Part shown: positions 1 through 64,000 of the stretch, piece by piece | Position numbering within the stretch: the first letter of the stretch is position 1 | Layout: every line of letters begins with the position of its first letter | DNA from: Bradyrhizobium sp. Ghvi | GTDB lineage: Bacteria; Pseudomonadota; Alphaproteobacteria; Rhizobiales; Xanthobacteraceae | Direction of reading: 5' to 3' | Assembly (NCBI RefSeq): GCF_900115265.1 | Contig: NZ_FOVU01000005.1 | Span: 62,001 to 126,000 of the forward strand | DNA length: 64,000 bases | The notes under the pieces: generated by a model | Told to the model about the DNA's origin: nothing | Seen by the model: the letters and a program-made list of their open reading frames with translations, nothing else | The model's database searches: none | Translations under genes and position numbers: made by a program

Positions 1-1
1 C

Positions 2-1189
2 GGGGAGCAATCGAGCGGGACGTTTCTTGCGTTACCCGGGGAAACCGATGAGCTCAAGAAGCGATCGCGAGCCCGGGTGATTAGCGTAACCGAGCTTCCG
101 CCTGTCGATAACCCGACTCTGCGCAGTTCCTTCTTCGAGAAAAACGATCGTCCAAAAGCGTTTCATCGCGGCGAGATCGAAATCGCATTTCCGATTGACA
201 ATGTAGGCTTCAATATCCCGACGCTCTTGGCGACCATTGCGGGAAATCTGTTCGAACTCGGCGAAACGACGGGCCTCCGGCTCCTCGACATCGAGATGCC
301 CGTCAGCTACGCCGCTGGCTTTCCTGGTCCGAAGTTCGGTGTCGACGGGACCCGACGTTTGGCCGGAGTTATTGATCGGCCATTGATCGGTACGATCCTG
401 AAACCCAGTATTGGTATGTCTCCGTCTGAGACCGCCGTGCTCGTCGATAAGATTTGCGAGGCCGGCATAGACTTCCTCAAGGACGACGAACTGATTGCGG
501 ATCCGCCGTATGCGCCCTTTGAAGAGCGTTTGAAGGCTGTGTTCCCCGTCATCGAAAAGCATGCCGATCGCTTGGGTCGAAAGCCGATGTACGCAATCAA
601 CATCAGTGGCTCGATCGACGACATGCGACGTCGCCACGACCTGGTGCTGGAAGCCGGCGGCACGTGCGTGATGGTGAGTGTCAACTGGTGCGGTTTTTCG
701 GCAATTGAACATCTGCGAACGTACACTGATCTACCGATCCACGGTCACCGCAACGGCTGGGGCCTGTTTACACGTCACCCATGGCTCGGCTTCGACTTTG
801 CCGCGTTTCAAAAGCTATGGCGCCTGACCGGTGTCGATCATCTGCATGTCAACGGCCTGAGGAGCAAATTCTGGGAGCCGGATGATTCGGTCATTGCTTC
901 GGCCAGGTCTTGTCTGGCGGCCTTTTCAGGCGTCAAGCCGATGATGCCAGTCTTCTCGTCGGGGCAATGGGCAGGACAAGCCGGTGACACGTTTGCGCGG
1001 CTTGGAAGCATCGATCTGATGCATTTGGCAGGAGGTGGCATCATGGGCCATCCAGGTGGGATTGCTGACGGTGTCATGAGCCTGCGCGAGGCTTGGGAAG
1101 CCGCTGTTCAAGGCGTGCCAGTAACAGAATACGCCAAATCCCATCGGCCATTGCAGCTCGCTATCTCCAAGTTCGGAGGCGCGTCGTGA
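2..1189 (+). CDS. RuBisCO-like protein (form IV type), 5' end outside window
   Basis: The reading frame is open from the first bases, and the residues before the GTG at 77 (reading EQSSGTF, PGETDEL, ARV) look like a RuBisCO-like N-terminus, so the gene starts upstream of the window. 396 codons are visible. Catalytic positions of the RuBisCO fold are recognisable: TILKPS (Lys175 equivalent), FLKDDE near base 479 (carbamylated Lys201, Asp203, Glu204), HGHR (His294/Arg295), HLHVNG followed by a Lys seven residues after the His (loop-6 Lys334), SSGQ (Ser379) and GGGIMGHPGG (phosphate site). It is followed at once by a DUF1537 kinase. In the D-apionate pathways that pairing belongs to 3-oxo-isoapionate-4-phosphate decarboxylase (OiaX) or the transcarboxylase/hydrolase (OiaT, giving 3-phosphoglycerate and glycolate). 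Nearby glycolate oxidase genes favour the OiaT reaction. It is not a carboxylating RuBisCO: there is no small subunit or phosphoribulokinase here. The family is certain; the exact reaction is inferred. Confidence 0.88.
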   Translation, partial: GEQSSGTFLALPGETDELKKRSRARVISVTELPPVDNPTLRSSFFEKNDRPKAFHRGEIEIAFPIDNVGFNIPTLLATIAGNLFELGETTGLRLLDIEMPVSYAAGFPGPKFGVDGTRRLAGVIDRPLIGTILKPSIGMSPSETAVLVDKICEAGIDFLKDDELIADPPYAPFEERLKAVFPVIEKHADRLGRKPMYAINISGSIDDMRRRHDLVLEAGGTCVMVSVNWCGFSAIEHLRTYTDLPIHGHRNGWGLFTRHPWLGFDFAAFQKLWRLTGVDHLHVNGLRSKFWEPDDSVIASARSCLAAFSGVKPMMPVFSSGQWAGQAGDTFARLGSIDLMHLAGGGIMGHPGGIADGVMSLREAWEAAVQGVPVTEYAKSHRPLQLAISKFGGAS

Positions 1190-2574
1190 CGCAAGGTCGA
1201 TATCGGCTTGCCTTCTACGGCGACGATTTCACAGGATCGACTGACGCCCTTGAGGCCGTGGCCTTCGCCGGGCTGCGTGCGGCACTGTTTCTACGTCCCC
1301 CGACGCCAGACGTCTTGAAGCATTTCGGCGACCTAGAGGTTGTCGGCCTCGCGGGAGTGAGCCGCGGCATGTCTTCCGCCGAGATGACTGAGCACCTGCC
1401 GGGAGATTTCCGATACCTTGCATCGCTCGGAGCACCAATTGTGCACTACAAGGTGTGCTCAACTTTCGACAGCTCGCCCGAGATCGGCAGCATCGGCCGG
1501 GTGATCGAGATCGCGAAGTCCGTGTTCCGTAACGATCCGATCTCGATCGTCGGCGGAACGCCTTCGCTGCAACGATACTGCCTCTTCGGCAATCTATTTG
1601 CCCGATCCGGGACGGATGGGAACATCTACAGGATCGACCGCCACCCGATCATGAGCGTTCATCCCGTGACGCCGATGAACGAAAGCGATCTGGCCGTCCA
1701 TATCGGGCGGCAGGCAGCACTCAAGATTGAAAAGCTCACGTTGCCCTTCCTTGATCAGGATTATGCGAGGGCCGCCGACCGGTTCGCAGAGCTGACGAAA
1801 TCTGCGCCTGATGCGATATTGCTGGATTCCGCGAATGCGTCGCAACTTACACAGGTCGGCCGACTGATCGCCGATCGCGCGGCCGGGAATCGAAGCGCAT
1901 TTGTGGTCGGCCCGTCGGGTGTGGAATATGCTTTGATGCAATGGTGGCGTGAGGCCGGGATCATTCCTCCGCCGTCTGAAAACTATGGTAACCCGTCCCC
2001 GGTTGACCAAGTGCTTGCCGTGTCCGGCAGTGCTTCCTCGCTGACGGCCCTGCAGATCGGCGCAGCCGTACGGGCCGGTTTTGCCGAAGTTCCTCTTGAT
2101 GCAGCCGACTTGCTTGATCCCGACAAGCATGGCGCCATCGCGACCCAAGTCGTCCGAAGCGCCACTTCTCTTCTGAAGGAAGGGCGTAGCGTCATATTGC
2201 ATACGGCCCGCGGTCCGGATGATCCGCGGATCGGAAAGATGATCGAGAAGCTCGTCGGGGGCGGAATGTCTCGCGAGCTCGCCAAGCATGAAGGCGGCCG
2301 TAATCTCGGCCGGAAGCTCGGACAACTCGTCAGTGACATCCTCGATGTGGTACCTTTGAAGAGATTGCTGCTGTCCGGCGGTGACACGTCGAGCCAGGTC
2401 GCCCAGCTACTGGACATAGACGCCCTCGAAATTGCGGCCCGCGTAAGTCCAGGCGTTCCGCTCTGCAGAGCCAGAGCGACACGCGGGCAGTTGGACGGAC
2501 TTCAGATAGCGTTCAAAGGCGGTCAACTCGGCGAAGAAAAGTTCTTCGAACACGGGTGGCTAGGCAAAGTCTAA
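1186..2574 (+). CDS. DUF1537-family four-carbon/branched acid-sugar kinase (3-oxo-isoapionate kinase-like)
   Basis: ATP-dependent kinase of a keto acid sugar, 462 aa, within the usual size for the family. The chosen GTG overlaps the upstream TGA by 4 bases (GTGA), showing translational coupling. The frame is open further upstream but that part has no family similarity. The N-terminal substrate domain has GDDFTGSTDALE at residues 11-22 and a KVCSTFDSSPEIGSIG segment near residue 95. The C-terminal nucleotide domain has LLSGGDTSSQ near residue 395. Related enzymes are 3-oxo-tetronate kinase (OtnK) and 3-oxo-isoapionate kinase (OiaK). The overlap with a RuBisCO-like gene favours OiaK, whose phosphorylated product is the substrate of the RuBisCO-like partner. 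An OtnK role cannot be excluded, because LtnD and OtnC homologues lie at 38.7 and 55.6 kb and no other DUF1537 kinase is present in the window. Confidence 0.87.
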   Translation: MTQGRYRLAFYGDDFTGSTDALEAVAFAGLRAALFLRPPTPDVLKHFGDLEVVGLAGVSRGMSSAEMTEHLPGDFRYLASLGAPIVHYKVCSTFDSSPEIGSIGRVIEIAKSVFRNDPISIVGGTPSLQRYCLFGNLFARSGTDGNIYRIDRHPIMSVHPVTPMNESDLAVHIGRQAALKIEKLTLPFLDQDYARAADRFAELTKSAPDAILLDSANASQLTQVGRLIADRAAGNRSAFVVGPSGVEYALMQWWREAGIIPPPSENYGNPSPVDQVLAVSGSASSLTALQIGAAVRAGFAEVPLDAADLLDPDKHGAIATQVVRSATSLLKEGRSVILHTARGPDDPRIGKMIEKLVGGGMSRELAKHEGGRNLGRKLGQLVSDILDVVPLKRLLLSGGDTSSQVAQLLDIDALEIAARVSPGVPLCRARATRGQLDGLQIAFKGGQLGEEKFFEHGWLGKV

Positions 2575-2598
2575 CAAAAGCGAAACAGGGAAGATGCC

Positions 2599-4536
2599 GT
2601 GAGTGTCCCATCGATGCCCTCGGGCGGCGTGGTTACGCACGATGGTGCGAGCGACGCCATGTCGTGCGCGGCTCTGCCGAAAGCCGTGGAGAACTCAAGC
2701 AAGAACGTTGCGCTAGCCGCTGCGGACGGCGTCGACCGAGTGATCGGTCGACTGCTCGAGGTGTGCGTCTCCATACTCCTCGCCGCCGAGATCCTGCTGC
2801 TGTTTGCCGGAGTTCTGGCGCGCTACGTCTTTCTCAAGCCGATCATTTGGTCGGACGAACTCGCGTCCATGCTGTTTCTCTGGCTCGTGATGCTGGGCTC
2901 TGCCATCGCGTTGCGACGCGGCGAGCACATGCGGATGACGGCCCTGTTCGCTTTCGTATCGCCGCGGATGCGAGCGCAACTCGACGCAATCTCATTGGCG
3001 GCCTCGCTCGGACTGGTCGTCCTGCTATTCCCAGCCACGCTTGAGTACGCCATCGAGGAAGCGATCGTCAGAACTCCGGCGATGGACCTCTCCAATGCGT
3101 GGCGCGCCACCGCTGCACCCGTTGGCTTCGGGTTGATGGGCATATTTGCACTGCTTCGGCTCGTTCGCCTCGCTGATACGAGACTGATCTTTTCTTCGCT
3201 CGGCACAGTCGCGCTCATTGTGGGCCTGTTTTGGTTGCTCCAGCCGCTCTTTGGGCCGCTTGGCAACATCAATCTTGTCATCTTTTTCGTCGTGGTGGTG
3301 GCGTGCGCCGTATTCACCGGCGTGCCGATCGCCTTTTCGTTCGGCCTGGCGACGTTCGGCTATCTCATGCTCACCACGAGGACGCCGCCGCTCATCATCG
3401 TGGGCCGCATTGACGAGGGCGTCAGCCATCTGATCCTACTTTCGGTTCCTCTGTTTGTATTCCTCGGCCAGCTCATCGAAATGACAGGCATGGCACGGGC
3501 CATGGTTGCTTTCCTTGCCAGCCTGTTGGGTCATGTGCGTGGCGGACTATTGTACGTCCTCGTCGGAGCGATGTACCTCGTATCCGGCATCTCGGGATCT
3601 AAAGCTGCGGACATGGCGGCGGTTGCGCCTGTTCTTTTCCCCGAGATGAAGCGCCGCGGCGCCAAGGAGGGAGACCTTGTCGCGTTGCTCGCGGCAACAG
3701 GCGCCCAGACCGAGACAATTCCCCCCAGCATCGTCCTTATCACGATCGGGTCGGTTACGGGTGTCTCGATCGCGGCCTTGTTCACCGGAGGCCTGCTACC
3801 TGGCGTCATCCTGGCGATCACGCTCTGTTGCGTCATCGCGTGGAGGTACCGCAACGAGGACCGCAGCCTCGCCCGTCGTGCCTCCGCCAAGGAGATCGGC
3901 AAGACATTTTTGGTCGCCGTGCCGGCAATCGCACTGCCGTTCGTCATTCGCTCTGCGGTCATCGAAGGCGTGGCGACCGCGACCGAGGTGTCCACGATCG
4001 GCATATTCTATGCGCTCGTCGTCGGAGCTCTGTTCTACAGGCAATTCGACTGGCGGCGTATTAAGCCTATGCTCGTCGAGACCGCCAGCTTGTCCGGCGC
4101 AATTCTGTTCATCATCGGCACCGCGACGTCGATGGCATGGAGTTTGACGCAATCGGGATTCTCGCGCTCGCTCGCCGTGGCGATGAAGCAGCTGCCAGGC
4201 GGGTCAATGAGTTTCATGGCGGTGTCCATCGTGGCCTTCGTCGTACTGGGCAGTGTGCTCGAGGGCATTCCCGCGATCGTTCTCTTCGGGCCGCTGCTTT
4301 TTCCGATCGCTCAAGCGCTCGGAATCGATCTCGTGCACTATTCGATGGTCGTCATATTGGCGATGGGCGTCGGGTTGTTCGCACCGCCATTCGGCGTTGG
4401 CTACTACGCAGCTTGCGCGATCAGCAGGGTAAGCCCGGACGCTGGAATGAGACCCATCGTGGGCTACATGGCGGCCCTGTTGATCGGGCTCGCGATCGTG
4501 GCGCTCGTCCCGTGGATATCGACGGGATTCCTGTAG
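2599..4536 (+). CDS. TRAP transporter, fused small (DctQ) and large (DctM) permease
   Basis: 645 aa membrane protein of a tripartite ATP-independent periplasmic importer driven by an ion gradient. Residues about 45-190 are the four-helix DctQ part (WSDELASMLF, LGSAIALRRGEHMRMTAL). Residues about 200-640 are the DctM part, with NLVIFFVVVVACAVFTGVP, SGSKAADMAAVAP, GAQTETIPPS and a C-terminal PPFGVGYYAAC segment. The fusion is a known TRAP architecture. The GTG start follows a weak AGGGAAG; an ATG five codons later (2614) is the alternative. It sits between the acid-sugar kinase and its own binding protein, so the imported acid is probably the pathway substrate. A close paralogue is at 41615-43474. 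Confidence 0.93.
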   Translation: MSVPSMPSGGVVTHDGASDAMSCAALPKAVENSSKNVALAAADGVDRVIGRLLEVCVSILLAAEILLLFAGVLARYVFLKPIIWSDELASMLFLWLVMLGSAIALRRGEHMRMTALFAFVSPRMRAQLDAISLAASLGLVVLLFPATLEYAIEEAIVRTPAMDLSNAWRATAAPVGFGLMGIFALLRLVRLADTRLIFSSLGTVALIVGLFWLLQPLFGPLGNINLVIFFVVVVACAVFTGVPIAFSFGLATFGYLMLTTRTPPLIIVGRIDEGVSHLILLSVPLFVFLGQLIEMTGMARAMVAFLASLLGHVRGGLLYVLVGAMYLVSGISGSKAADMAAVAPVLFPEMKRRGAKEGDLVALLAATGAQTETIPPSIVLITIGSVTGVSIAALFTGGLLPGVILAITLCCVIAWRYRNEDRSLARRASAKEIGKTFLVAVPAIALPFVIRSAVIEGVATATEVSTIGIFYALVVGALFYRQFDWRRIKPMLVETASLSGAILFIIGTATSMAWSLTQSGFSRSLAVAMKQLPGGSMSFMAVSIVAFVVLGSVLEGIPAIVLFGPLLFPIAQALGIDLVHYSMVVILAMGVGLFAPPFGVGYYAACAISRVSPDAGMRPIVGYMAALLIGLAIVALVPWISTGFL

Positions 4537-4584
4537 GCGCTGATGCCCACACCATAAGAGTACAAACCACGTAGGAGGGAAGCG

Positions 4585-5613
4585 ATGAAACGGACTTTCA
4601 ATCGCAGAACGTTTCTTCAGGGGACCACGGCAGCAGCTCTGGCCGTTGGGGTTGGATATCCTATTAAAAGCGTTCGGGCGGCCGCGGAGTTCCGCCTTCG
4701 CTGGGGTTTCAATCTCGCCGAGTCTCATCCGATTACGGCGCGCGCCAGAGAGGCGGCTGAGCGCGTACTGACGGAAACGAAGGGACGGGTGGAAATCAAC
4801 GTGTTTCCCAACAACCAGCTCGGCGGCGACACCGACATGCTGTCGCAACTGCGCGCCGGCGGGCTCGATCTGTTCCTCAATTCCGGGATCAATGTTCTCT
4901 CGACGATCGTCCCGTCGGCATCGATTTACGGATTGGGGTTTATCTTCCCCGACTATGATGCCGTCTGGAAGGCGATGGACGGAGAGCTCGGTGATGCGTT
5001 GCGGCTTGCTATCGGAAAAGCGAACCTCGTACCCGTGGGCAAGATGTGGGATAACGGATTCCGCAACATCACCACAAGCACAAAGCAGATCAACACCCCC
5101 GCCGATCTGAAGGGCGTCAAGATCCGCGTGCCGGTCGGCGCGCTCTGGACGTCGATGTTCCAGGCCTTTGGTGCCGCACCGACAACGATCAACTACAGCG
5201 AACTGTATTCCGCGCTGCAGACCAAGATCGTCGACGGTCAGGAAAATTCGTTGGCGAATATCTTCACCGCGAATCTGTTCGAAGTGCAGAAATACTGCGC
5301 TTTAACCGGCCACATGTGGGACGCCTTCTTCTGCGTCGCAAATAAGCGGAACTGGGACGCTATTCCCGAGGATCTCCGCAAGATCATCGCTACTGCAATC
5401 AATGATGCCGCGATGGCTGAGAGAAAGGATATGGCAACGCTCGCGACATCCCTACGTGGAGATCTGTCAAAGAAGGGCCTCATATTCAACGAGCCGGATG
5501 TTGCGGCCTTCCGGGATGCGCTTCGCACTGCGGGATTCTACAAGGAATGGCGTGCAAAGTACGGCGAGGAACTGTGGACGACGCTTGAGCGCACCGCCGG
5601 AAAGTTAACCTGA
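4585..5613 (+). CDS. TRAP transporter periplasmic binding protein, DctP family
   Basis: 342 aa solute receptor delivering an organic acid to the DctQM permease encoded just upstream. The N-terminus (NRRTFLQG, then an Ala-rich hydrophobic stretch ending near SVRAA) is a signal peptide with a twin-arginine motif, so export may be by Tat. The DctP signature is visible: NVFPNNQLGGDTDML, then ADLKGVKIRVPVGALW at about residues 172-187, whose Arg normally clamps the substrate carboxylate, and NYSELYSALQTKIVDGQEN. The ATG is preceded by TAGGAGGG. The position within the RuBisCO-like/kinase operon suggests a sugar-acid ligand. It is paralogous to the binding protein at 40594-41607. Confidence 0.94.
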   Translation: MKRTFNRRTFLQGTTAAALAVGVGYPIKSVRAAAEFRLRWGFNLAESHPITARAREAAERVLTETKGRVEINVFPNNQLGGDTDMLSQLRAGGLDLFLNSGINVLSTIVPSASIYGLGFIFPDYDAVWKAMDGELGDALRLAIGKANLVPVGKMWDNGFRNITTSTKQINTPADLKGVKIRVPVGALWTSMFQAFGAAPTTINYSELYSALQTKIVDGQENSLANIFTANLFEVQKYCALTGHMWDAFFCVANKRNWDAIPEDLRKIIATAINDAAMAERKDMATLATSLRGDLSKKGLIFNEPDVAAFRDALRTAGFYKEWRAKYGEELWTTLERTAGKLT

Positions 5614-5639
5614 GACGACGAAGCTGGAGTTAGATCGAT

Positions 5640-6425
5640 ATGAGATTGAACAATAAGGTGGCGCTCGTCACCGGTGGCGCGCGCGGTATCGGCTTCGCGA
5701 TTTCCAAGGCGTTGGCGCGAGAAGGGGCTCGCATTGTCATCGCGGACCTCAACGTGGATGGCGCGAAGACATCGGCGTTGATGCTCGAGAACGCAAGTCG
5801 CGAGCATCTCGGCTTGAGGGTGGATGTAGCGAACCAGGAGTCTGTGACCGAGTTGTTGGATGAAATCGTCCAGCAGTGCGGCGGATTGGACATTCTGATC
5901 AACAATGCCGGCATCGGTGGCAATACGCCCTTCCTCGATATCAAGCTCGAGGATTGGCAACGAATGATCTCGATCAATTTGACGGGTGCATTCATCGTAG
6001 CGCAGGCGGTTGCGCGCCAGATGGTCAATCAGGGCCGCGGCGGAAAGATCATCAACATTGCTTCGCTTTCGGGACAGCGCGGTGGAAACGGACGAGGCGC
6101 ATATGGCGCCGCCAAAGCCGGGCTGGAGTTGCTCACGAAGGTTATGGCGGTCGAGCTCGCGCAGCACCGGATCAATGTCAACAACATTGCTCCAGGAGCG
6201 ATCGAAACCGATATGGCCAAGACGGCACACGACCCGGCGACGCGGAAAGCCTATGAATATCTCATCCCAATGAGCCGCTATGGGCTTCCGGAGGAAATTG
6301 CCGATGCCGCGGTTTTCCTGTCGTCGGACGAGAGCCGATACGTTCACGGCCACACATTGAACGTCGACGGAGGATTCCGGGAGGCCGGCTTGATGTTCGG
6401 GCCTGACAAGACACCTCCGCGATAG
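5640..6425 (+). CDS. SDR-family NAD(P)-dependent oxidoreductase
   Basis: 261 aa classical short-chain dehydrogenase. TGGARGIG at residues 11-18 is the dinucleotide-binding turn, NNAGIGG follows near residue 89, and the active site is Ser (SLSGQRG) plus YGAAKAG (Tyr-x-x-x-Lys) near residue 156. The end has the usual GHTLNVDGG. It begins 26 bases after the TRAP receptor gene with GGAG in front of the ATG, so it belongs to the same operon. It probably oxidises a hydroxyl of the imported acid to the keto acid taken by the DUF1537 kinase; that substrate link is inferred from position only. Confidence 0.88.
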   Translation: MRLNNKVALVTGGARGIGFAISKALAREGARIVIADLNVDGAKTSALMLENASREHLGLRVDVANQESVTELLDEIVQQCGGLDILINNAGIGGNTPFLDIKLEDWQRMISINLTGAFIVAQAVARQMVNQGRGGKIINIASLSGQRGGNGRGAYGAAKAGLELLTKVMAVELAQHRINVNNIAPGAIETDMAKTAHDPATRKAYEYLIPMSRYGLPEEIADAAVFLSSDESRYVHGHTLNVDGGFREAGLMFGPDKTPPR

Positions 6426-6499
6426 CCGGAGATTGACACACATTGAGGAACCGCTTCGTCCGGGAGCGGTCCTGATTGGCCGATGGAGAGATTACTGAC

Positions 6500-7915
6500 G
6501 TGCGCCGAAATCGCCGAGCAAAGATAGTAGCGACCGTTGGACCGGCATGCTGCGAACCAGAGATGCTTCGAAAGTTGTTCGAGGCCGGGGTCGATACGTT
6601 TCGTCTCAACTTCAGCCACGGTGCGAAGCAGGACCATGCCAAGGTTCACGCCGCGATCCGAGATCTGGAGATCGAGATGGGCAGGCCGATCGGTATTCTG
6701 CTCGACCTCCAGGGACCCAAGATTCGTATCGGTACGTTGCGCGAAGGGAGCCTGACGCTGGTGGCGGGCGAGACCGTCCGGTTCGTTCAGGAAGGCACCG
6801 AAGGTGATCGGGATGCGATCCCATTGCCGCATCCGGAGGTGTTTGCGGCGGCAGCGCCGGGGCACGATCTATTGATCGACGATGGACGGCTGCGAGTTCG
6901 CGTCAAATCGCTCGACCGCGAGAGCCTTGAAGCCGAGGTGATCATCGGCGGAAAGCTCTCCAACCACAAAGGAGTTAACCTGCCGGGGACGATCCTCGAT
7001 CTGTCGCCACTTACTCCGAAAGACCGTGGAGACCTCGATTTCGGTCTTCGACTGGGCGTCGATTGGGTGGCGCTATCGTTCGTGCAACGGCCGGGAGATC
7101 TCATTGAGGCGAGGGGACTGATCGGGGATCGGGCAGGCCTCGTCGCGAAGATCGAGAAGCCGGCGGCCCTCGATCGAATTGATGACATCATTAGTCTGTC
7201 CGACGCGGTCATGGTGGCGCGAGGCGATCTTGGCGTCGAGATTCCTCATCAAGACGTTCCTGGCCGACAAAAGGAATTGGTACGGGCCTGTCGATTGGCA
7301 GTAAAGCCGGTAATCGTGGCCACGCAGATGCTCGACTCCATGGTCGCTTCGCCGACGCCGACCCGCGCGGAGGCGTCGGATGTAGCGACGGCCATCTACG
7401 ATGGAGCCGACGCGGTAATGCTGTCCGCGGAGTCTGCCGTAGGCCGCTACCCGCGTGAAGCAGTGGAGATGATGGACAGCATTATCCGCAGCACAGAACG
7501 TCACAAGATGTATCGTTCTATCGTCGATGCTTTGCGCCCGGAGGAGGAGCAGACGGCCCCTCACGCGGTGGCCGCGGCGGCTGCGGGATTAGCATCTGCG
7601 ATCCATGCCTCTGCGATCGTCGTCTACACATCTGGAGGCACGACCGCAGCTCGCATTGCCCGTCGCCGTCCGGATGTGCCTGTTCTTGCAGTGACTCCAA
7701 GTATGGACACTGCGCGCCGGCTTTGCTTGCTCTGGGGTACGCACAGTGTGTCGTCAACCGACGTGAACGACTACGAGGAGATGGTGTCTCGGGCCGTCTC
7801 TACCGCGGTCGGCGAAAAGTTCGCTGAAAGCATGGACACGGTAGTGATCGTCGCGGGAATCCCATTCGCGCAGGCCGGTACCACGAACAACATCCGCGTC
7901 ATGACGGTGCCTTGA
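6500..7915 (+). CDS. pyk: Pyruvate kinase
   Basis: Cytosolic glycolytic enzyme making pyruvate and ATP from phosphoenolpyruvate; 471 aa from the GTG chosen here (MRRNRRAKIVATVGPA), the usual family N-terminus, with ATGGAGAG about 10 bases upstream. A TTG at 6476 would add eight residues and also has a GGAG. Signatures: RLNFSHG for the nucleotide site, DLQGPKIRIG, the active-site segment KIEKPAALDRIDD, MVARGDLGVEIP, and ATQMLDSM followed by PTPTRAEASDVA. The C-terminal regulatory domain is present, so the protein is full length. An accessory pyk in a sugar-acid operon suits a pathway that feeds in at 3-phosphoglycerate; the organism presumably has another copy elsewhere. Confidence 0.93.
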   Translation: MRRNRRAKIVATVGPACCEPEMLRKLFEAGVDTFRLNFSHGAKQDHAKVHAAIRDLEIEMGRPIGILLDLQGPKIRIGTLREGSLTLVAGETVRFVQEGTEGDRDAIPLPHPEVFAAAAPGHDLLIDDGRLRVRVKSLDRESLEAEVIIGGKLSNHKGVNLPGTILDLSPLTPKDRGDLDFGLRLGVDWVALSFVQRPGDLIEARGLIGDRAGLVAKIEKPAALDRIDDIISLSDAVMVARGDLGVEIPHQDVPGRQKELVRACRLAVKPVIVATQMLDSMVASPTPTRAEASDVATAIYDGADAVMLSAESAVGRYPREAVEMMDSIIRSTERHKMYRSIVDALRPEEEQTAPHAVAAAAAGLASAIHASAIVVYTSGGTTAARIARRRPDVPVLAVTPSMDTARRLCLLWGTHSVSSTDVNDYEEMVSRAVSTAVGEKFAESMDTVVIVAGIPFAQAGTTNNIRVMTVP

Positions 7916-8219
7916 GCTTCTGTAAGCTTAACGCACATCGCCGTTACAACTGGTCGTTGGCAATTATCCACTCTCATCGCGCCTAGTGGCGGCTTCTACG
8001 CTTCGCAGACTAAGAGGCATGCCAAGGAAAAAGAGTTGGAAGCTGGCGCGCTGCTACGCGTCAATTAGATGCGTGGTCGCTCGCATCTGACCAGCGCATT
8101 TACTCGCTCTCATGGCGGGTAGTCGGGGAAACGAGGGATGCTACCTAACCTGAAAACCGCGGATCTGGTCTGGCTGGTGGCACAAGGCCCATTCTGCCGG
8201 GCGGAGTGAAGGAAGAGCC
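7916..8219 (+). other. Intergenic region before glcD
   Basis: No gene is supported here. It separates the pyk operon from the glycolate oxidase genes and probably carries their promoter. Two similar stretches, at about 7962-7992 and 8097-8125, share the core CTCTCATNGCG-N2-TAGT and form an imperfect direct repeat, possibly a regulatory site. Confidence 0.4.
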
Positions 8220-9653
8220 ATGCCGATTGCATTCCCAATACCTGACGAGGCCGTGCTCGGCCGCCGCGGCGAAATTCTGACCGGCCTTGGCCAAGTCGTT
8301 GCCCCGGAGGCGCTCATCGTCTCCGAAGACGAACGCCGCGCCTTCGAGACCGACGCCCTTACTGCCTATCGGCGCATGCCGCTCGCGGTCGTGCTTCCGT
8401 CGACCACCTCGGAAGTGTCGGCCGTCCTGAAGTTCTGTGCGCAAAATCAGGTGAAGGTTGTTCCGCGCGGCGCCGGAACGTCGCTCGCGGGCGGTGCGAT
8501 TCCGCAGGAGGATGCGATCGTTCTCGGCGTATCGAAGATGAACCGGATCTTGGATGTCAATTTCGAGAACCGGACCGCCCGAGTGCAGGCGGGCGTTACC
8601 AACCTTGCGGTGAGCCAGGCAGTTGCGCACGAAGGCTTTTTCTATGCGCCCGACCCGTCGAGCCAGCTCGCCTGCACCATCGCCGGCAACATCGGCATGA
8701 ATTCGGGCGGGGCGCATTGCCTGAAATACGGCGTGACGACGAACAACATCCTTGGCGTGACGCTTGTCTTGCTCGACGGAACGATAGTTGAGATCGGCGG
8801 AGAGCACCTCGACAGCCCAGGCTACGATCTCCTCGGTCTTATCGTTGGATCGGAAGGCCAGCTCGGCGTCGTTACCGAAGCGGTCGTGCGGATTCGTCGT
8901 GCCGCGGAGGGCGCCAAGCCCGTCCTATTCGGCTTCGATACGAGCGAGGAAGCGGGGGCCTGTGTCGCGGCAATCATGGGTGCGGGCATCATCCCGGTTG
9001 CCATTGAGTTCATGGATAAGCAGACGATCGAGATCGTGGAGGGATTTGCCAAGGCAGGTTATCCGCTCGACGTCGGCGCTCTTCTGATTATCGAGGTGGA
9101 GGGCTCCGACCGTGAGATGGAAGCCATGCTCGCGCGGATCGTCGAAATCGCGCGGAAGCACAATGTCCGTCACATCAAGGAGAGCCACTCCGCAGCCGAA
9201 GCCGCGGCAATTTGGAAAGGACGCAAGTCCGCGTTCGGAGCAACAGGGCGTGTTGCCGACTACATCTGCATGGACGGTACAGTGCCGCTTGGTCAGCTGT
9301 CGAACGTCTTGAAACGGACAGGCGAGATTGTCGCATCCTACGGCCTGCGCGTCGCAAATGTTTTTCATGCGGGCGACGGCAACATGCATCCGCTGATTCT
9401 TTATGATGTTAACGATCCAGCCGAGCAGGCAAAGGCGGAAGCGGCTGGCGAAGACATCCTGAAATACTGCGTGGAAGTTGGCGGCTGCCTGACCGGCGAA
9501 CACGGGGTCGGGATCGAGAAACGCGATTTGATGCGCTTCCAGTTCGAGGAACGCGATCTGCGGCAGCAGATGCGCGTGCGAGCTGTCTTCGATCCTGCAT
9601 GGTTGCTCAATCCCGCAAAAGTGTTCCCGCTCGACAACCGGTTAACGGCGTAG
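8220..9653 (+). CDS. glcD: Glycolate oxidase subunit GlcD, FAD-linked
   Basis: 477 aa catalytic FAD subunit oxidising glycolate to glyoxylate and passing electrons through GlcE/GlcF to the quinone pool at the inner membrane. The FAD_binding_4 domain covers about residues 50-230, with RGAGTSLAGG, DPSSQLACTIAGNIG, NSGGAHCLKYG and GSEGQLGVVTEA. The FAD-oxidase C-terminal domain ends with LTGEHGVGIEKRD. Length is typical. The start follows GGAAGAG. Gene order glcD-glcE-glcF is the standard operon. Its position after a RuBisCO-like/kinase operon that may release glycolate gives a metabolic reason for this location. D-lactate dehydrogenases of the same family are the main alternative, but the three-gene set argues for glycolate. 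Confidence 0.93.
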   Translation: MPIAFPIPDEAVLGRRGEILTGLGQVVAPEALIVSEDERRAFETDALTAYRRMPLAVVLPSTTSEVSAVLKFCAQNQVKVVPRGAGTSLAGGAIPQEDAIVLGVSKMNRILDVNFENRTARVQAGVTNLAVSQAVAHEGFFYAPDPSSQLACTIAGNIGMNSGGAHCLKYGVTTNNILGVTLVLLDGTIVEIGGEHLDSPGYDLLGLIVGSEGQLGVVTEAVVRIRRAAEGAKPVLFGFDTSEEAGACVAAIMGAGIIPVAIEFMDKQTIEIVEGFAKAGYPLDVGALLIIEVEGSDREMEAMLARIVEIARKHNVRHIKESHSAAEAAAIWKGRKSAFGATGRVADYICMDGTVPLGQLSNVLKRTGEIVASYGLRVANVFHAGDGNMHPLILYDVNDPAEQAKAEAAGEDILKYCVEVGGCLTGEHGVGIEKRDLMRFQFEERDLRQQMRVRAVFDPAWLLNPAKVFPLDNRLTA

Positions 9654-9692
9654 CTACGCCGTGCGACACCGGCATCGGAGGGAGTTGTCCAA

Positions 9693-10877
9693 ATGACCCG
9701 CCATAATCCAACGTCTGAGGCTGATGCCTGCGCAATCGTCGCAGAAGCTGCGGCGCAGCGCACTCCACTGGCGATTCAGGGCAGTGGGACGAAGCGCGCG
9801 TTCGGCAGGCCGCCGCGATTCGAGGCGACCCTCTCGTCATCGCAAATGACAAAAGTCACGCTCTATGAGCCAGCAGAATTCGTTATTTCCGCCGAGCCTG
9901 GCGCCCCTCTCAGTGGGATCGTTCGGCTGCTCGCGGAGCATCGGCAAGAGCTCGCCTTCGAACCTCTCGACTACCGCCCACTGCTGTGCAGCGACGGTGA
10001 ACCGACGATCGGAGCGGTCGCCGCCATGAACCTTTCAGGACCGCGCCGAATCGCTGGCGGGTCAGCCCGCGATAGTTCTCTCGGGGTGCGGTTCGTCAAT
10101 GGGCGCGGCGAGGCGATCAAGTCCGGCGGTCGTGTCATGAAGAACGTGACGGGCCTTGACCTCGTCAAGCTCATGGTCGGCGCGCATGGCACCCTCGGCT
10201 TCCTCACCGAAGTCACGTTCAAAGTCGTCCCGAGCCCACAGCGTGTAGCAACATTGTGGCTAGTGGGCCTCTCCGACCAGACCGCCATAGCGGCGCTGTC
10301 GGCGGCACTCGGCTCGCCGTACGATGTCAGCGGTGCAGCGCACCTGCCCGCGAAAATCGGTGACGGCGCGCGCACCTTGATCCGCGTCGAGGGGTTTCCC
10401 GATTCGGTAGAATATCGACTCGGTGAGCTGCGGTCGCTTTTGAAAGCGTTCGGCACGGCCGAGGTACTCGCCGATGACACTGGGAGGGATCTCTGGGGGG
10501 CGATCCGCGATGCTACGGTCCTCGCTGAGCCGCGCGATAAGGCGATCTGGCGCATCTCAACGGCACCGACCAAAGGTGCTGATGTCGCGGCGCGGATTGC
10601 TCGGACTATCGATGCGCGGTGGTTCTTTGACTGGGGTGGCGGGTTGATCTGGTTGGCATGCTCAACGGCCAGTGCCGCCAGTGCGGCAACGATTCGCGCG
10701 GCGACCCGTGAGGCCGGTGGACATGCCACCCTCGTGCGAGCACCCGAAGACGTCCGTGCTGCGGTCGATGTATTTGATCCGCCGATCGAAGCGATTGCGC
10801 GGCTTCAGACCGGGCTGAAAGCCTCTCTCGACCCGGCTGGGATATTCAATCCTGGCCGGATGTTCCCCGAGCTGTAA
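9693..10877 (+). CDS. glcE: Glycolate oxidase subunit GlcE, FAD-binding
   Basis: 394 aa. A shorter relative of GlcD that binds FAD and is required for the glycolate oxidase complex. Visible features: IQGSGTKRAFG near residue 30 in the FAD-binding region, DYRPLLCSDGEPTIGAVAA, GPRRIAGGSARD, the VMKNVTGLDLVKLMVGAHG block and GTLGFLTEVTFKV. It ends with AGIFNPGRMFPEL, typical of GlcE. GGAGGGAG stands before the ATG, and the stop lies two bases before the glcF start, indicating coupled translation. Confidence 0.92.
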   Translation: MTRHNPTSEADACAIVAEAAAQRTPLAIQGSGTKRAFGRPPRFEATLSSSQMTKVTLYEPAEFVISAEPGAPLSGIVRLLAEHRQELAFEPLDYRPLLCSDGEPTIGAVAAMNLSGPRRIAGGSARDSSLGVRFVNGRGEAIKSGGRVMKNVTGLDLVKLMVGAHGTLGFLTEVTFKVVPSPQRVATLWLVGLSDQTAIAALSAALGSPYDVSGAAHLPAKIGDGARTLIRVEGFPDSVEYRLGELRSLLKAFGTAEVLADDTGRDLWGAIRDATVLAEPRDKAIWRISTAPTKGADVAARIARTIDARWFFDWGGGLIWLACSTASAASAATIRAATREAGGHATLVRAPEDVRAAVDVFDPPIEAIARLQTGLKASLDPAGIFNPGRMFPEL

Positions 10878-10879
10878 CG

Positions 10880-12253
10880 ATGCAGACAACGTTTACCGCT
10901 GAACAACTACAGAATCCCGCAACAGAGGCTTCGGAAAAGATCCTTCGAAGCTGCGTTCATTGCGGCTTCTGCACCGCCACCTGTCCGACATATCTGCTGC
11001 TTGGAGACGAGCTCGACAGCCCTCGCGGCCGCATCTACCAGATCAAGGACATGCTGGAGGGCAGCAAACCGGCGACCACGCCAGTCGTCAAGCACATCGA
11101 CCGCTGCCTATCCTGCCTGTCGTGCATGACCACCTGTCCGTCGGGCGTGCACTACATGCACCTAGTGGATCATGCTCGCGCCTATATAGAACAGACGTAT
11201 CGGCGGCCCTTCCACGACCGGCTCGTCCGGGCCATGCTCGCGATGATTCTTCCCTATCCGAGACGGTTCCGAGCGGCGATCACTGCGGCGCAAATTGGCC
11301 GGCCGTTAAAATATGTCTTGGCCGGCTTGCCCCATGTAGGCGATCGGCTTGCGGCAATGCTCGATCTCGCGCCAGCCCATGTGCCGCTTCGATCCGCCAC
11401 GCAAAAGCCGGGTGTTTTTCCGGCAATGGGAGAGAAGCGCGGCCGCGTCGCAATTCTCAGCGGTTGTGCCCAGCCTGTACTACGCCCCGACTTCAATGAG
11501 GCAGCCGTCCGGCTCCTGACCCGCCACGGCGTCGACGTGGTGCAAGCCAGAGGTGAGGGGTGCTGTGGCGCGCTGGTCCATCATCTCGGACACGAACGCG
11601 ATTCCCACGAATTCGCGAGGAGAAACATCGACGCATGGATCGCAGAGATGGATGGCGAGGGTCTCGACGCGATCATCATTACGGCGTCTGGATGCGGAAC
11701 GACGATCAAGGATTATGGCTTCATGCTCCGTGAAGATCCCGCCTATGCCGATAAGGCACGGCGGGTTTCGGCAATCGCGCGAGATATCACCGAATTCCTC
11801 TGGCCGATGAAACTGGACTTCTCACCGAGAGCGCGCGATCTCGTCGTCGCCTACCATTCGGCCTGTTCGATGCAGCATGGTCAAAAGATCACAGAGGAGC
11901 CGAAAGCGTTGCTTAAACAGGCCGGCTTTGCGGTCAAGGATATACCTGAAGGACACATCTGCTGCGGATCGGCGGGGACTTACAACATTCTTCAGCCGGA
12001 AATAGCGAAACAACTGCGTGCGCGAAAGGTGGCAAACATCCGACGCGTGAAAGCAGACCTGATCGCGACGGGAAACATAGGCTGCATCACGCAGATCGGC
12101 GATGGCGCCGACATACCGATCGTCCATACGATCGAGTTGCTCGATTGGGCGACCGGAGGGCCAGCACCGAAGTCATTGCGGTCGGCTGATCTCAAGGGCG
12201 CGCTAGGTAACAACTGCGTGTCTGGTTGCAGCGAGTGCGAGATTGCGCGGTGA
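10880..12253 (+). CDS. glcF: Glycolate oxidase iron-sulfur subunit GlcF
   Basis: 457 aa electron-transfer subunit. Two four-cysteine 4Fe-4S motifs are clear: CVHCGFCTATCP near residue 25 and CLSCLSCMTTCPSG near residue 75, each followed by the family's usual downstream residues. Two CCG-type cysteine-rich domains follow (GEGCCGALVHHLG and GHICCGSAGTYN), as in heterodisulfide-reductase-like subunits. It ends with CVSGCSECEIAR. The complete glcDEF set implies a working membrane-linked glycolate oxidase that makes glyoxylate. Confidence 0.93.
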   Translation: MQTTFTAEQLQNPATEASEKILRSCVHCGFCTATCPTYLLLGDELDSPRGRIYQIKDMLEGSKPATTPVVKHIDRCLSCLSCMTTCPSGVHYMHLVDHARAYIEQTYRRPFHDRLVRAMLAMILPYPRRFRAAITAAQIGRPLKYVLAGLPHVGDRLAAMLDLAPAHVPLRSATQKPGVFPAMGEKRGRVAILSGCAQPVLRPDFNEAAVRLLTRHGVDVVQARGEGCCGALVHHLGHERDSHEFARRNIDAWIAEMDGEGLDAIIITASGCGTTIKDYGFMLREDPAYADKARRVSAIARDITEFLWPMKLDFSPRARDLVVAYHSACSMQHGQKITEEPKALLKQAGFAVKDIPEGHICCGSAGTYNILQPEIAKQLRARKVANIRRVKADLIATGNIGCITQIGDGADIPIVHTIELLDWATGGPAPKSLRSADLKGALGNNCVSGCSECEIAR

Positions 12254-12783
12254 GAACTCGAGCATGGACGACGCAAAGCCCACCTTAGTTTTAGATGTCG
12301 CTGCCGATCATCCAGCGGCATCTGGCATGGCTCTGATTTGAGCGGCGGTTCCGGATTGGGCGGAGTGGGTCGATAGTGCGAGCGCGCCCACGGCAAACAA
12401 AAACGATCTTCTCAGCATGTCACATCTCCAAAGTGTTGTCGGAAGACGCGGCGTTCTTGCAAAGGGTCCTCCAGAGACGGAGGATGATGTCACCCGCTTG
12501 ACGCATGTTAAGGGGGGCGGATGGCTCGCGCCGATCTTCGTTCGAAACTTGCAACGGCGTCGCCGTCATGCATGAATCAGAATCACCTAAATGCCGATCT
12601 AATTCTTTTGCTGTAATCGCCCAGACTTATATTGCTGGTGGCAATCGCGGACCGAAGAGCCGCGCGAATCGGAGAAGCGCCCAGATCGAGTGCGCAACGG
12701 AAGATCGCCGTATGCCTCGTCTCGTTCGCTGTTCGACAGGAGCGCGGGTTTCGCGCGTTCCGCAACAACTAGGATCAGGCGAC
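12254..12783 (+). other. Intergenic region between glcF and the split transketolase
   Basis: About 530 bases, holding one very short candidate ORF on the minus strand (12308-12418, listed separately). The plus-strand frame open from 12505 into the transketolase gene has no transketolase-like residues before 12784 and is treated as upstream region. It probably contains the promoter of the transketolase pair, though no convincing -35/-10 pair was found. Confidence 0.4.
12308..12418 (-). CDS. Very short signal-peptide-like ORF, possible gene remnant
   Basis: 36 codons: basic start (MLRRSF), a hydrophobic stretch of about 12 residues (LFAVGALALSTH), then a polar Ala-containing tail and stop. GGAG lies nine bases before the ATG, a plausible ribosome-binding site. 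This is what remains when a secreted-protein gene loses all but its leader; it could also be a genuine small exported or membrane peptide. No family can be named. Confidence 0.35.
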   Translation of the reverse strand: MLRRSFLFAVGALALSTHSAQSGTAAQIRAMPDAAG

Positions 12784-13623
12784 ATGACGGTTCAAGGCCA
12801 CAACGTCTCACTGCACGAACGAGCTCGCCGCATCAGATGCCATGCGCTCCGAATGGGCGAAGTGCAGGGGCAGGGCTACATCGCCCAAGCCCTGGATATC
12901 GCTGACGTGTTGGCGGTGGCTTACTTCCATGCCATGCGGTATCGGCCGGAAGATCCAGAGTGGGAAGGGCGCGACCGCTTCCTTCTCTCCAATGGTCACT
13001 ATGCAATTGCACTGTACGCCGCGTTGATCGAGGCGGGCATCGTTCCGGAGGCAGAGCTGGAGACCTACGGCTTCGATGATAGCCGTCTGCCGATGTCCGG
13101 TATGGCAAGCTACACGCCGGGGATGGAAATGTCGGGCGGTTCGCTGGGGCTCGGTCTTACCATCGCGGTCGGTCGATGCCTTGGATTGAAGCGAAAAGGG
13201 TACGACAGCTTCGTCTACACCTTGTTCTCTGACGGCGAGCTCGATGAAGGATCGAAGTGGGAGGCGATGATGTCCGCCGCTCACTACAAGTTGGACAATC
13301 TCATTGCCGTGGTCGACGTCAATAACCAGCAGGCGGATGGCCCTTCTGGTCAAATGATGGGCTTCGAGCCCCTGGTCGACAAAGTGCGATCATTCGGCTG
13401 GTTCGTTCAGCGGGTGGATGGTAACGATCTCAATGCCGTCGTTGCGGCATTCGATGCGGCAAAGACGCATGAGGGAGCCGTGCCGCGAATGATTATCGCC
13501 GACACGGTCATGGGAAAAGGCGTGCCGTTTCTTGAGGCGCGTGAGCGGAATCATTTCATGCGCGTCGATGCGAACGAGTGGAAGTTGGCGCTCGCAGCGC
13601 TGCAGGATGGGAGTCAGCCATGA
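12784..13623 (+). CDS. Transketolase, N-terminal (thiamine-diphosphate) subunit of a split enzyme
   Basis: 279 aa. The chosen ATG (MTVQGHNVSLHERA) follows AGGATCAGG and gives a normal N-terminus. Residues present: LSNGHYAIALYA, the TPGMEMSGGSLGLGL glycine-rich segment, and the ThDP-binding FSDGELDEGSKWEA followed by NNQQADG. The pyrimidine-binding half is encoded by the next gene, overlapping by ATGA, so the two form one heteromeric enzyme that moves two-carbon ketol units. Split transketolases occur in accessory sugar pathways; apulose-4-phosphate transketolase (AptA/AptB) of D-apiose breakdown has this form. An ordinary pentose role is equally possible from sequence alone. Confidence 0.9.
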   Translation: MTVQGHNVSLHERARRIRCHALRMGEVQGQGYIAQALDIADVLAVAYFHAMRYRPEDPEWEGRDRFLLSNGHYAIALYAALIEAGIVPEAELETYGFDDSRLPMSGMASYTPGMEMSGGSLGLGLTIAVGRCLGLKRKGYDSFVYTLFSDGELDEGSKWEAMMSAAHYKLDNLIAVVDVNNQQADGPSGQMMGFEPLVDKVRSFGWFVQRVDGNDLNAVVAAFDAAKTHEGAVPRMIIADTVMGKGVPFLEARERNHFMRVDANEWKLALAALQDGSQP

Positions 13624-14627
13624 AGGTGACGTCAAGCACCACTACGTCGAAGCAGCGCCTGACGACATCGGCGATGATCGCTTCGATTGCCGCAGAGGGA
13701 CAACCAACAAGGCCCGCGCCGTTCGGCCATGCCTTGATCGAACTCGCGCGACGGTGTCCTGAAGTCGTTGGGATGACGGCTGACCTCGGCAAATACACCG
13801 ATCTCCACGTGTTTGCGAAGGAGTTTCCGGACCGTTACTATCAGATGGGTATGGCTGAGCAGCTGTTGTTCGGCGGCGCATCCGGTCTTGCCGCAGAGGG
13901 CTTTATGCCGTTTGTGACGACTTACGCTGTGTTCGCTTCTCGGCGCGCCTATGATTTCATTCACCAGACGATTGCCGAAGAAGATCGGAACGTGAAGATC
14001 GCATGCGCACTGCCAGGGCTCACATCCGGATACGGCCCAAGTCATCAGGCGGCGGAAGACCTGGCACTGTTCCGCGCGATGCCGAACATGACGGTTATCG
14101 ATCCATGCGATGCTCTGGAAATTGAGCAGGTAGTGCCTGCCATGGCGGCGCACCCTGGCCCTGTCTATATGCGTCTGCTGCGAGGGCAGGTGCCGCTCGT
14201 GCTTGACGAATACGGCTACAAGTTCGAACTTGGAAGAGCGAAGCACTTGCGAAGCGGGGATGACGTTCTCATCATCTCTTCCGGCCTACTCACGATGCGG
14301 GCGTTAGAAGCAGCAAAAAAACTTGAAGCAGATCGTGTTGGCGCGTCAGTGCTCCACGTGCCGACCATCAAGCCGCTTGATGTCGAGACCATTGTGGCCG
14401 CTTGTAGAAAGCCGGGGCGAGTCGTCGTCGTCGCGGAGAACCATACGATCATTGGTGGGCTAGGCGAAGCAGTCGCCGCTGTTCTGATGAGGGAGCGTGT
14501 GCATCCTGCATTCCACATGATCGGCCTGCCGGACGAATTCCTAGCGGCTGGCGCCTTGCCTACGCTTCACGATCGATACGGAATTTCGACGGATGCGATC
14601 GTTGGCAGCGTCAAGTCCTGGCTGTGA
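13620..14627 (+). CDS. Transketolase, C-terminal subunit of a split enzyme
   Basis: 335 aa. The ATG overlaps the stop of the N-terminal subunit gene (ATGA). The pyrimidine-binding domain covers about residues 30-200, with GMAEQLLFGGASGLAAEG carrying the Glu that activates thiamine diphosphate, and SGYGPSHQAAEDLALFR with the conserved His. The transketolase C-terminal domain is at about residues 215-325. Both halves are intact, so this is a true two-gene enzyme and not a frameshifted transketolase. A separate full-length transketolase lies at 43546-45573. Confidence 0.9.
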   Translation: MKVTSSTTTSKQRLTTSAMIASIAAEGQPTRPAPFGHALIELARRCPEVVGMTADLGKYTDLHVFAKEFPDRYYQMGMAEQLLFGGASGLAAEGFMPFVTTYAVFASRRAYDFIHQTIAEEDRNVKIACALPGLTSGYGPSHQAAEDLALFRAMPNMTVIDPCDALEIEQVVPAMAAHPGPVYMRLLRGQVPLVLDEYGYKFELGRAKHLRSGDDVLIISSGLLTMRALEAAKKLEADRVGASVLHVPTIKPLDVETIVAACRKPGRVVVVAENHTIIGGLGEAVAAVLMRERVHPAFHMIGLPDEFLAAGALPTLHDRYGISTDAIVGSVKSWL

Positions 14628-15346
14628 CGGTTACGTACCACGACGCGCGGACGCGAGTCTGCTTGTCGACCTTGAACGAGTCGCCCTGGGTCTGCCCATA
14701 CGGAGCCTCCAAATGAGCAGACGGGCACCCTTGACAGGTTCGCTCGGTACGGGAAGCGTAGGTCAAACCTGCGCGGCAGGTCGCCCCTTCAGTGGACCCT
14801 GGTGCTCGCGGCCATAGGCCTAAGCTAGGGAGCTTTAGCGTTCCCCCGACTGAAGACTTTCGTGCTCATAGCGGAGGCGCCTGTCGGCGGCCGCTCAGGC
14901 ATTTGGCATTCTGCTTGGCGTGGAAACAGACTCCAGGAAGCCGATCAGATATCCTGCGGTTCGCATGTTTCTGTCGAAGCCACCACGAACCTCTCGCAAT
15001 TTTTCGACAGCCAAGCGTAGCGAGCAAGCGCGGCATTTACCAGGAATCTCGGCACGTCTTATTCGACACTGGCTTTCTTGCAGTTGCCGACGCTATTTGC
15101 CGCGACCGTTTAGCACCCGTTTCTCTGATGCTAGCGCCGGTAAAGACGGTGACGGTCGGCGCGTGGGAGATCGTAGAACGTACCTCCCCTCGATCGAAGT
15201 TTGTTCGCCGCTCGAAACTGGCATTTGGATGAGGACAATTCACTCAATGAAGCGCGCAATTCGTTTGATCTGCTGATCCTATTTCTTATCGTCGGAAGGA
15301 TGAGGGCGGCCGCAATGCACGACGGCGCCGGCACTGGGAGGAATTC
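14628..15346 (+). other. Intergenic region without a recognisable gene
   Basis: About 720 bases between the split transketolase and pepD. Several frames are open for 60-146 codons, but their translations are rich in Arg, Ser and Cys, match no family, overlap each other on both strands, and lack a convincing ribosome-binding site. It could be decayed coding sequence. Promoter elements for pepD probably lie near its end; TTGACA occurs at about 14731 without a good -10 partner. Confidence 0.4.
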
Positions 15347-16885
15347 ATGTCTGCGCACCAGACCGCAACAACAACCGTAAACGATCGACGTCCCGACGCT
15401 CACTCAGTGGGAGCCGATAAGAGTGGAGTCCTTGCGGACCTCAAACCCGACGTCTTCTTTCGCTACTTCGAAGAGATCAGCCGCATTCCCCGCGGGTCCT
15501 ATAACGAGAAGCAGGTGAGCGACTACATCGCAAAGTTCGCGCGGGACCGCGGGCTCGAGTGCTACCAAGACGACATCCACAATATCCTCGTCAAGAAGCC
15601 GGGAACGAGCGGATACGAGAACGCGTCGCCGCTCATCTTCCACGGTCATACCGACATCGTGTGCGAGAGCGATGAAGGTGTGGAGCACGATTTCGAGAAG
15701 CAGGGCATCAAGCTGCGGATCGACGGCGACTTCATCCATGGCACCGGTACGACGCTCGGCGCCGATAACACGGTGGGTGTGGCGTTGGCGCTATCCGTGC
15801 TCGACGCCAAGGACATTCCCCATCCGCCACTCGAGGTCGTACTGACAGTCCAGGAAGAGGTCGGAAAGGGAGGCGCTCAACACTTCGATGCGTCCCGTCT
15901 GACGGGCCGGCGGTTGATCGATTTCAATTGGCACGATCCCAAGAGTCTCTTCGCCGGCTGCGCGGGCGATATCTCGGCGCGCTTCCGGATCCCGGCCGAA
16001 TGGCAGAAGGCGCCGGCTGGTTTGACGGCGGTGCGATTGTTCGTGAAGGGACTGAGCAGCGGCCACTCGGAGTTCGACATTCATCTGGAGCGTGCAAACG
16101 CGATCGTCCTTCTGGCTCGGGTCGTCGGTGCGCTTCTTGACGACCTGCCGGTCCGCCTCGCATCGGTCAAGGGAGGCGTCAACCGGTACGTCATTCCGGG
16201 AGACGCTGAAGCAGTCATGTTGCTTCATCAAGCGGACATGAAACGTGCAAGCGAGATCGTTCGGAATGTCGCCGCAGATATCAAGAAGGAGTTCTCAGTC
16301 AGCGACCCGAAGCTGGAGGTCGGTTTGGAGCCGTGCGCCGGCCATGTCGATCGTGTACTTTCGGACGTAACCGCCAATTCGGTCGTCCAGGCGGTCACGC
16401 TCACGCCGAACGGGGTCCAGAGCATGAGCCTCACCATCGCCAATCTGGTCGAAAGTTCGAATACCATTGCGTTGTTGTCGACAAGCGACGAGGAAATCGA
16501 GATTCTCTCGACTATTCCGAGCGCGATCAGCTCGCGGCGATACGCCATCCTCAAACGAATCGAGCGGCTGGCCGAGCTAATGGGGCGCGGTACAAAGGTT
16601 ACCACTTTTGCCGATTGCCCAGAGTGGCCCTACAACAAGGACTCGAAGCTTTTGGCGGTCGCCACCCGCGCGTTCGAAGATACGTTCAAGGCCAAACCTC
16701 ACGTTGAAGTATCTCACTCGAGCCTCGAGTTGGGTCTTTTCAACAAGAAGATCCCGGGAATCGACATGATCTCGATCGGACCGGAAGCGTTCGATGTGCA
16801 CACGACCCGAGAACGTCTCAATCATACCACCGTCGAGCCTATCTGGCGGCTTCTCAAGGAAATTCTCCGCAATCTCAGAGATTAG
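15347..16885 (+). CDS. pepD: Beta-Ala-His (Xaa-His) dipeptidase, peptidase family M20
   Basis: 512 aa cytosolic zinc aminopeptidase-like dipeptidase of the PepD/aminoacyl-histidine type. FFRYFEEISRIPRGSYNE near residue 35 and the metal-site segments FHGHTDIVCE, GTTLGADNTVGVA and TVQEEVGKGGA are all present, followed by the family's inserted dimerisation domain and the C-terminal SHSSLELGLF and DMISIGPEAFDVHTTRE. GGGAGG precedes the ATG. It probably releases amino acids from His-containing dipeptides. It has no evident link to the surrounding sugar genes and is the functional outlier of this part of the window. Confidence 0.92.
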   Translation: MSAHQTATTTVNDRRPDAHSVGADKSGVLADLKPDVFFRYFEEISRIPRGSYNEKQVSDYIAKFARDRGLECYQDDIHNILVKKPGTSGYENASPLIFHGHTDIVCESDEGVEHDFEKQGIKLRIDGDFIHGTGTTLGADNTVGVALALSVLDAKDIPHPPLEVVLTVQEEVGKGGAQHFDASRLTGRRLIDFNWHDPKSLFAGCAGDISARFRIPAEWQKAPAGLTAVRLFVKGLSSGHSEFDIHLERANAIVLLARVVGALLDDLPVRLASVKGGVNRYVIPGDAEAVMLLHQADMKRASEIVRNVAADIKKEFSVSDPKLEVGLEPCAGHVDRVLSDVTANSVVQAVTLTPNGVQSMSLTIANLVESSNTIALLSTSDEEIEILSTIPSAISSRRYAILKRIERLAELMGRGTKVTTFADCPEWPYNKDSKLLAVATRAFEDTFKAKPHVEVSHSSLELGLFNKKIPGIDMISIGPEAFDVHTTRERLNHTTVEPIWRLLKEILRNLRD

Positions 16886-16898
16886 CGCGACGTCGCGC
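16885..16898 (+). terminator. Perfect GC palindrome at the end of pepD
   Basis: GCGCGACGTCGCGC begins at the last base of the pepD stop codon and is perfectly self-complementary. It can fold as a short hairpin and may help end transcription, but there is no T-run after it. Confidence 0.35.
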
Positions 16899-17011
16899 GT
16901 CTCAGCGGACTGATCGTTGGCAGAGCTCCATAATGACTGGAGCCCTGGACGAGGTTGCTCGCGCACGCGGGCAGCAGATGTTGCACCAAAAACAAGCATT
17001 GGAGGGGAAAC

Positions 17012-18079
17012 ATGAAGCGTTCTTTCTGTAATTCATTGGCGGCGGGGTTGCTCGTGGCCGTCGTCGTGCCCGGTGTGGCCTTCGCCGCCGACTACGGGGC
17101 GGTTTTTCCAGGAATCCTCATGGACAAGGTGATTCCGCCGACCGGCAAAGAGGCGAAACCCCAGGTGAAGACCAACCGTCCCTTGAAGGTCGGTTTCCTG
17201 CCGACGGCAATGGATACGTACTATCAGCGTGTGCTGGCTGGAGTTAAGGAGGAGATCGATAGAGCCGGCGGACCTTCCACGATCCAACTGCTCGTGCAAG
17301 CGCCGAAGAGCCAATCCGCGACGGACGATCAGGTCCGCACGATGGAGGCCTGGATTAACGAACGCGTCGACGCGATAGCGGTCGCGCTCTACAACGAGGG
17401 CGCTTTGGAGCCGTTGATCCGCCGCGCGACGGAAGCGGGAATCCCGGTGTTCCTGTTCAACTCACCCGTCGCCGACGACCCTTATTACGTCAGCGATATC
17501 GGATACGACCAGAGCGACGGTGGTCGCGCTCAGGCGCAGTGGATTGTCGATAACTACAAGGACAAGGGGGAGGTCAAGATTGCTGTCCTGGAGGGCTTGC
17601 CCGGTCCGCACACTGCGCAGCGCATGAAGGGCTTCAATGAAGTCCTCTCAAAGTACCCGAACCTGAAGATTGTGGCCAAGCAGCCGGCGGGTTGGGTGCG
17701 CGCGCAAGGTCTGACCGTGACCGAGAACATGCTCACCGCGCATCCCGATGTGGATATTCTCGTTGCGCTCTACGATGAAATGGCGCTGGGAGGCCTGCAG
17801 GCCTTGAAGGCGAGGAAGCTGAACGGAAAGATTGCGATCGTAGGCTACGAGAACATGAAGGAAGCCAACGACGCGATCAAGGTCGGCGATTTTGCGGCCA
17901 CCGTGGATACCGGGGCCAAGGAGGAAGGCCGCAACATCATCCGCGCGGTCGAGCAATTCGTCATGAAGGGCGAAAGCATTCCGAAGAAGATCTTCGTCGC
18001 CCCGAAGACCTACGACGCCAAGAACATCGGCACGTTCGATCCGGCTGACTACATCTACGTCGCAAAGAACACGAAGTAG
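17012..18079 (+). CDS. Sugar ABC transporter, periplasmic substrate-binding protein (type 1 fold)
   Basis: 355 aa receptor of the ribose/xylose-type ABC importers. The ATG was chosen because GGAGGGG precedes it and because it opens a signal peptide (MKRSFCN, then a hydrophobic stretch ending AFAADYG). The mature part has the Peripla_BP_4 pattern: VGFLPTAMDTYYQRVLAGV, MEAWINERVDAIAVALYN, PVFLFNSP, and AVLEGLPGPHTAQRMKGF in the second lobe. The ATPase and permease follow, along with a lactonase and an SDR. That suggests a free aldose ligand oxidised without prior phosphorylation; the ligand itself cannot be read from sequence. Confidence 0.92.
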   Translation: MKRSFCNSLAAGLLVAVVVPGVAFAADYGAVFPGILMDKVIPPTGKEAKPQVKTNRPLKVGFLPTAMDTYYQRVLAGVKEEIDRAGGPSTIQLLVQAPKSQSATDDQVRTMEAWINERVDAIAVALYNEGALEPLIRRATEAGIPVFLFNSPVADDPYYVSDIGYDQSDGGRAQAQWIVDNYKDKGEVKIAVLEGLPGPHTAQRMKGFNEVLSKYPNLKIVAKQPAGWVRAQGLTVTENMLTAHPDVDILVALYDEMALGGLQALKARKLNGKIAIVGYENMKEANDAIKVGDFAATVDTGAKEEGRNIIRAVEQFVMKGESIPKKIFVAPKTYDAKNIGTFDPADYIYVAKNTK

Positions 18080-18087
18080 ATGATCGC

Positions 18088-18120
18088 GAGGGGGCCACGC
18101 CGTTGTGGTGTGGCTCCCTC
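18088..18120 (+). terminator. Intercistronic hairpin between binding-protein and ATPase genes
   Basis: Bases 88-101 of this kilobase (GAGGGGGCCACGCC) pair with 107-120 (GGTGTGGCTCCCTC) in a 14-bp stem with two G-T pairs and a 5-base loop. It lies between the binding-protein stop and the ATPase start. There is no long T-run. Such hairpins commonly protect or attenuate mRNA so that the receptor is made in excess over the membrane parts. Confidence 0.65.
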
Positions 18121-18144
18121 CGTTTGAATGTGGGGGGCGGCATC

Positions 18145-19656
18145 ATGAGCCAGTCGGAACACGCGCTCAAGATCATGGGCGTCGGCAAAAGGTTCGGAGT
18201 GACCAACGCGCTGTCGGGCATTTCGATGAATCTGGCCAGGGGTGAGGTGCTGGGACTGGTCGGTGAAAATGGGGCCGGAAAATCGACCCTGATGAAGATC
18301 CTGTCCGGAGCCCATGCGCGTGACGAAGGCGACATCGAGATCGATGGAGTTCGGGTGGACATCCGCCAGCCCGCGGACGCGCAGCGGGCGGGTATAGGCA
18401 TTATCTATCAGGAACTCAGTCTGTTTCCTGACCTGGACGCGGTTGAAAACATTTTCATTGGCCAGGAGATGTCGGTCGGAAAATATCCAAACATGACGGT
18501 GCCGCTTCGAAAGAAGGCCATGCGGGATTGCGCCGCTCGAATCCTGAACGATGTGCTTGGCGTCGAGATCGATCTGGATTGTCCGGTTGGTTCACTTGCC
18601 CTAGCTCAACGGCAAATCATCGAAATCGCCAGGGCGTTGAACTCGAATGCAAATATCCTGATCATGGACGAGCCGACCGAGGCTCTCGAAAAAGCCGAGC
18701 GAGAACAGCTCGTCAGAATCATCAACGATCTCAAGCAAGCGGGGAAGTCCGTCATATATGTGTCCCACAAGCTTGATGAGGTTCTGAAGATCTGCGACCG
18801 CGTGGTCGTATTGCGGGATGGGGCATGCGTCGCGGACTTGCCGGCGTCATCGCTCGACGTGAACAAGGTGATCAGCTTGATGATCGGCGGCTCGCTGGCG
18901 AAGCAGTTTCCGACCAAGTCAAGCCCAGGCGCTGATCCCGTCCTCAAGGTAGAAGGGATATCCCGACGCGGAGCGTTCGAAAACGTCAGTTTCGAACTGC
19001 ACGAAGGGGAGATTCTGGGTGTTGCGGGACTCGAAGGATCGGGAAAGAGCCGCCTTCTGAGGGCGCTGTTCGGCGATGGTGCGTCGGAGTCCGGTAGAAT
19101 CGTGCTGAAGGGTCGTTCGACTTCGATCAGTTCGATATCGGACGGGATGAACAACCGGATTGCGTTTCTTCCCGCCGAGCGCAAGACGGAAGGCATCTTC
19201 GCTGAACATAGCGTCGGCTGGAATTTGACCGCCTCTAGCCTGTCCAAGTTTGGCGGCGTTCGCCTGGATCGACGAGCGGAACGAATTCAATGCACGAACT
19301 ATATCCGGAAGATGGGAATCAAGTCGGAAGGACCTCAGCAGTCGATCGGACGGCTGAGCGGCGGCAACCAGCAGAAAGTGCTGTTAGCGAGATGGCTGCT
19401 GACCGAGCCGGACGTATTGCTTCTCGAAGAGCCGACGCGCGGGATCGATATCAGGGCGAAGGCCGATGTCTACCAACTGATCGCCAGCAGCGCGCAAGCG
19501 GGCAAAGGGATCATCGTCGTCTCATCGGACAGCACCGAGCTGTTGGGGTTGTGCCATCGGATATTGGTCATGTTTGAAGGCGAGGTGGTCGGAATATTGG
19601 ACGCGGCTTCCGCGAGCGAAGAAGCCATCGCCTCGCTTTCGATTCAGCGGACCTGA
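18145..19656 (+). CDS. Sugar ABC transporter ATP-binding protein (two ABC domains)
   Basis: 503 aa, the usual duplicated ATPase of monosaccharide importers. The first domain has Walker A GENGAGKST near residue 50, a Q-loop in IYQELS, an unusual LALAQRQ in place of the full LSGGQ signature, and Walker B ILIMDEPT. The second has a degenerate Walker A-like LEGSGKSRLL, LSGGNQQKV and LLLEEPTRGIDI. The asymmetry between the halves is normal for the RbsA/XylG class. The start is the ATG after a G-rich stretch. It energises import with the flanking receptor and permease. Confidence 0.92.
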   Translation: MSQSEHALKIMGVGKRFGVTNALSGISMNLARGEVLGLVGENGAGKSTLMKILSGAHARDEGDIEIDGVRVDIRQPADAQRAGIGIIYQELSLFPDLDAVENIFIGQEMSVGKYPNMTVPLRKKAMRDCAARILNDVLGVEIDLDCPVGSLALAQRQIIEIARALNSNANILIMDEPTEALEKAEREQLVRIINDLKQAGKSVIYVSHKLDEVLKICDRVVVLRDGACVADLPASSLDVNKVISLMIGGSLAKQFPTKSSPGADPVLKVEGISRRGAFENVSFELHEGEILGVAGLEGSGKSRLLRALFGDGASESGRIVLKGRSTSISSISDGMNNRIAFLPAERKTEGIFAEHSVGWNLTASSLSKFGGVRLDRRAERIQCTNYIRKMGIKSEGPQQSIGRLSGGNQQKVLLARWLLTEPDVLLLEEPTRGIDIRAKADVYQLIASSAQAGKGIIVVSSDSTELLGLCHRILVMFEGEVVGILDAASASEEAIASLSIQRT

Positions 19657-19677
19657 GAAAAAATAATGGAGAATGGA

Positions 19678-20655
19678 ATGTCGACTCAGGCCTTGGATAC
19701 AAAGACCCCGGTATCGAAGTTCAGGCTGTCGGGGGGCGCGAGCGGAATCGTGATCGCGTTGATCGTGATCATTGTGGCACTTGGAGTCGCATCGCCGCGC
19801 TTTCTGAGCGTCGGAAACCTCACAGACATCACGCGCCAGGCTGTCTTCGTCGCCATTATCGCGTTCGGAGCCACCCTCGTTATTGCCATGCGAGGCATTG
19901 ATCTCTCGGTTGGGTCCACGCTTGCATTCACCGGCCTGATTGCGGCGGACCTGATGAACCGCGGGTTGAATCCATACCTCAGCGTCGGGGCGAGTCTGGC
20001 CGTCGGAACTCTGATCGGGATTGTGAACGGCGTACTGGTTGCAAAGGTCAAGATTGCTGACTTCATCGTCACGATGGCGATGATGGTCATCACGCGTGGC
20101 CTGATCATGGTCTACACGGAGGGCATTCCGCTCACTGGCTTGTCGAATCCTTCCTTTCAGGTCTTCGGTCAGGGATTTGTTGGGTTTGTGCCGATGCCGG
20201 TGTTGGTGACCATACTGACGTTTGCTGCGGTCTACTTCCTGCTTTATCAAACGCGCTTTGGCCGTTACACGCTGTCAATCGGGAGCAATCCGGAAGCGGC
20301 GCGGTTGGTCGGAATAAGGATCGACCGCATTAAGATTGCGGTGTACGCGCTGACTGGATATCTGGCTGCGTTGTCCGGCGTTCTCCTAACTTCTCGCCTC
20401 GAAGCAGCTATGCCGGAGGCCGGCGAGGGATATGAACTGGATGTCATCGCGGCGGTAGTCATGGGCGGGACAAGTCTCGCCGGAGGTAGGGCGTCCTTGT
20501 TGGGAACTGCTGCCGGCGCGGTCCTCATGGCCGTTGTACGCAACGGCCTCAATATTCTCAACGTCAATACGTTTTGGCATCAAGTCGTGATCGGCGCGAT
20601 CATTCTGTTGGCCGTGTGCGCCGACAAGTTTGGTGGCCGCTCGCGGGATACCTGA
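19678..20655 (+). CDS. Sugar ABC transporter permease (RbsC-like)
   Basis: 325 aa integral membrane subunit with about eight to ten hydrophobic segments. The BPD_transp_2 family signature is clear: ATLVIAMRGIDLSVGSTLAF near residue 65, and AVVMGGTSLAGGRASLLGTAAGAV near the C-terminus, the segment that contacts the ATPase. Start 19678 has GGAG six bases upstream; an ATG at 19666 would add four residues but has a weak site. Only one permease gene is present, so the membrane part is presumably a homodimer. Confidence 0.92.
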   Translation: MSTQALDTKTPVSKFRLSGGASGIVIALIVIIVALGVASPRFLSVGNLTDITRQAVFVAIIAFGATLVIAMRGIDLSVGSTLAFTGLIAADLMNRGLNPYLSVGASLAVGTLIGIVNGVLVAKVKIADFIVTMAMMVITRGLIMVYTEGIPLTGLSNPSFQVFGQGFVGFVPMPVLVTILTFAAVYFLLYQTRFGRYTLSIGSNPEAARLVGIRIDRIKIAVYALTGYLAALSGVLLTSRLEAAMPEAGEGYELDVIAAVVMGGTSLAGGRASLLGTAAGAVLMAVVRNGLNILNVNTFWHQVVIGAIILLAVCADKFGGRSRDT

Positions 20656-20670
20656 GTGCGGGAGGCAGCT

Positions 20671-21615
20671 GTGGGTTTTGGCCTTGGTCCAATCGAGAAC
20701 AGCTTGCGATACCCCGTCGTGGGCGTCGAACCGCTCGATCGTCGGTTCACGTATAAGATCGGAAACGCACCTATCGAGCGTCTTGCGACGGGCTTTGGAT
20801 GGGTCGAGGGGCCCGTCTACTTCGGGGATAACGGCAGTCTTCTTTTCAGCGATATTCCGAACAATCGGATTTATCGCTGGCTTGAGGCGGATGGACATCT
20901 TGGAATATTCCGATGTCCCTCGAACTATGCCAATGGCCATACCCGTGACCAAAGCGGACGCCTTGTCAGCTGCGAGCACCTTCGACGCGTGACCCGCACT
21001 GAGCTGGACGGTCGTATCACCGTGCTGGCGGATCGCTATGAAGGCAAACGTCTTAGTTCGCCCAACGACGTGATTGTGGCCTCCGACGGTGCCGTGTGGT
21101 TTACCGACCCCGGCTACGGCATCGACAGCGACTATGAGGGTATCAAGCAGGAAGCCGAGCTTCCTCGGGCAGTCTACCGACTGGATCCCACCGGATCCCT
21201 CCAGGTGGTTGCGGATGATTTCGTGCGGCCTAACGGCCTCGCCCTATCTCCGGACGAATCGCGTCTCTATGTCGTCGATAGCGGAATAACGGATGGCGGC
21301 CCGTCCCATATTCGTGTCTTCGACGTGGTTGATGGGCGTCTGCGGAACGGCGCTCTGTTTGCCGATGATTTCGCTCCGGGGTTTACGGACGGCTTGCGTA
21401 TCGACGTTCATGGAAATGTCTGGTGCAGCATGGGGTGGGCGGACCCCGCTGAAGATGGCGTGCGGTGCTACTCCGCGGAGGGCGCCTTGATCGGAAAGAT
21501 TCATCTCCCAGAGACCTGTGCGAACGTTTGTTTTGGCGGGCGTCGCAAGAACCGGCTGTTCATGGCGGCGAGCACCTCGATTTACGCCGTGTGTCTCAAC
21601 ACGACGGGGATTTGA
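20671..21615 (+). CDS. SMP-30/gluconolactonase/LRE-family lactonase
   Basis: 314 aa, predicted six-bladed beta-propeller lactonase needing a divalent metal. Visible: FGWVEGPVYFGDNGSLLFSD (with the metal-site Glu), SPNDVIVASDGAVWFTDPGYG, RPNGLALSPDESRLYVVDS and FTDGLRIDVHGNVW, which hold the conserved Asn and Asp ligands. The GTG at 20671 is preceded by GGGAGG at 5-base spacing and is preferred to the GTG at 20656, which directly abuts the permease stop. Together with the SDR that follows it would open an aldonolactone made from the imported sugar. The actual sugar is unknown. Confidence 0.88.
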   Translation: MGFGLGPIENSLRYPVVGVEPLDRRFTYKIGNAPIERLATGFGWVEGPVYFGDNGSLLFSDIPNNRIYRWLEADGHLGIFRCPSNYANGHTRDQSGRLVSCEHLRRVTRTELDGRITVLADRYEGKRLSSPNDVIVASDGAVWFTDPGYGIDSDYEGIKQEAELPRAVYRLDPTGSLQVVADDFVRPNGLALSPDESRLYVVDSGITDGGPSHIRVFDVVDGRLRNGALFADDFAPGFTDGLRIDVHGNVWCSMGWADPAEDGVRCYSAEGALIGKIHLPETCANVCFGGRRKNRLFMAASTSIYAVCLNTTGI

Positions 21616-21657
21616 CGAGCGCCGGAAGCGCGACCGGATGAGACGAGGAGAGTTGAA

Positions 21658-22407
21658 GTGCTTGCTGGAAAGATTGCTATCGTCACAGGGGCCGGCAAAG
21701 GAATGGGCGAGATCCATGCCCGCGAGTTTGCTGCGCAACATGCGGCAGTGGTCCTCACCGATGTCGACGCAGTGAATGGTCGTCGTGTTGCCGATGAAAT
21801 ATCGGCGTCCGGCGGTAAGGCAATATTCGTCGATCACGACGTCGTCGATGAGGGGTCGTGGAGCAACGTCGTTGTTGAGGCGGAGCGCGCCTTCGGGTGT
21901 GTCAACGTACTGGTCAATAATGCGGGAATATTCATCCGCGACACGATCGAGAACCTCTCCGTCGTGGACTTTCGAAGGCTGTATGAGGTCAACGTCACTG
22001 GTACGTTCCTCGGATGCAAGGTGGTCGCTTCCAGCATGAAGCGGGCCGGCGGAGGCTCGATCGTTAACGTGTCATCAGTGTCTGGAATCGTCGCGAACAT
22101 GCCGGGCATGACCGGCTACTCTGCGACAAAAGGGGCCATCCGCATGCTCACCAAGGCTGCCGCCGTCGACCTGTGGCAGCATGGGATCAGAGTGAATTCG
22201 ATACACCCGGGCACGATCAGGACGCCCCTCAATGAGGATTACTTCTCAGACCCGGAGAAGACGCGGCTCATCCTGGGAAGTACGCTTATGGCAAGACCTG
22301 GAGAGTGCTCGGAAGTGTCGGCGGCGCTCATATTCTTGGCGTCCGACGGATCGAGCTACATGACGGGCTCCGAATTGGTGGTTGATGGCGGTATGACTGC
22401 GGTCTGA
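21658..22407 (+). CDS. SDR-family oxidoreductase, possible sugar dehydrogenase
   Basis: 249 aa. TGAGKGMG at residues 10-17 is the cofactor turn, NNAGIF follows, and the active site has Ser (VSSVSGI) and YSATKGA (Tyr-x-x-x-Lys). The end has GSELVVDGG. The GTG start has GAGGAG nine bases ahead. As the last gene of the ABC importer/lactonase operon it is a good candidate for the sugar 1-dehydrogenase that makes the lactone. It is the last plus-strand gene before the minus-strand block. Confidence 0.87.
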   Translation: MLAGKIAIVTGAGKGMGEIHAREFAAQHAAVVLTDVDAVNGRRVADEISASGGKAIFVDHDVVDEGSWSNVVVEAERAFGCVNVLVNNAGIFIRDTIENLSVVDFRRLYEVNVTGTFLGCKVVASSMKRAGGGSIVNVSSVSGIVANMPGMTGYSATKGAIRMLTKAAAVDLWQHGIRVNSIHPGTIRTPLNEDYFSDPEKTRLILGSTLMARPGECSEVSAALIFLASDGSSYMTGSELVVDGGMTAV

Positions 22408-22508
22408 CTCAGCGTTGAAGGCCTGCCGGACCATCAACCGCAGCCAGAACGCAGGCAAACTCGAGAGAGAAGTAGGTTAAGGCTCAAAATGCCTTTCAAT
22501 CGCAGGGT

Positions 22509-23258
22509 TCACCAGGCCTGATCGACAGGAGTGACAATGACCTCGTTGATTGCGACGCTTGGCGGCTGGTTCAGCGCGAAAAACACTGCTTCGGCCACAG
22601 CCTCCGGCTTGATTGCCTGCCTGGAGAGATCGATGGCGACGTCCTTCGCCCTGCCATCGCGTAGCTTGTAGGGCCAGCCCGTATCGATCACGCCGGGGCT
22701 TACCATTCCAACCTGGATGCCGTGAGAGGCACCGACCTCTTTGCGCAGGCTCTCTGTCATTCCTTGGATGAAGAACTTGGTCGCGGCATAGACTCCGCCT
22801 GCTTCACCGGCACGGTGGCCTGCAACGGAATCGATGTTGAGGATGCGACCCGCCTTGCGTTCGAGCATGGAAGGAAGGACGGCGGCGATGCCGTGCAGAT
22901 ACCCGCGCAGGTTGACATCGATCATCTTGTCCCAGTCCGCGATCGCACGCTCCTCCCAGTACGAGAAAAGCATCAGGCCGGCGTTGTTCACCAGAATGTC
23001 CACGGGGCCGTAGGTGCTCTCCGCCAGCGCGACGAGCGATTCGAAATCCTCTACATGGGTAACATCAGTCACCTTGTAGACGGCCTTACCGCCCGCGGAG
23101 TCGATATCGGCCACCAACTTCTTGAGGCCGCCCTCGTCGATGTCACCGAGCACCATGCGCGCGCCCGCTCCGGCCAGACGCCGGCTGGACGCGGCACCGA
23201 TTCCGGACGCGGCGCCTGATATGACGGTAACGGCATTCTCCAGATACTTCATGGTCAT
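22509..23258 (-). CDS. SDR-family oxidoreductase
   Basis: 249 aa from the ATG (MTMKYLENAV) that follows GGAGAC; the open frame upstream of it is not conserved-looking. Cofactor turn SGAASGIGAAS near residues 12-22, NNAGLM, Ser in NIDSVAGHRAG, and YAATKFF as the Tyr-x-x-x-Lys motif. A GMVSPGVIDTGW segment follows. Substrate unknown. It is the most downstream gene of the minus-strand block that runs from 29787 to here. Confidence 0.87.
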   Translation of the reverse strand: MTMKYLENAVTVISGAASGIGAASSRRLAGAGARMVLGDIDEGGLKKLVADIDSAGGKAVYKVTDVTHVEDFESLVALAESTYGPVDILVNNAGLMLFSYWEERAIADWDKMIDVNLRGYLHGIAAVLPSMLERKAGRILNIDSVAGHRAGEAGGVYAATKFFIQGMTESLRKEVGASHGIQVGMVSPGVIDTGWPYKLRDGRAKDVAIDLSRQAIKPEAVAEAVFFALNQPPSVAINEVIVTPVDQAW

Positions 23259-23661
23259 GTCTCCGTTGTTGACAACTTGCCTGGGCCGCGCCTCAGAGCG
23301 GCTCGCGATCAATTCCATTCGGGGCCGAGGTCGGGCGGCGAGATCAGCCGTCCATCTGCGATTGCATGGTCGTCAATGGTGTTCATGGCTTTGGTCCTGG
23401 TGATGAGATCCGGACGACTGCGCTCAGGCGCGCAGCGTGCTCGTCTCGATGACACAGCGGTAGCGAACGTGCTTGCTGACAACGCGCTTGCCGTCGTCAC
23501 TGCGAGCACTGGCGAGCCGACCACCAAATCCAACTGGTGCGGATAAACAACCCGCCCAGTTGCAGAATGAATTGCGCCCGTGCCATACCCTGCGGTGATG
23601 GGCCGGGGCGACCCCGCTCGGGGCGCCGCAATGGATGCTGTGTTTACCGGCATCACCGTGC
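23259..23661 (-). other. Intergenic stretch inside the minus-strand block, possible decayed coding sequence
   Basis: About 400 bases. A 115-codon frame is open on the minus strand (23309-23656) but its translation is low in complexity and resembles nothing I know. Another minus frame carries a short stretch ending in SKHVRYRCVIETSTLRA that looks protein-like. No start site or family supports a gene, so this may be the remains of one. Confidence 0.35.
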
Positions 23662-24477
23662 TCAGTCCTTCAGGCCCGAGCCGGGCTCGGCGCCGCCTGC
23701 GTGCGCCGCGGCCTTGAACGTATCGGGGAGGATGTTGTTGACGACGTGACCGATGAACTTGCTGCCGGGCTTGCCCGAGACGATGCGGTCTTTGCCCGCT
23801 TTCATCGCTTCATAGCCTTCATGCGCTACCTTGGTCGGCGCGGCCTTCACACCGAGGCCTAGCTCGGTCGTGTCCATGCCGGCGCGATGCCAGAAGGGGG
23901 TATCGACCTCACCCGGCAGAAGCAGGGTGAAAGTGACGCCGCTGTCCTTGTTCTCCTCCTTCACGGACTCTACGAAGGAGATCAGGAACGCCTTGGTGCC
24001 GCCATATACTGCCTCATAAGGCGTCGGCATCGTGCCCGAGATCGAGGCGGTATAGAGCAGCTTGCCCTCTCCGCGCTTCACCATGTCGGGCAGCAGGCGC
24101 TTGGTGAGGTGAACTTGCGAAGTCACGTTGAGCTGGATCATCTTGATCTCGGCCGCGAGATCAGTCCGGCCGACGAAATAGCCGCCGACATCGACGCCGG
24201 CATTGAGCGCCGCGGCGGCCAAGGGGCGACCGGTCTGCTTCACCGCATCGGCGAGCTTCTCGACTCCAGCGTAGTCGGTGAGGTCGGCTTCGACGATGAT
24301 TGCCTCAACACCGGTCGCGCGGACAGCATCCGCGGTACGGTTCAGGTCACCGTTGGTGCCGGTCGCAGTGATGATGACGTCGTGGCCGTCGGCTGCGAAC
24401 AGGCGCGCCAGCTCATAGCCGATGCCGCTGGATGCGCCGGTGACGAGCGCAAGCGGACGAATGTCGGGGTTCGTCAT
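23662..24477 (-). CDS. SDR-family oxidoreductase
   Basis: 271 aa. TGASSGIGYELARLF near residues 14-28, then LNAGVDVGG in place of the usual NNAG, Ser in YTASISGTMP and YGGTKAF as the catalytic Tyr-Lys pair. It belongs to the atypical 'short-chain dehydrogenase of unknown specificity' group with a C-terminal basic extension (GKPGSKFIGHVVNNILPD). AAAGGAG precedes the ATG. It follows the HAD gene in the same direction. Confidence 0.87.
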   Translation of the reverse strand: MTNPDIRPLALVTGASSGIGYELARLFAADGHDVIITATGTNGDLNRTADAVRATGVEAIIVEADLTDYAGVEKLADAVKQTGRPLAAAALNAGVDVGGYFVGRTDLAAEIKMIQLNVTSQVHLTKRLLPDMVKRGEGKLLYTASISGTMPTPYEAVYGGTKAFLISFVESVKEENKDSGVTFTLLLPGEVDTPFWHRAGMDTTELGLGVKAAPTKVAHEGYEAMKAGKDRIVSGKPGSKFIGHVVNNILPDTFKAAAHAGGAEPGSGLKD

Positions 24478-24496
24478 GCGAGTTCTCCTTTGAGGT

Positions 24497-25219
24497 TCAG
24501 TTGCAGCCGAGCGCGTCGGCTGCCTCGGTCAGGCTTTCGGCAATCACGTCCCAACCTTCCTTGGCATCGAGATCGGTGGTCTGATTGGGGCCGTGCTCGT
24601 GAGGACGGCGCACGAAGACGGTGCGGAGCCCTGCAGCGCGAGCAGCCTTCAAATCATCATTGTGCGCGGCGACCATTCCGACCTGGTCTGGACGCAGACC
24701 AACCGCGTCCGCCGAGCGCAGGTAGGTCTGCGGCATCGGCTTGTAGCTCTTCGTGACCTCGGTGATGACGTCCCATGGGAGGCCACCGAACCGCGCCAGG
24801 TTGAGCATCCCCTCGATATGGCCGTTCGACAACGGGCCGAGGGCGAAGTGGCGCTTGAGGCGGGTCAACCCCTCCAACGAGTCGGGCCAGGGATCCAGCC
24901 GCTCCCATGCCTTGTTGAGGTCAACGAGCTCCGCATCGGAAATCCGGCCGAAATCCGCATCGTGCCGGCTCAGCACCGTTTCGAGGTTTTCGCGATTGAG
25001 AACCTCAAGCTTGACCCAGGGGCGCTCGCCGGCCCGCACCTTCTGCATAGAGGGCTGGTAGAGAGCCCGCCATTCATCAGCGAAGACGAGTGGGTCCACC
25101 TCGATGCCGTGCCTGGCAAGGAACGGCTCGGACGCCCGTGCAACGCCCGTACGCCAGTCGACGACGGTGCCGAAGACGTCGAACCCGAGAAAGCCGACAA
25201 TGGAGAAGTCTATGGGCAT
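24497..25219 (-). CDS. HAD-superfamily haloacid dehalogenase, type II
   Basis: 240 aa. The HAD motif I is FDVFGTVVDW near residue 14 (nucleophile Asp), typical of L-2-haloacid dehalogenase-like proteins. Motif II is in PLSNGHIE, motif III is the Lys in VTKSYKPMPQTY, and motif IV is GMVAAHNDDLKAA. The ATG (MPIDFS) lies between the upstream SDR and this domain; the longer open frame overlaps that SDR. It hydrolyses a carbon-halogen bond in family members, giving a 2-hydroxy acid; many such genes act on phosphates or unknown substrates. It is paralogous to the gene at 45900-46619. Confidence 0.88.
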   Translation of the reverse strand: MPIDFSIVGFLGFDVFGTVVDWRTGVARASEPFLARHGIEVDPLVFADEWRALYQPSMQKVRAGERPWVKLEVLNRENLETVLSRHDADFGRISDAELVDLNKAWERLDPWPDSLEGLTRLKRHFALGPLSNGHIEGMLNLARFGGLPWDVITEVTKSYKPMPQTYLRSADAVGLRPDQVGMVAAHNDDLKAARAAGLRTVFVRRPHEHGPNQTTDLDAKEGWDVIAESLTEAADALGCN

Positions 25220-25229
25220 CACTGGCTCC

Positions 25230-26063
25230 TCAGTCGCGGTCGGCACTGCGGCTGGCCGCCTCTCGGGCCGCCACATCCTTGCGGACCATGTCAAACTTCT
25301 CGAGCATGCCGTCGTAGCCGAAATTGCCGAGCGGCAGACGCAGTGGCGGATGATCGTCGTGCGCGACATCGACGATGACGCGCGCGGCTTTGGCTGGGTC
25401 CCCGAGCTCCTGGCCTACGTTCTCGCGGAAGCTTCGGCGCTGCTTGCCGGCGGTTTGATCATAGTCGGCGATTGCGTGAGGGCCCGACACCTCGGCCGCC
25501 GAATTGCCCGCCCAGTCGGTCGCGAATGGACCGGGCTCGACGATCACAACCTTGATGCCGAGCAGTTCGATCTCCTGCGCCAGCGCTTCGGAAAGGCCTT
25601 CTACCGCGAATTTCGAGGCGTTGTACCAGCCGACGGCGGGAAAGGAACGGATGCCACCGACCGAGGAGGTGTTGAGGATCAGGCCGGACCGCTGCTTGCG
25701 CAGGTGCGGCAGCCACGCCTTTGTCACCGCCGCCAGGCCGAAGACGTTGACCTCCATGAGGCGACGGACGTGTGCGTCGTCACTCTCCTCTACCGCGGCG
25801 AAATAGCCGATGCCGGCATTGTTGAAGAGAATGTCGATGTTACCGAAGCGCTCGCGCGCAATCTCGATGCTGCGCGAGATCTCATCCCGCTTGGTGACGT
25901 CGAGCTGGGCGACTGCGACGCGTTCGGGGTCGATCGCGACCACATCGTCGAGCGCGTCGAGGGAACGAGCAGTTGCGACGATGCGGTCGCCGCGGCGAAG
26001 CGCCTCGAACGCCACTTCGTGACCAAAGCCGCGCGACGCGCCGGTGATGAACCATGTCTTCAT
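25230..26063 (-). CDS. SDR-family oxidoreductase
   Basis: 277 aa. It opens with MKTWFITGASRGFGHE, has NNAGIGYFAAVEE, the catalytic Ser in NTSSVGGIR and YNASKFAVEG as Tyr-x-x-x-Lys. This is the pattern of the 'SDR family NAD(P)-dependent oxidoreductase / oxidoreductase YjgI-like' proteins common in soil bacteria. GAGGAG precedes the ATG. It lies 10 bases upstream of the HAD gene, so the two are probably co-transcribed. Substrate not inferable. Confidence 0.87.
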   Translation of the reverse strand: MKTWFITGASRGFGHEVAFEALRRGDRIVATARSLDALDDVVAIDPERVAVAQLDVTKRDEISRSIEIARERFGNIDILFNNAGIGYFAAVEESDDAHVRRLMEVNVFGLAAVTKAWLPHLRKQRSGLILNTSSVGGIRSFPAVGWYNASKFAVEGLSEALAQEIELLGIKVVIVEPGPFATDWAGNSAAEVSGPHAIADYDQTAGKQRRSFRENVGQELGDPAKAARVIVDVAHDDHPPLRLPLGNFGYDGMLEKFDMVRKDVAAREAASRSADRD

Positions 26064-26098
26064 GAGATGCTCCTCAAAACGCTGGGGGGAAGCCGGTC

Positions 26099-26797
26099 TC
26101 AGACGTAGGAGACGGAGTAGCGGAGGTGGACGATGCCATTGCGCCGCATTTCGTTCGCGCTGATCGAGAGGCGAACATGGTCGGCAAGCCCTTCGGGACC
26201 GGCCTCGAACAAGGTCCGACCCCGACTGCGCCCGCCGATCGCAGGGAAGAGAAGCAGGCTGATCTCGTCGACGAGCCCGGCCTTGAAAAACGTCCCGTTG
26301 GTGTGGCTGCCGCCTTCCAGGAGCAAGCGCCTGATCCCGAAGCGATCGGCGAGGATCTCGAGGACCGCGGCAAGGTCGATCGTGTCGTCTTCGGCGACGA
26401 TGTAGGAGATGCCGTCGGCGGCGAGCTCCGCCAGATGCGCGTCCGGTACATCGCGGCCGAGAACCATGATGATCGGCGCGCCGTAGGTCTCAGGGCCCGT
26501 CCAGTGGAGCTTGCCATCCTGATCGATCAGGATGGCGTAATCATCGGCACCGGCACGGCCGACGTGGACCGGCCTTCCGACCTCGCCATGATCGCTCGGT
26601 GGATGGGGCTCGCCATCCGCGAACTCTTCACCGACCGCGCGCCCGGCGATCCAGGCATCACATTCGAGCTCGTCGTGCACCCGGTCATATTCGGCAACCA
26701 GATCGTCCGACGAGCGGCCCGTCGACGGGCTCCACTGATCGACGACGAGCTGACCGTCGAGCGGGCTCATCATGTGGCAGATGACGTGAGGCTTCAT
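26099..26797 (-). CDS. Dihydrofolate reductase/RibD C-terminal domain family protein
   Basis: 232 aa from the ATG (MKPHVICHMMSP) that follows CAGGAGACG. It has the RibD_C layout: SPLDGQLVVDQW near the start, GRAVGEEF, LGRDVPDAHLAEL, and a C-terminal LLLEGGSHTNGTFFKAGLVDE that forms the NADPH/substrate pocket. Such stand-alone proteins are NADPH reductases of uncertain substrate. The gene is in line with the MFS and SDR genes of the minus-strand block. Confidence 0.85.
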   Translation of the reverse strand: MKPHVICHMMSPLDGQLVVDQWSPSTGRSSDDLVAEYDRVHDELECDAWIAGRAVGEEFADGEPHPPSDHGEVGRPVHVGRAGADDYAILIDQDGKLHWTGPETYGAPIIMVLGRDVPDAHLAELAADGISYIVAEDDTIDLAAVLEILADRFGIRRLLLEGGSHTNGTFFKAGLVDEISLLLFPAIGGRSRGRTLFEAGPEGLADHVRLSISANEMRRNGIVHLRYSVSYV

Positions 26798-26830
26798 GTT
26801 TCGTCTCCTGAGAAGGGGCAGCACCGCGCA

Positions 26831-27991
26831 TCAGCAGCACCGAGATGTCATGATCCCCAACCCGCCCGCCGCCAGGGCGGCACCGACGAGGCCGGTCGAC
26901 GCCCAGCCAAAGCCGGCTGCGATCGCGAGCCCGCCCGTCCAAGAGCCGATCGCGTTGGACAGGTTGAAAGCCGAATGGTTCATGGCGGCGGCCAAGGACT
27001 GCGCGTGGCTTTCAACGTCCATAAGCCGCGCCTGAAGCGCAGGCACGAGCGCGAAGCCGATGCCGATCATGAAGAGCGACGCGCCGGCGAGAATCGGGTT
27101 GGGTGCGGCGAGAAAGAACAGCGCGAGGAACACGATGTTCCAGACGATGATGCCGAAAATCGACGGGATCAGCGCCCGGTCCGCGAGCCACCCGCCGGTG
27201 ATGTTGCCGACGATCATGCCCAGGCCCCACAGCGCGAGAAACAGGGGCACCGTGCCCTCGGCCACGCCGGTTTCCTGAACAAGGGTCGGCGTAATGTAGC
27301 TGTAGACAGCGAACATGCCGCCGAAGCCGATCGTCGCAACCGCGAGCGTCAACCAGATCTGCGGAGGGGGAAAGGCGGACAGCTCGCGCCGCGGACTTGC
27401 ATCCTCGTCCGCTTCGACCACGGGAATAAGAATGCGCAGCATCACCAAAAGCAAGGCACCGCAAACGGCGACTAGTCCGAAAGCCGACCGCCAGCCAAAG
27501 CTCTGGCCGAGCCACGTCGTCAGCGGCACGCCGACGAGGTTCGCAGTGGCCAGCCCCAACATGACGCGGCCAATCGCCTGCGCGCGCTGGGAGGGCGGCG
27601 CCATGGCTGCGGCGACGATCGAGGCCGTCCCGTAATAGGCGCCATGGGGGAGCCCCGCAACGAAGCGCCCAGCCGCGATGCCGAGATAGTCTTGAGTGAC
27701 CGCGGAGGCGAGATTGCCCACCAGTACGATCGCGGCGAGCAACAGGAGCAAATTGCGCTTCTCCATGCGCGACGTCGTAATGGCAAGGACCGGCGCGCCG
27801 ATAACGACGCCGAGCGCATAGGCGCTGATGAAATTGCCTGCCTGTGGGATGGAGACTCCGGCCGACTGCGCCATGCCGGGGCAGAAGTCCCATGGCGGCG
27901 AACTCGCCGGTTCCGATAAAGACGCCACCCAGCGCGATCTGCGCGAGCGCGCCACGCCCTGCGGGGCGGCGACAATCTTGTCTTGTATCAT
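26831..27991 (-). CDS. MFS transporter (AraJ/sugar efflux-like) with two compensating frameshifts near the N-terminus
   Basis: 386 aa, 12-helix-type MFS carrier. From MAQSAGVSIPQAG onward it is a normal family member (ISAYALGVVIGAPVLA, GLPHGAYYGTASIVAAAM, GWRSAFGLVAVCGALLL). Residues 13-36 are nonsense in the annotated frame, reading VARSRRSRWVASL and so on. Reading another frame over the same bases gives the expected first helix, ALAQIALGGVFIGTGEF, then AAMGLLP. One missing base near 27955 and one extra G in the run 27878-27881 (C on the coding strand) explain both shifts, so the frame stays open while helix 1 is scrambled. The ATG at 27991 follows AAGGATC. If real, the change probably inactivates the carrier; a sequencing error is the other explanation. 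Confidence 0.8.
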   Translation of the reverse strand: MIQDKIVAAPQGVARSRRSRWVASLSEPASSPPWDFCPGMAQSAGVSIPQAGNFISAYALGVVIGAPVLAITTSRMEKRNLLLLLAAIVLVGNLASAVTQDYLGIAAGRFVAGLPHGAYYGTASIVAAAMAPPSQRAQAIGRVMLGLATANLVGVPLTTWLGQSFGWRSAFGLVAVCGALLLVMLRILIPVVEADEDASPRRELSAFPPPQIWLTLAVATIGFGGMFAVYSYITPTLVQETGVAEGTVPLFLALWGLGMIVGNITGGWLADRALIPSIFGIIVWNIVFLALFFLAAPNPILAGASLFMIGIGFALVPALQARLMDVESHAQSLAAAMNHSAFNLSNAIGSWTGGLAIAAGFGWASTGLVGAALAAGGLGIMTSRCC

Positions 27992-28019
27992 GATCCTTGT
28001 CTTTCTCGTGCTGCCCGGA

Positions 28020-28895
28020 TCACAGACCAAGCATGTCCCGGGTTTGCGCCACTGAAGCCACCTCGCGTCCCATGGCGCGTGACAGGTTGGCGATGAACTG
28101 GATAACGGCGCCATTATCCGGGCAGCCGAGTTCCGGCCAACCATAGTCGCCGAGGCCGGCCGAGACGTGGCCGTCGCGCTCGATTGCGAGCGCGGCCTGA
28201 CCGGTCACGTTGCCGATCTTGTTCGAGACGGACCATTCGAGCGGTCCGCCGGGAAGGAAGCGTAGATGTGCCTCCAGGCCATCGATCGTGCCCGGGTGGC
28301 CGCCCAAAATACCGCCACCCGTCAACTCGAAGACGAACCAGGCAGGGGCGTCGACGAGGCCAGTCTCACGAAGCGCCTCGAACATACGCGTGAAGGGGAC
28401 AGCCCAACTGACGAACTGCGGTTTGACGCCAAGCGTGCGCAGCCGTTCGGCGAAGAAGCGCAGCGTCCCGGTGCGGTTCACATAGGTCCGCTCGCCGGAG
28501 CGAAACCCGCCGTCCTTGAAGCGGTCGATGTTGGTGCTGCCGGTATCGATCGGCGCGATATCGGGACGTGTGGCGGGATCGCCCGCCAGCGCCTCGATAT
28601 GCCTGATCCGATCCTCATCCTCCCCGCCCGCAGTGACCTGACCGAGCGTTGGATAGACCAGGACATCGCACCGCTCGCGGATGGCGCGGATCGCCGCTGC
28701 ATAGGTTTCGGCACGGTGGTCGGGTGAGCCATCGCCGTGACGTGCGTGGAAATGGACGATGCTGGCACCTGCCCGGCAAGCACGCGCCGCAGCTTCGCCG
28801 ATCTCCAATGGCGAGAACGGGATGTGCCTGTTCTCGCTACGCGGCGTGTACTCGTTGATCCGAGCCTCGATGATGAGCGGTTTGCGCGCCATCAC
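28020..28895 (-). CDS. BKACE-family (DUF849) beta-keto acid cleavage enzyme
   Basis: 291 aa zinc enzyme family that transfers the acetyl part of acetyl-CoA in cleaving beta-keto acids. The metal-binding HFHARHGDGSP near residue 49 (family pattern H-x-H-x-R) is visible, as are TGGGILGGHPGTIDGLEAHL and the C-terminal GLGDYGWPELG segment. It overlaps nothing and lies eight bases downstream of the epimerase-like gene. The substrate of this member is unknown; BKACE proteins act on very different 3-keto acids, so a keto sugar acid is possible but not shown. Confidence 0.85.
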   Translation of the reverse strand: MMARKPLIIEARINEYTPRSENRHIPFSPLEIGEAAARACRAGASIVHFHARHGDGSPDHRAETYAAAIRAIRERCDVLVYPTLGQVTAGGEDEDRIRHIEALAGDPATRPDIAPIDTGSTNIDRFKDGGFRSGERTYVNRTGTLRFFAERLRTLGVKPQFVSWAVPFTRMFEALRETGLVDAPAWFVFELTGGGILGGHPGTIDGLEAHLRFLPGGPLEWSVSNKIGNVTGQAALAIERDGHVSAGLGDYGWPELGCPDNGAVIQFIANLSRAMGREVASVAQTRDMLGL

Positions 28896-28902
28896 TCGGG
28901 GC

Positions 28903-29787
28903 CTACTTCTTGTCGGTCCAGCGATGCTCCGGCTGATAGCCGAGCACTCGCTTGGCCTTCTCGTTTGAGATGACCGCCTCGTTGCCGCTGAACGCCTTGC
29001 GGCGCTCGATATTCGGAAAGTGCCTGTCGAGCAGCTCGGTGGTCGAAGTCCGCATCACCGTTTCATCGTTGGTGATGAAAAACTCGTCCTTGCCGCGGAC
29101 ATCATGTTCGATCGCCAGCGCAACCGCCTGAGCTACGTCGCGATTGTCGATGTAGGTCCAGAAGTTCCAGAGACGCTTGGTGGAGTCGTCCTGCCACTTC
29201 TCGAACCCCTCATACTCCTCGGGGTTCATGACATTGGAGAGGCGAAGGCAAGTGATGCGCATCTCGGGATCGTTGAGACAAAACTGACGCGCCATCTCCT
29301 CGCCGAGCACTTTAGTCAGCGAATAGACGTTGTAGCCTCGCATCGGATAGGCCTCGTCGACGGGGACATAGGGAGCTGCGGTTTTGTCGTAGGGTATGCC
29401 GGTGGCGACCTCGCTCGCGCTCCAGATGACGTTCTTGATGCCGAGACGGCGCGCAGACTCGAACACGTTATAGGTCGTCATCATGTTGATGCGCAGCTCT
29501 TCGGCATCCGGCTTCATGCGCGGGTGGGGCATGCTGGCCAGATGCACGATCGCGTCGAATGCCTTGGCCTCCGCGCGAGCATAAGTATCGGCGCCGATCG
29601 ACGACAGAGCGTCGAGCGCTTGGCCGAAGTCGGTGAGGTCGGCGACAATCGCGGCTTCCTTCGGATCGGATGGCGCGATGTCGTCAATTAGGAAAACCTC
29701 ATAGCCCTTGTCCCGCAGATAGGGGACGAGGACCGTGCCGATTTTGCCGAGTGCGCCGGTGACGGCGACACGCTTGCCGTTAGCCAT
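28903..29787 (-). CDS. NAD-dependent epimerase/dehydratase, uronate-dehydrogenase-like
   Basis: 294 aa extended SDR. TGALGKIGTVLVPYL at residues 10-24 is the cofactor turn, AIVHLASMPHPRM follows, and the active site is YSLTKVLGEE (Tyr-x-x-x-Lys). Length and pattern resemble uronate dehydrogenases and related sugar dehydrogenases. CGGAG precedes the ATG. It is the first gene of the minus-strand block and has a paralogue at 34065-34928 (shared VTG-GKLG type start, Y-SLTK/SLSKAVGEE, CLRFSNVMDPAEY block). Confidence 0.87.
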   Translation of the reverse strand: MANGKRVAVTGALGKIGTVLVPYLRDKGYEVFLIDDIAPSDPKEAAIVADLTDFGQALDALSSIGADTYARAEAKAFDAIVHLASMPHPRMKPDAEELRINMMTTYNVFESARRLGIKNVIWSASEVATGIPYDKTAAPYVPVDEAYPMRGYNVYSLTKVLGEEMARQFCLNDPEMRITCLRLSNVMNPEEYEGFEKWQDDSTKRLWNFWTYIDNRDVAQAVALAIEHDVRGKDEFFITNDETVMRTSTTELLDRHFPNIERRKAFSGNEAVISNEKAKRVLGYQPEHRWTDKK

Positions 29788-30293
29788 TGTTTATCTCCGG
29801 GTATGCTCGAGGCCGGAATGTCGTTCCGGAGGCCACAACCCGTTAGAACGGCATCCGATGCGAACATTGCGCTCAACACGCTGTGCGATCTGGCTCACAC
29901 ACCGCATGGCCACGTGGCGCTTTGATTCGCGAGAGCAGCCTTTGCGCAACGTGGCGGTCCATCGACCCGAAGAAGGGAATTGAAGTTTAGGGATTGTGCT
30001 TTCTCGATCATTGGACTGTTGAGCACCGCTGCACAATGGGGCCGTATCGCCAGGTTTGACCTAGATTCGCGTCGCAAATCGCGAGATTTATCCGCCGCCC
30101 CGGAAATCACGCGATGTCCAGCTCCAAGTCGACATGATCTGGCAATCGAGGCTCAGTGAAATTTGCTTCAAGCAAGCTAGTACATGAGCCGCGAGCGATT
30201 GACGGTCTCGGGTCGCGCGCATTAATGTATGCATTAAGGGACGCAAAGATCCTGTGACGCATTTGGGCGCAGCCCGTTCTTGGGAGGGATCAC
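29788..30293 (+). other. Divergent intergenic region
   Basis: About 500 bases between the outward-facing uronate-dehydrogenase-like gene and the ABC importer. The only element I can support is the promoter with its palindromic box at 30199-30237. No gene is seen. Confidence 0.5.
30199..30237 (+). promoter_or_regulatory. Promoter with GntR-type palindromic box, site 1
   Basis: TTGACG (30199-30204) fits a -35 element, with TTAATG 17 bases later as a possible -10. The box ATTAATGTATGCATTAA at 30221-30237 covers that -10, so a bound protein would block transcription of the ABC importer operon. Its first 16 bases occur in reverse complement at 45822-45837. Confidence 0.7.
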
Positions 30294-31421
30294 ATGTCTA
30301 GCCTGATTAAAAACCTTAGCGCTGCGATAGTTGCTTCTGTCGCAATCATGGGCTTGGCCATAGGCCCGTCGATGGCGGCGGATGTTGCTGCGGCATTAAA
30401 GGATATCGAGGAGCATCCGGCATCCGGTCCGCACGGGGAAAAGCCCGTTCTCGCCAGCGACCTGGAGCTAAGCCCGGAGGAGATCGCAAAGATCAAGTCG
30501 ATGAACGCGACTGCGGCTATCGTCATGCACTACACCGCCTCCGATTGGGCGAAGGCGCAGATGGCGGGCCAAAAGGCTGCTCTCGATATGCTCGGAATCA
30601 AGATCATCGCTGTCACGGACGCGGGGTACAAAGCCGAGCAACAGGTCTCCGACATTGAGACGGTCATGGCCCGCAAACCGAACGTGATGATTAGCGTTCC
30701 TGCTGAGCAAAACGGCACGGCCGCCGCGTACAAGCGTGCGGCGGCTTCCGGTATAAAGATCGTGTTTCTCGATCAGACTGGCGCCGGAATGTCGCCCGGG
30801 ACGGATTATGTGAGCCTCGTGTCTTCCGACAATAGAGGTATGGGCAAGGCTGCGGCGCTACTTATGGCGCAGGCCCTGAACGGAAAAGGCAATATTGGAT
30901 TGATTCCACACGCTTCCGACCTGTTTGCGACCGTCGAGCGCGTCATGGGATTCAAGGAGGCGATCAAAGCCTACCCTGACATCAAGATCGTGGCCGAACA
31001 GGGCGTCGGTGGCCCTGACTTTTCCGGTGAGTCTGAGCGTATCGCCTCTGGGATGCTGACCGCCCATCCTGAACTGAACGGGATTTGGGCTGTCTGGGAT
31101 GTGCCGACCGAAGGCGTGCTCGCTGCGGCGCGTAGCAGCGGACGCGGGCCGAAGGATCTCGTGATCACGACCTGCGACCTTGGTGTAAACATCGCTATCG
31201 ATATGGCGAAGAATGGTTACGTGAAGGGGACAGGATCGCAGCGGCCGTACGGCGCTGGCTATGCGGAAGGCATTTTGGCGGGCTATGCCCTGATCGGCAA
31301 AGCGGCGCCGCCCTATGTCGTCCTTCCCGCACTGGCGGTGACCAAGCAGAACTTGATTGCCGGCTGGCCAATGTCCAATGGGACGCCGCCGCCTCAAGTG
31401 GTGACGGACGCGTTGAAGTAG
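30294..31421 (+). CDS. ABC transporter, sugar-type periplasmic binding protein
   Basis: 375 aa. GGGAGGG lies before the ATG. A signal peptide (MSSLIKNLSAAIVAS, then AIGPSMAADV) is followed by a type-1 periplasmic fold: AAIVMHYTASDWAKAQMAG, MARKPNVMISVP, IKIVFLDQTGAGMSPG, and VERVMGFKEAIKAYPD in lobe two. It has an N-terminal mature extension before the first strand, as in a subgroup of Peripla_BP_4 proteins. It is the receptor for the ATPase and permease that follow; this system is controlled by box site 1. Ligand unknown; the following dehydrogenase suggests a sugar or uronate. Confidence 0.9.
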   Translation: MSSLIKNLSAAIVASVAIMGLAIGPSMAADVAAALKDIEEHPASGPHGEKPVLASDLELSPEEIAKIKSMNATAAIVMHYTASDWAKAQMAGQKAALDMLGIKIIAVTDAGYKAEQQVSDIETVMARKPNVMISVPAEQNGTAAAYKRAAASGIKIVFLDQTGAGMSPGTDYVSLVSSDNRGMGKAAALLMAQALNGKGNIGLIPHASDLFATVERVMGFKEAIKAYPDIKIVAEQGVGGPDFSGESERIASGMLTAHPELNGIWAVWDVPTEGVLAAARSSGRGPKDLVITTCDLGVNIAIDMAKNGYVKGTGSQRPYGAGYAEGILAGYALIGKAAPPYVVLPALAVTKQNLIAGWPMSNGTPPPQVVTDALK

Positions 31422-31466
31422 GACTAGTAGGCCCGGGAGTTTGTCCCCGCACGCGAGCTATGGGTC

Positions 31467-33044
31467 ATGAGCGAATCCAGCAACGCGGTCGAGATGACCG
31501 GCATCAAGAAGTCGTTCGGAGGGCTCCAGGTCCTTCGCGGCGTCGACTTCGCGGTCAAGCAAGGAACGGTCCACGCGCTGATGGGTGAGAATGGCGCCGG
31601 AAAGTCGACGCTGCTCAAAATACTTCAGGGAATTCTGACGCCGACCGAAGGCTCGATAACCGTCTTCGGTCGGCAGATGAATAGCTTTAGTGCCGCTACA
31701 TCCCGCGCCTCGGGTATCGGGATGATATTTCAGGAGCTCAGCCTGATCCCAAGTCTGACCGTCGCCCAGAACATCTTTCTTTCTCGAGAGCCGAGAAAAT
31801 TTGGGCTTCTCGTGGACGATCGTACGGCGCGGGAGCGATCGAGAGTGATCATGTCCGAACTCGGCATGGATGTCGATCCGGCGACACCTGTTCAGAAGCT
31901 CAGCACTGGCCAGATGCAAATGGTCGAGATCGCGAAAGCGATCTCGCAAGACGCTCGCATCCTTATTTTGGATGAGCCGACATCCGCGTTGACCGGCGTT
32001 GAGGTCGAGCGTCTCTTTTCTCTCCTTAAACGCCTGTCCGCGGACGGGGCCGCGATCGTCTACGTGTCGCATCGGATGGATGAGATATTCGAGATCGCCG
32101 AGGAAGTAACCATCCTCAGGGATGGTCGGAACGTCGCGACCGCCCCAGTGCGCCAGTTCGAAATCCAGGACGTCGTCGAGCATATGATCGGCAAGCGGGT
32201 TGGAAGTTTCAGCTGGCGGCCGCGTTCGGTTGACCGCACGCGAAGCCCGGCTCTCGAGGTCCGATCGGTATCCGGGCCGAATAAGCCGATAAACGCTTCT
32301 TTCGAAGTTTATTCCGGTGAAGTGCTCGGCATTGCAGGGCTGTTGGGTTCCGGCCGCAGCGAACTGGCTCGGGTCATGTTTGGTATTGATGCAATGACCT
32401 CGGGCGAAATTCGAGTGAAAGGCCAAGCTGTCAGAATTCGCAGTCCACGTGAAGCGATGGAAGCGGGAATCGCCCTCATACCTGAAAGCAGGGCTCGCGA
32501 AGGCCTGATCGCAGCGCACAGCATACGTACAAATCTCAGTCTACCTCGACTAGGCGACCTCGCGCGAGGCCTGTTCCTTGACGGCACCAAGGAGACCGCT
32601 TCTGCGACTGGCTTGATTCAACGACTGCGTATTAAAGCAACCTCCAGCTCGGTGCCGGTGCGAACACTCTCAGGCGGCAACCAGCAGAAGGTGGTGCTCG
32701 GCAAATGGTTGGCCATGAATCCCGAGATACTCATCCTGGACGAGCCCACGGCGGGCATCGACATCGGGAGCAAAACGGAAATCGTCGATCTCATCCGCGA
32801 ACTTGCGGATGAGGGACGGGCCATCATCATCATTTCTTCCGAGCTCGCCGAACTTCTGGCGGTTAGCGATCGAGTGCTCATCATGAGCGACGGACGCATT
32901 GCCCGCGAGGTGTCCAGGGACGAGATTTCCGTGGCGGCCGGCGAGCCGACCGGAAGTGCAGACGAAGGGGTGCAGATCGCCAAGGCGGAGCACAACCTTC
33001 AAGTCCTAATCCAGGAGGTGCGGCTCAATGCTCCGACGTACTGA
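31467..33044 (+). CDS. Sugar ABC transporter ATP-binding protein (two ABC domains)
   Basis: 525 aa. The first domain has GENGAGKSTLLK (Walker A), IFQELS, KLSTGQMQMVEIA as signature and LILDEPTSALT (Walker B). The second has LLGSGRSELARVM, LSGGNQQKVVLG and LILDEPTAGIDIGSK. This is the duplicated RbsA/MglA type. Its last 17 bases overlap the start of the permease gene, indicating coupled translation. It is a distant paralogue of 18145-19656. Confidence 0.92.
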   Translation: MSESSNAVEMTGIKKSFGGLQVLRGVDFAVKQGTVHALMGENGAGKSTLLKILQGILTPTEGSITVFGRQMNSFSAATSRASGIGMIFQELSLIPSLTVAQNIFLSREPRKFGLLVDDRTARERSRVIMSELGMDVDPATPVQKLSTGQMQMVEIAKAISQDARILILDEPTSALTGVEVERLFSLLKRLSADGAAIVYVSHRMDEIFEIAEEVTILRDGRNVATAPVRQFEIQDVVEHMIGKRVGSFSWRPRSVDRTRSPALEVRSVSGPNKPINASFEVYSGEVLGIAGLLGSGRSELARVMFGIDAMTSGEIRVKGQAVRIRSPREAMEAGIALIPESRAREGLIAAHSIRTNLSLPRLGDLARGLFLDGTKETASATGLIQRLRIKATSSSVPVRTLSGGNQQKVVLGKWLAMNPEILILDEPTAGIDIGSKTEIVDLIRELADEGRAIIIISSELAELLAVSDRVLIMSDGRIAREVSRDEISVAAGEPTGSADEGVQIAKAEHNLQVLIQEVRLNAPTY

Positions 33045-34032
33045 TGGAACTGGAACTGCAGCGACGACGCATCGAGGTCCGTTGGCCATGGTTAGAGGCG
33101 CTTCCATTGTCTCGGACTGGCGACAATACGTCGTCTATATTGGGTTCGCGCTGATTTTCGTGATATTCGCGATCACGCTAAGTGATCGCGGCTTCCTGTC
33201 AGCCAATAATCTGCTCAACATCGCACGACAAACCGCGATCATCGCCATCATGGCGATGGCCATGACCTTCGTGTTGTGCGCCGGTGAGATCGATTTGTCG
33301 GTTGGAGCCATTGCAGGCTTGGCTTCCGTGACCTCAGGCCTCGCTCTCAGCCGTTACGGGCTTGTACCTGCGATTGCGGCCGGACTTTGTACCGGTCTCC
33401 TTGTGGGAGCCGTGAATGGAAGCTTGACCGCCTGGATCGGCATTCCCTCCTTTCTGGTCACGTTAGGTATGATGGGCTTTGCCCGTGGGCTTGGCATGTG
33501 GATGAGCGGAACCTCTCCCGTGCCGGTGATCGATGACACCTTCATCGCCGTTTTCGGATCGGGAAATATCGGCCCGGTCCCGATCCTTGTATTGTGGGTC
33601 GTGATCCTCGGCGCGCTGGCTCATACGGCCCTGCGAAAGACCCCCTTCGGACGAAAGATCTTGGCCACTGGTGGTGGTGAGACAGCAGCGCGCTACAGCG
33701 GCATCAAGACAAGAACCGTCAAGTTTCAGGCGCTTCTAATGACCGCCACGGCGGCTTCCGTCGCAGGAATGCTTTACGCGGGACGCCTGCACTCGGGGCG
33801 CTTCCAGCTGGGAGAGGGCGATGAACTGTCGGTTATCGCCGCCGTCGTTCTTGGCGGTACCAGCCTGTTCGGCGGAGCCGGAACCGTCATCGGATCAATC
33901 GTGGGCGCGCTGCTGATCGGCGTTATCAACAACGGCCTCATTCTGCTTGGGCTCGACTTTAGTCAGCAGCTTATGGCGCGAGGCGTTCTCATAGTTCTGG
34001 CGGTGGCCTTGGGCCGCAGCCAGCGCGCCTGA
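33028..34032 (+). CDS. Sugar ABC transporter permease
   Basis: 334 aa integral membrane subunit. CAGGAGG precedes the ATG, which lies inside the ATPase gene. Family pattern: AMTFVLCAGEIDLSVGAIAG near residue 85 and AVVLGGTSLFGGAGTVIGSIVGALLIG near the C-terminus. A polar 30-residue N-terminus precedes the first helix; an ATG at 33088 would shorten it but has no better ribosome-binding site. It works with the preceding receptor and ATPase. Confidence 0.91.
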   Translation: MLRRTDGTGTAATTHRGPLAMVRGASIVSDWRQYVVYIGFALIFVIFAITLSDRGFLSANNLLNIARQTAIIAIMAMAMTFVLCAGEIDLSVGAIAGLASVTSGLALSRYGLVPAIAAGLCTGLLVGAVNGSLTAWIGIPSFLVTLGMMGFARGLGMWMSGTSPVPVIDDTFIAVFGSGNIGPVPILVLWVVILGALAHTALRKTPFGRKILATGGGETAARYSGIKTRTVKFQALLMTATAASVAGMLYAGRLHSGRFQLGEGDELSVIAAVVLGGTSLFGGAGTVIGSIVGALLIGVINNGLILLGLDFSQQLMARGVLIVLAVALGRSQRA

Positions 34033-34064
34033 CCGAGCAGAACTCAAAAAAGAGGGACTATCGC

Positions 34065-34928
34065 ATGACTTTGGTCATCGTCACTGGTGGAAGCGGCAAG
34101 CTCGGCCGAGCTTGCGTCAAGGATCTCTTGGATCACGGCTACAACGTGGTCAACGCGGATGTCACACCTCCTGCGGTGGACCTTTGTCCTTTCGTGCAGG
34201 TCAATCTCACGGATCTCGATCGCACCATAGAGCTGCTTTCCGGCATGGAATGGTATCACAAGCGAGGGGTGGACGCAGTTGTTCACCTCGCTGCCGTTCC
34301 AATGCCCGGAGTTGTGGCTATCAGCGAGGTATTCGGTATCAATACGGCCAGTACCTATAATGTCTTTGAGGCGGCGCGCCGCCTTGGCATACGCAATGTG
34401 GTCTGGGCTTCAAGCGAGACCTTGCTCGGTCTGCCATACAAGGATCCGCCGCCATATCTTCCAGTCGACGAAGATTATCCGGCAAGGCCCGAAACGGCTT
34501 ATTCGCTGTCCAAAGCGGTCGGCGAAGAAATTGCGCGTCAGTATTGCCGGTGGGATCCCCTGCTGAAGATTGCGTGCCTGCGGTTTTCGAACGTGATGGA
34601 TCCGGCCGAATACGGTCAATTTCCGTCCTTCGATCCGGAAGATCGAAAGTTCAATCTGTTCGGTTACATCGATGCACGCGATGGGGCTCAGGCGGTTCGG
34701 CTATCGCTGGAGACAGATATCAAGGGAGCAGAAGTCTTCGTGATTGCCAATGCCGACACGGTATCGCCGACACCCAGTGTGGAGCTTGCACAAAAATATT
34801 TTCCTGGCGTACCATTCAAGAGGAAAATCAGCGGAAATGAGACGCTGCTCTCCATAGACAAGGCTCGTCGCGTGCTCGGTTATTCGCCGAAGCATAGTTG
34901 GCGGCCGGCTCAAAAAAATAAAAGTTAG
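34065..34928 (+). CDS. NAD-dependent epimerase/dehydratase, uronate-dehydrogenase-like
   Basis: 287 aa extended SDR. TGGSGKLGRACVKDL near residue 7, AVVHLAAVPMPGV, the catalytic YSLSKAVGEEIARQY and IACLRFSNVMDPAEY. It follows the ABC permease with AGAGGG before the ATG and is probably in the same operon, where it would oxidise or epimerise the imported sugar. The paralogue at 28903-29787 lies on the other side of the same intergenic region, so two relatives flank ABC importer control region 1. Confidence 0.87.
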   Translation: MTLVIVTGGSGKLGRACVKDLLDHGYNVVNADVTPPAVDLCPFVQVNLTDLDRTIELLSGMEWYHKRGVDAVVHLAAVPMPGVVAISEVFGINTASTYNVFEAARRLGIRNVVWASSETLLGLPYKDPPPYLPVDEDYPARPETAYSLSKAVGEEIARQYCRWDPLLKIACLRFSNVMDPAEYGQFPSFDPEDRKFNLFGYIDARDGAQAVRLSLETDIKGAEVFVIANADTVSPTPSVELAQKYFPGVPFKRKISGNETLLSIDKARRVLGYSPKHSWRPAQKNKS

Positions 34929-35082
34929 ACAAAGAACTTCTCGTTCAAAAAGTCGGGGCGCTGCTTTTGGATGAAGTGGGGTCACCTATCCACCCAACCA
35001 TTTCGTTTGTAGCCTTGTGCTGGCACGCCGTAGCCTTCCGACGTCCAGCCTAAACTAACAAGCCGCGTTCTGGGAGGAGCAA

Positions 35083-36081
35083 ATGGAGTCAAGAAAGACT
35101 CGTTCGCAAATGAGGCGCCGGGATCTCGTCAAGGGAGCTGCCTTGGTGGGCGGTGCGGCGTTGACCGAGGTGGTTGCTACGCGCAGCGAAGCCAAGGAGC
35201 CGAAGTCCGATAAGCAGGTTCCGTCGTATTATCGGTTTGCGTTGGGGGAAGCACAGGTCACTGTCGTATCGGACGGACCGCTGCCCCTTGGAGACCCGAG
35301 CGAAAGCTTCCTGGGTGTGCCGAAGGAGGAAGTCGTGCGGATGCTCGACAAGAGCTTCCTTCCGACAAAGGAAGTCGTGCTCGAGCAGAATGCACCGGTT
35401 GTCAACTTTGGAAACAAGTTGGTGCTGTTTGACACCGGAATGGGATCACTCAAGCAGTTCGGGCCCACCACCGGGCGCCTGAAGAGCAGCCTCGCCGCTG
35501 CCGGAATTGCTCTTGAGGAAGTCGACGCGGTCGTCTGTTCGCACGCGCACTGGGATCACATCGGTGGTATCTGGGGGGACGATAACAAGCCGACCTTCCC
35601 GAACGCACAGATCTACATCAGCCAGACCGACTACGACTTTTGGACTGACAAGAGCAAGCTCGGCGGTGATCTCGATGGTCTGGTCAAGGCAGCGATCCAT
35701 AACCTGCCGCCGGTGCGCGATCGCATCGTTTTCTTCAAGGACGGCGAGCAGCTTCTACCGGGTGTTCATGCGATTGCATCGCCCGGTCACACACTCGGTC
35801 ATCACTGCTTCATGATTGAGTCGGCGGGGAAGTCGTTTTGCTATGTCGGGGATTTGACGCACCATCCCGTGCTTCTTTTCGAAAAACCTCGAATGGAGTT
35901 TCTGTTCGACACGGATTCCAAGCTGTCGGTGAAATCACGTGTGAGAGTGCTGGATATGTTGGCCGCGAACAGGACGCCGCTGATGTCATATCACTTCCCT
36001 TGGCCCGGCCTTGGCCACGTAGGGAAGGATGGTGACGGCTTCCGCTATTATCCTGAGCCAATGCACATGTCGTTTCTTTAG
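35083..36081 (+). CDS. Metallo-beta-lactamase-fold hydrolase, probably exported
   Basis: 332 aa. The N-terminus (MRRRDLVKGAALVGGAALTE) is a twin-arginine-type signal, suggesting export of a folded metalloenzyme. The metal site is complete: SHAHWDHIGG (H-x-H-x-D-H) near residue 155, GHTLGHH and GDLTHHP. A final LMSYHFPWPG supplies the last His. The family includes AHL lactonases and other lactonases or esterases. GGAGGAG precedes the ATG. A lactonase acting on a sugar lactone in the periplasm would fit the neighbourhood, but the substrate is unknown. A strong terminator follows. Confidence 0.87.
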   Translation: MESRKTRSQMRRRDLVKGAALVGGAALTEVVATRSEAKEPKSDKQVPSYYRFALGEAQVTVVSDGPLPLGDPSESFLGVPKEEVVRMLDKSFLPTKEVVLEQNAPVVNFGNKLVLFDTGMGSLKQFGPTTGRLKSSLAAAGIALEEVDAVVCSHAHWDHIGGIWGDDNKPTFPNAQIYISQTDYDFWTDKSKLGGDLDGLVKAAIHNLPPVRDRIVFFKDGEQLLPGVHAIASPGHTLGHHCFMIESAGKSFCYVGDLTHHPVLLFEKPRMEFLFDTDSKLSVKSRVRVLDMLAANRTPLMSYHFPWPGLGHVGKDGDGFRYYPEPMHMSFL

Positions 36082-36220
36082 CTTGCGGGGTAGGTCAAGT
36101 CGGGCCCTGCCAGGCATTGACCGGACCTGTCAGCGGAGTTCAGCCGCCGATCTAATGGCGGCCTGACAAGTTGGTCGGCGACACCGACCAAACAAGCGCG
36201 CAAGCGCTCCTCCCGAGACT

Positions 36221-36250
36221 GGCCCGGCCCTAGAGGTCGGGCCCTTTTTT
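36221..36250 (+). terminator. Rho-independent terminator after the MBL-fold gene
   Basis: GGCCCGGCC pairs with GGTCGGGCC (nine pairs, one G-T) around a 5-base loop and is followed by CTTTTTT. It ends the operon upstream and separates it from the glycerate kinase gene, whose ATG is 16 bases after the T-run. Confidence 0.85.
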
Positions 36251-36265
36251 AGAACGAGTATTGAA

Positions 36266-37546
36266 ATGACCGATCGACGCCTTCTCCTTCGCGCCGTTCT
36301 AGATGCCGCGATCGCCGCCGCCCATCCCAACGTCATACTGGTGCCTCATCTTCCGGCAGCTCCGAGGGGCCGTTTGATCTGTCTCGCAGCCGGCAAAGGG
36401 GCCGCCGCCATGGCCGCAGCGGCCGAGCGGCACTACCTGGATGTGTTCAAGTTTGACCCGGATCGACTGATCGGCATCGCGACAACCCGGCACGGTCATC
36501 GCGTGCCGACGAGATGCGTCGAGGTCATTGAGGCCGGTCATCCGGTGCCGGACGAGCCAGGACGGGAGAGTACCGAAAGGACGCTGCGACTCGCCCAGAG
36601 TGCCCGAGAGGAAGACTTGGTCTTGGTGTTGCTGTCCGGTGGCGGTTCCGCCAACTGGATCGCACCTGTTGACGGCATTACCTTCGTCCAGAAGCAGCAA
36701 CTGACGCGTTCGTTATTGCGCTCCGGCGCACGGATCGACGAGATCAACATCGTCCGCAAACACCTGTCGCGTATCAAAGGTGGACGCCTCGCGCGTGCCA
36801 GCATGCGGGCTGAGGTCGTGGCGCTTGCAATTTCCGACGTGCCATTCGACGATCCGTCCTCAATTGCGTCCGGACCGACCGTACCGGATCAGACGACGCT
36901 CGCGGACGCGCGAGCGGTAATCGAGAAATACGACCTCCTGCCAGATGAGGCGATTCGTCACGCCCTCAGGCATCCGCAAAACGAGAGCTGTAAGCCTAAT
37001 GATCCGTGTTTTGCCAGGACGCGCCTGGAGCTAATCGCAAGGCCACGCGACGCGCTGGCTGCAGCGATTGCTGCCGCAGGAAAAGCTGGCTACGAGATCA
37101 TCGATCTCGGAGCTGATCTTGAAGGTGAGGCGCGTGATGTCGCGGCCAACCATGCGCGCCTGGCGCTGCAAGCTCGGTCGGAACGAAAGCGCGTCGCCAT
37201 AGTGTCGGGTGGGGAGCTAACGGTCACCGTTCGCGGCAATGGGCGTGGCGGACCCAATCAGGAGTATGCACTCGCGTTAGCCCTCGCGCTCAACGGCGAG
37301 AGTGGCATCGCAGCTCTTGCTGCAGATACCGATGGTGCAGATGGCGGCAGCGGGGTCGCGTCAGATCCTGCCGGCGCCATTATTGACGAGCGGACCCTTA
37401 GTCGGGCCAAATCGCGCGGCCTCGACGCTCGGTCGTATCTCGGCAACAATGACGCAAGCGCCTTCTTCGCAGAGACCGGCGATCTGCTGCAGACGGGTCC
37501 AACGTTGACGAATGTCAATGATCTGCGGGTCATCCTGGTTGAGTAG
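36266..37546 (+). CDS. Glycerate 2-kinase, MOFRL family (TtuD/GckA type)
   Basis: 426 aa. Converts D-glycerate to 2-phosphoglycerate with ATP; the family is often misnamed hydroxypyruvate reductase. The N-terminal DUF4147 domain has LICLAAGKGAAAMAAA near residue 37 and VLLSGGGSANW near residue 125, with LSRIKGGRLA. The C-terminal MOFRL domain has VSGGELTVTVRGNGRGGPNQE and AADTDGADG. Length is typical. It would take up glycerate made from glyoxylate or hydroxypyruvate, so it links the glycolate and tetronate ends of this region to glycolysis. Confidence 0.9.
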   Translation: MTDRRLLLRAVLDAAIAAAHPNVILVPHLPAAPRGRLICLAAGKGAAAMAAAAERHYLDVFKFDPDRLIGIATTRHGHRVPTRCVEVIEAGHPVPDEPGRESTERTLRLAQSAREEDLVLVLLSGGGSANWIAPVDGITFVQKQQLTRSLLRSGARIDEINIVRKHLSRIKGGRLARASMRAEVVALAISDVPFDDPSSIASGPTVPDQTTLADARAVIEKYDLLPDEAIRHALRHPQNESCKPNDPCFARTRLELIARPRDALAAAIAAAGKAGYEIIDLGADLEGEARDVAANHARLALQARSERKRVAIVSGGELTVTVRGNGRGGPNQEYALALALALNGESGIAALAADTDGADGGSGVASDPAGAIIDERTLSRAKSRGLDARSYLGNNDASAFFAETGDLLQTGPTLTNVNDLRVILVE

Positions 37547-37612
37547 CCGCAGCCGCCGCCTGGCCCATTCGGAGCGGAACGGAATGCGATCGCCCGGGCG
37601 TTCGACGTGCCT

Positions 37613-38506
37613 CTAGGTCTCAGTCTCGCGTAAAGCCTGCGACATCCATTTCCGGAACGTGGCGATCTTCGGTACGTTGGTGCGAGATCGGCGGTATACC
37701 AGGCTGTGACACAGCATACGAGCGCCATTCGGTCCGAAAGGCATGACCAGGCGACCGCTTTCGAGCTCGCGTTGGACTAGCAGCCGGCTCTCCAAACAAA
37801 CACCGAGGCCGTCAACGGCGGTGCTGATGGCCATGAAGGAGCGGTCAAAACGAGGGCCACGCTCTAGATCCAGCTCGAGCTTTGCGTCGTCCGCCCAGTG
37901 CTTCCATCGGTAGAGGTTGACCTCGGAGTGGATCAAGACGTGCTTCTTTATGTCAGCCGGCGTCCGAATCCGCGATGCGCCTTTCATGAGCTTGGGTGAG
38001 CACAATACGACGATCGTCTCGAGCGGAAACGAGTCAACACCCAAGTAGGCTGCAGGCACGAAGGTGCCGTATCGAATATCGATGTCGACGGCATCGCCTC
38101 CGAGATCGGCAGCGTCGCCCGATGCATTCAATCTCAAATCGATTTCCGGATTGAGCGCGCCGAATCTGGAGAGCCGTGGCATCAGCCACTGGCTCGCAAA
38201 ACTCGGAACCGAATGTATCGTCAGAATGTCGCTTTTGCCTTTTCGCGCGACAGTCTGGCTTGCGGCTTCAATACGCCCGAGCGCCTCGGATACTTCGTCG
38301 GCATACTTTCGACCGATGTCGGTCAGCATGACCGCGCGGTTGATCCGATGAAAGAGCTGTACGCCTAAAGTAGTTTCCAGTGACCTGATTTGGTGGCTCA
38401 CGGCGGAGGGCGTCACCCTTAATTCGTCCGCGGCGCGAAGGAAGGAGCCAAGACGCGCGGCGGCTTCGAAAATCTGGATGGCGCGCAAGTGGAGCAGGTG
38501 GGTCAT
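37613..38506 (-). CDS. LysR-family transcriptional regulator (GcvA-like)
   Basis: 297 aa. N-terminal helix-turn-helix (FEAAARLGSFLRAADELRVTPSAVSHQIRSLE) at about residues 14-46, followed by a LysR substrate-binding domain with SVPSFASQWLMPRLSRF, the motif of the GcvA-like subgroup. It is divergent from the L-threonate dehydrogenase gene and convergent with the glycerate kinase gene. By the usual LysR rule it is the likely regulator of the divergent ltnD operon, with a sugar acid as inducer. Confidence 0.9.
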   Translation of the reverse strand: MTHLLHLRAIQIFEAAARLGSFLRAADELRVTPSAVSHQIRSLETTLGVQLFHRINRAVMLTDIGRKYADEVSEALGRIEAASQTVARKGKSDILTIHSVPSFASQWLMPRLSRFGALNPEIDLRLNASGDAADLGGDAVDIDIRYGTFVPAAYLGVDSFPLETIVVLCSPKLMKGASRIRTPADIKKHVLIHSEVNLYRWKHWADDAKLELDLERGPRFDRSFMAISTAVDGLGVCLESRLLVQRELESGRLVMPFGPNGARMLCHSLVYRRSRTNVPKIATFRKWMSQALRETET

Positions 38507-38740
38507 GGTTCACATGAATATAGATCATCTAACTTGGACTTTAATTCCTTTGTTGGTGCCGGGCAAGGTTACTAGGCTCAAGCGATAGAGAATGCGGACA
38601 GACAACCGCAAGATCCGGAGGTACGTCCAGTGTGCTCTCATCGCGAGGGCCCTCCGATCCTTCTTGCTTGGTTAGCGCTCCTTCGCGAAGGCGAGGGACG
38701 CCGCGTGCTCGAAAGCAATAAGAAGGGACAACATCGCGAT

Positions 38741-39667
38741 ATGAGTATGACGCGGGATAGCAAGAGCACGGAACTATCCAAGGCAATCAACATCGGGTTT
38801 ATCGGACTCGGATCCATGGGCTCAAGGATGGCCGCGCATCTCTGCGCTCGCAGCTATCGAGTGAAGGGATATGACGTCAGAGCTGAAGCTCGCGCCGCGT
38901 TCGAAAAGGAGGGAGGTATCTGGGCCGATGCGGCTAAGGATACCGCGCTGGGCGCCGATTTTCTGGTGCTTATGGTGGTGAACGTTGCCCAGGCAGAGCA
39001 ACTGCTGTTTGAGGCGGGTGTTCTTGACGCTCTGCCAAAGGAAAGCGGCGTTGTGCTCATGGCGACCTGTCCAGCGGCAGACGTTGAAAGAATATCAAAA
39101 GCGGTCACCAAAACCGGCCGCAGCTTCGTTGATGCTCCCGTGTCCGGAGGAGTCGCGGGTGCCGCCTCAGCTACGCTCACCATCATGGCGGCTTGCGCGA
39201 ACGAAACGTTTTCTCGCGTGGAGCCGCTTCTTCAGGCGATGGGAGACAAAGTGCATCATGTCGGGTCGATTCCTGGGCAGGGGGCGCTGGTAAAGACAAT
39301 CAACCAGCTCCTGTGCGGCGTGCATCTGGCGGCAGCTGCAGAGGCGGTCTCACTCGGTGCGCAGGCGGACATAGATCCCCAGATCCTGATCAACATCTTC
39401 TCTGAATCTTCAGCGTCCAGCTGGATGTTGCGCGACAGGGGCTCCCGCATGATTGCGGGCGAACCTCAGGTGACCAGCGCCATCGATATCTTCGTCAAGG
39501 ACCTCGGAATCGTTTTGGATGCCGGCCAGCGTCTGAAAGCGCCGACCCCGCTCGCGTCAATCGCACAGCAGATGTTTTTGGCGGTTTCGGGCCAAGGCTT
39601 TGGTCAGGTCGACGACAGTCAGGTCGTAAGAGCATATCGCGCAATGACCGGTGTGTTGGGAAGGTGA
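38741..39667 (+). CDS. ltnD: L-threonate dehydrogenase (beta-hydroxyacid dehydrogenase family)
   Basis: 308 aa NAD-dependent enzyme oxidising L-threonate to 2-oxo-L-threonate in the DUF1537-type tetronate pathway. GFIGLGSMGSRMA is the nucleotide motif, DAPVSGGVAGAA the substrate loop and GALVKTINQLLCGVHLAAAAEA the catalytic Lys segment. The stretches VVNVAQAEQLLFEAG, SSWMLRDRG and AIDIFVKDLGIVLD are those I know from LtnD rather than from tartronate semialdehyde reductase. The ATG at 38741 was preferred because the frame upstream is unlike the family. A second ATG lies at 38747. Confidence 0.85.
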   Translation: MSMTRDSKSTELSKAINIGFIGLGSMGSRMAAHLCARSYRVKGYDVRAEARAAFEKEGGIWADAAKDTALGADFLVLMVVNVAQAEQLLFEAGVLDALPKESGVVLMATCPAADVERISKAVTKTGRSFVDAPVSGGVAGAASATLTIMAACANETFSRVEPLLQAMGDKVHHVGSIPGQGALVKTINQLLCGVHLAAAAEAVSLGAQADIDPQILINIFSESSASSWMLRDRGSRMIAGEPQVTSAIDIFVKDLGIVLDAGQRLKAPTPLASIAQQMFLAVSGQGFGQVDDSQVVRAYRAMTGVLGR

Positions 39668-39668
39668 G

Positions 39669-40526
39669 ATGATGCGCCAGGCAAACAGTCATTTCGCTGA
39701 TCTGAGCGAGGTTTCGCTGCATTACTTGGCGGCCGGCAAAGGCGATCCGGTGGTTCTGCTGCACGGGATCCCTCAATCCTCGTATGAATGGCGGTTCGTG
39801 ATGCCACGGCTCGCTGAGCGATACTTCGTGATCGCTCCGGACCTTCGTGGACTGGGAGACTCGACCTGTCCGCAATCGGGATACGACAAGAAGACCGTAG
39901 CCGAGGACATCTGGCAGCTTGTCAACGGTCACTTGGGAATCGAACGATTTCATCTTGTCGGACACGACTGGGGCGGGCCGGTCGCGTTCTCGCTCGCTGC
40001 ACATCACGCGGAGGCGGTGTCGAAGCTCGCGATTCTGGACGTGACGATTCCGGGCGATGGCGGAGAAATGTCGCAGGGCGGGCGGCGATGGCATCACCCC
40101 TTCTATCGCACTCCGGATCTTCCCGAGGCACTCTGCGCGGGGCGTGAAGAACTAGTGCTGAACTGGTTCTTCGAGAACTACGGCCATCGCGCCAATTGCC
40201 TCTCGGAGGACGACAAGCAGGAATATTACCGGACCTACAAGAAGCTCGGGGCGTTCCGAGCAATGTTCGGCTACTACCGGGCCTTTGCGCAGGACGTCGC
40301 GGACAATCAGGCGATATTGGCATCGCAAGGCAAGCTCAAGATGCCGGTTTTGGCGCTGGGCGGCGAGAAGGCATTCGGACGCGGGCCCGAAACCATCGAG
40401 TCGCTAAAGCGTGTCGCTGAAAATGTGCGGGGCGGCACGATCCCGGACAGCGGACATTGGGTGGCCGAAGAGGCGCCGGAATTCATCTCCGAGGCGTTGT
40501 TGGGCTTCTTTGCAGAGAAGGAATAG
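39669..40526 (+). CDS. Alpha/beta hydrolase, epoxide hydrolase/haloacetate dehalogenase-like
   Basis: 285 aa. HGIPQSSYEWR near residue 36 forms the oxyanion region, DLRGLGDS follows, and the nucleophile elbow is VGHDWGG with an Asp rather than Ser, as in epoxide hydrolases and fluoroacetate/haloalkane dehalogenases. The catalytic His is in SGHWVAEEAPE near the C-terminus. Two adjacent ATGs (39669, 39672) follow AAGGTGAG; the gene starts two bases after the ltnD stop, so the two are translated together. Its substrate within a sugar-acid pathway is not clear. Confidence 0.88.
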   Translation: MMRQANSHFADLSEVSLHYLAAGKGDPVVLLHGIPQSSYEWRFVMPRLAERYFVIAPDLRGLGDSTCPQSGYDKKTVAEDIWQLVNGHLGIERFHLVGHDWGGPVAFSLAAHHAEAVSKLAILDVTIPGDGGEMSQGGRRWHHPFYRTPDLPEALCAGREELVLNWFFENYGHRANCLSEDDKQEYYRTYKKLGAFRAMFGYYRAFAQDVADNQAILASQGKLKMPVLALGGEKAFGRGPETIESLKRVAENVRGGTIPDSGHWVAEEAPEFISEALLGFFAEKE

Positions 40527-40593
40527 GCGCAGGCGTTCGCCCGCGCAGAAATCGACCAAAGAAAATACCAGTAACATTGTGGAGGAGGAGACG

Positions 40594-41607
40594 ATGAGAA
40601 AGTTGTCGCGACGTAGCATGCTGCACGGGGGAGTTGGTATTGCACTTGGTCTTGCATATCCCTCGATTGTCAGGGCCGAGCCGCAGTTCAAGTTGAAGTT
40701 CGCCAATATCATGCCGAAGGATCATCCGCTCAACACGCGGATGACGGAGTCAGCCGAGGCGATCCTGAAGCTGACCGACGGACGTGTGGCAATCGAGATC
40801 TTCCCGAACAGTCAGCTTGGCACCGACGCAGATATGCTTAGCCAGCTGCGGTCGGGTGCGATCGAGTTCTTCGCATCGTCGGGCCTGATTGTAGCCACCC
40901 TGGTGCCGGTCGCTGCGATCACCGGAATCGGATTTGCCTTCGCGGACTATTCCCAGGTCTGGAACGCCGTCGACGGTCCTCTTGGAAAACACATCATCGC
41001 GAGCTTCGCCAAGTCGAACATCGTGGCTTTTGAGAAGATGTGGGACAACGGCTTTCGGCAAACCACCTCGGCCAAGAGCCCGATCAAGACGCCCGATGAT
41101 CTAAAGGGCTTCAAGATCAGGGTGCCGCCGAGTCCGTTGTGGACGTCGCTTTTCAAATCCCTCGGCGCGTCGCCGACCTCGATTCCGTGGGGCGAGACCT
41201 ATTCCGCACTCCAGACCAAGGTGGCCGACGGCCTCGAAAATCCGTTGGCGGGAATTTACTTCGCCAAGATGTACGAGGTCCAGAAGTACCTTTCCGAAAC
41301 GAACCACATGTGGGACGGCTTCTGGTTCCTGGCAAACAAGCGGGCATTTGACGGTATCCCTGCCTCGGACCGCGATGTCATCGTCAAGGCGGTCAACGAG
41401 GCTGCAGTCAAGCAGCGCGCCGACGTCGCGGCGCTCAACAACTCGCTCCAGAGCGAATTGAGCACGAAGGGTCTGGAGTTCGTCAAAGTCGATACGGCCG
41501 CGTTCCGCTCCAAGCTGCAGCAGTCGGGCTTCTACGGCGAATGGAAGGGCAAGTATGGGGAAGAAGCCTGGTCTCTTCTCGAGGCAGCGAGCGGCAAGCT
41601 GAGCTGA
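40594..41607 (+). CDS. TRAP transporter periplasmic binding protein, DctP family
   Basis: 337 aa. GGAGGAGGAG precedes the ATG. Signal peptide with a twin-arginine motif (SRRSMLHGG), cleaved near VRAEPQ. DctP signature: EIFPNSQLGTDADMLSQL, PDDLKGFKIRVPPSPLW with the substrate-clamping Arg, and YSALQTKVADGLEN. It is clearly related to 4585-5613 along its length. It lies downstream of ltnD and its ligand may therefore be L-threonate or a similar hydroxy acid. Confidence 0.94.
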   Translation: MRKLSRRSMLHGGVGIALGLAYPSIVRAEPQFKLKFANIMPKDHPLNTRMTESAEAILKLTDGRVAIEIFPNSQLGTDADMLSQLRSGAIEFFASSGLIVATLVPVAAITGIGFAFADYSQVWNAVDGPLGKHIIASFAKSNIVAFEKMWDNGFRQTTSAKSPIKTPDDLKGFKIRVPPSPLWTSLFKSLGASPTSIPWGETYSALQTKVADGLENPLAGIYFAKMYEVQKYLSETNHMWDGFWFLANKRAFDGIPASDRDVIVKAVNEAAVKQRADVAALNNSLQSELSTKGLEFVKVDTAAFRSKLQQSGFYGEWKGKYGEEAWSLLEAASGKLS

Positions 41608-41614
41608 GGGCACG

Positions 41615-43474
41615 ATGGCGGTGACTGACGGACCAGTGATGATCGGCATCCGACCGGGTCTTGGCCCAAGGCTGATAGCTTGGCTGATATCTCTCACCGA
41701 GCTGTTCGCTGGCGCGGTCGTTGCGGTCGAGATCGGAGTGCTGTCGATCGGCGTGATTGCCAGGTATGTCTTCCAAGCGCCAATCGTCTGGACCGACGAA
41801 CTCGCTCAGATCTTATTCGTCTGGCTCTCCATGCTCGGCTCCGCCATCGCGCTGCACCGCGGCCAGCACATGCGTATGACAGCCCTTGTCGATCGGTTCG
41901 GCCCTTCGGCGCGGGCAAACTGCGAAACGGTGGCGTTGTTGGCTTGCGTCGCCTTCATGGTCCTCATGCTCTGGCCGGCGATCGACTACGCGCATGAGGA
42001 GTCGTTTGTGATTACTCCGGCGCTGGAGTTGCCGGGATCGATGCGCGCAGCGGCGCTGCCCGTGGGGCTCGTCCTCATGGTCGTCTTCGCGCTCGCAAAG
42101 GTGGGTTCGATCGCGCGCCCGCGGTTGGTGACCGCCTTTTGCCTTGTGGCCGGCATCACTGCGCTCGTGTGGTTGTCTCGCGGCTTCTTCCTTGGCCTCG
42201 GAAACCTCAACCTCGTGCTGTTCTTCGTGGGCCTGGTCGGCGTGGCCGTGTTTCTCGGCGTGCCTATCGCATTTGCGTTCGGGATGGCCGCTCTTGGATA
42301 CATCGGACTTGCAACGAATTCGCCTGTGCTGACGATCGCCGGGCGGATGGATGAGGGCATGTCGCACCTGATCTTGCTCGCTGTTCCGCTCTTCGTATTC
42401 CTCGGCTACTTGATGGAACTCACAGGGATGGCGAAGGCGATGGTCGACTTCCTCGCAGCGCTGCTCGGCCATGTCAGGGGCGGGTTGAGCTACGTTCTGA
42501 TCGGCGCCATGTACCTCGTGTCCGGCATCTCTGGTTCGAAAACCGCAGACATGGCCGCGGTAGCCCCCTCGCTGCTTCCGGAAATGAGGAAGCGTGGACA
42601 AAAGAGCGGGGAGCTCGTCGCATTGCTCGCCGCGACCGGCGCCCAGACCGAGACCATCCCACCCAGCCTCGTGTTGATTACGATCGGCTCGGTAACCAGC
42701 GTGTCGATCGCGGCGCTCTTTACAGGGGGCTTGGTACCGGCGGTCGTCCTCGGTCTCTTCCTGGCGATGGTCGTTTGGTGGAGGAACAGGCGAGAGGATC
42801 TTTCGCACATCTCGAAGCCGCCGCGGCGGGATATTCTCCGCGCATTTCTCTTCGCGCTCCCAGCGCTCGCGCTTCCGTTCATCATCAGAGCGGCGGTCGT
42901 CGAGGGCGTGGCCACGGCCACGGAAGTCTCGACAATCGGTATCGCATACTCGGTCCTCGTCGGAATTTTGATCTATCGCCAGTGCGACTGGTCGAAATTT
43001 CCAAAGATGCTGATCGACACGGCCGCGCTGTCGGGCGCCATTCTGTTTATCATCGGCGCCGCGACAACCGTCGCCTGGTGTTTGACGCAGTCGGGGTTTT
43101 CGCGCGATCTCGCAAAGGTCATGGCGTCGCTTCCCGGCGGCGGCCCAACGTTCATGGCCGTGTCGATCCTGATGTTTATCGTCCTGGGGAGCGTGCTGGA
43201 GGGAATACCGGCGCTCGTGCTTTTCGCTCCTCTTATGTTCCCAGTCGCGAAGGCTGTCGGCCTTCACGAGGTGCACTATGCGATGGTGATCATCCTGGCG
43301 ATGGGAATGGGACTCTTCCTTCCGCCATTCGGCGTCGGATATTACGCAGCTTGCGCGATCGGTCGCGCCGATCCGGCGGAAGGCATTCGTCCCTTGGCGG
43401 GATACATGCTGGCGCTGCTTGCCGGCCTCGTCGTGGTCGCGTGCATCCCCTGGCTCTCGATCGGCTTTCTCTAG
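41615..43474 (+). CDS. TRAP transporter, fused small (DctQ) and large (DctM) permease
   Basis: 619 aa. DctQ part at about residues 15-180 (WTDELAQILFVWLSMLGSAIALHRGQHMRMTAL), DctM part from about 195 on (FFVGLVGVAVFLGVPIAFAFG, SGSKTADMAAVAPSLLPEM, GAQTETIPPSLVLI, PPFGVGYYAACAIGR). It starts seven bases after the binding-protein stop, with GAGGG before the ATG. It is the close paralogue of 2599-4536; here the receptor gene comes first, while there it comes second. Confidence 0.93.
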   Translation: MAVTDGPVMIGIRPGLGPRLIAWLISLTELFAGAVVAVEIGVLSIGVIARYVFQAPIVWTDELAQILFVWLSMLGSAIALHRGQHMRMTALVDRFGPSARANCETVALLACVAFMVLMLWPAIDYAHEESFVITPALELPGSMRAAALPVGLVLMVVFALAKVGSIARPRLVTAFCLVAGITALVWLSRGFFLGLGNLNLVLFFVGLVGVAVFLGVPIAFAFGMAALGYIGLATNSPVLTIAGRMDEGMSHLILLAVPLFVFLGYLMELTGMAKAMVDFLAALLGHVRGGLSYVLIGAMYLVSGISGSKTADMAAVAPSLLPEMRKRGQKSGELVALLAATGAQTETIPPSLVLITIGSVTSVSIAALFTGGLVPAVVLGLFLAMVVWWRNRREDLSHISKPPRRDILRAFLFALPALALPFIIRAAVVEGVATATEVSTIGIAYSVLVGILIYRQCDWSKFPKMLIDTAALSGAILFIIGAATTVAWCLTQSGFSRDLAKVMASLPGGGPTFMAVSILMFIVLGSVLEGIPALVLFAPLMFPVAKAVGLHEVHYAMVIILAMGMGLFLPPFGVGYYAACAIGRADPAEGIRPLAGYMLALLAGLVVVACIPWLSIGFL

Positions 43475-43545
43475 CGCCTCAGCCTCGAACGATTTGATCG
43501 GACGGCGAAGAAACAATCACAGACGTGAACACACAAGGGTTAAAC

Positions 43546-45573
43546 ATGACTATCGTGCCGCCAACACCCGTATCTCGAGATCAAGACTTGGATCGGGCGA
43601 TGGCCAATGCAATCAGGATGCTGTCTCTCGACGCCATCGAGAATGCCCGGGACGGTCATCCTGGTGCACCGCTTGGTTGTTCCGAGATCGCCACCGTCCT
43701 GTTCACGCGCCATCTCAAGTTCAACCCCGCCGATCCGACCTGGATCGATCGCGACAGGTTCATCCTGAGCAACGGTCATGGATCGATGTTGCTCTATTCG
43801 TTGCTGTACCTGAGCGGATACGAGGCGATCGACATCGAGCAGATCAAGCGCTTCCGTACGCTCGGATCCATCTGTCATGGTCATCCGGAATATGCGGTCG
43901 AGCACGGTATCGAAGTTACCACCGGGCCTCTGGGGCAGGGATTCGCCAATGGCGTGGGTATGGCCATCGCCGAAGAATATCTGCGCCAGATGCTCGGCTC
44001 CGACCTGCTCGATCACTTCACTTATGTCATCGCGGGTGACGGTTGCCTGATGGAAGGGGTCGCCCAGGAAGCGCTTGCACTGGCTGGCCATCTTCGTCTC
44101 GGAAAACTTGTCGTTCTCTGGGACGACAATTCGATGACCGACGACGGCAGCACGGACCTGTCGACCAGCGAAGATATTAGGACGCGCTTCCGGGCGGCGG
44201 GTTGGCAGGTCCTGGATGCGAACGGACACGATTTCGAATCGGTCGACGTCGCGATCGCGCACGCGAAATCCGATCCGAGGCCCAGCCTCATTGCATGCGC
44301 GACGGTGATCGGCCGCGGGTTCCCGCGGCTCGAGGGAAAGCGGGGCGCGCATGGCGGGCGCGTTTTCAAGGAGGATACGCAAGCCGCTCGCGAACGCCTT
44401 GGCTGGACCAGTCCGCCCTTTGTTGTCCCTTCGGAGGTCCTGAACGGCTGGCGGAGCCTGGTCAGCGCGCGTAATACAGAACGGTACGATACCTGGAAAT
44501 CGCGGGTCTCCGAACTTGCGCCTGAGCGACGCGCGCTTTTGGAACGTCTAGCGCGCCGCAAGATGCCTGCGGACTGGCAGGCTCCCTTGCGGCAATACAA
44601 GAAGTCCGCGCTTTCCTTGCCGGCCCAACCATCCATCCTGTCGTCCGGCGAGGCGGTGGCGACATTGTTCGACTTATTTCCGGAATTGCTCAGCGGCGCG
44701 CCGGATCTTGAGGGGCCCACGTGCCACAAGCGTGACCTGCAGGCATTCACCGCGATTGAGCGCGGTGGCCGTTTTGTGCACTACGGCGTCCGCGAACACG
44801 CGATGGGATCAATCATGAACGGGATGGCCGCTCACGGCGGGATCATGCCGATCGGGGCGACCTATCTCGCCTTCTCCGATTACTTGCGGCCCGCTATCAG
44901 GATGGCAGCCCTGATGGGGTTGCCCGTCGTCTTTATCAACAGTCACGATTCCATCGGTATTGGGCAGAACGGCCCGACGCATCAGCCGGTCGAATTCCTA
45001 GCCTCACTAAGGGCCATCCCCAATATTCTGGTGCTCCGTCCCGCAGATGCCGTCGAGGTCGCGGAGTGTTGGGAGATGGCACTGTCGCGGCGCGACGGCC
45101 CATCGTCCTTCATCCTGTCCCGCCAAGCTCTCCGGCCGGTGAGGACGACGCACTCGAACGAGAATCTGAGCGCGCACGGTGGCTATGTTCTGGCCGAAGC
45201 GACAGGCGGGGCACGACGGGTTACGCTGCTGGCGACGGGATCCGAGGTCGCCGTCGCGCTCGACGCAAAGGGACTTCTCGAGAAGCTGAATATTCCGACT
45301 GCTGTGGTATCGATGCCGTGCTGGGAGGCATTCGAGCAGCAACAAGAGAGTTATCGACGAAGCGTTCTTGGAGAGGACGTGCTGCGCGTAGGCATTGAGG
45401 CCGCCGTCCGGCTCGGGTGGGAGCGCTATATCGGAGACGCTGGTATATTTGTCGGCATGTCCGGCTTTGGAGCGTCGGGACCGGGCGACGAACTGTTCCG
45501 CCATTTCGGGATTACGGCGGAGAACATTGTGACGAAGGTCTTGCAACGTCTTGAGTCCGGCAAGCAATCCTGA
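43546..45573 (+). CDS. tkt: Transketolase, full length
   Basis: 675 aa thiamine-diphosphate enzyme moving two-carbon ketol units between sugar phosphates. HPGAPLGCSE, LSNGHGSMLLYSLLYLSG and TTGPLGQGFANGVGMAIAE are in the N-terminal half. The ThDP/Mg site is GDGCLMEGVAQEALALAGH, then DDNSMTDDGSTDLSTSED. The middle domain has HYGVREHAMGSIMNGMAAHGG with the catalytic Glu and DSIGIGQNGPTHQPVE with the conserved His. The ATG at 43546 has AAGGG upstream; a GTG 21 bases earlier has none. It ends the ltnD/TRAP operon and could take erythrose-4-P or xylulose-5-P made from the imported acid. Confidence 0.93.
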   Translation: MTIVPPTPVSRDQDLDRAMANAIRMLSLDAIENARDGHPGAPLGCSEIATVLFTRHLKFNPADPTWIDRDRFILSNGHGSMLLYSLLYLSGYEAIDIEQIKRFRTLGSICHGHPEYAVEHGIEVTTGPLGQGFANGVGMAIAEEYLRQMLGSDLLDHFTYVIAGDGCLMEGVAQEALALAGHLRLGKLVVLWDDNSMTDDGSTDLSTSEDIRTRFRAAGWQVLDANGHDFESVDVAIAHAKSDPRPSLIACATVIGRGFPRLEGKRGAHGGRVFKEDTQAARERLGWTSPPFVVPSEVLNGWRSLVSARNTERYDTWKSRVSELAPERRALLERLARRKMPADWQAPLRQYKKSALSLPAQPSILSSGEAVATLFDLFPELLSGAPDLEGPTCHKRDLQAFTAIERGGRFVHYGVREHAMGSIMNGMAAHGGIMPIGATYLAFSDYLRPAIRMAALMGLPVVFINSHDSIGIGQNGPTHQPVEFLASLRAIPNILVLRPADAVEVAECWEMALSRRDGPSSFILSRQALRPVRTTHSNENLSAHGGYVLAEATGGARRVTLLATGSEVAVALDAKGLLEKLNIPTAVVSMPCWEAFEQQQESYRRSVLGEDVLRVGIEAAVRLGWERYIGDAGIFVGMSGFGASGPGDELFRHFGITAENIVTKVLQRLESGKQS

Positions 45574-45591
45574 CGGCCGATCCGGCCGTCA
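45571..45591 (+). terminator. Hairpin at the end of the transketolase gene
   Basis: TGACGGCC and GGCCGTCA pair around a 5-base loop, starting at the TGA stop of the transketolase gene. There is no T-run after it, so it may be a weak terminator or an mRNA-protecting 3' hairpin. Confidence 0.55.
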
Positions 45592-45899
45592 GTCGAGCGC
45601 CACGCCGACGGCCGGGGAACGAGGCCATCGCACGATCGCGCTCGGCGACGTTTGCCTGGCCGATCCTCCCTTTGTCCCGGGTTTGGTCTCCCTCTGCTGC
45701 ATGCAGGCTGTCTGTCTATCTACTGACCGGTAGCCCGGAGGTGCCTGTAGGGCGCGTTCGTCCGGCGGGTCAGGATCGGTCATGTCGCGTGGCCGGTTCC
45801 AGCGGCGAGGCTTGACAGAAATAATGCATACATTAATAAATGCACAGAGCCGTTTGTTTTGCGGATTTGGGATCCTGGCCGCAGCTGAGGGAGCCGGTG
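45574..45899 (+). other. Intergenic region upstream of the HAD gene
   Basis: About 325 bases, with the transketolase hairpin at its start and the promoter plus palindromic box (45812-45840) near its end. I see no gene in the remainder. Confidence 0.45.
45812..45840 (+). promoter_or_regulatory. Promoter with GntR-type palindromic box, site 2
   Basis: TTGACA at 45812-45817 and TAATAA at 45834-45839 (16-base spacing) form a good sigma-70-type promoter. The box TAATGCATACATTAAT at 45822-45837 lies between them and is the exact reverse complement of 16 bases at site 1. It would control the HAD and aldehyde dehydrogenase genes. Confidence 0.75.
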
Positions 45900-46619
45900 A
45901 TGAAGAGTTCGATCCAGAGAGTGAAGGCGATCGTGTTCGATACGTTCGGCACGGTGGTGGACTGGCGTGGAAGCATCATTCGCGACCTCTCGGCGTGGGG
46001 GGAAAGCGAAGGGATCAAGGCGGATTGGGCCGCCTTGGCCGACAGCTGGCGGGGGCGGTACGAACCCGAGAAGGATCGGGTTAGGATCGGGGAAATCGCC
46101 TGGACCAATCTCGACGAGCTGCACGCTCATGCCCTCGATCAGGTGCTGGCTGAACTTGACCTCGAAGCCCTGTCAGTGGATCAGCGCCGGCACATTAACC
46201 GCGTATGGCACAGGCTGGAAGGCTGGCCCGATGCGGTCGAGGGGCTAACCCGCATCAAGCGCCGATACGTCATCGGCCCATTGTCGAACGGGAATGTTGC
46301 GTTGCTCGTCAATATGGCGAAGCATGCCGGACTACCGTGGGACAACGTCTTCTCTTGCGAGCTGTTTCGGCACTACAAGCCACATCCCGAGACCTATCTC
46401 GGCGTGTGCAGGCTCATGTATCTCGATCCAGCGGAGGTCATGATGTGCGCTGCGCATAATGGCGATCTCGCTGCTGCCCGCGCGGCTGGCCTGAAAACGG
46501 CCTTCATCCCGCGTCCGAGCGAGCATGGTCCGGGCCAGAAGATCGACCTCGAGCCGACGCAGGATTGGGACGTCGTGGCCAACGACATTATCGAACTTGC
46601 CGGGCACGTCGGCGCCTAG
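45900..46619 (+). CDS. HAD-superfamily haloacid dehalogenase, type II
   Basis: 239 aa. The ATG (MKSSIQRVKAIVFD) gives a normal start. Motif I FDTFGTVVDWRGS near residue 12, motif II PLSNGNVALL, motif III HYKPHPETYLG, motif IV CAAHNGDLAAARAAG. It closely resembles the gene at 24497-25219. In family members the nucleophilic Asp displaces halide from (S)-2-haloacids; here it is under the palindromic box with an aldehyde dehydrogenase, so a sugar-derived substrate, perhaps a phosphate ester, is also possible. Confidence 0.88.
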   Translation: MKSSIQRVKAIVFDTFGTVVDWRGSIIRDLSAWGESEGIKADWAALADSWRGRYEPEKDRVRIGEIAWTNLDELHAHALDQVLAELDLEALSVDQRRHINRVWHRLEGWPDAVEGLTRIKRRYVIGPLSNGNVALLVNMAKHAGLPWDNVFSCELFRHYKPHPETYLGVCRLMYLDPAEVMMCAAHNGDLAAARAAGLKTAFIPRPSEHGPGQKIDLEPTQDWDVVANDIIELAGHVGA

Positions 46620-46664
46620 ATACACGCCAGTCTGCGGGCCCAGTTGAGAACAGGATATAGCGCA

Positions 46665-48146
46665 ATGCAATCCTACAAGATGTTCATCGGCGGTGAATGG
46701 GTCGAGGCGGTCGGCGGCGAACGCTTCGAGTCTCTCAATCCTTTCACGGGCAAGGCCTGGGCAACGATCCCGCGGGGAAAGCCTGCGGATGTCGACCGGG
46801 CCGTGGCGGCGGCCAAGGCGGCATTCAGAACGGGGCCCTGGCCAAAGCTGACGCCGACCGAGCGCGGACATCTGCTCAGACGCCTCGGCGATCTCATCGC
46901 CGAAAACGCCGAGCAACTCGCCCGAACCGAGGTGACGGACAACGGCAAGCTCATCAACGAGATGGCGTTCCAGCTGAAGTACATTCCGCAGTGGTATTAC
47001 TATTTCGGCGGCCTCGCGGATAAAGTCCAGGGCGCTGTCATCCCGATCGATAAACCGCAGACATTCAATTTCACACGGCAGGAGGCCCTCGGCGTATGCG
47101 TCGGCATCACCGCCTGGAATTCGCCGCTTCTGCTTCTCGCCTACAAGCTCGCTCCGGCGCTCGCCGCGGGAAACACCTTCGTCGCAAAGCCGTCTGAGTT
47201 CACGTCCGCCTCAACGCTGGAGTTCGCGAAGCTGGTGGACAAGGCCGGCTTTCCGCCGGGCGTTTTCAACGTGGTTACTGGGTTTGGAGGTGAGATCGGC
47301 GATGCCCTGATCTCGCATGCCGATGTTGCAAAAATTGCTTTCACCGGAAGCGAAGCCACCGGGCGCCGAATCGGCGAACTGGCGGCACGCAGCTTCAAGA
47401 AGGTGACGCTCGAACTCGGCGGCAAATCGCCTCACATCGTCTTCGACGATGCGGAAATCGACAACGCGGTCAAAGGCGTCATCTCGGGGATTTTCGCTGC
47501 GACCGGACAGACATGCATCGCCGGTTCACGTCTCCTCGTTCATCGGAGCATCCACGACCAGTTCGTGGAGCGCGTTGTTGCGTTTGCCGGACGGGCCAAG
47601 AAGGGCGATCCGCTCCTAGCCAGCACGCAGGTCGGCCCCGTCACGACGCCCCCTCAATATCGGAAGATTCTCGATTACATCGATGTCGCGAAGGGTGAGG
47701 GAGCCACCTGCGTGCTGGGTGGTGGGCCCGCGGCCGGGCCCGACGTTGGCGAAGGCGGCTACTTCGTCGAACCGACGATATTCACGGGGGTGCACAACCG
47801 GATGCGCATTGCCCAGGAAGAGGTCTTCGGTCCCGTTCTGGCATGCATTCCTTTCGAGGACGACGAGGAAGCCATCGCAATAGCGAACGACACGACGTTT
47901 GGCCTGGCGGCAGGGTTCTGGACGCAGGACATTCGAAGGATACTTCGGGTTTCGGAACGACTTCAGGCCGGTACGGTGTGGGTCAACACCTATCGCGTGA
48001 TCAGCTACCTCTCGCCTCTCGGAGGCTACAAGCATTCGGGCATCGGCCGGGAGAATGGACTGGATGCGATCCAGAACTATCTCCAGACCAAGAGCATCAT
48101 GATTGGGACCGCAGAAGACGTGGTGGATCCATTCGTGATGCGCTGA
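46665..48146 (+). CDS. NAD(P)-dependent aldehyde dehydrogenase
   Basis: 493 aa, the common length. NAD-binding and catalytic signature residues: TAWNSPLLLLAYKLAPALAAGN, KIAFTGSEATGRR, the general-base Glu in VTLELGGKSPH, and catalytic Cys in FAATGQTCIAG. C-terminal VWVNTYRVISYLSPLGGYKHSGIGRENG. It follows the HAD gene by 45 bases and would convert an aldehyde to an acid. The specific aldehyde cannot be told; plant-type aldehyde or glycolaldehyde/semialdehyde are candidates. Confidence 0.92.
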   Translation: MQSYKMFIGGEWVEAVGGERFESLNPFTGKAWATIPRGKPADVDRAVAAAKAAFRTGPWPKLTPTERGHLLRRLGDLIAENAEQLARTEVTDNGKLINEMAFQLKYIPQWYYYFGGLADKVQGAVIPIDKPQTFNFTRQEALGVCVGITAWNSPLLLLAYKLAPALAAGNTFVAKPSEFTSASTLEFAKLVDKAGFPPGVFNVVTGFGGEIGDALISHADVAKIAFTGSEATGRRIGELAARSFKKVTLELGGKSPHIVFDDAEIDNAVKGVISGIFAATGQTCIAGSRLLVHRSIHDQFVERVVAFAGRAKKGDPLLASTQVGPVTTPPQYRKILDYIDVAKGEGATCVLGGGPAAGPDVGEGGYFVEPTIFTGVHNRMRIAQEEVFGPVLACIPFEDDEEAIAIANDTTFGLAAGFWTQDIRRILRVSERLQAGTVWVNTYRVISYLSPLGGYKHSGIGRENGLDAIQNYLQTKSIMIGTAEDVVDPFVMR

Positions 48147-48161
48147 CAGGCGTTGCGCCTC

Positions 48162-49790
48162 TCACACGGCTTGATTGTTTGGCAGCTGTCGACCTTGGAT
48201 CATGTCGGCAGCCTTTTCTGCGATCATAAGCGTCGTGGCGTACGTGTTCGCAGACGGCATCGTCGGCATGATCGAGGCGTCAACGATCCGCAGGCGGTCA
48301 AGTCCGTGGACCCGAAGCTCGTTGTCCACGACAGCATCCGGATCGGATGCCGGTCCCATGCGCGCAGTTCCGATGAGATGGTAGCAGGTGGTCCCGTTTC
48401 GATAGCTATAGTCGAGCAGCTCGTCGTCGGTGGTCACGTCAGGGCCGGGCAGGGTCTCGTTCTGGAGATACTGCGCGAGTTCGGGCGTCGACAGGAGGCG
48501 GCGGATCAGGCGGAGGCCGCCAATCGTGGTACGTCGATCCTGCGGGTCGCTGAGATAGTTCGGCTGAACGACTGGGTCCTCGAAGACGTCCGTGGAGCGG
48601 GCGTGCACATATCCCGTGCTTTGCGGGCGATGCGGCCAAGCGCCGGCCGACACGCCGGGATAGTCGTCTAGCACATAGACGGCGCCTTGCTTGTAGGAGC
48701 CGGGCGTGAACACGCATTGGAGGTCCGGCGCATCGAGGCCTTCGAATGACTTCCAAAAGACATGGACTTGCGACGGGGACGTTGCCAGGATGTTGGGCAA
48801 GCCGACGGCCCAGCGGGCGATCTGTCCTCCAAGACGAAGCCCGCGCGACAGTTCGTTCAATGTGACGACGTCCGGCCTGGCTTTCATCACAATCCGCACC
48901 GCATAGTGGTCCCGAAAGTTCGCTCCTACTCCGTTCAGCTCGTGTCTCAAGGGTACACCCAAGGACGCAAGCGCAGGCGCCGGGCCGATGCCGGAAACCT
49001 GGAGCAGCCGTGCGGTATTGACGGTACCCGTCGCTAGGATGACTTCGCGTCTCGCGCGAACTTCGTTTGGCGTGGCGCCACGTCGACGCAGATACCGCAC
49101 CGCGACTGCGCGACGCTGGTCGAGCACAATTTCGCTCGCGCGAACGTTGGTGCGGAGTTCCAGGTTTGAACGCGACAGGGCAGGCTTCAGGAATGCGCGC
49201 GCGCTGCTGACTCTCCAGCCCCGGTCGATCGTGCGCTGGAAGTATCCCACTCCCGCCTGATGGCCATTGTTATAGTCCGGGTTTTGCGGAATTCCCGCGT
49301 TGATGCAACCGTGAATGAAGGCCTCGGAGACGGGGTGAAGCCAGTCCATTCGACTGACCGGAATTGCTTCGCCTTGCTCGGGCCCCTTCTCGATATCCAA
49401 CCGCCGCACCGAGCGACGAAAGTAGGGGAGGACGTCGTCCCAAGCCCACCCCCGGTTGCCCCGTTGGGCCCATCCATCGAAATCAGCCGGTTGTCCGCGG
49501 TTGTAGACCATTCCGTTGATGGACGAGCCGCCGCCTAACGTGCGGCCCTGCGTCGTTGCGATCGGTCGGCCGCCGGTTCGCTCGGTCGGATCGGTCTTGA
49601 ATTGCCAGGTGCAGGTCGGATCGAACAGCGTCTTGATGAAACCGGCGGGCAGGTGGATGAAGGGGTTGCGATCGGGCGGTCCCGCCTCGAGCAGGCAAAC
49701 CGTGGCGACGCCATCGGCCGTAAGCCGGTTCGCGAGGACGCATCCAGCGGCGCCGGCGCCAACGATCACGTAGTCGAATTCCTCGCTCAT
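48162..49790 (-). CDS. GMC-family FAD-dependent alcohol dehydrogenase (choline-dehydrogenase-like)
   Basis: 542 aa. The ATG (MSEEFDYVIVGAGAAG) was chosen as it starts directly before the Rossmann motif GAGAAGCVLANRL. GMC signature 1 lies in GRTLGGGSSINGMVYNRG, and signature 2 in GTVNTARLLQVSGIGP. The C-terminus has YHLIGTARMG with the active-site His, then VDNELRVHGLDRLRIVDASIMP. It is convergent with the aldehyde dehydrogenase gene, 15 bases apart, and divergent from an MFS gene across box site 3. An alcohol-to-aldehyde step feeding that aldehyde dehydrogenase is a reasonable guess. Confidence 0.91.
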   Translation of the reverse strand: MSEEFDYVIVGAGAAGCVLANRLTADGVATVCLLEAGPPDRNPFIHLPAGFIKTLFDPTCTWQFKTDPTERTGGRPIATTQGRTLGGGSSINGMVYNRGQPADFDGWAQRGNRGWAWDDVLPYFRRSVRRLDIEKGPEQGEAIPVSRMDWLHPVSEAFIHGCINAGIPQNPDYNNGHQAGVGYFQRTIDRGWRVSSARAFLKPALSRSNLELRTNVRASEIVLDQRRAVAVRYLRRRGATPNEVRARREVILATGTVNTARLLQVSGIGPAPALASLGVPLRHELNGVGANFRDHYAVRIVMKARPDVVTLNELSRGLRLGGQIARWAVGLPNILATSPSQVHVFWKSFEGLDAPDLQCVFTPGSYKQGAVYVLDDYPGVSAGAWPHRPQSTGYVHARSTDVFEDPVVQPNYLSDPQDRRTTIGGLRLIRRLLSTPELAQYLQNETLPGPDVTTDDELLDYSYRNGTTCYHLIGTARMGPASDPDAVVDNELRVHGLDRLRIVDASIMPTMPSANTYATTLMIAEKAADMIQGRQLPNNQAV

Positions 49791-49899
49791 CGATCCATTC
49801 CCCAGGCGTGTTTCGCGTTGTCGACCCATGGTTTCCCGCCCGGGACCAAAGATGATGCGAAAACGCCTTGATTTCCAGCCCTACATTTGTAACGATCGC

Positions 49900-49923
49900 A
49901 TTAATGAATGCATTAATGAATGC
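49900..49923 (+). promoter_or_regulatory. GntR-type palindromic box, site 3, with a tandem half-copy
   Basis: ATTAATGAATGCATTAA at 49900-49916 differs from site 1 by one base (T to A at the centre). It is followed directly by a second ATTAATGAATGC copy, so the region has one and a half boxes. It lies in the 156-base gap between the divergent GMC and MFS genes and could regulate both. Confidence 0.7.
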
Positions 49924-49946
49924 TGTAAAGCAAGGAGGAGGGGACC

Positions 49947-51284
49947 ATGGGTGAGGAAGCGGGGCGATCGAAAACCGGGAGCGATGATGCTATCTACCGG
50001 AAAGTCACGCTCTATCTGATGCCGCTGCTGATCACGTGTTACACGGTGTCGTATCTCGACCGGATCAACATCAGTTTTGCCAAGCCCCATATGATGGGCG
50101 ATCTCGGATTGAACGAAGCCGTCTACGGGCTCGGCGCGGGACTCTTCTTCCTCGGATATGCGGCATCGGAAGTCCCCAGCAATCTGCTGATGCATCGTTT
50201 CGGCCCGCGGCGATGGCTGAGCCGCATCCTGATGACCTGGGGCCTCATCTCGATGGGGATGATGCTGGTTTGGTCCGAATATTCCTTCTATATCTTCCGC
50301 ATCGCGCTGGGGATCGGAGAAGCCGGGCTATTTCCTGGTGTCATCTTCTACCTGATGCGATGGTATCCGACCGAGCGTCGCGCCACCGTCACGTCACTCT
50401 TCTACCTCGCTGCACCTCTTGCCGGCATCTTCGGCGCGCCGATTTCCGGTCTGATCATCGCCCACATGCACGGAACTGCGTCACTCGCCGGCTGGCAGTG
50501 GATGTTCTTGCTAGAGGGTCTCCCGGCCGTCCTGCTGGCATTCGTGGTCTGGTTCAAGCTGAGCGACACCATCGAGGGTGCCTCTTGGTTGTCTTCGTCG
50601 GAAAAGGTGCGCCTTCGCGCCAACATCGATGCGGAGAACGTCAGGAAGCCCGAGATGGGCATCATTGACGTCTTCAAGAACGTCGACGTGCTTCTTCTTG
50701 CTGCTATTCTCTTCGGGATCGTGCTCGCCCAATCGGGAATTTTCTTCTACCTCCCGTCCTTGATTAAGGGGGCAGGGGTTACGGACACCGTCCAGCTCGG
50801 CATCTATTCGGCGGTGCCTTACGCCGGAGCGGTGATCGTGATGCTCGCAGTTGGTCGCAACTCCGATCGGAAGCGCGAGCGCTTCCTGCACTTCGTCGGA
50901 AGTTGCCTGTTCGGCGTTGCCGGCTTCCTGATCAGCGTCTGGTTCAAGCACAACCTCGTTCTTGTCCTGATCGGGCTGAGCATGGCGCTGGGCGGAGTCA
51001 TGGCCGTGCTGCCGGTATTCTGGAGCCTGCCGACGGCCGCGCTCAAGGATGTTTCGGCCGCCGCCGGAATCGCCTTCATCAATTCGATCGGATTGACGGC
51101 CGGCTTCTTCGCGCCCTTCATCATCGGCTTTCTCACGCAATCGACCAACACGCTGGACCTGGGCATCTACTGTGTGGCCGGAATCTGGACGGCGTGCGTG
51201 GCCGTTTCGGTGGTCTACTTCACCCGGCAAAAGTCCCGCAGCGCGCCTGCGACAGTTGGGGCCTCTGCCGGTGCGGCTCGTTGA
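49947..51284 (+). CDS. MFS transporter, anion:cation symporter (ACS) type
   Basis: 445 aa, twelve-helix carrier. CAAGGAGGAGGGG stands before the ATG. Typical ACS segments: PLLITCYTVSYLDRINISFAK in helix 1, LGLNEAVYGLGAGLFFLGYAASEVPSN, RFGPRRWLSRILMTWG, and the EAGLFPGVIFYLMRWYP motif. The second half is intact. This family carries sugar acids such as galactonate, glucarate and tartrate, as well as aromatic acids. It lies under box site 3, so uptake of an acid from this regulon is likely. Confidence 0.92.
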   Translation: MGEEAGRSKTGSDDAIYRKVTLYLMPLLITCYTVSYLDRINISFAKPHMMGDLGLNEAVYGLGAGLFFLGYAASEVPSNLLMHRFGPRRWLSRILMTWGLISMGMMLVWSEYSFYIFRIALGIGEAGLFPGVIFYLMRWYPTERRATVTSLFYLAAPLAGIFGAPISGLIIAHMHGTASLAGWQWMFLLEGLPAVLLAFVVWFKLSDTIEGASWLSSSEKVRLRANIDAENVRKPEMGIIDVFKNVDVLLLAAILFGIVLAQSGIFFYLPSLIKGAGVTDTVQLGIYSAVPYAGAVIVMLAVGRNSDRKRERFLHFVGSCLFGVAGFLISVWFKHNLVLVLIGLSMALGGVMAVLPVFWSLPTAALKDVSAAAGIAFINSIGLTAGFFAPFIIGFLTQSTNTLDLGIYCVAGIWTACVAVSVVYFTRQKSRSAPATVGASAGAAR

Positions 51285-51302
51285 ATCGAGGGCAAACAAA
51301 CT

Positions 51303-51328
51303 GCAGCGCTATCCGCGGATAGCGCTGC
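51303..51328. terminator. 26-base perfect palindrome between convergent genes
   Basis: A 26-base sequence (GCAGCGCTATCC and its exact complement around the central CG) lies in the 73-base gap between the convergent MFS and GntR genes. It can fold into a strong hairpin on either transcript and probably acts as a bidirectional terminator, although neither side has a long T-run. Confidence 0.7.
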
Positions 51329-51357
51329 CAGGCACGAAGTGCGAACTGATCGGCCGC

Positions 51358-52101
51358 TCAGGGCAGCTTCGAGAGCAGGTCGGTGAGAAGCCTTCCCGCA
51401 CGTTCGCGGTGCTCTTGGTGCAGGCGCATGGCGGCGTCAGCGTCGCCCTTGGCAATTGCCCGCACCAGAGCGGCGTGCTCCCGGTTCGATTGCGTCGGTT
51501 TAGGACGAAGGCGGAGCGTCAGCAGGCGCGCACGATGCGCCTGCGACCAGAACTGATCGACTGTCTGAATGATGCGTCGGTTGCCGCAACTGTTGATCAG
51601 TGTCCGATGGAAGGACTCGTCCGCTTGGGCCCACGCCTCCAGGTCATCCCGATCCAATGCGTCGTCCATGTTGGCGACGGCCATATTGAGAGAGACCAAA
51701 GCCTCCTTGGCGATTCCACGCCTCGCGACGAGCCCGGCGGCGGTCGCTTCCAGGCTCGTGAGCACCTCGTAGATCTCGCGCATGTCGTCCGCCGACACCG
51801 GAAGGACGCGCATTCCGTGGCGCGCGCGGATTTCGACAATGCCTTCGGCGCGCAGCCTCACCATCGCCTCTCGTACAGGGGTTCGGCTCATGCCAAGACG
51901 TGCCGCCGCCTCAAGTTCAAGAACGAAGCTGCCGGGGGCGATAGCGCCGCTCAATATCAGCTCGCGCAGCCGGGCATAGGCGATATCAGCTTGATTGGGT
52001 TTGCCGCTCGGGGACGCAACGGGGGTGAGGCGCGTCCGCGTCGGCACCTTTCGGGGCACAGGCTTGAGGTCTGGCGACTTTTTTCGAGGCTTGGTTGTCA
52101 T
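51358..52101 (-). CDS. GntR-family transcriptional regulator, FCD subfamily
   Basis: 247 aa. ATG (MTTKPRKKSPDLK) chosen after GGGAGAGAAG. A basic tail of about 35 residues precedes the winged helix (DIAYARLRELILSGAIAPGS, then LAARLG-like AARLGMSRTPVREAMVRLRAEG). The C-terminal FCD domain has the metal/ligand residues in WAQADESFHRTLINSCGN and the late NREHAALVRAIAKGDAD segment. FCD regulators are mostly repressors relieved by small organic or sugar acids. It is divergent from the promoter at site 4 and is the best candidate to bind all four palindromic boxes. Confidence 0.91.
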   Translation of the reverse strand: MTTKPRKKSPDLKPVPRKVPTRTRLTPVASPSGKPNQADIAYARLRELILSGAIAPGSFVLELEAAARLGMSRTPVREAMVRLRAEGIVEIRARHGMRVLPVSADDMREIYEVLTSLEATAAGLVARRGIAKEALVSLNMAVANMDDALDRDDLEAWAQADESFHRTLINSCGNRRIIQTVDQFWSQAHRARLLTLRLRPKPTQSNREHAALVRAIAKGDADAAMRLHQEHRERAGRLLTDLLSKLP

Positions 52102-52472
52102 TGCGGTCAGTTCTTCTCTCCCTGGTCTTACCACTATCGCCGTGAGCAACCAATTCCATCGCGACCATCAGTCGGAAGGTTCGGTTGTGGAAAGATCCCA
52201 GCCAAATCCGTCACTTGTCGAAACCTAGCCCTGGCCCGGGTCGAAAGAGAAGGGGAGGCTCATCGCTTGCTCCAAAAACTCGTGGATGAGGGGGCGGTCC
52301 GCGCTGATCGCCCCTCGACTAGCCGGGAAAGGATCGTGCTTCAACCTTGCAGCTTTCGTTATATCGGACTAGTGTATAGTAATGCATACGTTATTGAACG
52401 CAAAGACGGCGGTCTTTGTGTACAATGGCGATGCGATCCGCAGCCAAAGCAGAACCGACCTGGAGATGCAGC
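52102..52472 (+). other. Intergenic region between the gntR and dehydrogenase genes
   Basis: About 370 bases of control region between divergent genes. It contains the site 4 promoter/box at 52375-52395. No gene is supported in it. Confidence 0.5.
52375..52395 (+). promoter_or_regulatory. Promoter -10 with GntR-type palindromic box, site 4
   Basis: TATAGT (52375-52380) is a good -10 element. TAATGCATACGTTATT at 52380-52395 follows it and differs from site 2 by two bases. The box would sit at the transcription start of the six-gene operon beginning at 52473, about 80 bases before the first start codon. Confidence 0.65.
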
Positions 52473-53585
52473 GTGACAGTCTCTTCCAACAAACTTGATA
52501 TTGCGGTCCTGCCCGGCGACGGCATCGGACGTGAAGTCATGGCGGCCTGCCTCGAACTTCTGGCCGCCGTGGAAGCCAAGACCGCCGGCGCCCCTTTGCG
52601 AATGAACACATGGCAGGCTGGAGCGCAATTCTATGCCGAGAGCGGTGAAGCGCTGCCGAACGCCACCCTCGATGCGTGCCGCCGGGCGGACGCTGTTCTG
52701 TTCGGCGCTATGGGGTGGCCGGACATTCGGCATACGGACGGAACAGAGATCATTCCCCAGCTCGATCTTCGGATGGCGTTAGATCTTTACGCCGGCGTTC
52801 GCCCGATCCGTTGGTTTCCGGGCCTCCCGCGGATCTTGTCGGACGAGCGCGTGGATGACATCGATTTCGTCCTGGTCCGGGAGCAGACAGAAGGGCTCTT
52901 CCACGCGCGGGGTAGGGGCAAGGTCGTCGGTGACGATGAGGCGTACGACACGATGTGCATCACCAGGAACGGAACCGCGCGAGTGAGCGATTTTGCCTTC
53001 CGGCTGGCCCAACGTCGCCAATCAAGGCGCGGCCAGGCGCGGGTGACCTGTGTCGACAAGGCGAACGTGTTCACGTCCATGGCGTTCTTTCGCAAGATCT
53101 TCGATGAGGTCGCGGCGACGCACCCGACCATCGGGGCCGACCATGCGTATGTCGACGCCATGGCGCTTTTGATGGTCAAGAAGCCGTGGACACTCGACGT
53201 CATGGTCACCGAGAATATGTTCGGGGATATCCTGTCCGATCTCGCCGCCGGACTCGTTGGTGGAATGGGCATGGCCCCGTCCGCCGACGTCGGCGATAAG
53301 CATGCCTTGTTTCAGCCTGCGCATGGTACAGCCCCTGACATTGCCGGACAGGGAAAAGCGAACCCGTGCGCAATGTTCCTCTCAGCCGCGATGATGCTTG
53401 ATTGGCTCGCGGAGAAGCATAGCGAGCCCCAGCTGGAGGTTCGTGCTCGTCTGATTGAAGCATCAGTACAAATGGCGCTCTCTTCCGGGGCGGTGCCGAT
53501 CGAGCTGGGTGGCACGGCGGGATGCGCGGCAGTCACGCGTGAAACCATTGCAGCTCTTCCGCAAGCGATGAAGGCGGTGGCGTGA
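52473..53585 (+). CDS. Isocitrate/isopropylmalate dehydrogenase-family enzyme
   Basis: 370 aa, decarboxylating or NAD-dependent dehydrogenase fold. GTG start after TGGAGATG; the upstream frame is not family-like. Seen: LPGDGIGREVM at about residues 11-21, LDLRMALDLYAGVRPIRWFPG, REQTEGLFHARGRG and DKANVFTSMAFFRKIFDEVA with the catalytic Lys. NMFGDILSDLAAGLVGGMGMAPSADVGD carries the metal-binding Asp residues. The family includes tartrate and D-malate dehydrogenases. Tartrate-type or tetronate-type acids would suit this context better than leucine synthesis, but the substrate is inferred. Confidence 0.85.
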   Translation: MTVSSNKLDIAVLPGDGIGREVMAACLELLAAVEAKTAGAPLRMNTWQAGAQFYAESGEALPNATLDACRRADAVLFGAMGWPDIRHTDGTEIIPQLDLRMALDLYAGVRPIRWFPGLPRILSDERVDDIDFVLVREQTEGLFHARGRGKVVGDDEAYDTMCITRNGTARVSDFAFRLAQRRQSRRGQARVTCVDKANVFTSMAFFRKIFDEVAATHPTIGADHAYVDAMALLMVKKPWTLDVMVTENMFGDILSDLAAGLVGGMGMAPSADVGDKHALFQPAHGTAPDIAGQGKANPCAMFLSAAMMLDWLAEKHSEPQLEVRARLIEASVQMALSSGAVPIELGGTAGCAAVTRETIAALPQAMKAVA

Positions 53586-53905
53586 TGGGCGAGTTCGTCG
53601 TGACCGTGACCTTTTCCATCAAGGCGGGACACACGGTCGAGTTTCGCGAGGCGATGCTGGCGAACGCCGCCGATTCGATCGCACTCGAACCAGGTTGTCG
53701 GCTCTTCGATGTCTGTGAAGCAGACGACGGCGCTGAGATATTCCTTTACGAAATATATGACGACAAAGCGGCATTTGACGCCCACTTAGCGACCGAGCAC
53801 TTCCGCCGTTTCGACCGACTGGTCTCGCCCTGTGTGATCGAAAAGCGGATTGCGACCTACGTCCGTCTCGGGGGCACGACAAGATCGCACAAGTCTGGTC
53901 ATTAG
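53585..53905 (+). CDS. Antibiotic biosynthesis monooxygenase (ABM) domain protein
   Basis: 106 aa dimeric alpha-beta barrel protein of the LsrG/ABM type. The ATG overlaps the previous stop by one base (TGATG). FVVTVTFSIKAGHTVEFREAM near the start, LEPGCRLFDVCEADD and FLYEIYDDKAAFDAHLATEHF are the family's hallmark. Such proteins often act as small isomerases or monooxygenases in quorum-signal or sugar-derivative metabolism. Here it is co-transcribed with the preceding dehydrogenase. Function unknown. Confidence 0.87.
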   Translation: MGEFVVTVTFSIKAGHTVEFREAMLANAADSIALEPGCRLFDVCEADDGAEIFLYEIYDDKAAFDAHLATEHFRRFDRLVSPCVIEKRIATYVRLGGTTRSHKSGH

Positions 53906-53935
53906 TGACCTGGGGCCGTCGGGCTGGGGAATATC

Positions 53936-55561
53936 ATGAACTCCGATCAACTGAGAATGTTGTTTCCTAGCGCCGATGATAAAGGTCTGCGCGAGTTTGC
54001 GATCCAGCCGATCGAGCAGCGTCGCGTCCTCGTCGGTGGTGAAATCCGCGATTGGGCGGGGCCAACCAAGGATGTGCTCTCGCCGGTGATGGTTCGTGAC
54101 AACAACGGTCGTCTGACGCAAGCGTGGCTCGGCAGTCATCCGTTCGGAAGTGTCGAGTCGGCCTTGGTCGCTCTCGATGCTGCTGTGACCGCTTACGACA
54201 ATGGGCGTGGCGTGTGGCCGACGATGCGCGTCTCCGACCGTATCCTCGCGATGCAGAAATTCTTGGCTCGCATGAGTGCCTGCCGAGGAGATATCTCGCG
54301 TCTCATCATGTGGGAGATCGGCAAGACGCTGGCCGATTCCGAAAAGGAGTTCGACCGCACGATCGACTATATTAGGGAAACCATCGAGGCCTTACGCAAT
54401 CTCGACAATGCGAACTCCCACTTCGAAATCGTGGAGGGGACGGTCGGCCTCATCCGCCGCACTCCGCTCGGAGTCGTGTTGTGCATGGGCCCTTACAACT
54501 ACCCGCTCAACGAAACTTTCGCGACACTCATTCCTGCCCTGATCATGGGCAATTCCGTCGTGTTCAAGCCGCCGCGTAACGGGGTGCTCCTGTTCGAGCC
54601 GTTGCTCAATGCCTTTTGCGAAGCGTTTCCCCCGGGGGTGATCAACTTCGCCTACGGGGAAGGCGCTGAGATTGTCCCAGCGCTTCTCAGCACCGGCAAG
54701 GTCAACGTCTTGACGCTTATCGGGTCAAGCCGTGTGGCAGACCATCTCAAGAAGGTGCACCCAAAGACCAATCGTCTGCGTGCCGTGTTAGGGCTCGACG
54801 CCAAGAACGCGGCCATCATCATGCCTGACGCAGACATAGGGCTTGCGGCGCGCGAATGTCTGGCGGGAGCTCTCTCGTTCAATGGACAACGCTGTACCGC
54901 CCTGAAAATGCTGCTCGTCCATCGTGATGTTGAGCAGGCGTTCACGTCAGAATTTCTGCGGCTTCTCGGCGATCTGAAGATCGGAATGCCGTGGGCATCC
55001 GGTGTAAGCTTGACCCCCTTGCCTAGTACGGGGAAGGCCAAGCAGATGACCGAACTTCTGGATGACGCCGTCGCAAATGGCGCCGATGTTCTCAACGCCG
55101 GTGGCGGTACGGTCGAAGGCACGTTGTTCTATCCGGCGGTGGTATACCCGGTGACGTCAGCGATGCGGCTCTATCGAGAGGAGCAATTTGGTCCGCTCGT
55201 CCCGATCATGAGTTTTGACGACCTTGAGGTTGCGCTCGATTACGTCGCCACATCCGAACACGGTCAGCAGGTGAGCCTGTTTGCCAGCGATCCTGACATG
55301 ATCGGCCGTATGGCGGACTCGCTGGTCAATCAGGTGTGCCGGGTGAATATCAATTGTCAGTGTCAGCGTGGGCCCGATGTCTTTCCGTTCACCGGAAGGA
55401 AGGACTCAGCCGAGGGCACGCTGTCGGTCACGGATGCGCTGCGTTCGTTTTCAATTCGCTCGATGGTGGCAACGAAATACACCCAGCCAGCGCGCGAAAT
55501 CCTCAATGCCATTGTCGATGGTCACCATTCGAACTTCATCCACACGGGCTTTATTCTCTGA
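53936..55561 (+). CDS. NADP-dependent glyceraldehyde-3-phosphate dehydrogenase-like aldehyde dehydrogenase (GapN group)
   Basis: 541 aa, longer than the usual ALDH. Family features: GVVLCMGPYNYPLNETFATLIP, PALIMGNSVVFKPPRNG, and catalytic Cys in SFNGQRCTALK. C-terminal INCQCQRGPDVFPFTGRKDSAEG is of the GapN type. The segment that usually holds the general-base Glu (LELGGKN) reads LGLDAKN here, close to the LGLEAKN of some GapN relatives but with Asp for Glu. It would make 3-phosphoglycerate from glyceraldehyde-3-P if it has the classic activity, which is plausible in a pathway that also contains a transketolase. Substrate unproven. Confidence 0.85.
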   Translation: MNSDQLRMLFPSADDKGLREFAIQPIEQRRVLVGGEIRDWAGPTKDVLSPVMVRDNNGRLTQAWLGSHPFGSVESALVALDAAVTAYDNGRGVWPTMRVSDRILAMQKFLARMSACRGDISRLIMWEIGKTLADSEKEFDRTIDYIRETIEALRNLDNANSHFEIVEGTVGLIRRTPLGVVLCMGPYNYPLNETFATLIPALIMGNSVVFKPPRNGVLLFEPLLNAFCEAFPPGVINFAYGEGAEIVPALLSTGKVNVLTLIGSSRVADHLKKVHPKTNRLRAVLGLDAKNAAIIMPDADIGLAARECLAGALSFNGQRCTALKMLLVHRDVEQAFTSEFLRLLGDLKIGMPWASGVSLTPLPSTGKAKQMTELLDDAVANGADVLNAGGGTVEGTLFYPAVVYPVTSAMRLYREEQFGPLVPIMSFDDLEVALDYVATSEHGQQVSLFASDPDMIGRMADSLVNQVCRVNINCQCQRGPDVFPFTGRKDSAEGTLSVTDALRSFSIRSMVATKYTQPAREILNAIVDGHHSNFIHTGFIL

Positions 55562-55605
55562 CCGCAAACGACTCGAGAGCGATCCCGTAGCGACGGTAAG
55601 CCGCG

Positions 55606-56310
55606 ATGGATCCTGTTCGGAAAGAGGTCTTTGTTCCAGTCTTCGGTGTGCACGTGAGCGAGACCAAACGTCGAGAAGAGATTTGCCGGTTCGGCCGGTC
55701 ATTATTCGAACGGGGGCTGACACCAGGCTCGTCGGGTAATATCAGCGTCCGACTCGAGGACGGCGGGTGGTTGGTCACGCCGACCAACGCTTCTCTGGGC
55801 TTTCTTGATCCGGCCCGGATATCGAGGATCGACGCGGAGGGGCGCGCTGTTTCCGGTGATCCTCCGACCAAGGAGGTGCCGCTCCATGCTGCGCTCTACG
55901 ACACCCGCACGAACGCGGGGGCTGTCGTTCACCTTCATTCGACACATTCGGTAGCGCTCTCGATGCTGCCCGAGATCGACGCACGTGCGGCCCTGCCGTC
56001 GATGACGCCTTATTATCTGATGAAGTGCGGTCAGACGGCCCTGATCCCGTACTATCGACCAGGAGACCCCGCGGTCGCTTCGGCGATTACGGGGCTCGCG
56101 GGGAAATACTCCTCCATCCTGTTGGCCAATCACGGGCCGGTCGTCTCTGCCGAAACGCTCGAGGCAGCCGTGTTTGCGACCGAGGAACTCGAAGAGACCG
56201 CCAAACTCTATTTGCTATTGCGTGGCCTCAATCCACGCTTTCTGTCACCAGAGCAGGAGAACGATCTGGTCAAAACATTCGGACTGGCTTTGCCGGGATC
56301 GGGGTCCTAG
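55606..56310 (+). CDS. otnC: 3-oxo-tetronate 4-phosphate decarboxylase (class II aldolase family)
   Basis: 234 aa. Class II aldolase/adducin fold with PGSSGNISVRLEDGGWLV near residue 40, the metal triad HLHSTHS in VVHLHSTHSVALSM, PLHAALYD and ANHGPVV. The stretches LTPTNASLGFLDPARIS, PSMTPYYLMKCGQ, IPYYRPGDP and ELEETAKLYLLLRG are those of OtnC, which turns 3-oxo-4-phosphotetronate into dihydroxyacetone phosphate and CO2. It fits with an LtnD at 38741 and the DUF1537 kinase at 1186, although they lie far apart here. The start at 55606 has no strong ribosome-binding site. Confidence 0.85.
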   Translation: MDPVRKEVFVPVFGVHVSETKRREEICRFGRSLFERGLTPGSSGNISVRLEDGGWLVTPTNASLGFLDPARISRIDAEGRAVSGDPPTKEVPLHAALYDTRTNAGAVVHLHSTHSVALSMLPEIDARAALPSMTPYYLMKCGQTALIPYYRPGDPAVASAITGLAGKYSSILLANHGPVVSAETLEAAVFATEELEETAKLYLLLRGLNPRFLSPEQENDLVKTFGLALPGSGS

Positions 56311-56353
56311 CACGGCAAGCCCGGATGCGGGTCTCACTTAAGGAAGGACAGAG

Positions 56354-57208
56354 ATGAACGCCGACATCATCGCGCGAGGGCGCGTCGCAGTTGTGACTGG
56401 TGCGGCGAGCGGAATCGGCGCGGCTGCGGCACGCCGCTTTGCTCGCGAAGGGATGCGCCTCGTGCTGTTCGATAGAGACGAGAAAAGGCTTCGGGTGCTC
56501 GCCGGCGCGCTCGATACCGAAGTTGTCGCCATGGCAGGCGACGTATCCCGCGAGGCGGATCTCGAAGCTTTAAGGGAAGCGGCATACGAACAATTCGGTG
56601 AAGTTGCCTTGCTGATGAATAATGCCGCAATCATCGAGCGCGCGGGCCCTTACGAGAAAGTCGAAGCATGGCGACATGCGCTCGATGTCAATTTTTTCGG
56701 TCCACTCGCGGCCCAGCACCTCTTCGTTCCGCGAATGATGGAAGCAAAAACGCGAAGCGCGATCGTCAATCTCGGGTCCAAGGAAGGTATTACCACCCCT
56801 CCTGGAAAAGCGGCGTACTCCGTCTCCAAGGCGGCAGTTAAGGTTCTGACCGAACAACTCAGCCACGAGCTTTTGAAAGCGACTGGGGGACGTGTCACGG
56901 CGCATTTGCTGGTGCCTGGGTACACATGGACTCCCATGAACTTTCCGGGCCTGAAGCCGTTGCAGGATGTTAAACCGGAGGAGCCCTGGACGGCCGAACA
57001 AGTGATCGACCTGTTTGTCGAAAGGTTTCGGCGAGGCGACTTTTACATCATTTGTACCGACAACTCAGTCACATCCGAAATGGATGCTAGACGAATTCGT
57101 TGGGCCGCGGACGATATGGTTCAAAACAGGCCCGCGCTTTCCCGATGGCATCCTGATTGGGGGCCGCGCTTTGCGGCCTGGATGTCAGGACCGCCGGAGG
57201 AGGACTGA
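56354..57208 (+). CDS. SDR-family oxidoreductase
   Basis: 284 aa. GAASGIGAAAARRFA near residues 16-30, NNAAII in place of NNAG, Ser in NLGSKEGIT and YSVSKAAVK as Tyr-x-x-x-Lys. AAGGAAGGA precedes the ATG. A final GPPEED tail is longer than usual. It follows otnC by 43 bases and is likely in the same operon, with an unknown sugar or keto-acid substrate. Confidence 0.87.
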   Translation: MNADIIARGRVAVVTGAASGIGAAAARRFAREGMRLVLFDRDEKRLRVLAGALDTEVVAMAGDVSREADLEALREAAYEQFGEVALLMNNAAIIERAGPYEKVEAWRHALDVNFFGPLAAQHLFVPRMMEAKTRSAIVNLGSKEGITTPPGKAAYSVSKAAVKVLTEQLSHELLKATGGRVTAHLLVPGYTWTPMNFPGLKPLQDVKPEEPWTAEQVIDLFVERFRRGDFYIICTDNSVTSEMDARRIRWAADDMVQNRPALSRWHPDWGPRFAAWMSGPPEED

Positions 57209-57397
57209 GATATCGTTGAAATGGCGAAGTTGAGCAATACTCATGTGTTCGACCGTCTTTTTCGTTTTCCCTGCGCGAAGCGTTCTTTCATAACTGCTTG
57301 AAGTCGTTTTGCGGAGCGATCTCTCGTCCGTCGTATGCGGGGAGGGAATGTGCGGGTACGACCCGAAGCGAAAGCCACGCTTGGACGGAGTTTCAAC

Positions 57398-58381
57398 ATG
57401 AGCAAAACCATCACAACCGCAAAGGTCGTGTTTCTCGATAGGAGCACGATGCTGCCTGACGTTGTTTTGCGCCAATTGTCATTTTCACACGAGTGGATTG
57501 AGTACGAAGCGACGCGAGCCGAGGAGGTGAGCGATCGGATTGCGGATGCCCATGTTGTGATCACAAACAAGGCGCCGGTAACTGCAAAGGCGATTGCCAC
57601 AGCACGCAACCTGAAACTGGTGGCAGTCGCTGCGACCGGCACAGATATGGTGGATGTTGCGGCCTGTGCTGCCAGGAATGTGCTCGTGTCAAATATTCGG
57701 GACTACGCGCTCGACACAGTCCCCGAACATGCGTTCGCTCTTCTGTTTGCCCTCCGGCGTAGCCTTCTCGCGTATCGGGACTCGGTGCGGGCGGGACGTT
57801 GGGTTGAGTCGGGGCAGTTTTGCTATTTCGATTACCCAATCCGAAATATCGCAGGGTCTGTACTCGGGATCATTGGAGACGGTGCGCTGGGACGTGCCGT
57901 CGCGGACCTCGCGCGAGCCTTTGGGATGCGCGTCCTGTTTTCATCCTACAAAGGTGTGCAGGGAATGGGGCCGCTCTATACGCCGTTCGAAGACGTGCTG
58001 CGTCTCAGCGATGCGATCACCATCCACGCTCCGCTGACGCCGGCGACGCGCAACATGATCGGGGCGCCCGAGTTCGCACTCATGGAACGCAAGCCAATAC
58101 TCATCAATACGGCGAGAGGTGGTCTGGTTGACGAGATCGCTCTGGGTGAGGCGCTTCGTTGCGGTCGCATATCAGGCGCCGGCTTTGATGTGGCTACCGT
58201 CGAGCCTCCCTCAGCCGATCATCCACTCATGCAACTGACAGGGCTGCCCAACTTCATCCTGACGCCTCACGTCGCGTGGGCAAGTCAGGAGGCGGTGCAA
58301 TCGCTTGCGGACCAGCTCATCGATAATATCGAAGCGTTCTGGAATGGCACGGCGAAGAATGTTGTGAGGGGTGCTCACTAG
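57398..58381 (+). CDS. D-2-hydroxyacid dehydrogenase (glycerate/hydroxypyruvate reductase type)
   Basis: 327 aa. The ATG (MSKTITTAK) follows GGACGGAG; upstream codons are not family-like. NAD motif IIGDGALGRAVADLA near residue 156, catalytic Arg in NTARGGLVDE, Glu in GFDVATVEPP and His in LTPHVAWASQEA. These are the features of the D-isomer-specific 2-hydroxyacid dehydrogenases such as hydroxypyruvate reductase/glycerate dehydrogenase (HprA). It could reduce hydroxypyruvate or glyoxylate, linking to glycerate kinase at 36266. Confidence 0.88.
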   Translation: MSKTITTAKVVFLDRSTMLPDVVLRQLSFSHEWIEYEATRAEEVSDRIADAHVVITNKAPVTAKAIATARNLKLVAVAATGTDMVDVAACAARNVLVSNIRDYALDTVPEHAFALLFALRRSLLAYRDSVRAGRWVESGQFCYFDYPIRNIAGSVLGIIGDGALGRAVADLARAFGMRVLFSSYKGVQGMGPLYTPFEDVLRLSDAITIHAPLTPATRNMIGAPEFALMERKPILINTARGGLVDEIALGEALRCGRISGAGFDVATVEPPSADHPLMQLTGLPNFILTPHVAWASQEAVQSLADQLIDNIEAFWNGTAKNVVRGAH

Positions 58382-58553
58382 TAGACGGACCGAGAAGTCT
58401 CGCTTGACCATAGATAAGCCCGCTAAGCGATGTAAGCGGACCGCGCGTCGCTCAAGCCCCATCGACGGCTTTTAAATCCATAGCAGCCCTTGAGCTGGTG
58501 CCAGTGCTTCGACCGCTTGAACCCGGGTACCCTATTCCACCACTCTGTCGGCT

Positions 58554-58808
58554 ATGGAATTTGGAGAGATGGTAGAGCGGTATCTCTCGAGGGTTTGCGC
58601 TGCGCAGAATGACGTCAGCGGCTTCGAGCTGGAAGTGGTGAAGGTGCTGCCGGGCTGTACCATCGAGGCGGTGAAAATCCCGCTGTCGGGATCGGTGACA
58701 GGCTTCGCCGGCGACATCGGCGCGGTGCTGACGAGGCAAGATATTTCGACTATTCTTCAATGCGGACCATCAAGGGTGGGGCAGGACAGGGCCCCCGAGG
58801 GGAGATCG
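58554..58808 (+). pseudogene. Possible coding remnant in frame with the CBS gene
   Basis: The frame of the CBS gene is open upstream for 85 codons (MEFGEMVERYLSRVCAAQND and on). Codons in this stretch strongly prefer G or C at the third position and the peptide (ELEVVKVLPGC, PLSGSVTGFAGDIGAVLTRQD) looks like protein, not chance. I do not recognise a family. It may be the end of a decayed gene, or a genuine N-terminal domain fused to the CBS pair. The 172 bases before it (58382-58553) hold nothing I can support. Confidence 0.4.
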
Positions 58809-59252
58809 ATGAGCACAGTAAAAAGCGCTCTAGCCCAGAAGAAGGGTGCCCTGATCGATGTTCGTTCCGGCGACACGGTCGTCGAAGCCTTGCGCCAGAT
58901 GCGCGACAATCGGGTCCGGTCGGTGCTGGTCATCGACGACGACGTGCTGGTCGGTATCGTGACCCAGGGTGACTGCGCTATTAAAGTGCTGCTGCCCGGG
59001 CTCGATGCGAAGACGACGCCCGTGAGCCAGGTGATGACGAGCAACCCGGTTACGGTTAAGCCGGACGATCGGCTGGAGGGCTGCATGGCAATGATGGCTG
59101 CGCGCGGCTTTCGCCATCTGCCGGTGCTGGACGCGGGCAAGGTCGTAGGCGTGATCTCGATCGGAGACGTCGTCAAGAACATCATCCGGGATTTGGAGCA
59201 CAACGTGGACGACCTAATGGGCTATATCATGAAGGACGGCCCCGGGGGCTGA
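58809..59252 (+). CDS. CBS-domain protein
   Basis: 147 aa with two CBS motifs: GDTVVEALRQMRDNRVRSVLVID, then GIVTQGDCAIK; and VKPDDRLEGCMAMMAARGFRHLPVLD, then VGVISIGDVVKN. The ATG (MSTVKSAL) follows GGGGAG. Such small proteins bind adenine nucleotides or sense redox and energy state. The longer open frame (from 58554) would give a 232-aa protein; the short form is the usual length. It has no visible partner in the catabolic operons. Confidence 0.88.
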   Translation: MSTVKSALAQKKGALIDVRSGDTVVEALRQMRDNRVRSVLVIDDDVLVGIVTQGDCAIKVLLPGLDAKTTPVSQVMTSNPVTVKPDDRLEGCMAMMAARGFRHLPVLDAGKVVGVISIGDVVKNIIRDLEHNVDDLMGYIMKDGPGG

Positions 59253-59459
59253 TCTGCTTGTGGCCCATCTGCGACCTCGGAGAATGTCCTTCGGTCGCTG
59301 TTGGGGGGCCACCGGACATCAATGGCTAGCCCCTAGTGAGAACGTGCCTTAGGGAGCGATCAGACGACTTCACTTGCTCGACTAGAGTTGTGGAAGTCCC
59401 TTGACGAAATCGCGATGCTTGGGGGACGACTTGTAGCGGGCAGAGCGGGAAAACCACCA

Positions 59460-60347
59460 CTAACCTCGAAGATGGTCCAGGAACGCTCGCAGCGCGGAGG
59501 GCACTTGACGGTGGGAAGAGTAGTAGGCGTGGAAGCCCGGTCCGGGCGAAATCCACTCGGGCAGCACCGCAACCAGTGAGCCGCTCGACAATTGTGCTTC
59601 AACCCTGGCCTTCAGGCAATAGAACAGGCCAACGCCGGCCTCCGCCATTCGGATCGAGAGCTCGGAGTCATCCAGAATAATCGTTCCGGGAACGTCGATG
59701 GTGAGACGTTTCTCTTGATGCTCGAATTCCCATTCGTAGATTCGATCAGTGCCCAGGCGAATGCGGATGCACTTATGGCTCGAAAGATCTTCCGGGTGTT
59801 TTGGATACCCATGATCTTTGAGATAACCGGGTGAGCCGACAATGACCCATTCGAGACTGTCGCTCAGTCGCGAGGCAATCATGCCCTCGGGCACGGTCCC
59901 GCCATAGCGGATACCCGCGTCAAATCCCTCAGCGACCATGTCGACGAACTTGTCATCGACGGCAATCTCCACCTCGATCTCAGGGAAAGCGGCGAGAAAC
60001 GCTGGGAGCTTCGGCGCGAGAAGCAGGCGCGCAGCGTCGCGCAATGCAGTGATCCTGACGCGGCCTACAAGGTGGCCCCGGAACTCATTCAGGCCCTCGA
60101 TAGCTTCCTCAATCCCGCGGAAGCGAGGCTCCAGCTCACGCACGAGCATTTCCCCAGCAGCTGTAAGATGCACGCTCCGGCTGGTGCGATGGAGAAGCCG
60201 GACGCCAAGCCGTTGCTCGAGGCTTCTCATGGAATGGCTGAGAGCAGAGGCGGAGACACCCCTGATGGTCGCGGCGCGACGAAAGCCGCCTGCACGTACA
60301 ATCGCTAGGAAAGCTTCCAGCTCAACAAGGTCGGTTCGGTTACTCAT
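59460..60347 (-). CDS. LysR-family transcriptional regulator
   Basis: 295 aa. HTH at about residues 8-40 (LEAFLAIVRAGGFRRAATIRGVSASALSHSMRSLE), then a C-terminal effector domain with RVRITALRDAARLLLAPKLPAF and ASRLSDSLEWVIVGSPGYL. Full length. It lies alone between the CBS and chemoreceptor genes, divergent from the latter. No target gene can be assigned from the neighbourhood. Confidence 0.9.
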   Translation of the reverse strand: MSNRTDLVELEAFLAIVRAGGFRRAATIRGVSASALSHSMRSLEQRLGVRLLHRTSRSVHLTAAGEMLVRELEPRFRGIEEAIEGLNEFRGHLVGRVRITALRDAARLLLAPKLPAFLAAFPEIEVEIAVDDKFVDMVAEGFDAGIRYGGTVPEGMIASRLSDSLEWVIVGSPGYLKDHGYPKHPEDLSSHKCIRIRLGTDRIYEWEFEHQEKRLTIDVPGTIILDDSELSIRMAEAGVGLFYCLKARVEAQLSSGSLVAVLPEWISPGPGFHAYYSSHRQVPSALRAFLDHLRG

Positions 60348-60688
60348 ATCGAGATCGATGCATACGGCTCAACGGTTAGTCAATTTGCATTCAACAATCT
60401 GACCTTCGGTGACCGGCCAGACCTCGCAGTCCGTCCATCCTCCACCAAAGCACGATCTGAGAAAAGGGTTGGTCTTCAACAGTTTCCGATGGGTTCGCCA
60501 AGTCACTTGTGGCTAGGCCGGTCAACGTCCAAGCGTCAATGGTCGACGCTGGCCATTCCTCTGCAGCGACGATGCACCCGTCGTCCGGTAAGACGGATTT
60601 ACCTGACTTTGACCTCTCTCCACTCATGTTCAAATCTGTCTGGGGAAATCCCCGACCGCTGGGTGGGCCAGTGCTAACATGGGGGCGA

Positions 60689-62734
60689 ATGCGGATGGCT
60701 GGGCGTATCAAAGGAAAACCGACGCGCAATCTCATTCCGCGCCTGCGATTTCGTGCGAAGATTGTAGCCGGATTCGGGGCGGTTCTCGTCATCCTGGCCA
60801 TCAGCATGGCGTTCGCCTATTTCGGGTTCGAGCGTGTCTCCGATCGGGTCGGGTCCTTCCGGGCCAGTGTTTCGGAGGCCGATCTCGCACGCAATATCGA
60901 TCATGAACTCCTGGCCTACCGCTCGGGTGCTCGATACTTCGTGGTCACTGGCAAGGAAGACGATGCGAAGGCAGCGTTGCATGCCGAGGCCAGCTTGAAG
61001 AATGCAATCGATCAATCGGTCAAGAACACCAAGGCGCCGGAGCGCCTGGACCGTCTCAACAAGCTGGCAAAAGAGTTCACCGGCTTTTCGGCGACATTTT
61101 CCAAAATCCTCGAACTGAAGCGTAGCAGTGCGCTGATCGTGCATGATCAACTCACGCCCAGCGCGAGCCTGCTGAAATACAAGTTGGACGATATCCGTCT
61201 TGGTGCGTCCGACACCGAGACCCAGGCTATTGAGTTCGGTACTAAGCAGGTCAACACGCAGTTTCAGGCCGCGAACGCTGCCGCCAGCAATTTCTATCTC
61301 AGTTCGGATCGGTCGGTCGCAGCAAGTGCGCTCGGTGGGCTGAAATTGGCTGAGAATTCGTTCAAGGCGATCTATTCGGCGGACGAGAAGGTCGTAGCCG
61401 GCCTCAGGGAAGCCAAGGCGTTCCTGAAAGCCTATCGCGAGGCGCTGGAGAAGCTCATAGCGAATGCCAAGTCCGTCGATGAGCTTGTGGCGGAGATGGG
61501 CAACTCGGCTGGGACGATCATGCAAGGTTCGGTCGCGATGAAATCCGATCTCCTTGCCGAGCAGCGGCGACTGGAAGCGGAGTCGGAACAGGCCATCGGT
61601 CGGACCGAGCAACTGATCGTGATTCTCGCCGCCGGCGGAATACTTCTTGGCGCTGTCCTTGCTCTCCTGCTCGGCGCGGGCATCTCTCGCCCAATGATCG
61701 CGATGTGCAATGCGATGCGGAAGCTGGCGTCGGGAGATTTTGACGTGGTGTTGCCGGGGCTTGGCCGAGAGGATGAGCTCGGTGAAATGGCCGCGGCGGT
61801 GGAAGAGTTCAAGCTGCAGGCGATTGCCAAGGCTGAACGGGACGCCGCAACGGCGGAGACGCAGAATCGGGAGCAGGCGGCCTCTCGACGCGCCGAGCTG
61901 ATTCGATTCGCCGACCAATTCGAGAGCGCGGTCGGCTCCATCGTATCAACCGTCTCGGCCTCCGCAGCGCAGCTCGAGACCGCTGCGACCACGCTGACGC
62001 GGACCGCAGAGACCACACAGGGCTTGTCGAGCCAGGTCGCCAACGTTTCCGAGCAGGCTTCCTCCAATATGCAGTCGGTCGCTACGGCGACGGAAGAGCT
62101 CTCTGCGTCGGTCGAGGAGATCGGTCGGCAGGTCCAGGGTTCCAACCGTATCACGGAAGCTGCCGTGGTGCAGGCCAAGGAAACCGATGATCGTATAGCC
62201 AAGCTGTCTCGCGCGGCGCAACAGATCGGTGATGTCGTGAAGTTGATTACAGCGATCGCCGAACAGACCAATCTCCTGGCCCTCAACGCCACCATCGAGG
62301 CGGCGCGCGCGGGTGAGGCAGGGCGGGGCTTCGCCGTTGTCGCGAGCGAGGTCAAGTCGCTCGCGAGCCAGACAGCAAGCGCGACTGACGAAATCTCGGC
62401 CCACATTGCCGCGATGCAGGGCGCCACGAGCGAGTCAGTGGGGGCGATCAAGGAGATTGGGACGACGATCGATCAGATATCGGCGATTGCAGCCTCGATC
62501 GCGGGCGCGGTCGAACAGCAGGGTGCCGCTACCCAGGAGATCGCGCGTAGCGTCCAAACCGTCGCGCAGGGCACGCAGGCCGTGGCTGTCGATATTGGAC
62601 AGGTCAATCGCGCTGCGACCGAGACCGGAACTGCTTCGGACGAGGTGCTGAGTTCGGCCAAGATGCTATCGACCGAGAGTGTGCGTCTGCGGACCGAGCT
62701 CGATCGCTTCATGGCCAACATACGGGCGGCTTAG
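60689..62734 (+). CDS. Methyl-accepting chemotaxis protein
   Basis: 681 aa inner-membrane chemoreceptor. The ATG at 60689 ([11 protein letters not shown]) follows GGGGGCGA; the frame upstream has no membrane or domain signal. Membrane helices at about residues 25-47 and 309-332 enclose a periplasmic domain of about 260 residues that is rich in helix. That size suits a helical bimodular (HBM) or large 4HB sensor, a class that includes organic-acid receptors. A HAMP domain follows (about 333-385). The signalling hairpin tip is [20 protein letters not shown] near residue 523. There is no CheR/CheB docking pentapeptide at the end. Confidence 0.93.
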
Positions 62735-63316
62735 CCCGAAAATGTTCAAAGCAATTGGCTCACCGTTAGGCCGCGCCTCATGTGAAAGGTGCTCGGTCGG
62801 CGGTTGTAGTGTGGTTGCGCCTCCCCGCAACCAAGTCAGCCAAAAGCCCCAGCAATCTCAAAGGTTTGCTGGGGCTTTGTTTTGCGAGGAAATCGAGCGT
62901 AATACTATCAATGAGTTAGGTCGCAGGTTCAAATCACCCGCAACCAAGCGATGACGAACTGCCCCCACAGAGCGGAGCTTCCCACCTCAACAGTTCTTCG
63001 CGTCTGGCGCGTCCTCAATCAATCTCGGCTCGCGCCATCGTGTCGATGATGATCGTCGTTACATCAAAGGTGCGATGCGTTTGGCCGACCAGCAATTCTT
63101 GTCCAGTCGCACTGCGCAGCCGACATCAGCACGAAGGCGCGCCGGCCATAGCGTTTGCTGTCTAGAGGCCGTTCGAACGTGGCACCGTGCCTCGGAGAGC
63201 AAGCGCCTAAAGGCCGCTCAGCTATTCATCGTAGAATAGGTATGCCGGCCAGAATATCGGAGAGCTTACCAACACAGGCCAGTCGGTTCTGCTCGGTCGG
63301 CGACGCGACAGCCTTT
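62735..63316 (+). other. Intergenic region with tRNA-end-like repeats and a terminator
   Basis: About 580 bases with no supported gene. CCCGCAACCAAG occurs twice, about 113 bases apart (62824-62835 and near 62936). The second copy follows GGTCGCAGGTTCAAATC, which resembles the T-arm and CCA end of a tRNA, though its T-stem would not pair well. A strong terminator lies between them. This looks like tRNA 3'-end debris, such as remains at an integration site. Confidence 0.45.
62843..62883 (+). terminator. Strong Rho-independent terminator
   Basis: AAAGCCCCAGCAA pairs perfectly (13 bp) with TTGCTGGGGCTTT around a 10-base loop and is followed by GTTTTG. It stands about 110 bases after the chemoreceptor gene and just after the first tRNA-end-like copy, as expected behind a tRNA. 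Confidence 0.9.
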
Positions 63317-63913
63317 TCAATTCTGCCCGCCGATGGTCTGAGCAAAGGTTTTTCCATAGGGGTAGAAGGTTTCCTTACGCCCCTGCTGCCACGCGGCTCT
63401 AAACTCGGGGGTTGTAATGTCCCAGTCCGGTCGGCATTTTTTGCTCACGGCGCGCAGATCCTGGCGGAGTTCTTCCTCGGTGGGGCGTCCGAAGAACCAG
63501 TAGCCGTTGTAGATCTTGTAAATGATGAGGCCCGGCTCCAGCACGATGACATGCGGAATCATCGGATTGTGGGCTGGGTCGGTATATTCCGCGATATCGA
63601 GGTCCTTCTGAACGATGCGTCGTGGATCGGAGAGAAAAGGCCAGTGCGCCCCCACACCGCTCCGATATTCATTCGTCTGGCTGATGTTGTCAGTTGTGAT
63701 CGTGACCAGTCGGCAATAGCCCACCTCCATCTCGCGATGGAGCTGCAGCAACCCCTCGGCCTGACGACGATCCTTTGGACAGTAGCCGCCTCGGCCGAGC
63801 ACGACCACCATCGGATCCTCTCCCTGCAGCTCGGAGAGTTTGCGATGCTTCCCGGTGTGGTCGCTCAGCTCATAGTCCGGGAACGCGGCTCCTTGCGTCA
63901 TGTCGGATCGCAT
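63317..63913 (-). CDS. AhpC/TSA-family peroxiredoxin-like protein
   Basis: 198 aa thioredoxin-fold protein. The ATG (MRSDMTQGAAF) has GGAGA at suitable spacing; ATG 63928 is an alternative. GAAFPDYELSDHTGKHRKLSELQG near the start and VVLGRGGYCPKDRRQ with a probable peroxidatic Cys near residue 45, in a Gly-Gly-Tyr-Cys-Pro setting and not the classic PxxxTxxC. PMIPHVIVLEPGLIIYKIYNGYWFFGRP follows. This subgroup is often annotated 'redoxin domain-containing'. It lies 42 bases downstream of a gene end on the same strand. Confidence 0.88.
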   Translation of the reverse strand: MRSDMTQGAAFPDYELSDHTGKHRKLSELQGEDPMVVVLGRGGYCPKDRRQAEGLLQLHREMEVGYCRLVTITTDNISQTNEYRSGVGAHWPFLSDPRRIVQKDLDIAEYTDPAHNPMIPHVIVLEPGLIIYKIYNGYWFFGRPTEEELRQDLRAVSKKCRPDWDITTPEFRAAWQQGRKETFYPYGKTFAQTIGGQN

Positions 63914-63930
63914 TTGAGAGTTCTCCATAT

Positions 63931-63944
63931 TTGATTGCAATCAA
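63931..63944. promoter_or_regulatory. 14-base perfect palindrome upstream of the peroxiredoxin gene
   Basis: TTGATTGCAATCAA is fully self-complementary and lies 18 bases before the chosen start codon, between it and the preceding gene on the same strand. A dimeric regulator could bind here; none is identified. Confidence 0.45.
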
Positions 63945-63955
63945 GCGGGCCCCGG

Positions 63956-64000
63956 TTACAAGTCGATCACGACGTCGCCTTCGGGCCGCGAGCAGCAGAT
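63956..64000 (-). CDS. C-terminal end of a probable 2Fe-2S ferredoxin or oxygenase reductase (partial)
   Basis: The last 14 codons and TAA stop of a gene that enters from beyond the right edge on the minus strand. They read ICCSRPEGDVVIDL, which resembles the C-terminus of plant-type ferredoxin domains in Rieske-oxygenase reductases (CxSRP-x-SD-x-x-x-DL type). The body of the gene is outside the window, so the family is tentative. Confidence 0.55.
   Translation of the reverse strand: MCCSRPEGDVVIDL

Follow-up and report, generated by a model that had tools for sequence, protein, structure and literature searches.

What reads a 16-bp even palindrome, TTAATGNATNCATTAA, that recurs at four sites in a 64,000-nt stretch of Bradyrhizobium sp. 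Ghvi DNA (the window), and which genes does it control? A first-pass annotation had placed four boxes in control regions outside genes and had noted 16 bases common to sites 1 and 2 in opposite orientation; all four sequences were found in place, the orientation and common bases were confirmed, and every site lies between genes assigned in our analysis. Operator 1 (TTAATGTATGCATTAA, 30222-30237) matches the box with 0 mismatches and operator 2 (ATAATGCATACATTAA, 45821-45836) with 1, the latter preceded by a TTGACA hexamer that ends 3 bp upstream. Operator 3 (49901-49928) comprises two overlapping boxes, one with 0 mismatches (49901-49916) and one 12 bp on (49913-49928) with 2 mismatches to the pattern derived from the annotation. 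Operator 4 (GTAATGCATACGTTAT, 52379-52394), the nearest to the gntR gene and the weakest of the four, has 3 mismatches, overlaps a TATAGT hexamer (52375-52380) and lies about 280 bp from the gntR start. The box contains a G-N4-C palindrome, whose G and C fall within ATGNATNCAT, and the flanking sequences differ between sites.

The boxes front the units that the annotation had assigned to them, and lie 18-110 bp upstream of the codons at which the faced units probably start. Operator 1 faces an ABC importer operon (operon 1, 30294-37546, + strand; extent inferred from gene order) with genes for a periplasmic sugar-binding protein, an ABC ATPase, a permease, an NAD-dependent epimerase/dehydrogenase, a metallo-beta-lactamase-fold enzyme and a glycerate 2-kinase-like protein. 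Operon 2 (45900-48146, + strand), faced by operator 2, comprises by profile matches a type II haloacid dehalogenase-family HAD, with a start proposed from the sequence at ATG 45900, and a betaine-aldehyde-dehydrogenase-like ALDH. Operator 3 is situated between divergent genes for a GMC oxidoreductase (48162-49829, - strand) and an MFS transporter (49947-51284, + strand) whose best NCBIfam match, under its cut-off, is the D-galactonate transporter subfamily. Operator 4 fronts a six-gene group (operon 4, 52416-59252, + strand) encoding an isopropylmalate/tartrate-dehydrogenase-like enzyme, an ALDH, OtnC, an SDR, a 2-hydroxyacid dehydrogenase and a CBS-domain protein; a 350-bp gap follows the first gene, and the status of the group as a single operon is putative. 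OtnC, 3-oxo-tetronate 4-phosphate decarboxylase (NF043034), scored 315.6 bits against a cut-off of 250. The isopropylmalate-dehydrogenase-like enzyme (52473-53585) fell under the equivalog cut-offs for LeuB (TIGR00169, 274.6 against 353.2) and tartrate dehydrogenase (TIGR02089, 261.7 against 470.4). Two LysR genes (37613-38506 and 59460-60347) also reside in the cluster, and OiaX- and OiaK-like genes, both under cut-offs, are found at the window start.

By searching both strands of the window with TTAATGNATGCATTAA at up to 3 mismatches, we obtained 10 matches, registers and strands counted apart, all at these sites, compared with a mean of 0.34 and a maximum of 3 in 100 shuffled windows; the annotation had judged chance recurrence very unlikely. 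Across the whole genome (7,925,674 bases, 7.93 Mb), a scan that the annotation had suggested, all matches with at most 1 mismatch to its pattern were sites 1-3, which confines the box at this stringency to the gntR cluster. The unrelated matches were one with 2 mismatches, at C20:478737, and the remaining places with 3. Trained on 20 sites from other genera, themselves chosen with the window consensus, a weight matrix ranked the four sites 1-4 and the overlapping copy fifth among the + strand 16-mers of the window (31.8, 28.9, 28.8, 21.2 and 19.8), with 8.75 for the best unrelated 16-mer. On contig C17, an FCD paralogue encoded next to a malonate symporter gene (madM) has its own operon preceded by a related box, TTAATGTATGCGTAAT, which scores 22.3, above site 4; the core is therefore common to more than one FCD regulator. 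No comparable box was found by the matrix in 17 kb around another FCD gene, C20:50432-51226, which sits 11 kb outside the window (best score 8.2).

The gntR gene (51358-52101, - strand) encodes a GntR/FCD regulator, with both the GntR domain (PF00392, 2e-14, 53.4 bits, cut-off 27) and the FCD domain (PF07729, 3.6e-27, 95.7 bits, cut-off 24.3) above the curated Pfam cut-offs for family and subfamily. The genome has 19 FCD genes, of which this alone lies inside the window; the earlier statement that it is the only GntR gene there stands for the FCD subfamily, which our search covered. An AlphaFold2 model (pLDDT 90.4) has six C-terminal helices (104-128, 132-150, 154-171, 175-198, 203-217 and 221-244). 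Six helices, rather than seven, mark the VanR group of FCD proteins (PMC7797058), and by this criterion the modelled protein belongs to the VanR group. Foldseek gave its best E-value to Atu1419 of Agrobacterium fabrum (6z74, 29-31% identity), which phmmer ranked third, and the TM-scores were higher for the VanR proteins 9isw, 7u5q and 3sxy (0.72-0.75) than for Atu1419 (0.56-0.66). Residues E34, R45, T46 and R49 of Atu1419 align with E62, R73, T74 and R77 of the GntR protein. Alignment A2, 42 sequences in all (37 orthologues, 4 distant homologues and the GntR protein itself), shows each of the latter four as invariant or conserved to at least 90%. Equally conserved are D161, H165, H209 and H231, a putative FCD metal set by alignment and conservation; the ligands in metal-binding FCD proteins are described as three His and one Asp/Asn (PMC7797058).

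The box was compared with operators of known FCD regulators. According to PMC7797058, Atu1419 (PDB 6Z74, 6ZA0, 6ZA3, 6ZA7 and 6ZAB) binds ATGTATACAT in gel shifts and crystals, loses binding when G3/C8 of that sequence are changed, and represses from sites on the -10 element or between -10 and -35. It shares with the GntR protein the six-helix FCD domain, the conserved contacts and, putatively, the type of metal site; its operator is the core of the window box, and, in line with the role proposed for the GntR protein, it locally represses a catabolic island from palindromes at the promoter. It differs in that its genes serve hydroxycinnamate degradation, whereas the window context is one of sugar-acid genes, in its tetrameric state, which allows looping between sites 190 bp apart, and in a published palindrome of 10 bp without the TTA/TAA arms of the window box. 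Orthology with Atu1419 is ruled out by the 29-31% identity and the sugar-acid context. AlkR of Pseudomonas aeruginosa (PDB 9ISW, PMC12042122), nearer to the model than Atu1419 (TM-score 0.75), also belongs to the VanR group and represses from a palindromic operator that covers -10, with further weak sites; its operator (ATTGTCAGACAAT), acyl-CoA effector and alkane genes are different. For the FadR subfamily, the operator consensus is given as NyGTNxACNy / TKGT...ACMA (Suvorova et al. 2015, PMC4494728). The box agrees with it in being an AT-rich palindrome with a GT...AC core at fixed spacing, its G and C spaced as in the groups where 2 nt separate GT from AC, but has A for the first base of TKGT, a freely varying position in place of the T after G in the window sites, and an ATG/CAT flank that departs from TKGT/ACMA; many relatives' sites have full GTATAC, the window sites GTATGC or GAATGC. 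A group with TTAATGNATNCATTAA is not named among the FadR-subfamily groups in the accessible part of that study. For the exact box strings, the matches listed from open-licence PMC full text, which leaves figure logos outside its reach, included no title on an FCD regulator or its operator, and among those listed for the pathway, a threonate GntR and a Bradyrhizobium GntR we recognised no description of gntR 51358-52101. Of the new GntR/FCD regulon put forward by the annotation, the predicted regulator assignment is supported, but the operator is a variant of the known FCD/VanR operator.

A comparison of orthologous promoters, also suggested by the annotation, revealed that the box recurs near gntR orthologues in other genera of Alphaproteobacteria, much more often than permuted controls do. 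We kept 80 of 148 loci; 54, mutually non-independent, represent relatives (L024-L077, with Bradyrhizobium L020-L023 excluded) and 22 serve as distant controls (L078-L099). At up to 2 mismatches the box occurs at 26 of the 54 orthologous gntR loci (mean 0.53, maximum 4, for 59 permuted half-sites) and at up to 3 mismatches at 36 (mean 5.4, maximum 15); without L030, which by its coordinates is the same place as G006, assigned to the window's genus, the counts are 26/53 and 35/53. De-replication at 70% gntR identity left 12 of 30 loci with a box at up to 2 mismatches (mean 0.15, maximum 2, for the permutations), and at 90% and 60% identity 20/45 and 7/12. Around distant homologues, 0/22 loci have a box at up to 2 mismatches and 6/22 a 3-mismatch match. 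There is no box at up to 3 mismatches in 18 of the 54 loci; 10 of these have 4-mismatch matches, which mean little because permuted half-sites reach 4 in 27/54 loci on average. When palindromic words were counted across 26 kb of upstream DNA without use of the motif, TTAA-N8-TTAA, the arms rather than the whole of the box, had the largest excess (10/54 loci against 0.6 for its permutations); over whole flanks, the count was swamped by other words, taken for conserved codons.

At 33 of the 54 loci, a box with up to 3 mismatches lies -60 to 300 bp from a called cluster-gene start. With mechanically called ORFs grouped by single linkage and every cluster named from a single member, the boxed genes are gntR (11 loci, box at -57 to 213 bp), the isopropylmalate-dehydrogenase-like gene (8), SMP-30 lactonase (8), DctP (7), TctC (5, leaving uncounted one cluster that includes antisense ORFs), Gfo/Idh (3) and MBL (1). 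OtnK and OtnC also recur in the relatives' loci. In G116, the box of operator 1 is kept in diverged DNA upstream of the orthologous operon. In L023, the same locus as G116 by coordinates, the box of operator 2 is the best-conserved block upstream of the HAD-ALDH orthologues, and the counterpart of operator 4 stands in the equivalent place, nearer to consensus.

Within the genus, 195 Bradyrhizobium genomes were covered, 7 of which have gntR (E <= 1e-40). All 6 genomes whose orthologue reaches 80% identity or more have exact boxes, as against 0/189 others; in G006, where gntR is 60% identical, the box is absent at up to 1 mismatch. Single 1-mismatch boxes occur in 8/188 genomes without gntR, similar to a reversed control (9/195). 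Among 33 chosen genomes of relatives, L023 included, the strict pattern matched 13 places in 12 genomes, 12 of the 13 at the gntR cluster; it was absent from 21/33, and the reversed control matched in 2/33. Because the cluster and gntR are inherited together, co-occurrence alone is not decisive for the binder and cannot tell the GntR protein apart from a different factor travelling with the cluster.

The match at C20:478737 was considered as a fifth target. It lies 45 bp before the gene for the periplasmic binding protein of an ABC transporter of branched-chain type; farther along come a dehydrogenase (NAD_binding_2/11) that resembles LtnD by Pfam only, a TIM barrel of the xylose-isomerase kind, putatively OtnI-like, and OtnK above its cut-off. 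This OtnK would have supplied the kinase missing from the boxed units. We rejected the candidate; the match does not follow gntR across 16 Bradyrhizobium genomes, with mismatches of 2 (G000), 4 (G033), 3 (G116), 6 (G140), 5 (G046) and 6 (G157) in the six with the gene and, in the ten without it, 2 (G005) and 4-7 (the other nine). Threonate/erythronate catabolism (OtnC, OtnK and LtnD families, NCBIfam) resembles the present system in the OtnC of operon 4 and differs in that the above-cut-off OtnK is about 370 kb away, in a gene group with a weak box that does not follow gntR. A Gfo/Idh/MocA gene at L033 matches PDB 5uhw (1.6e-44), which we take to be an apionate enzyme. An apiose pathway was set aside as the substrate route, the clues being too few to name a substrate. 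Brucella VdtR differs in being a DeoR-family regulator (PMC10580937).

We consider it highly likely that the box is the operator of the GntR protein, a VanR-type repressor of a local regulon for sugar-acid uptake and catabolism. That the boxes arose by chance or are a non-regulatory AT-rich repeat, such as a mobile repeat or a duplication leftover, is barely credible: AT-rich palindromes can arise by chance, and the C20:478737 match resembled a target yet is unlinked to gntR, but shuffled windows fall far short of the 10 matches seen, the site flanks differ, and the box is kept in diverged promoters and with gntR. It is improbable, if less so, that the binder is another regulator carried inside the cluster or close to it: either LysR protein, the FCD protein of C20:50432-51226 or a further FCD paralogue. 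The 19 FCD proteins of the genome, the C17 paralogue with its related box and the presence of the LysR genes would allow it; against it, the box follows gntR through varied neighbourhoods (TRAP, TctC, SMP-30, Gfo/Idh) and adjoins the called gntR start in 11 loci, relatives of the window LysR proteins (E <= 1e-15) occur in 4/54 loci, and the surroundings of C20:50432-51226 lack a comparable box.

The GntR protein might instead bind as an activator, or as repressor or activator depending on the promoter, an alternative to which we give a small but somewhat greater chance. Some FCD proteins activate, as GlcC in E. coli is described to do in part of PMC11323563, and a sigma-70 consensus scan recognised promoter elements in 0/4 box regions, a result that also fails to confirm the annotation, which had seen recognisable elements at three sites. 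Repression is favoured by the position of the boxes close to the likely starts, beside or over TTGACA/TATAGT-like hexamers, by the precedent of Atu1419 at -10 or -10/-35 sites (PMC7797058) and by the boxes near gntR starts in relatives, which would suit negative autoregulation. By eye, two hexamers, TTGACA (45812-45817) and TTGACG (30199-30204), adjoin two boxes.

For the GntR protein as repressor, we infer the following course of binding, repression and release, with the effector class, substrate and autoregulation predicted likewise. The protein would bind TTAATGNATNCATTAA as a dimer, with one winged helix per half-site; R73, the counterpart of Arg45 in Atu1419, would read the G in the ATG of each half. 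Repression would most likely occur by blocking RNA polymerase, because the operators are near start codons and adjoin or cover putative promoter hexamers. Release from DNA would follow when an intermediate of the pathway, an organic acid bound to metal, occupies the FCD pocket; this would switch on sugar-acid uptake (ABC, MFS) and oxidation or cleavage (the isopropylmalate-dehydrogenase-like enzyme, OtnC and others).

The double box at the GMC/MFS promoter may take two dimers. A half-overlapping copy 12 bp on occurs at 6 of 28 sites, non-redundant among 34 and represented by the best box per place, window sites included; the test took site 4 at 3 mismatches, and AT-rich flanks may lift its result. 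This copy is a new observation. A 12-bp overlapping operator is not described for Atu1419 in the accessible sections of PMC7797058, and in the FadR subfamily additional half-sites, at 7-12 nt from the centre of a site, are reported as frequent (PMC4494728). We speculate, as a tentative and rather doubtful extension, that TTAATGNATNCA is an extendable 12-bp operator unit and that the regulator governs an undescribed alphaproteobacterial sugar-acid pathway around the isopropylmalate-dehydrogenase-like enzyme, with its catalytic Tyr replaced by Phe (Phe143). Head-to-tail repeats of the unit would each add another half-overlapping palindrome, and one, two or three boxes could give graded, cooperative repression at different promoters.

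The system is very probably a fresh example of ordinary local bacterial gene control. For a sugar-acid gene group that recurs in Alphaproteobacteria, and whose function cannot be fully predicted from enzyme families alone, it makes the regulator, its operator and its targets available for testing. The regulon points to genes that go together, and the FCD pocket gives a way in to the substrate. If functional, the half-overlapping arrangement at 12 bp would explain graded control by one protein.

The four palindromic boxes from which the first-pass annotation proposed a local GntR/FCD regulon were all found as described. With the boxes in register, the even palindrome TTAATGNATNCATTAA has copies at 30222, 45821, 49901 and 52379 (sites 1 to 4), and a fifth copy at 49913 overlaps site 3; all are intergenic relative to assigned genes, as the annotation held. 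Site 1 faces an ABC importer operon that also encodes an NAD-dependent epimerase/dehydrogenase, a metallo-beta-lactamase-fold enzyme and a glycerate 2-kinase-like protein, site 2 faces HAD-ALDH, and site 3 with its overlapping copy faces the divergent GMC and MFS genes. Site 4 faces genes for an isopropylmalate-dehydrogenase-like enzyme, ALDH, OtnC, SDR, a 2-hydroxyacid dehydrogenase and a CBS protein. Promoter elements had been reported at three boxes; a search of all four box regions recognised no sigma-70 promoter.

Directly downstream of site 4 lies a 15-nt inverted repeat (52393-52426) with 87% complementarity and an arm resembling TTGTGTACAA, possibly a second regulator site or a hairpin. 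Midway through the regulon, the LysR, LtnD-like, alpha/beta hydrolase, TRAP transporter and transketolase genes at 37613-45573 form a block that has no box and is perhaps controlled by its LysR. Apparent further sugar-acid genes occupy 77-2574 and 8220-12253 of the window: OiaX-like (RuBisCO-like) and OiaK-like kinase genes that score under their NCBIfam cut-offs, and GlcDEF-like glycolate oxidase genes, with GlcF above its cut-off.

Scanned at up to three mismatches, the pattern derived from the annotation gave 10 matches in the window, every one at the box sites, versus a mean of 0.34 in 100 shuffled windows. The suggested whole-genome scan of the 7.93-Mb genome (the window being contig C20:62001-126000) confined matches with at most one mismatch to sites 1-3; one unrelated place had two mismatches and the remaining unrelated places three. 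A weight matrix placed the four sites at ranks 1-4 among window 16-mers and the overlapping copy (49913) at rank 5; it was built from 20 sites of other genera picked with the window consensus, and tests ranking, not independence. Elsewhere on the contig, a weak box (L125:2038-2053, C20:478737) fronts an ABC transporter gene group near LtnD-like, OtnI-like and OtnK genes; as a fifth target it was dropped, the weak box not being linked to gntR in 16 genomes.

Adjacency of box and gntR (51358-52101, minus strand) proves little, since the genome encodes 19 FCD proteins. Upstream of a MadM malonate symporter gene and an FCD paralogue on another contig (L122:3563-5630, C17:27562-29629) lie TTAATGTATGCGTAAT and further GTATGC/GCATAC boxes, and the box there has a matrix score of 22.3, above that of site 4. 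This locus is likely a paralogous regulon with a related core; the core is therefore common to the family, and cross-talk is conceivable. Beside it, a SIR2-like plus STALD protein (L122:5945-7231) is a possible defence-type gene product.

The closest named relatives of the window gntR are in Bradyrhizobium (98-99% identity). The gene is present in 7 of 195 Bradyrhizobium genomes, six at >=80% identity and one at 60%; each of those six has exact boxes, which the 189 other genomes all lack. Of the 188 genomes without gntR, 8 have a single one-mismatch box, much like a reversed control pattern (9 of 195). Regulator and cluster are co-inherited, and this evidence by itself is compatible with another co-inherited factor. 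Of the Bradyrhizobium genomes with the system, the most diverged (gntR 80%, ABC binding-protein orthologue 83% identical) has the box at the end of the best-matching block of otherwise diverged DNA upstream of the ABC operon, and upstream of HAD-ALDH its best local block barely exceeds the box. Around sites 3 and 4, similarity reaches further. Two closer relatives, with about 90% identity over the entire region upstream of the ABC operon, added little.

The comparison of orthologous promoters proposed in the first-pass annotation also bears on the link between box and regulator. Among 54 loci around orthologous gntR genes (44-67% identity), the box was found in 26 at up to two mismatches and in 36 at up to three, versus means of 0.53 and 5.4 (maxima 4 and 15) for the 59 other half-site permutations. 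De-replicated to one locus per 70%-identity gntR cluster, a count that excludes the sole locus assigned to the window's genus (L030), the box occurs in 12 of 30 (permutations: mean 0.15, maximum 2). Around distant homologues it occurs in 0 of 22 loci at up to two mismatches and in 6 at three. Ten of the 18 orthologous loci lacking the box at up to three mismatches have a four-mismatch version, which is uninformative because a four-mismatch version of permuted half-sites turns up in an average of 27 of the 54 loci. When palindromic words were counted in 26 kb of upstream DNA independently of the motif, the largest excess was for the box arms, TTAA-N8-TTAA (10 of 54 loci versus 0.6 for its permutations). 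In 33 relatives' whole genomes, the strict pattern TTAAYGNATNCRTTAA matched 13 places in 12 genomes, leaving 21 without, and its reversed control matched in 2. Coordinate comparison puts 11 places inside the gntR locus, another in front of the orthologous ABC operon at a distance of 21 kb from gntR on its contig, and the last beyond the gntR locus.

The gntR product has GntR and FCD domains, and its AlphaFold2 model (pLDDT 90.4) shows six helices past the winged helix, the VanR-group criterion in the portions of PMC7797058 available to us. By Foldseek, Atu1419 of Agrobacterium fabrum ranks top by E-value, with the other VanR proteins AlkR, 7u5q and TM0439 higher in TM-score; by phmmer, TM0439 ranks first. 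The same portions describe Atu1419 as a repressor with sites on the -10 element or between -10 and -35, a 10-bp operator, ATGTATACAT, whose binding is abolished by G3/C8 changes, and DNA contacts that include Glu34, Arg45, Thr46 and Arg49 (PMC7797058). These residues align with E62, R73, T74 and R77 of the window protein, all of them invariant or conserved to at least 90% across 42 sequences, as are D161, H165, H209 and H231, taken for putative FCD metal ligands. A VanR-group protein could therefore be expected to bind the box core, ATGNATNCAT, and the whole box fits the general GntR consensus as given in the accessible part of PMC4494728. From box position and Atu1419, we infer that the product is probably a repressor. 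With the relatives' loci, genome co-occurrence and a VanR-type protein, the proposed local GntR/FCD regulon with its predicted operator at four promoters is well supported.

In a set of 28 non-redundant sites, the best offset for a second, weaker box copy is 12 bp, where 0.48 of non-overlapping positions match; offsets 6-45 average 0.25 (z = 4.0; top-ranked among offsets 1-45). AT-rich flanks may contribute to this signal. Offsets 4 and 8, next in rank, share the sequence's periodicity. The second copy reaches at most three mismatches at 6 of the 28 sites (window site 3, L026, L027, L032, L065 and L074), and L034 and L052 carry more degenerate arrays. Extra half-sites near GntR operators are already known (PMC4494728, in the part available); the accessible portions of the GntR-operator literature examined held no description of a half-overlapping 12-bp repeat.

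Neighbours of gntR in the 54 loci, many of which are truncated by contig ends, include isopropylmalate-dehydrogenase-like (45), Gfo/Idh/MocA oxidoreductase (32), SMP-30 lactonase (19), OtnC (13), OtnK (12), TRAP (11) and MBL-fold (11) genes, as well as TctC/TctA transport proteins, and in 33 a box at up to three mismatches lies near the called start of a cluster gene. The regulon is predicted to serve the uptake and oxidation of a sugar or a sugar acid, by a pathway that would end, at least partly, at 3-oxo-tetronate phosphate. For the isopropylmalate-dehydrogenase-like enzyme (52473-53585), alignment of 46 orthologues showed the malate-core residues of isopropylmalate dehydrogenase retained (R100 in 45; R110, R136, K196, D228, D252 and D256 in all 46) and Phe at the position of catalytic Tyr139 in 45. 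The reaction may therefore differ from classical oxidative decarboxylation, and the enzymes with Phe are probably a distinct, unassigned clade; a G[WL]P..R...GTEI.PQ signature is seen in the 12 sequences listed. The regulon is of a well-known kind, and its specialist interest lies in the operator repeat and the pathway.
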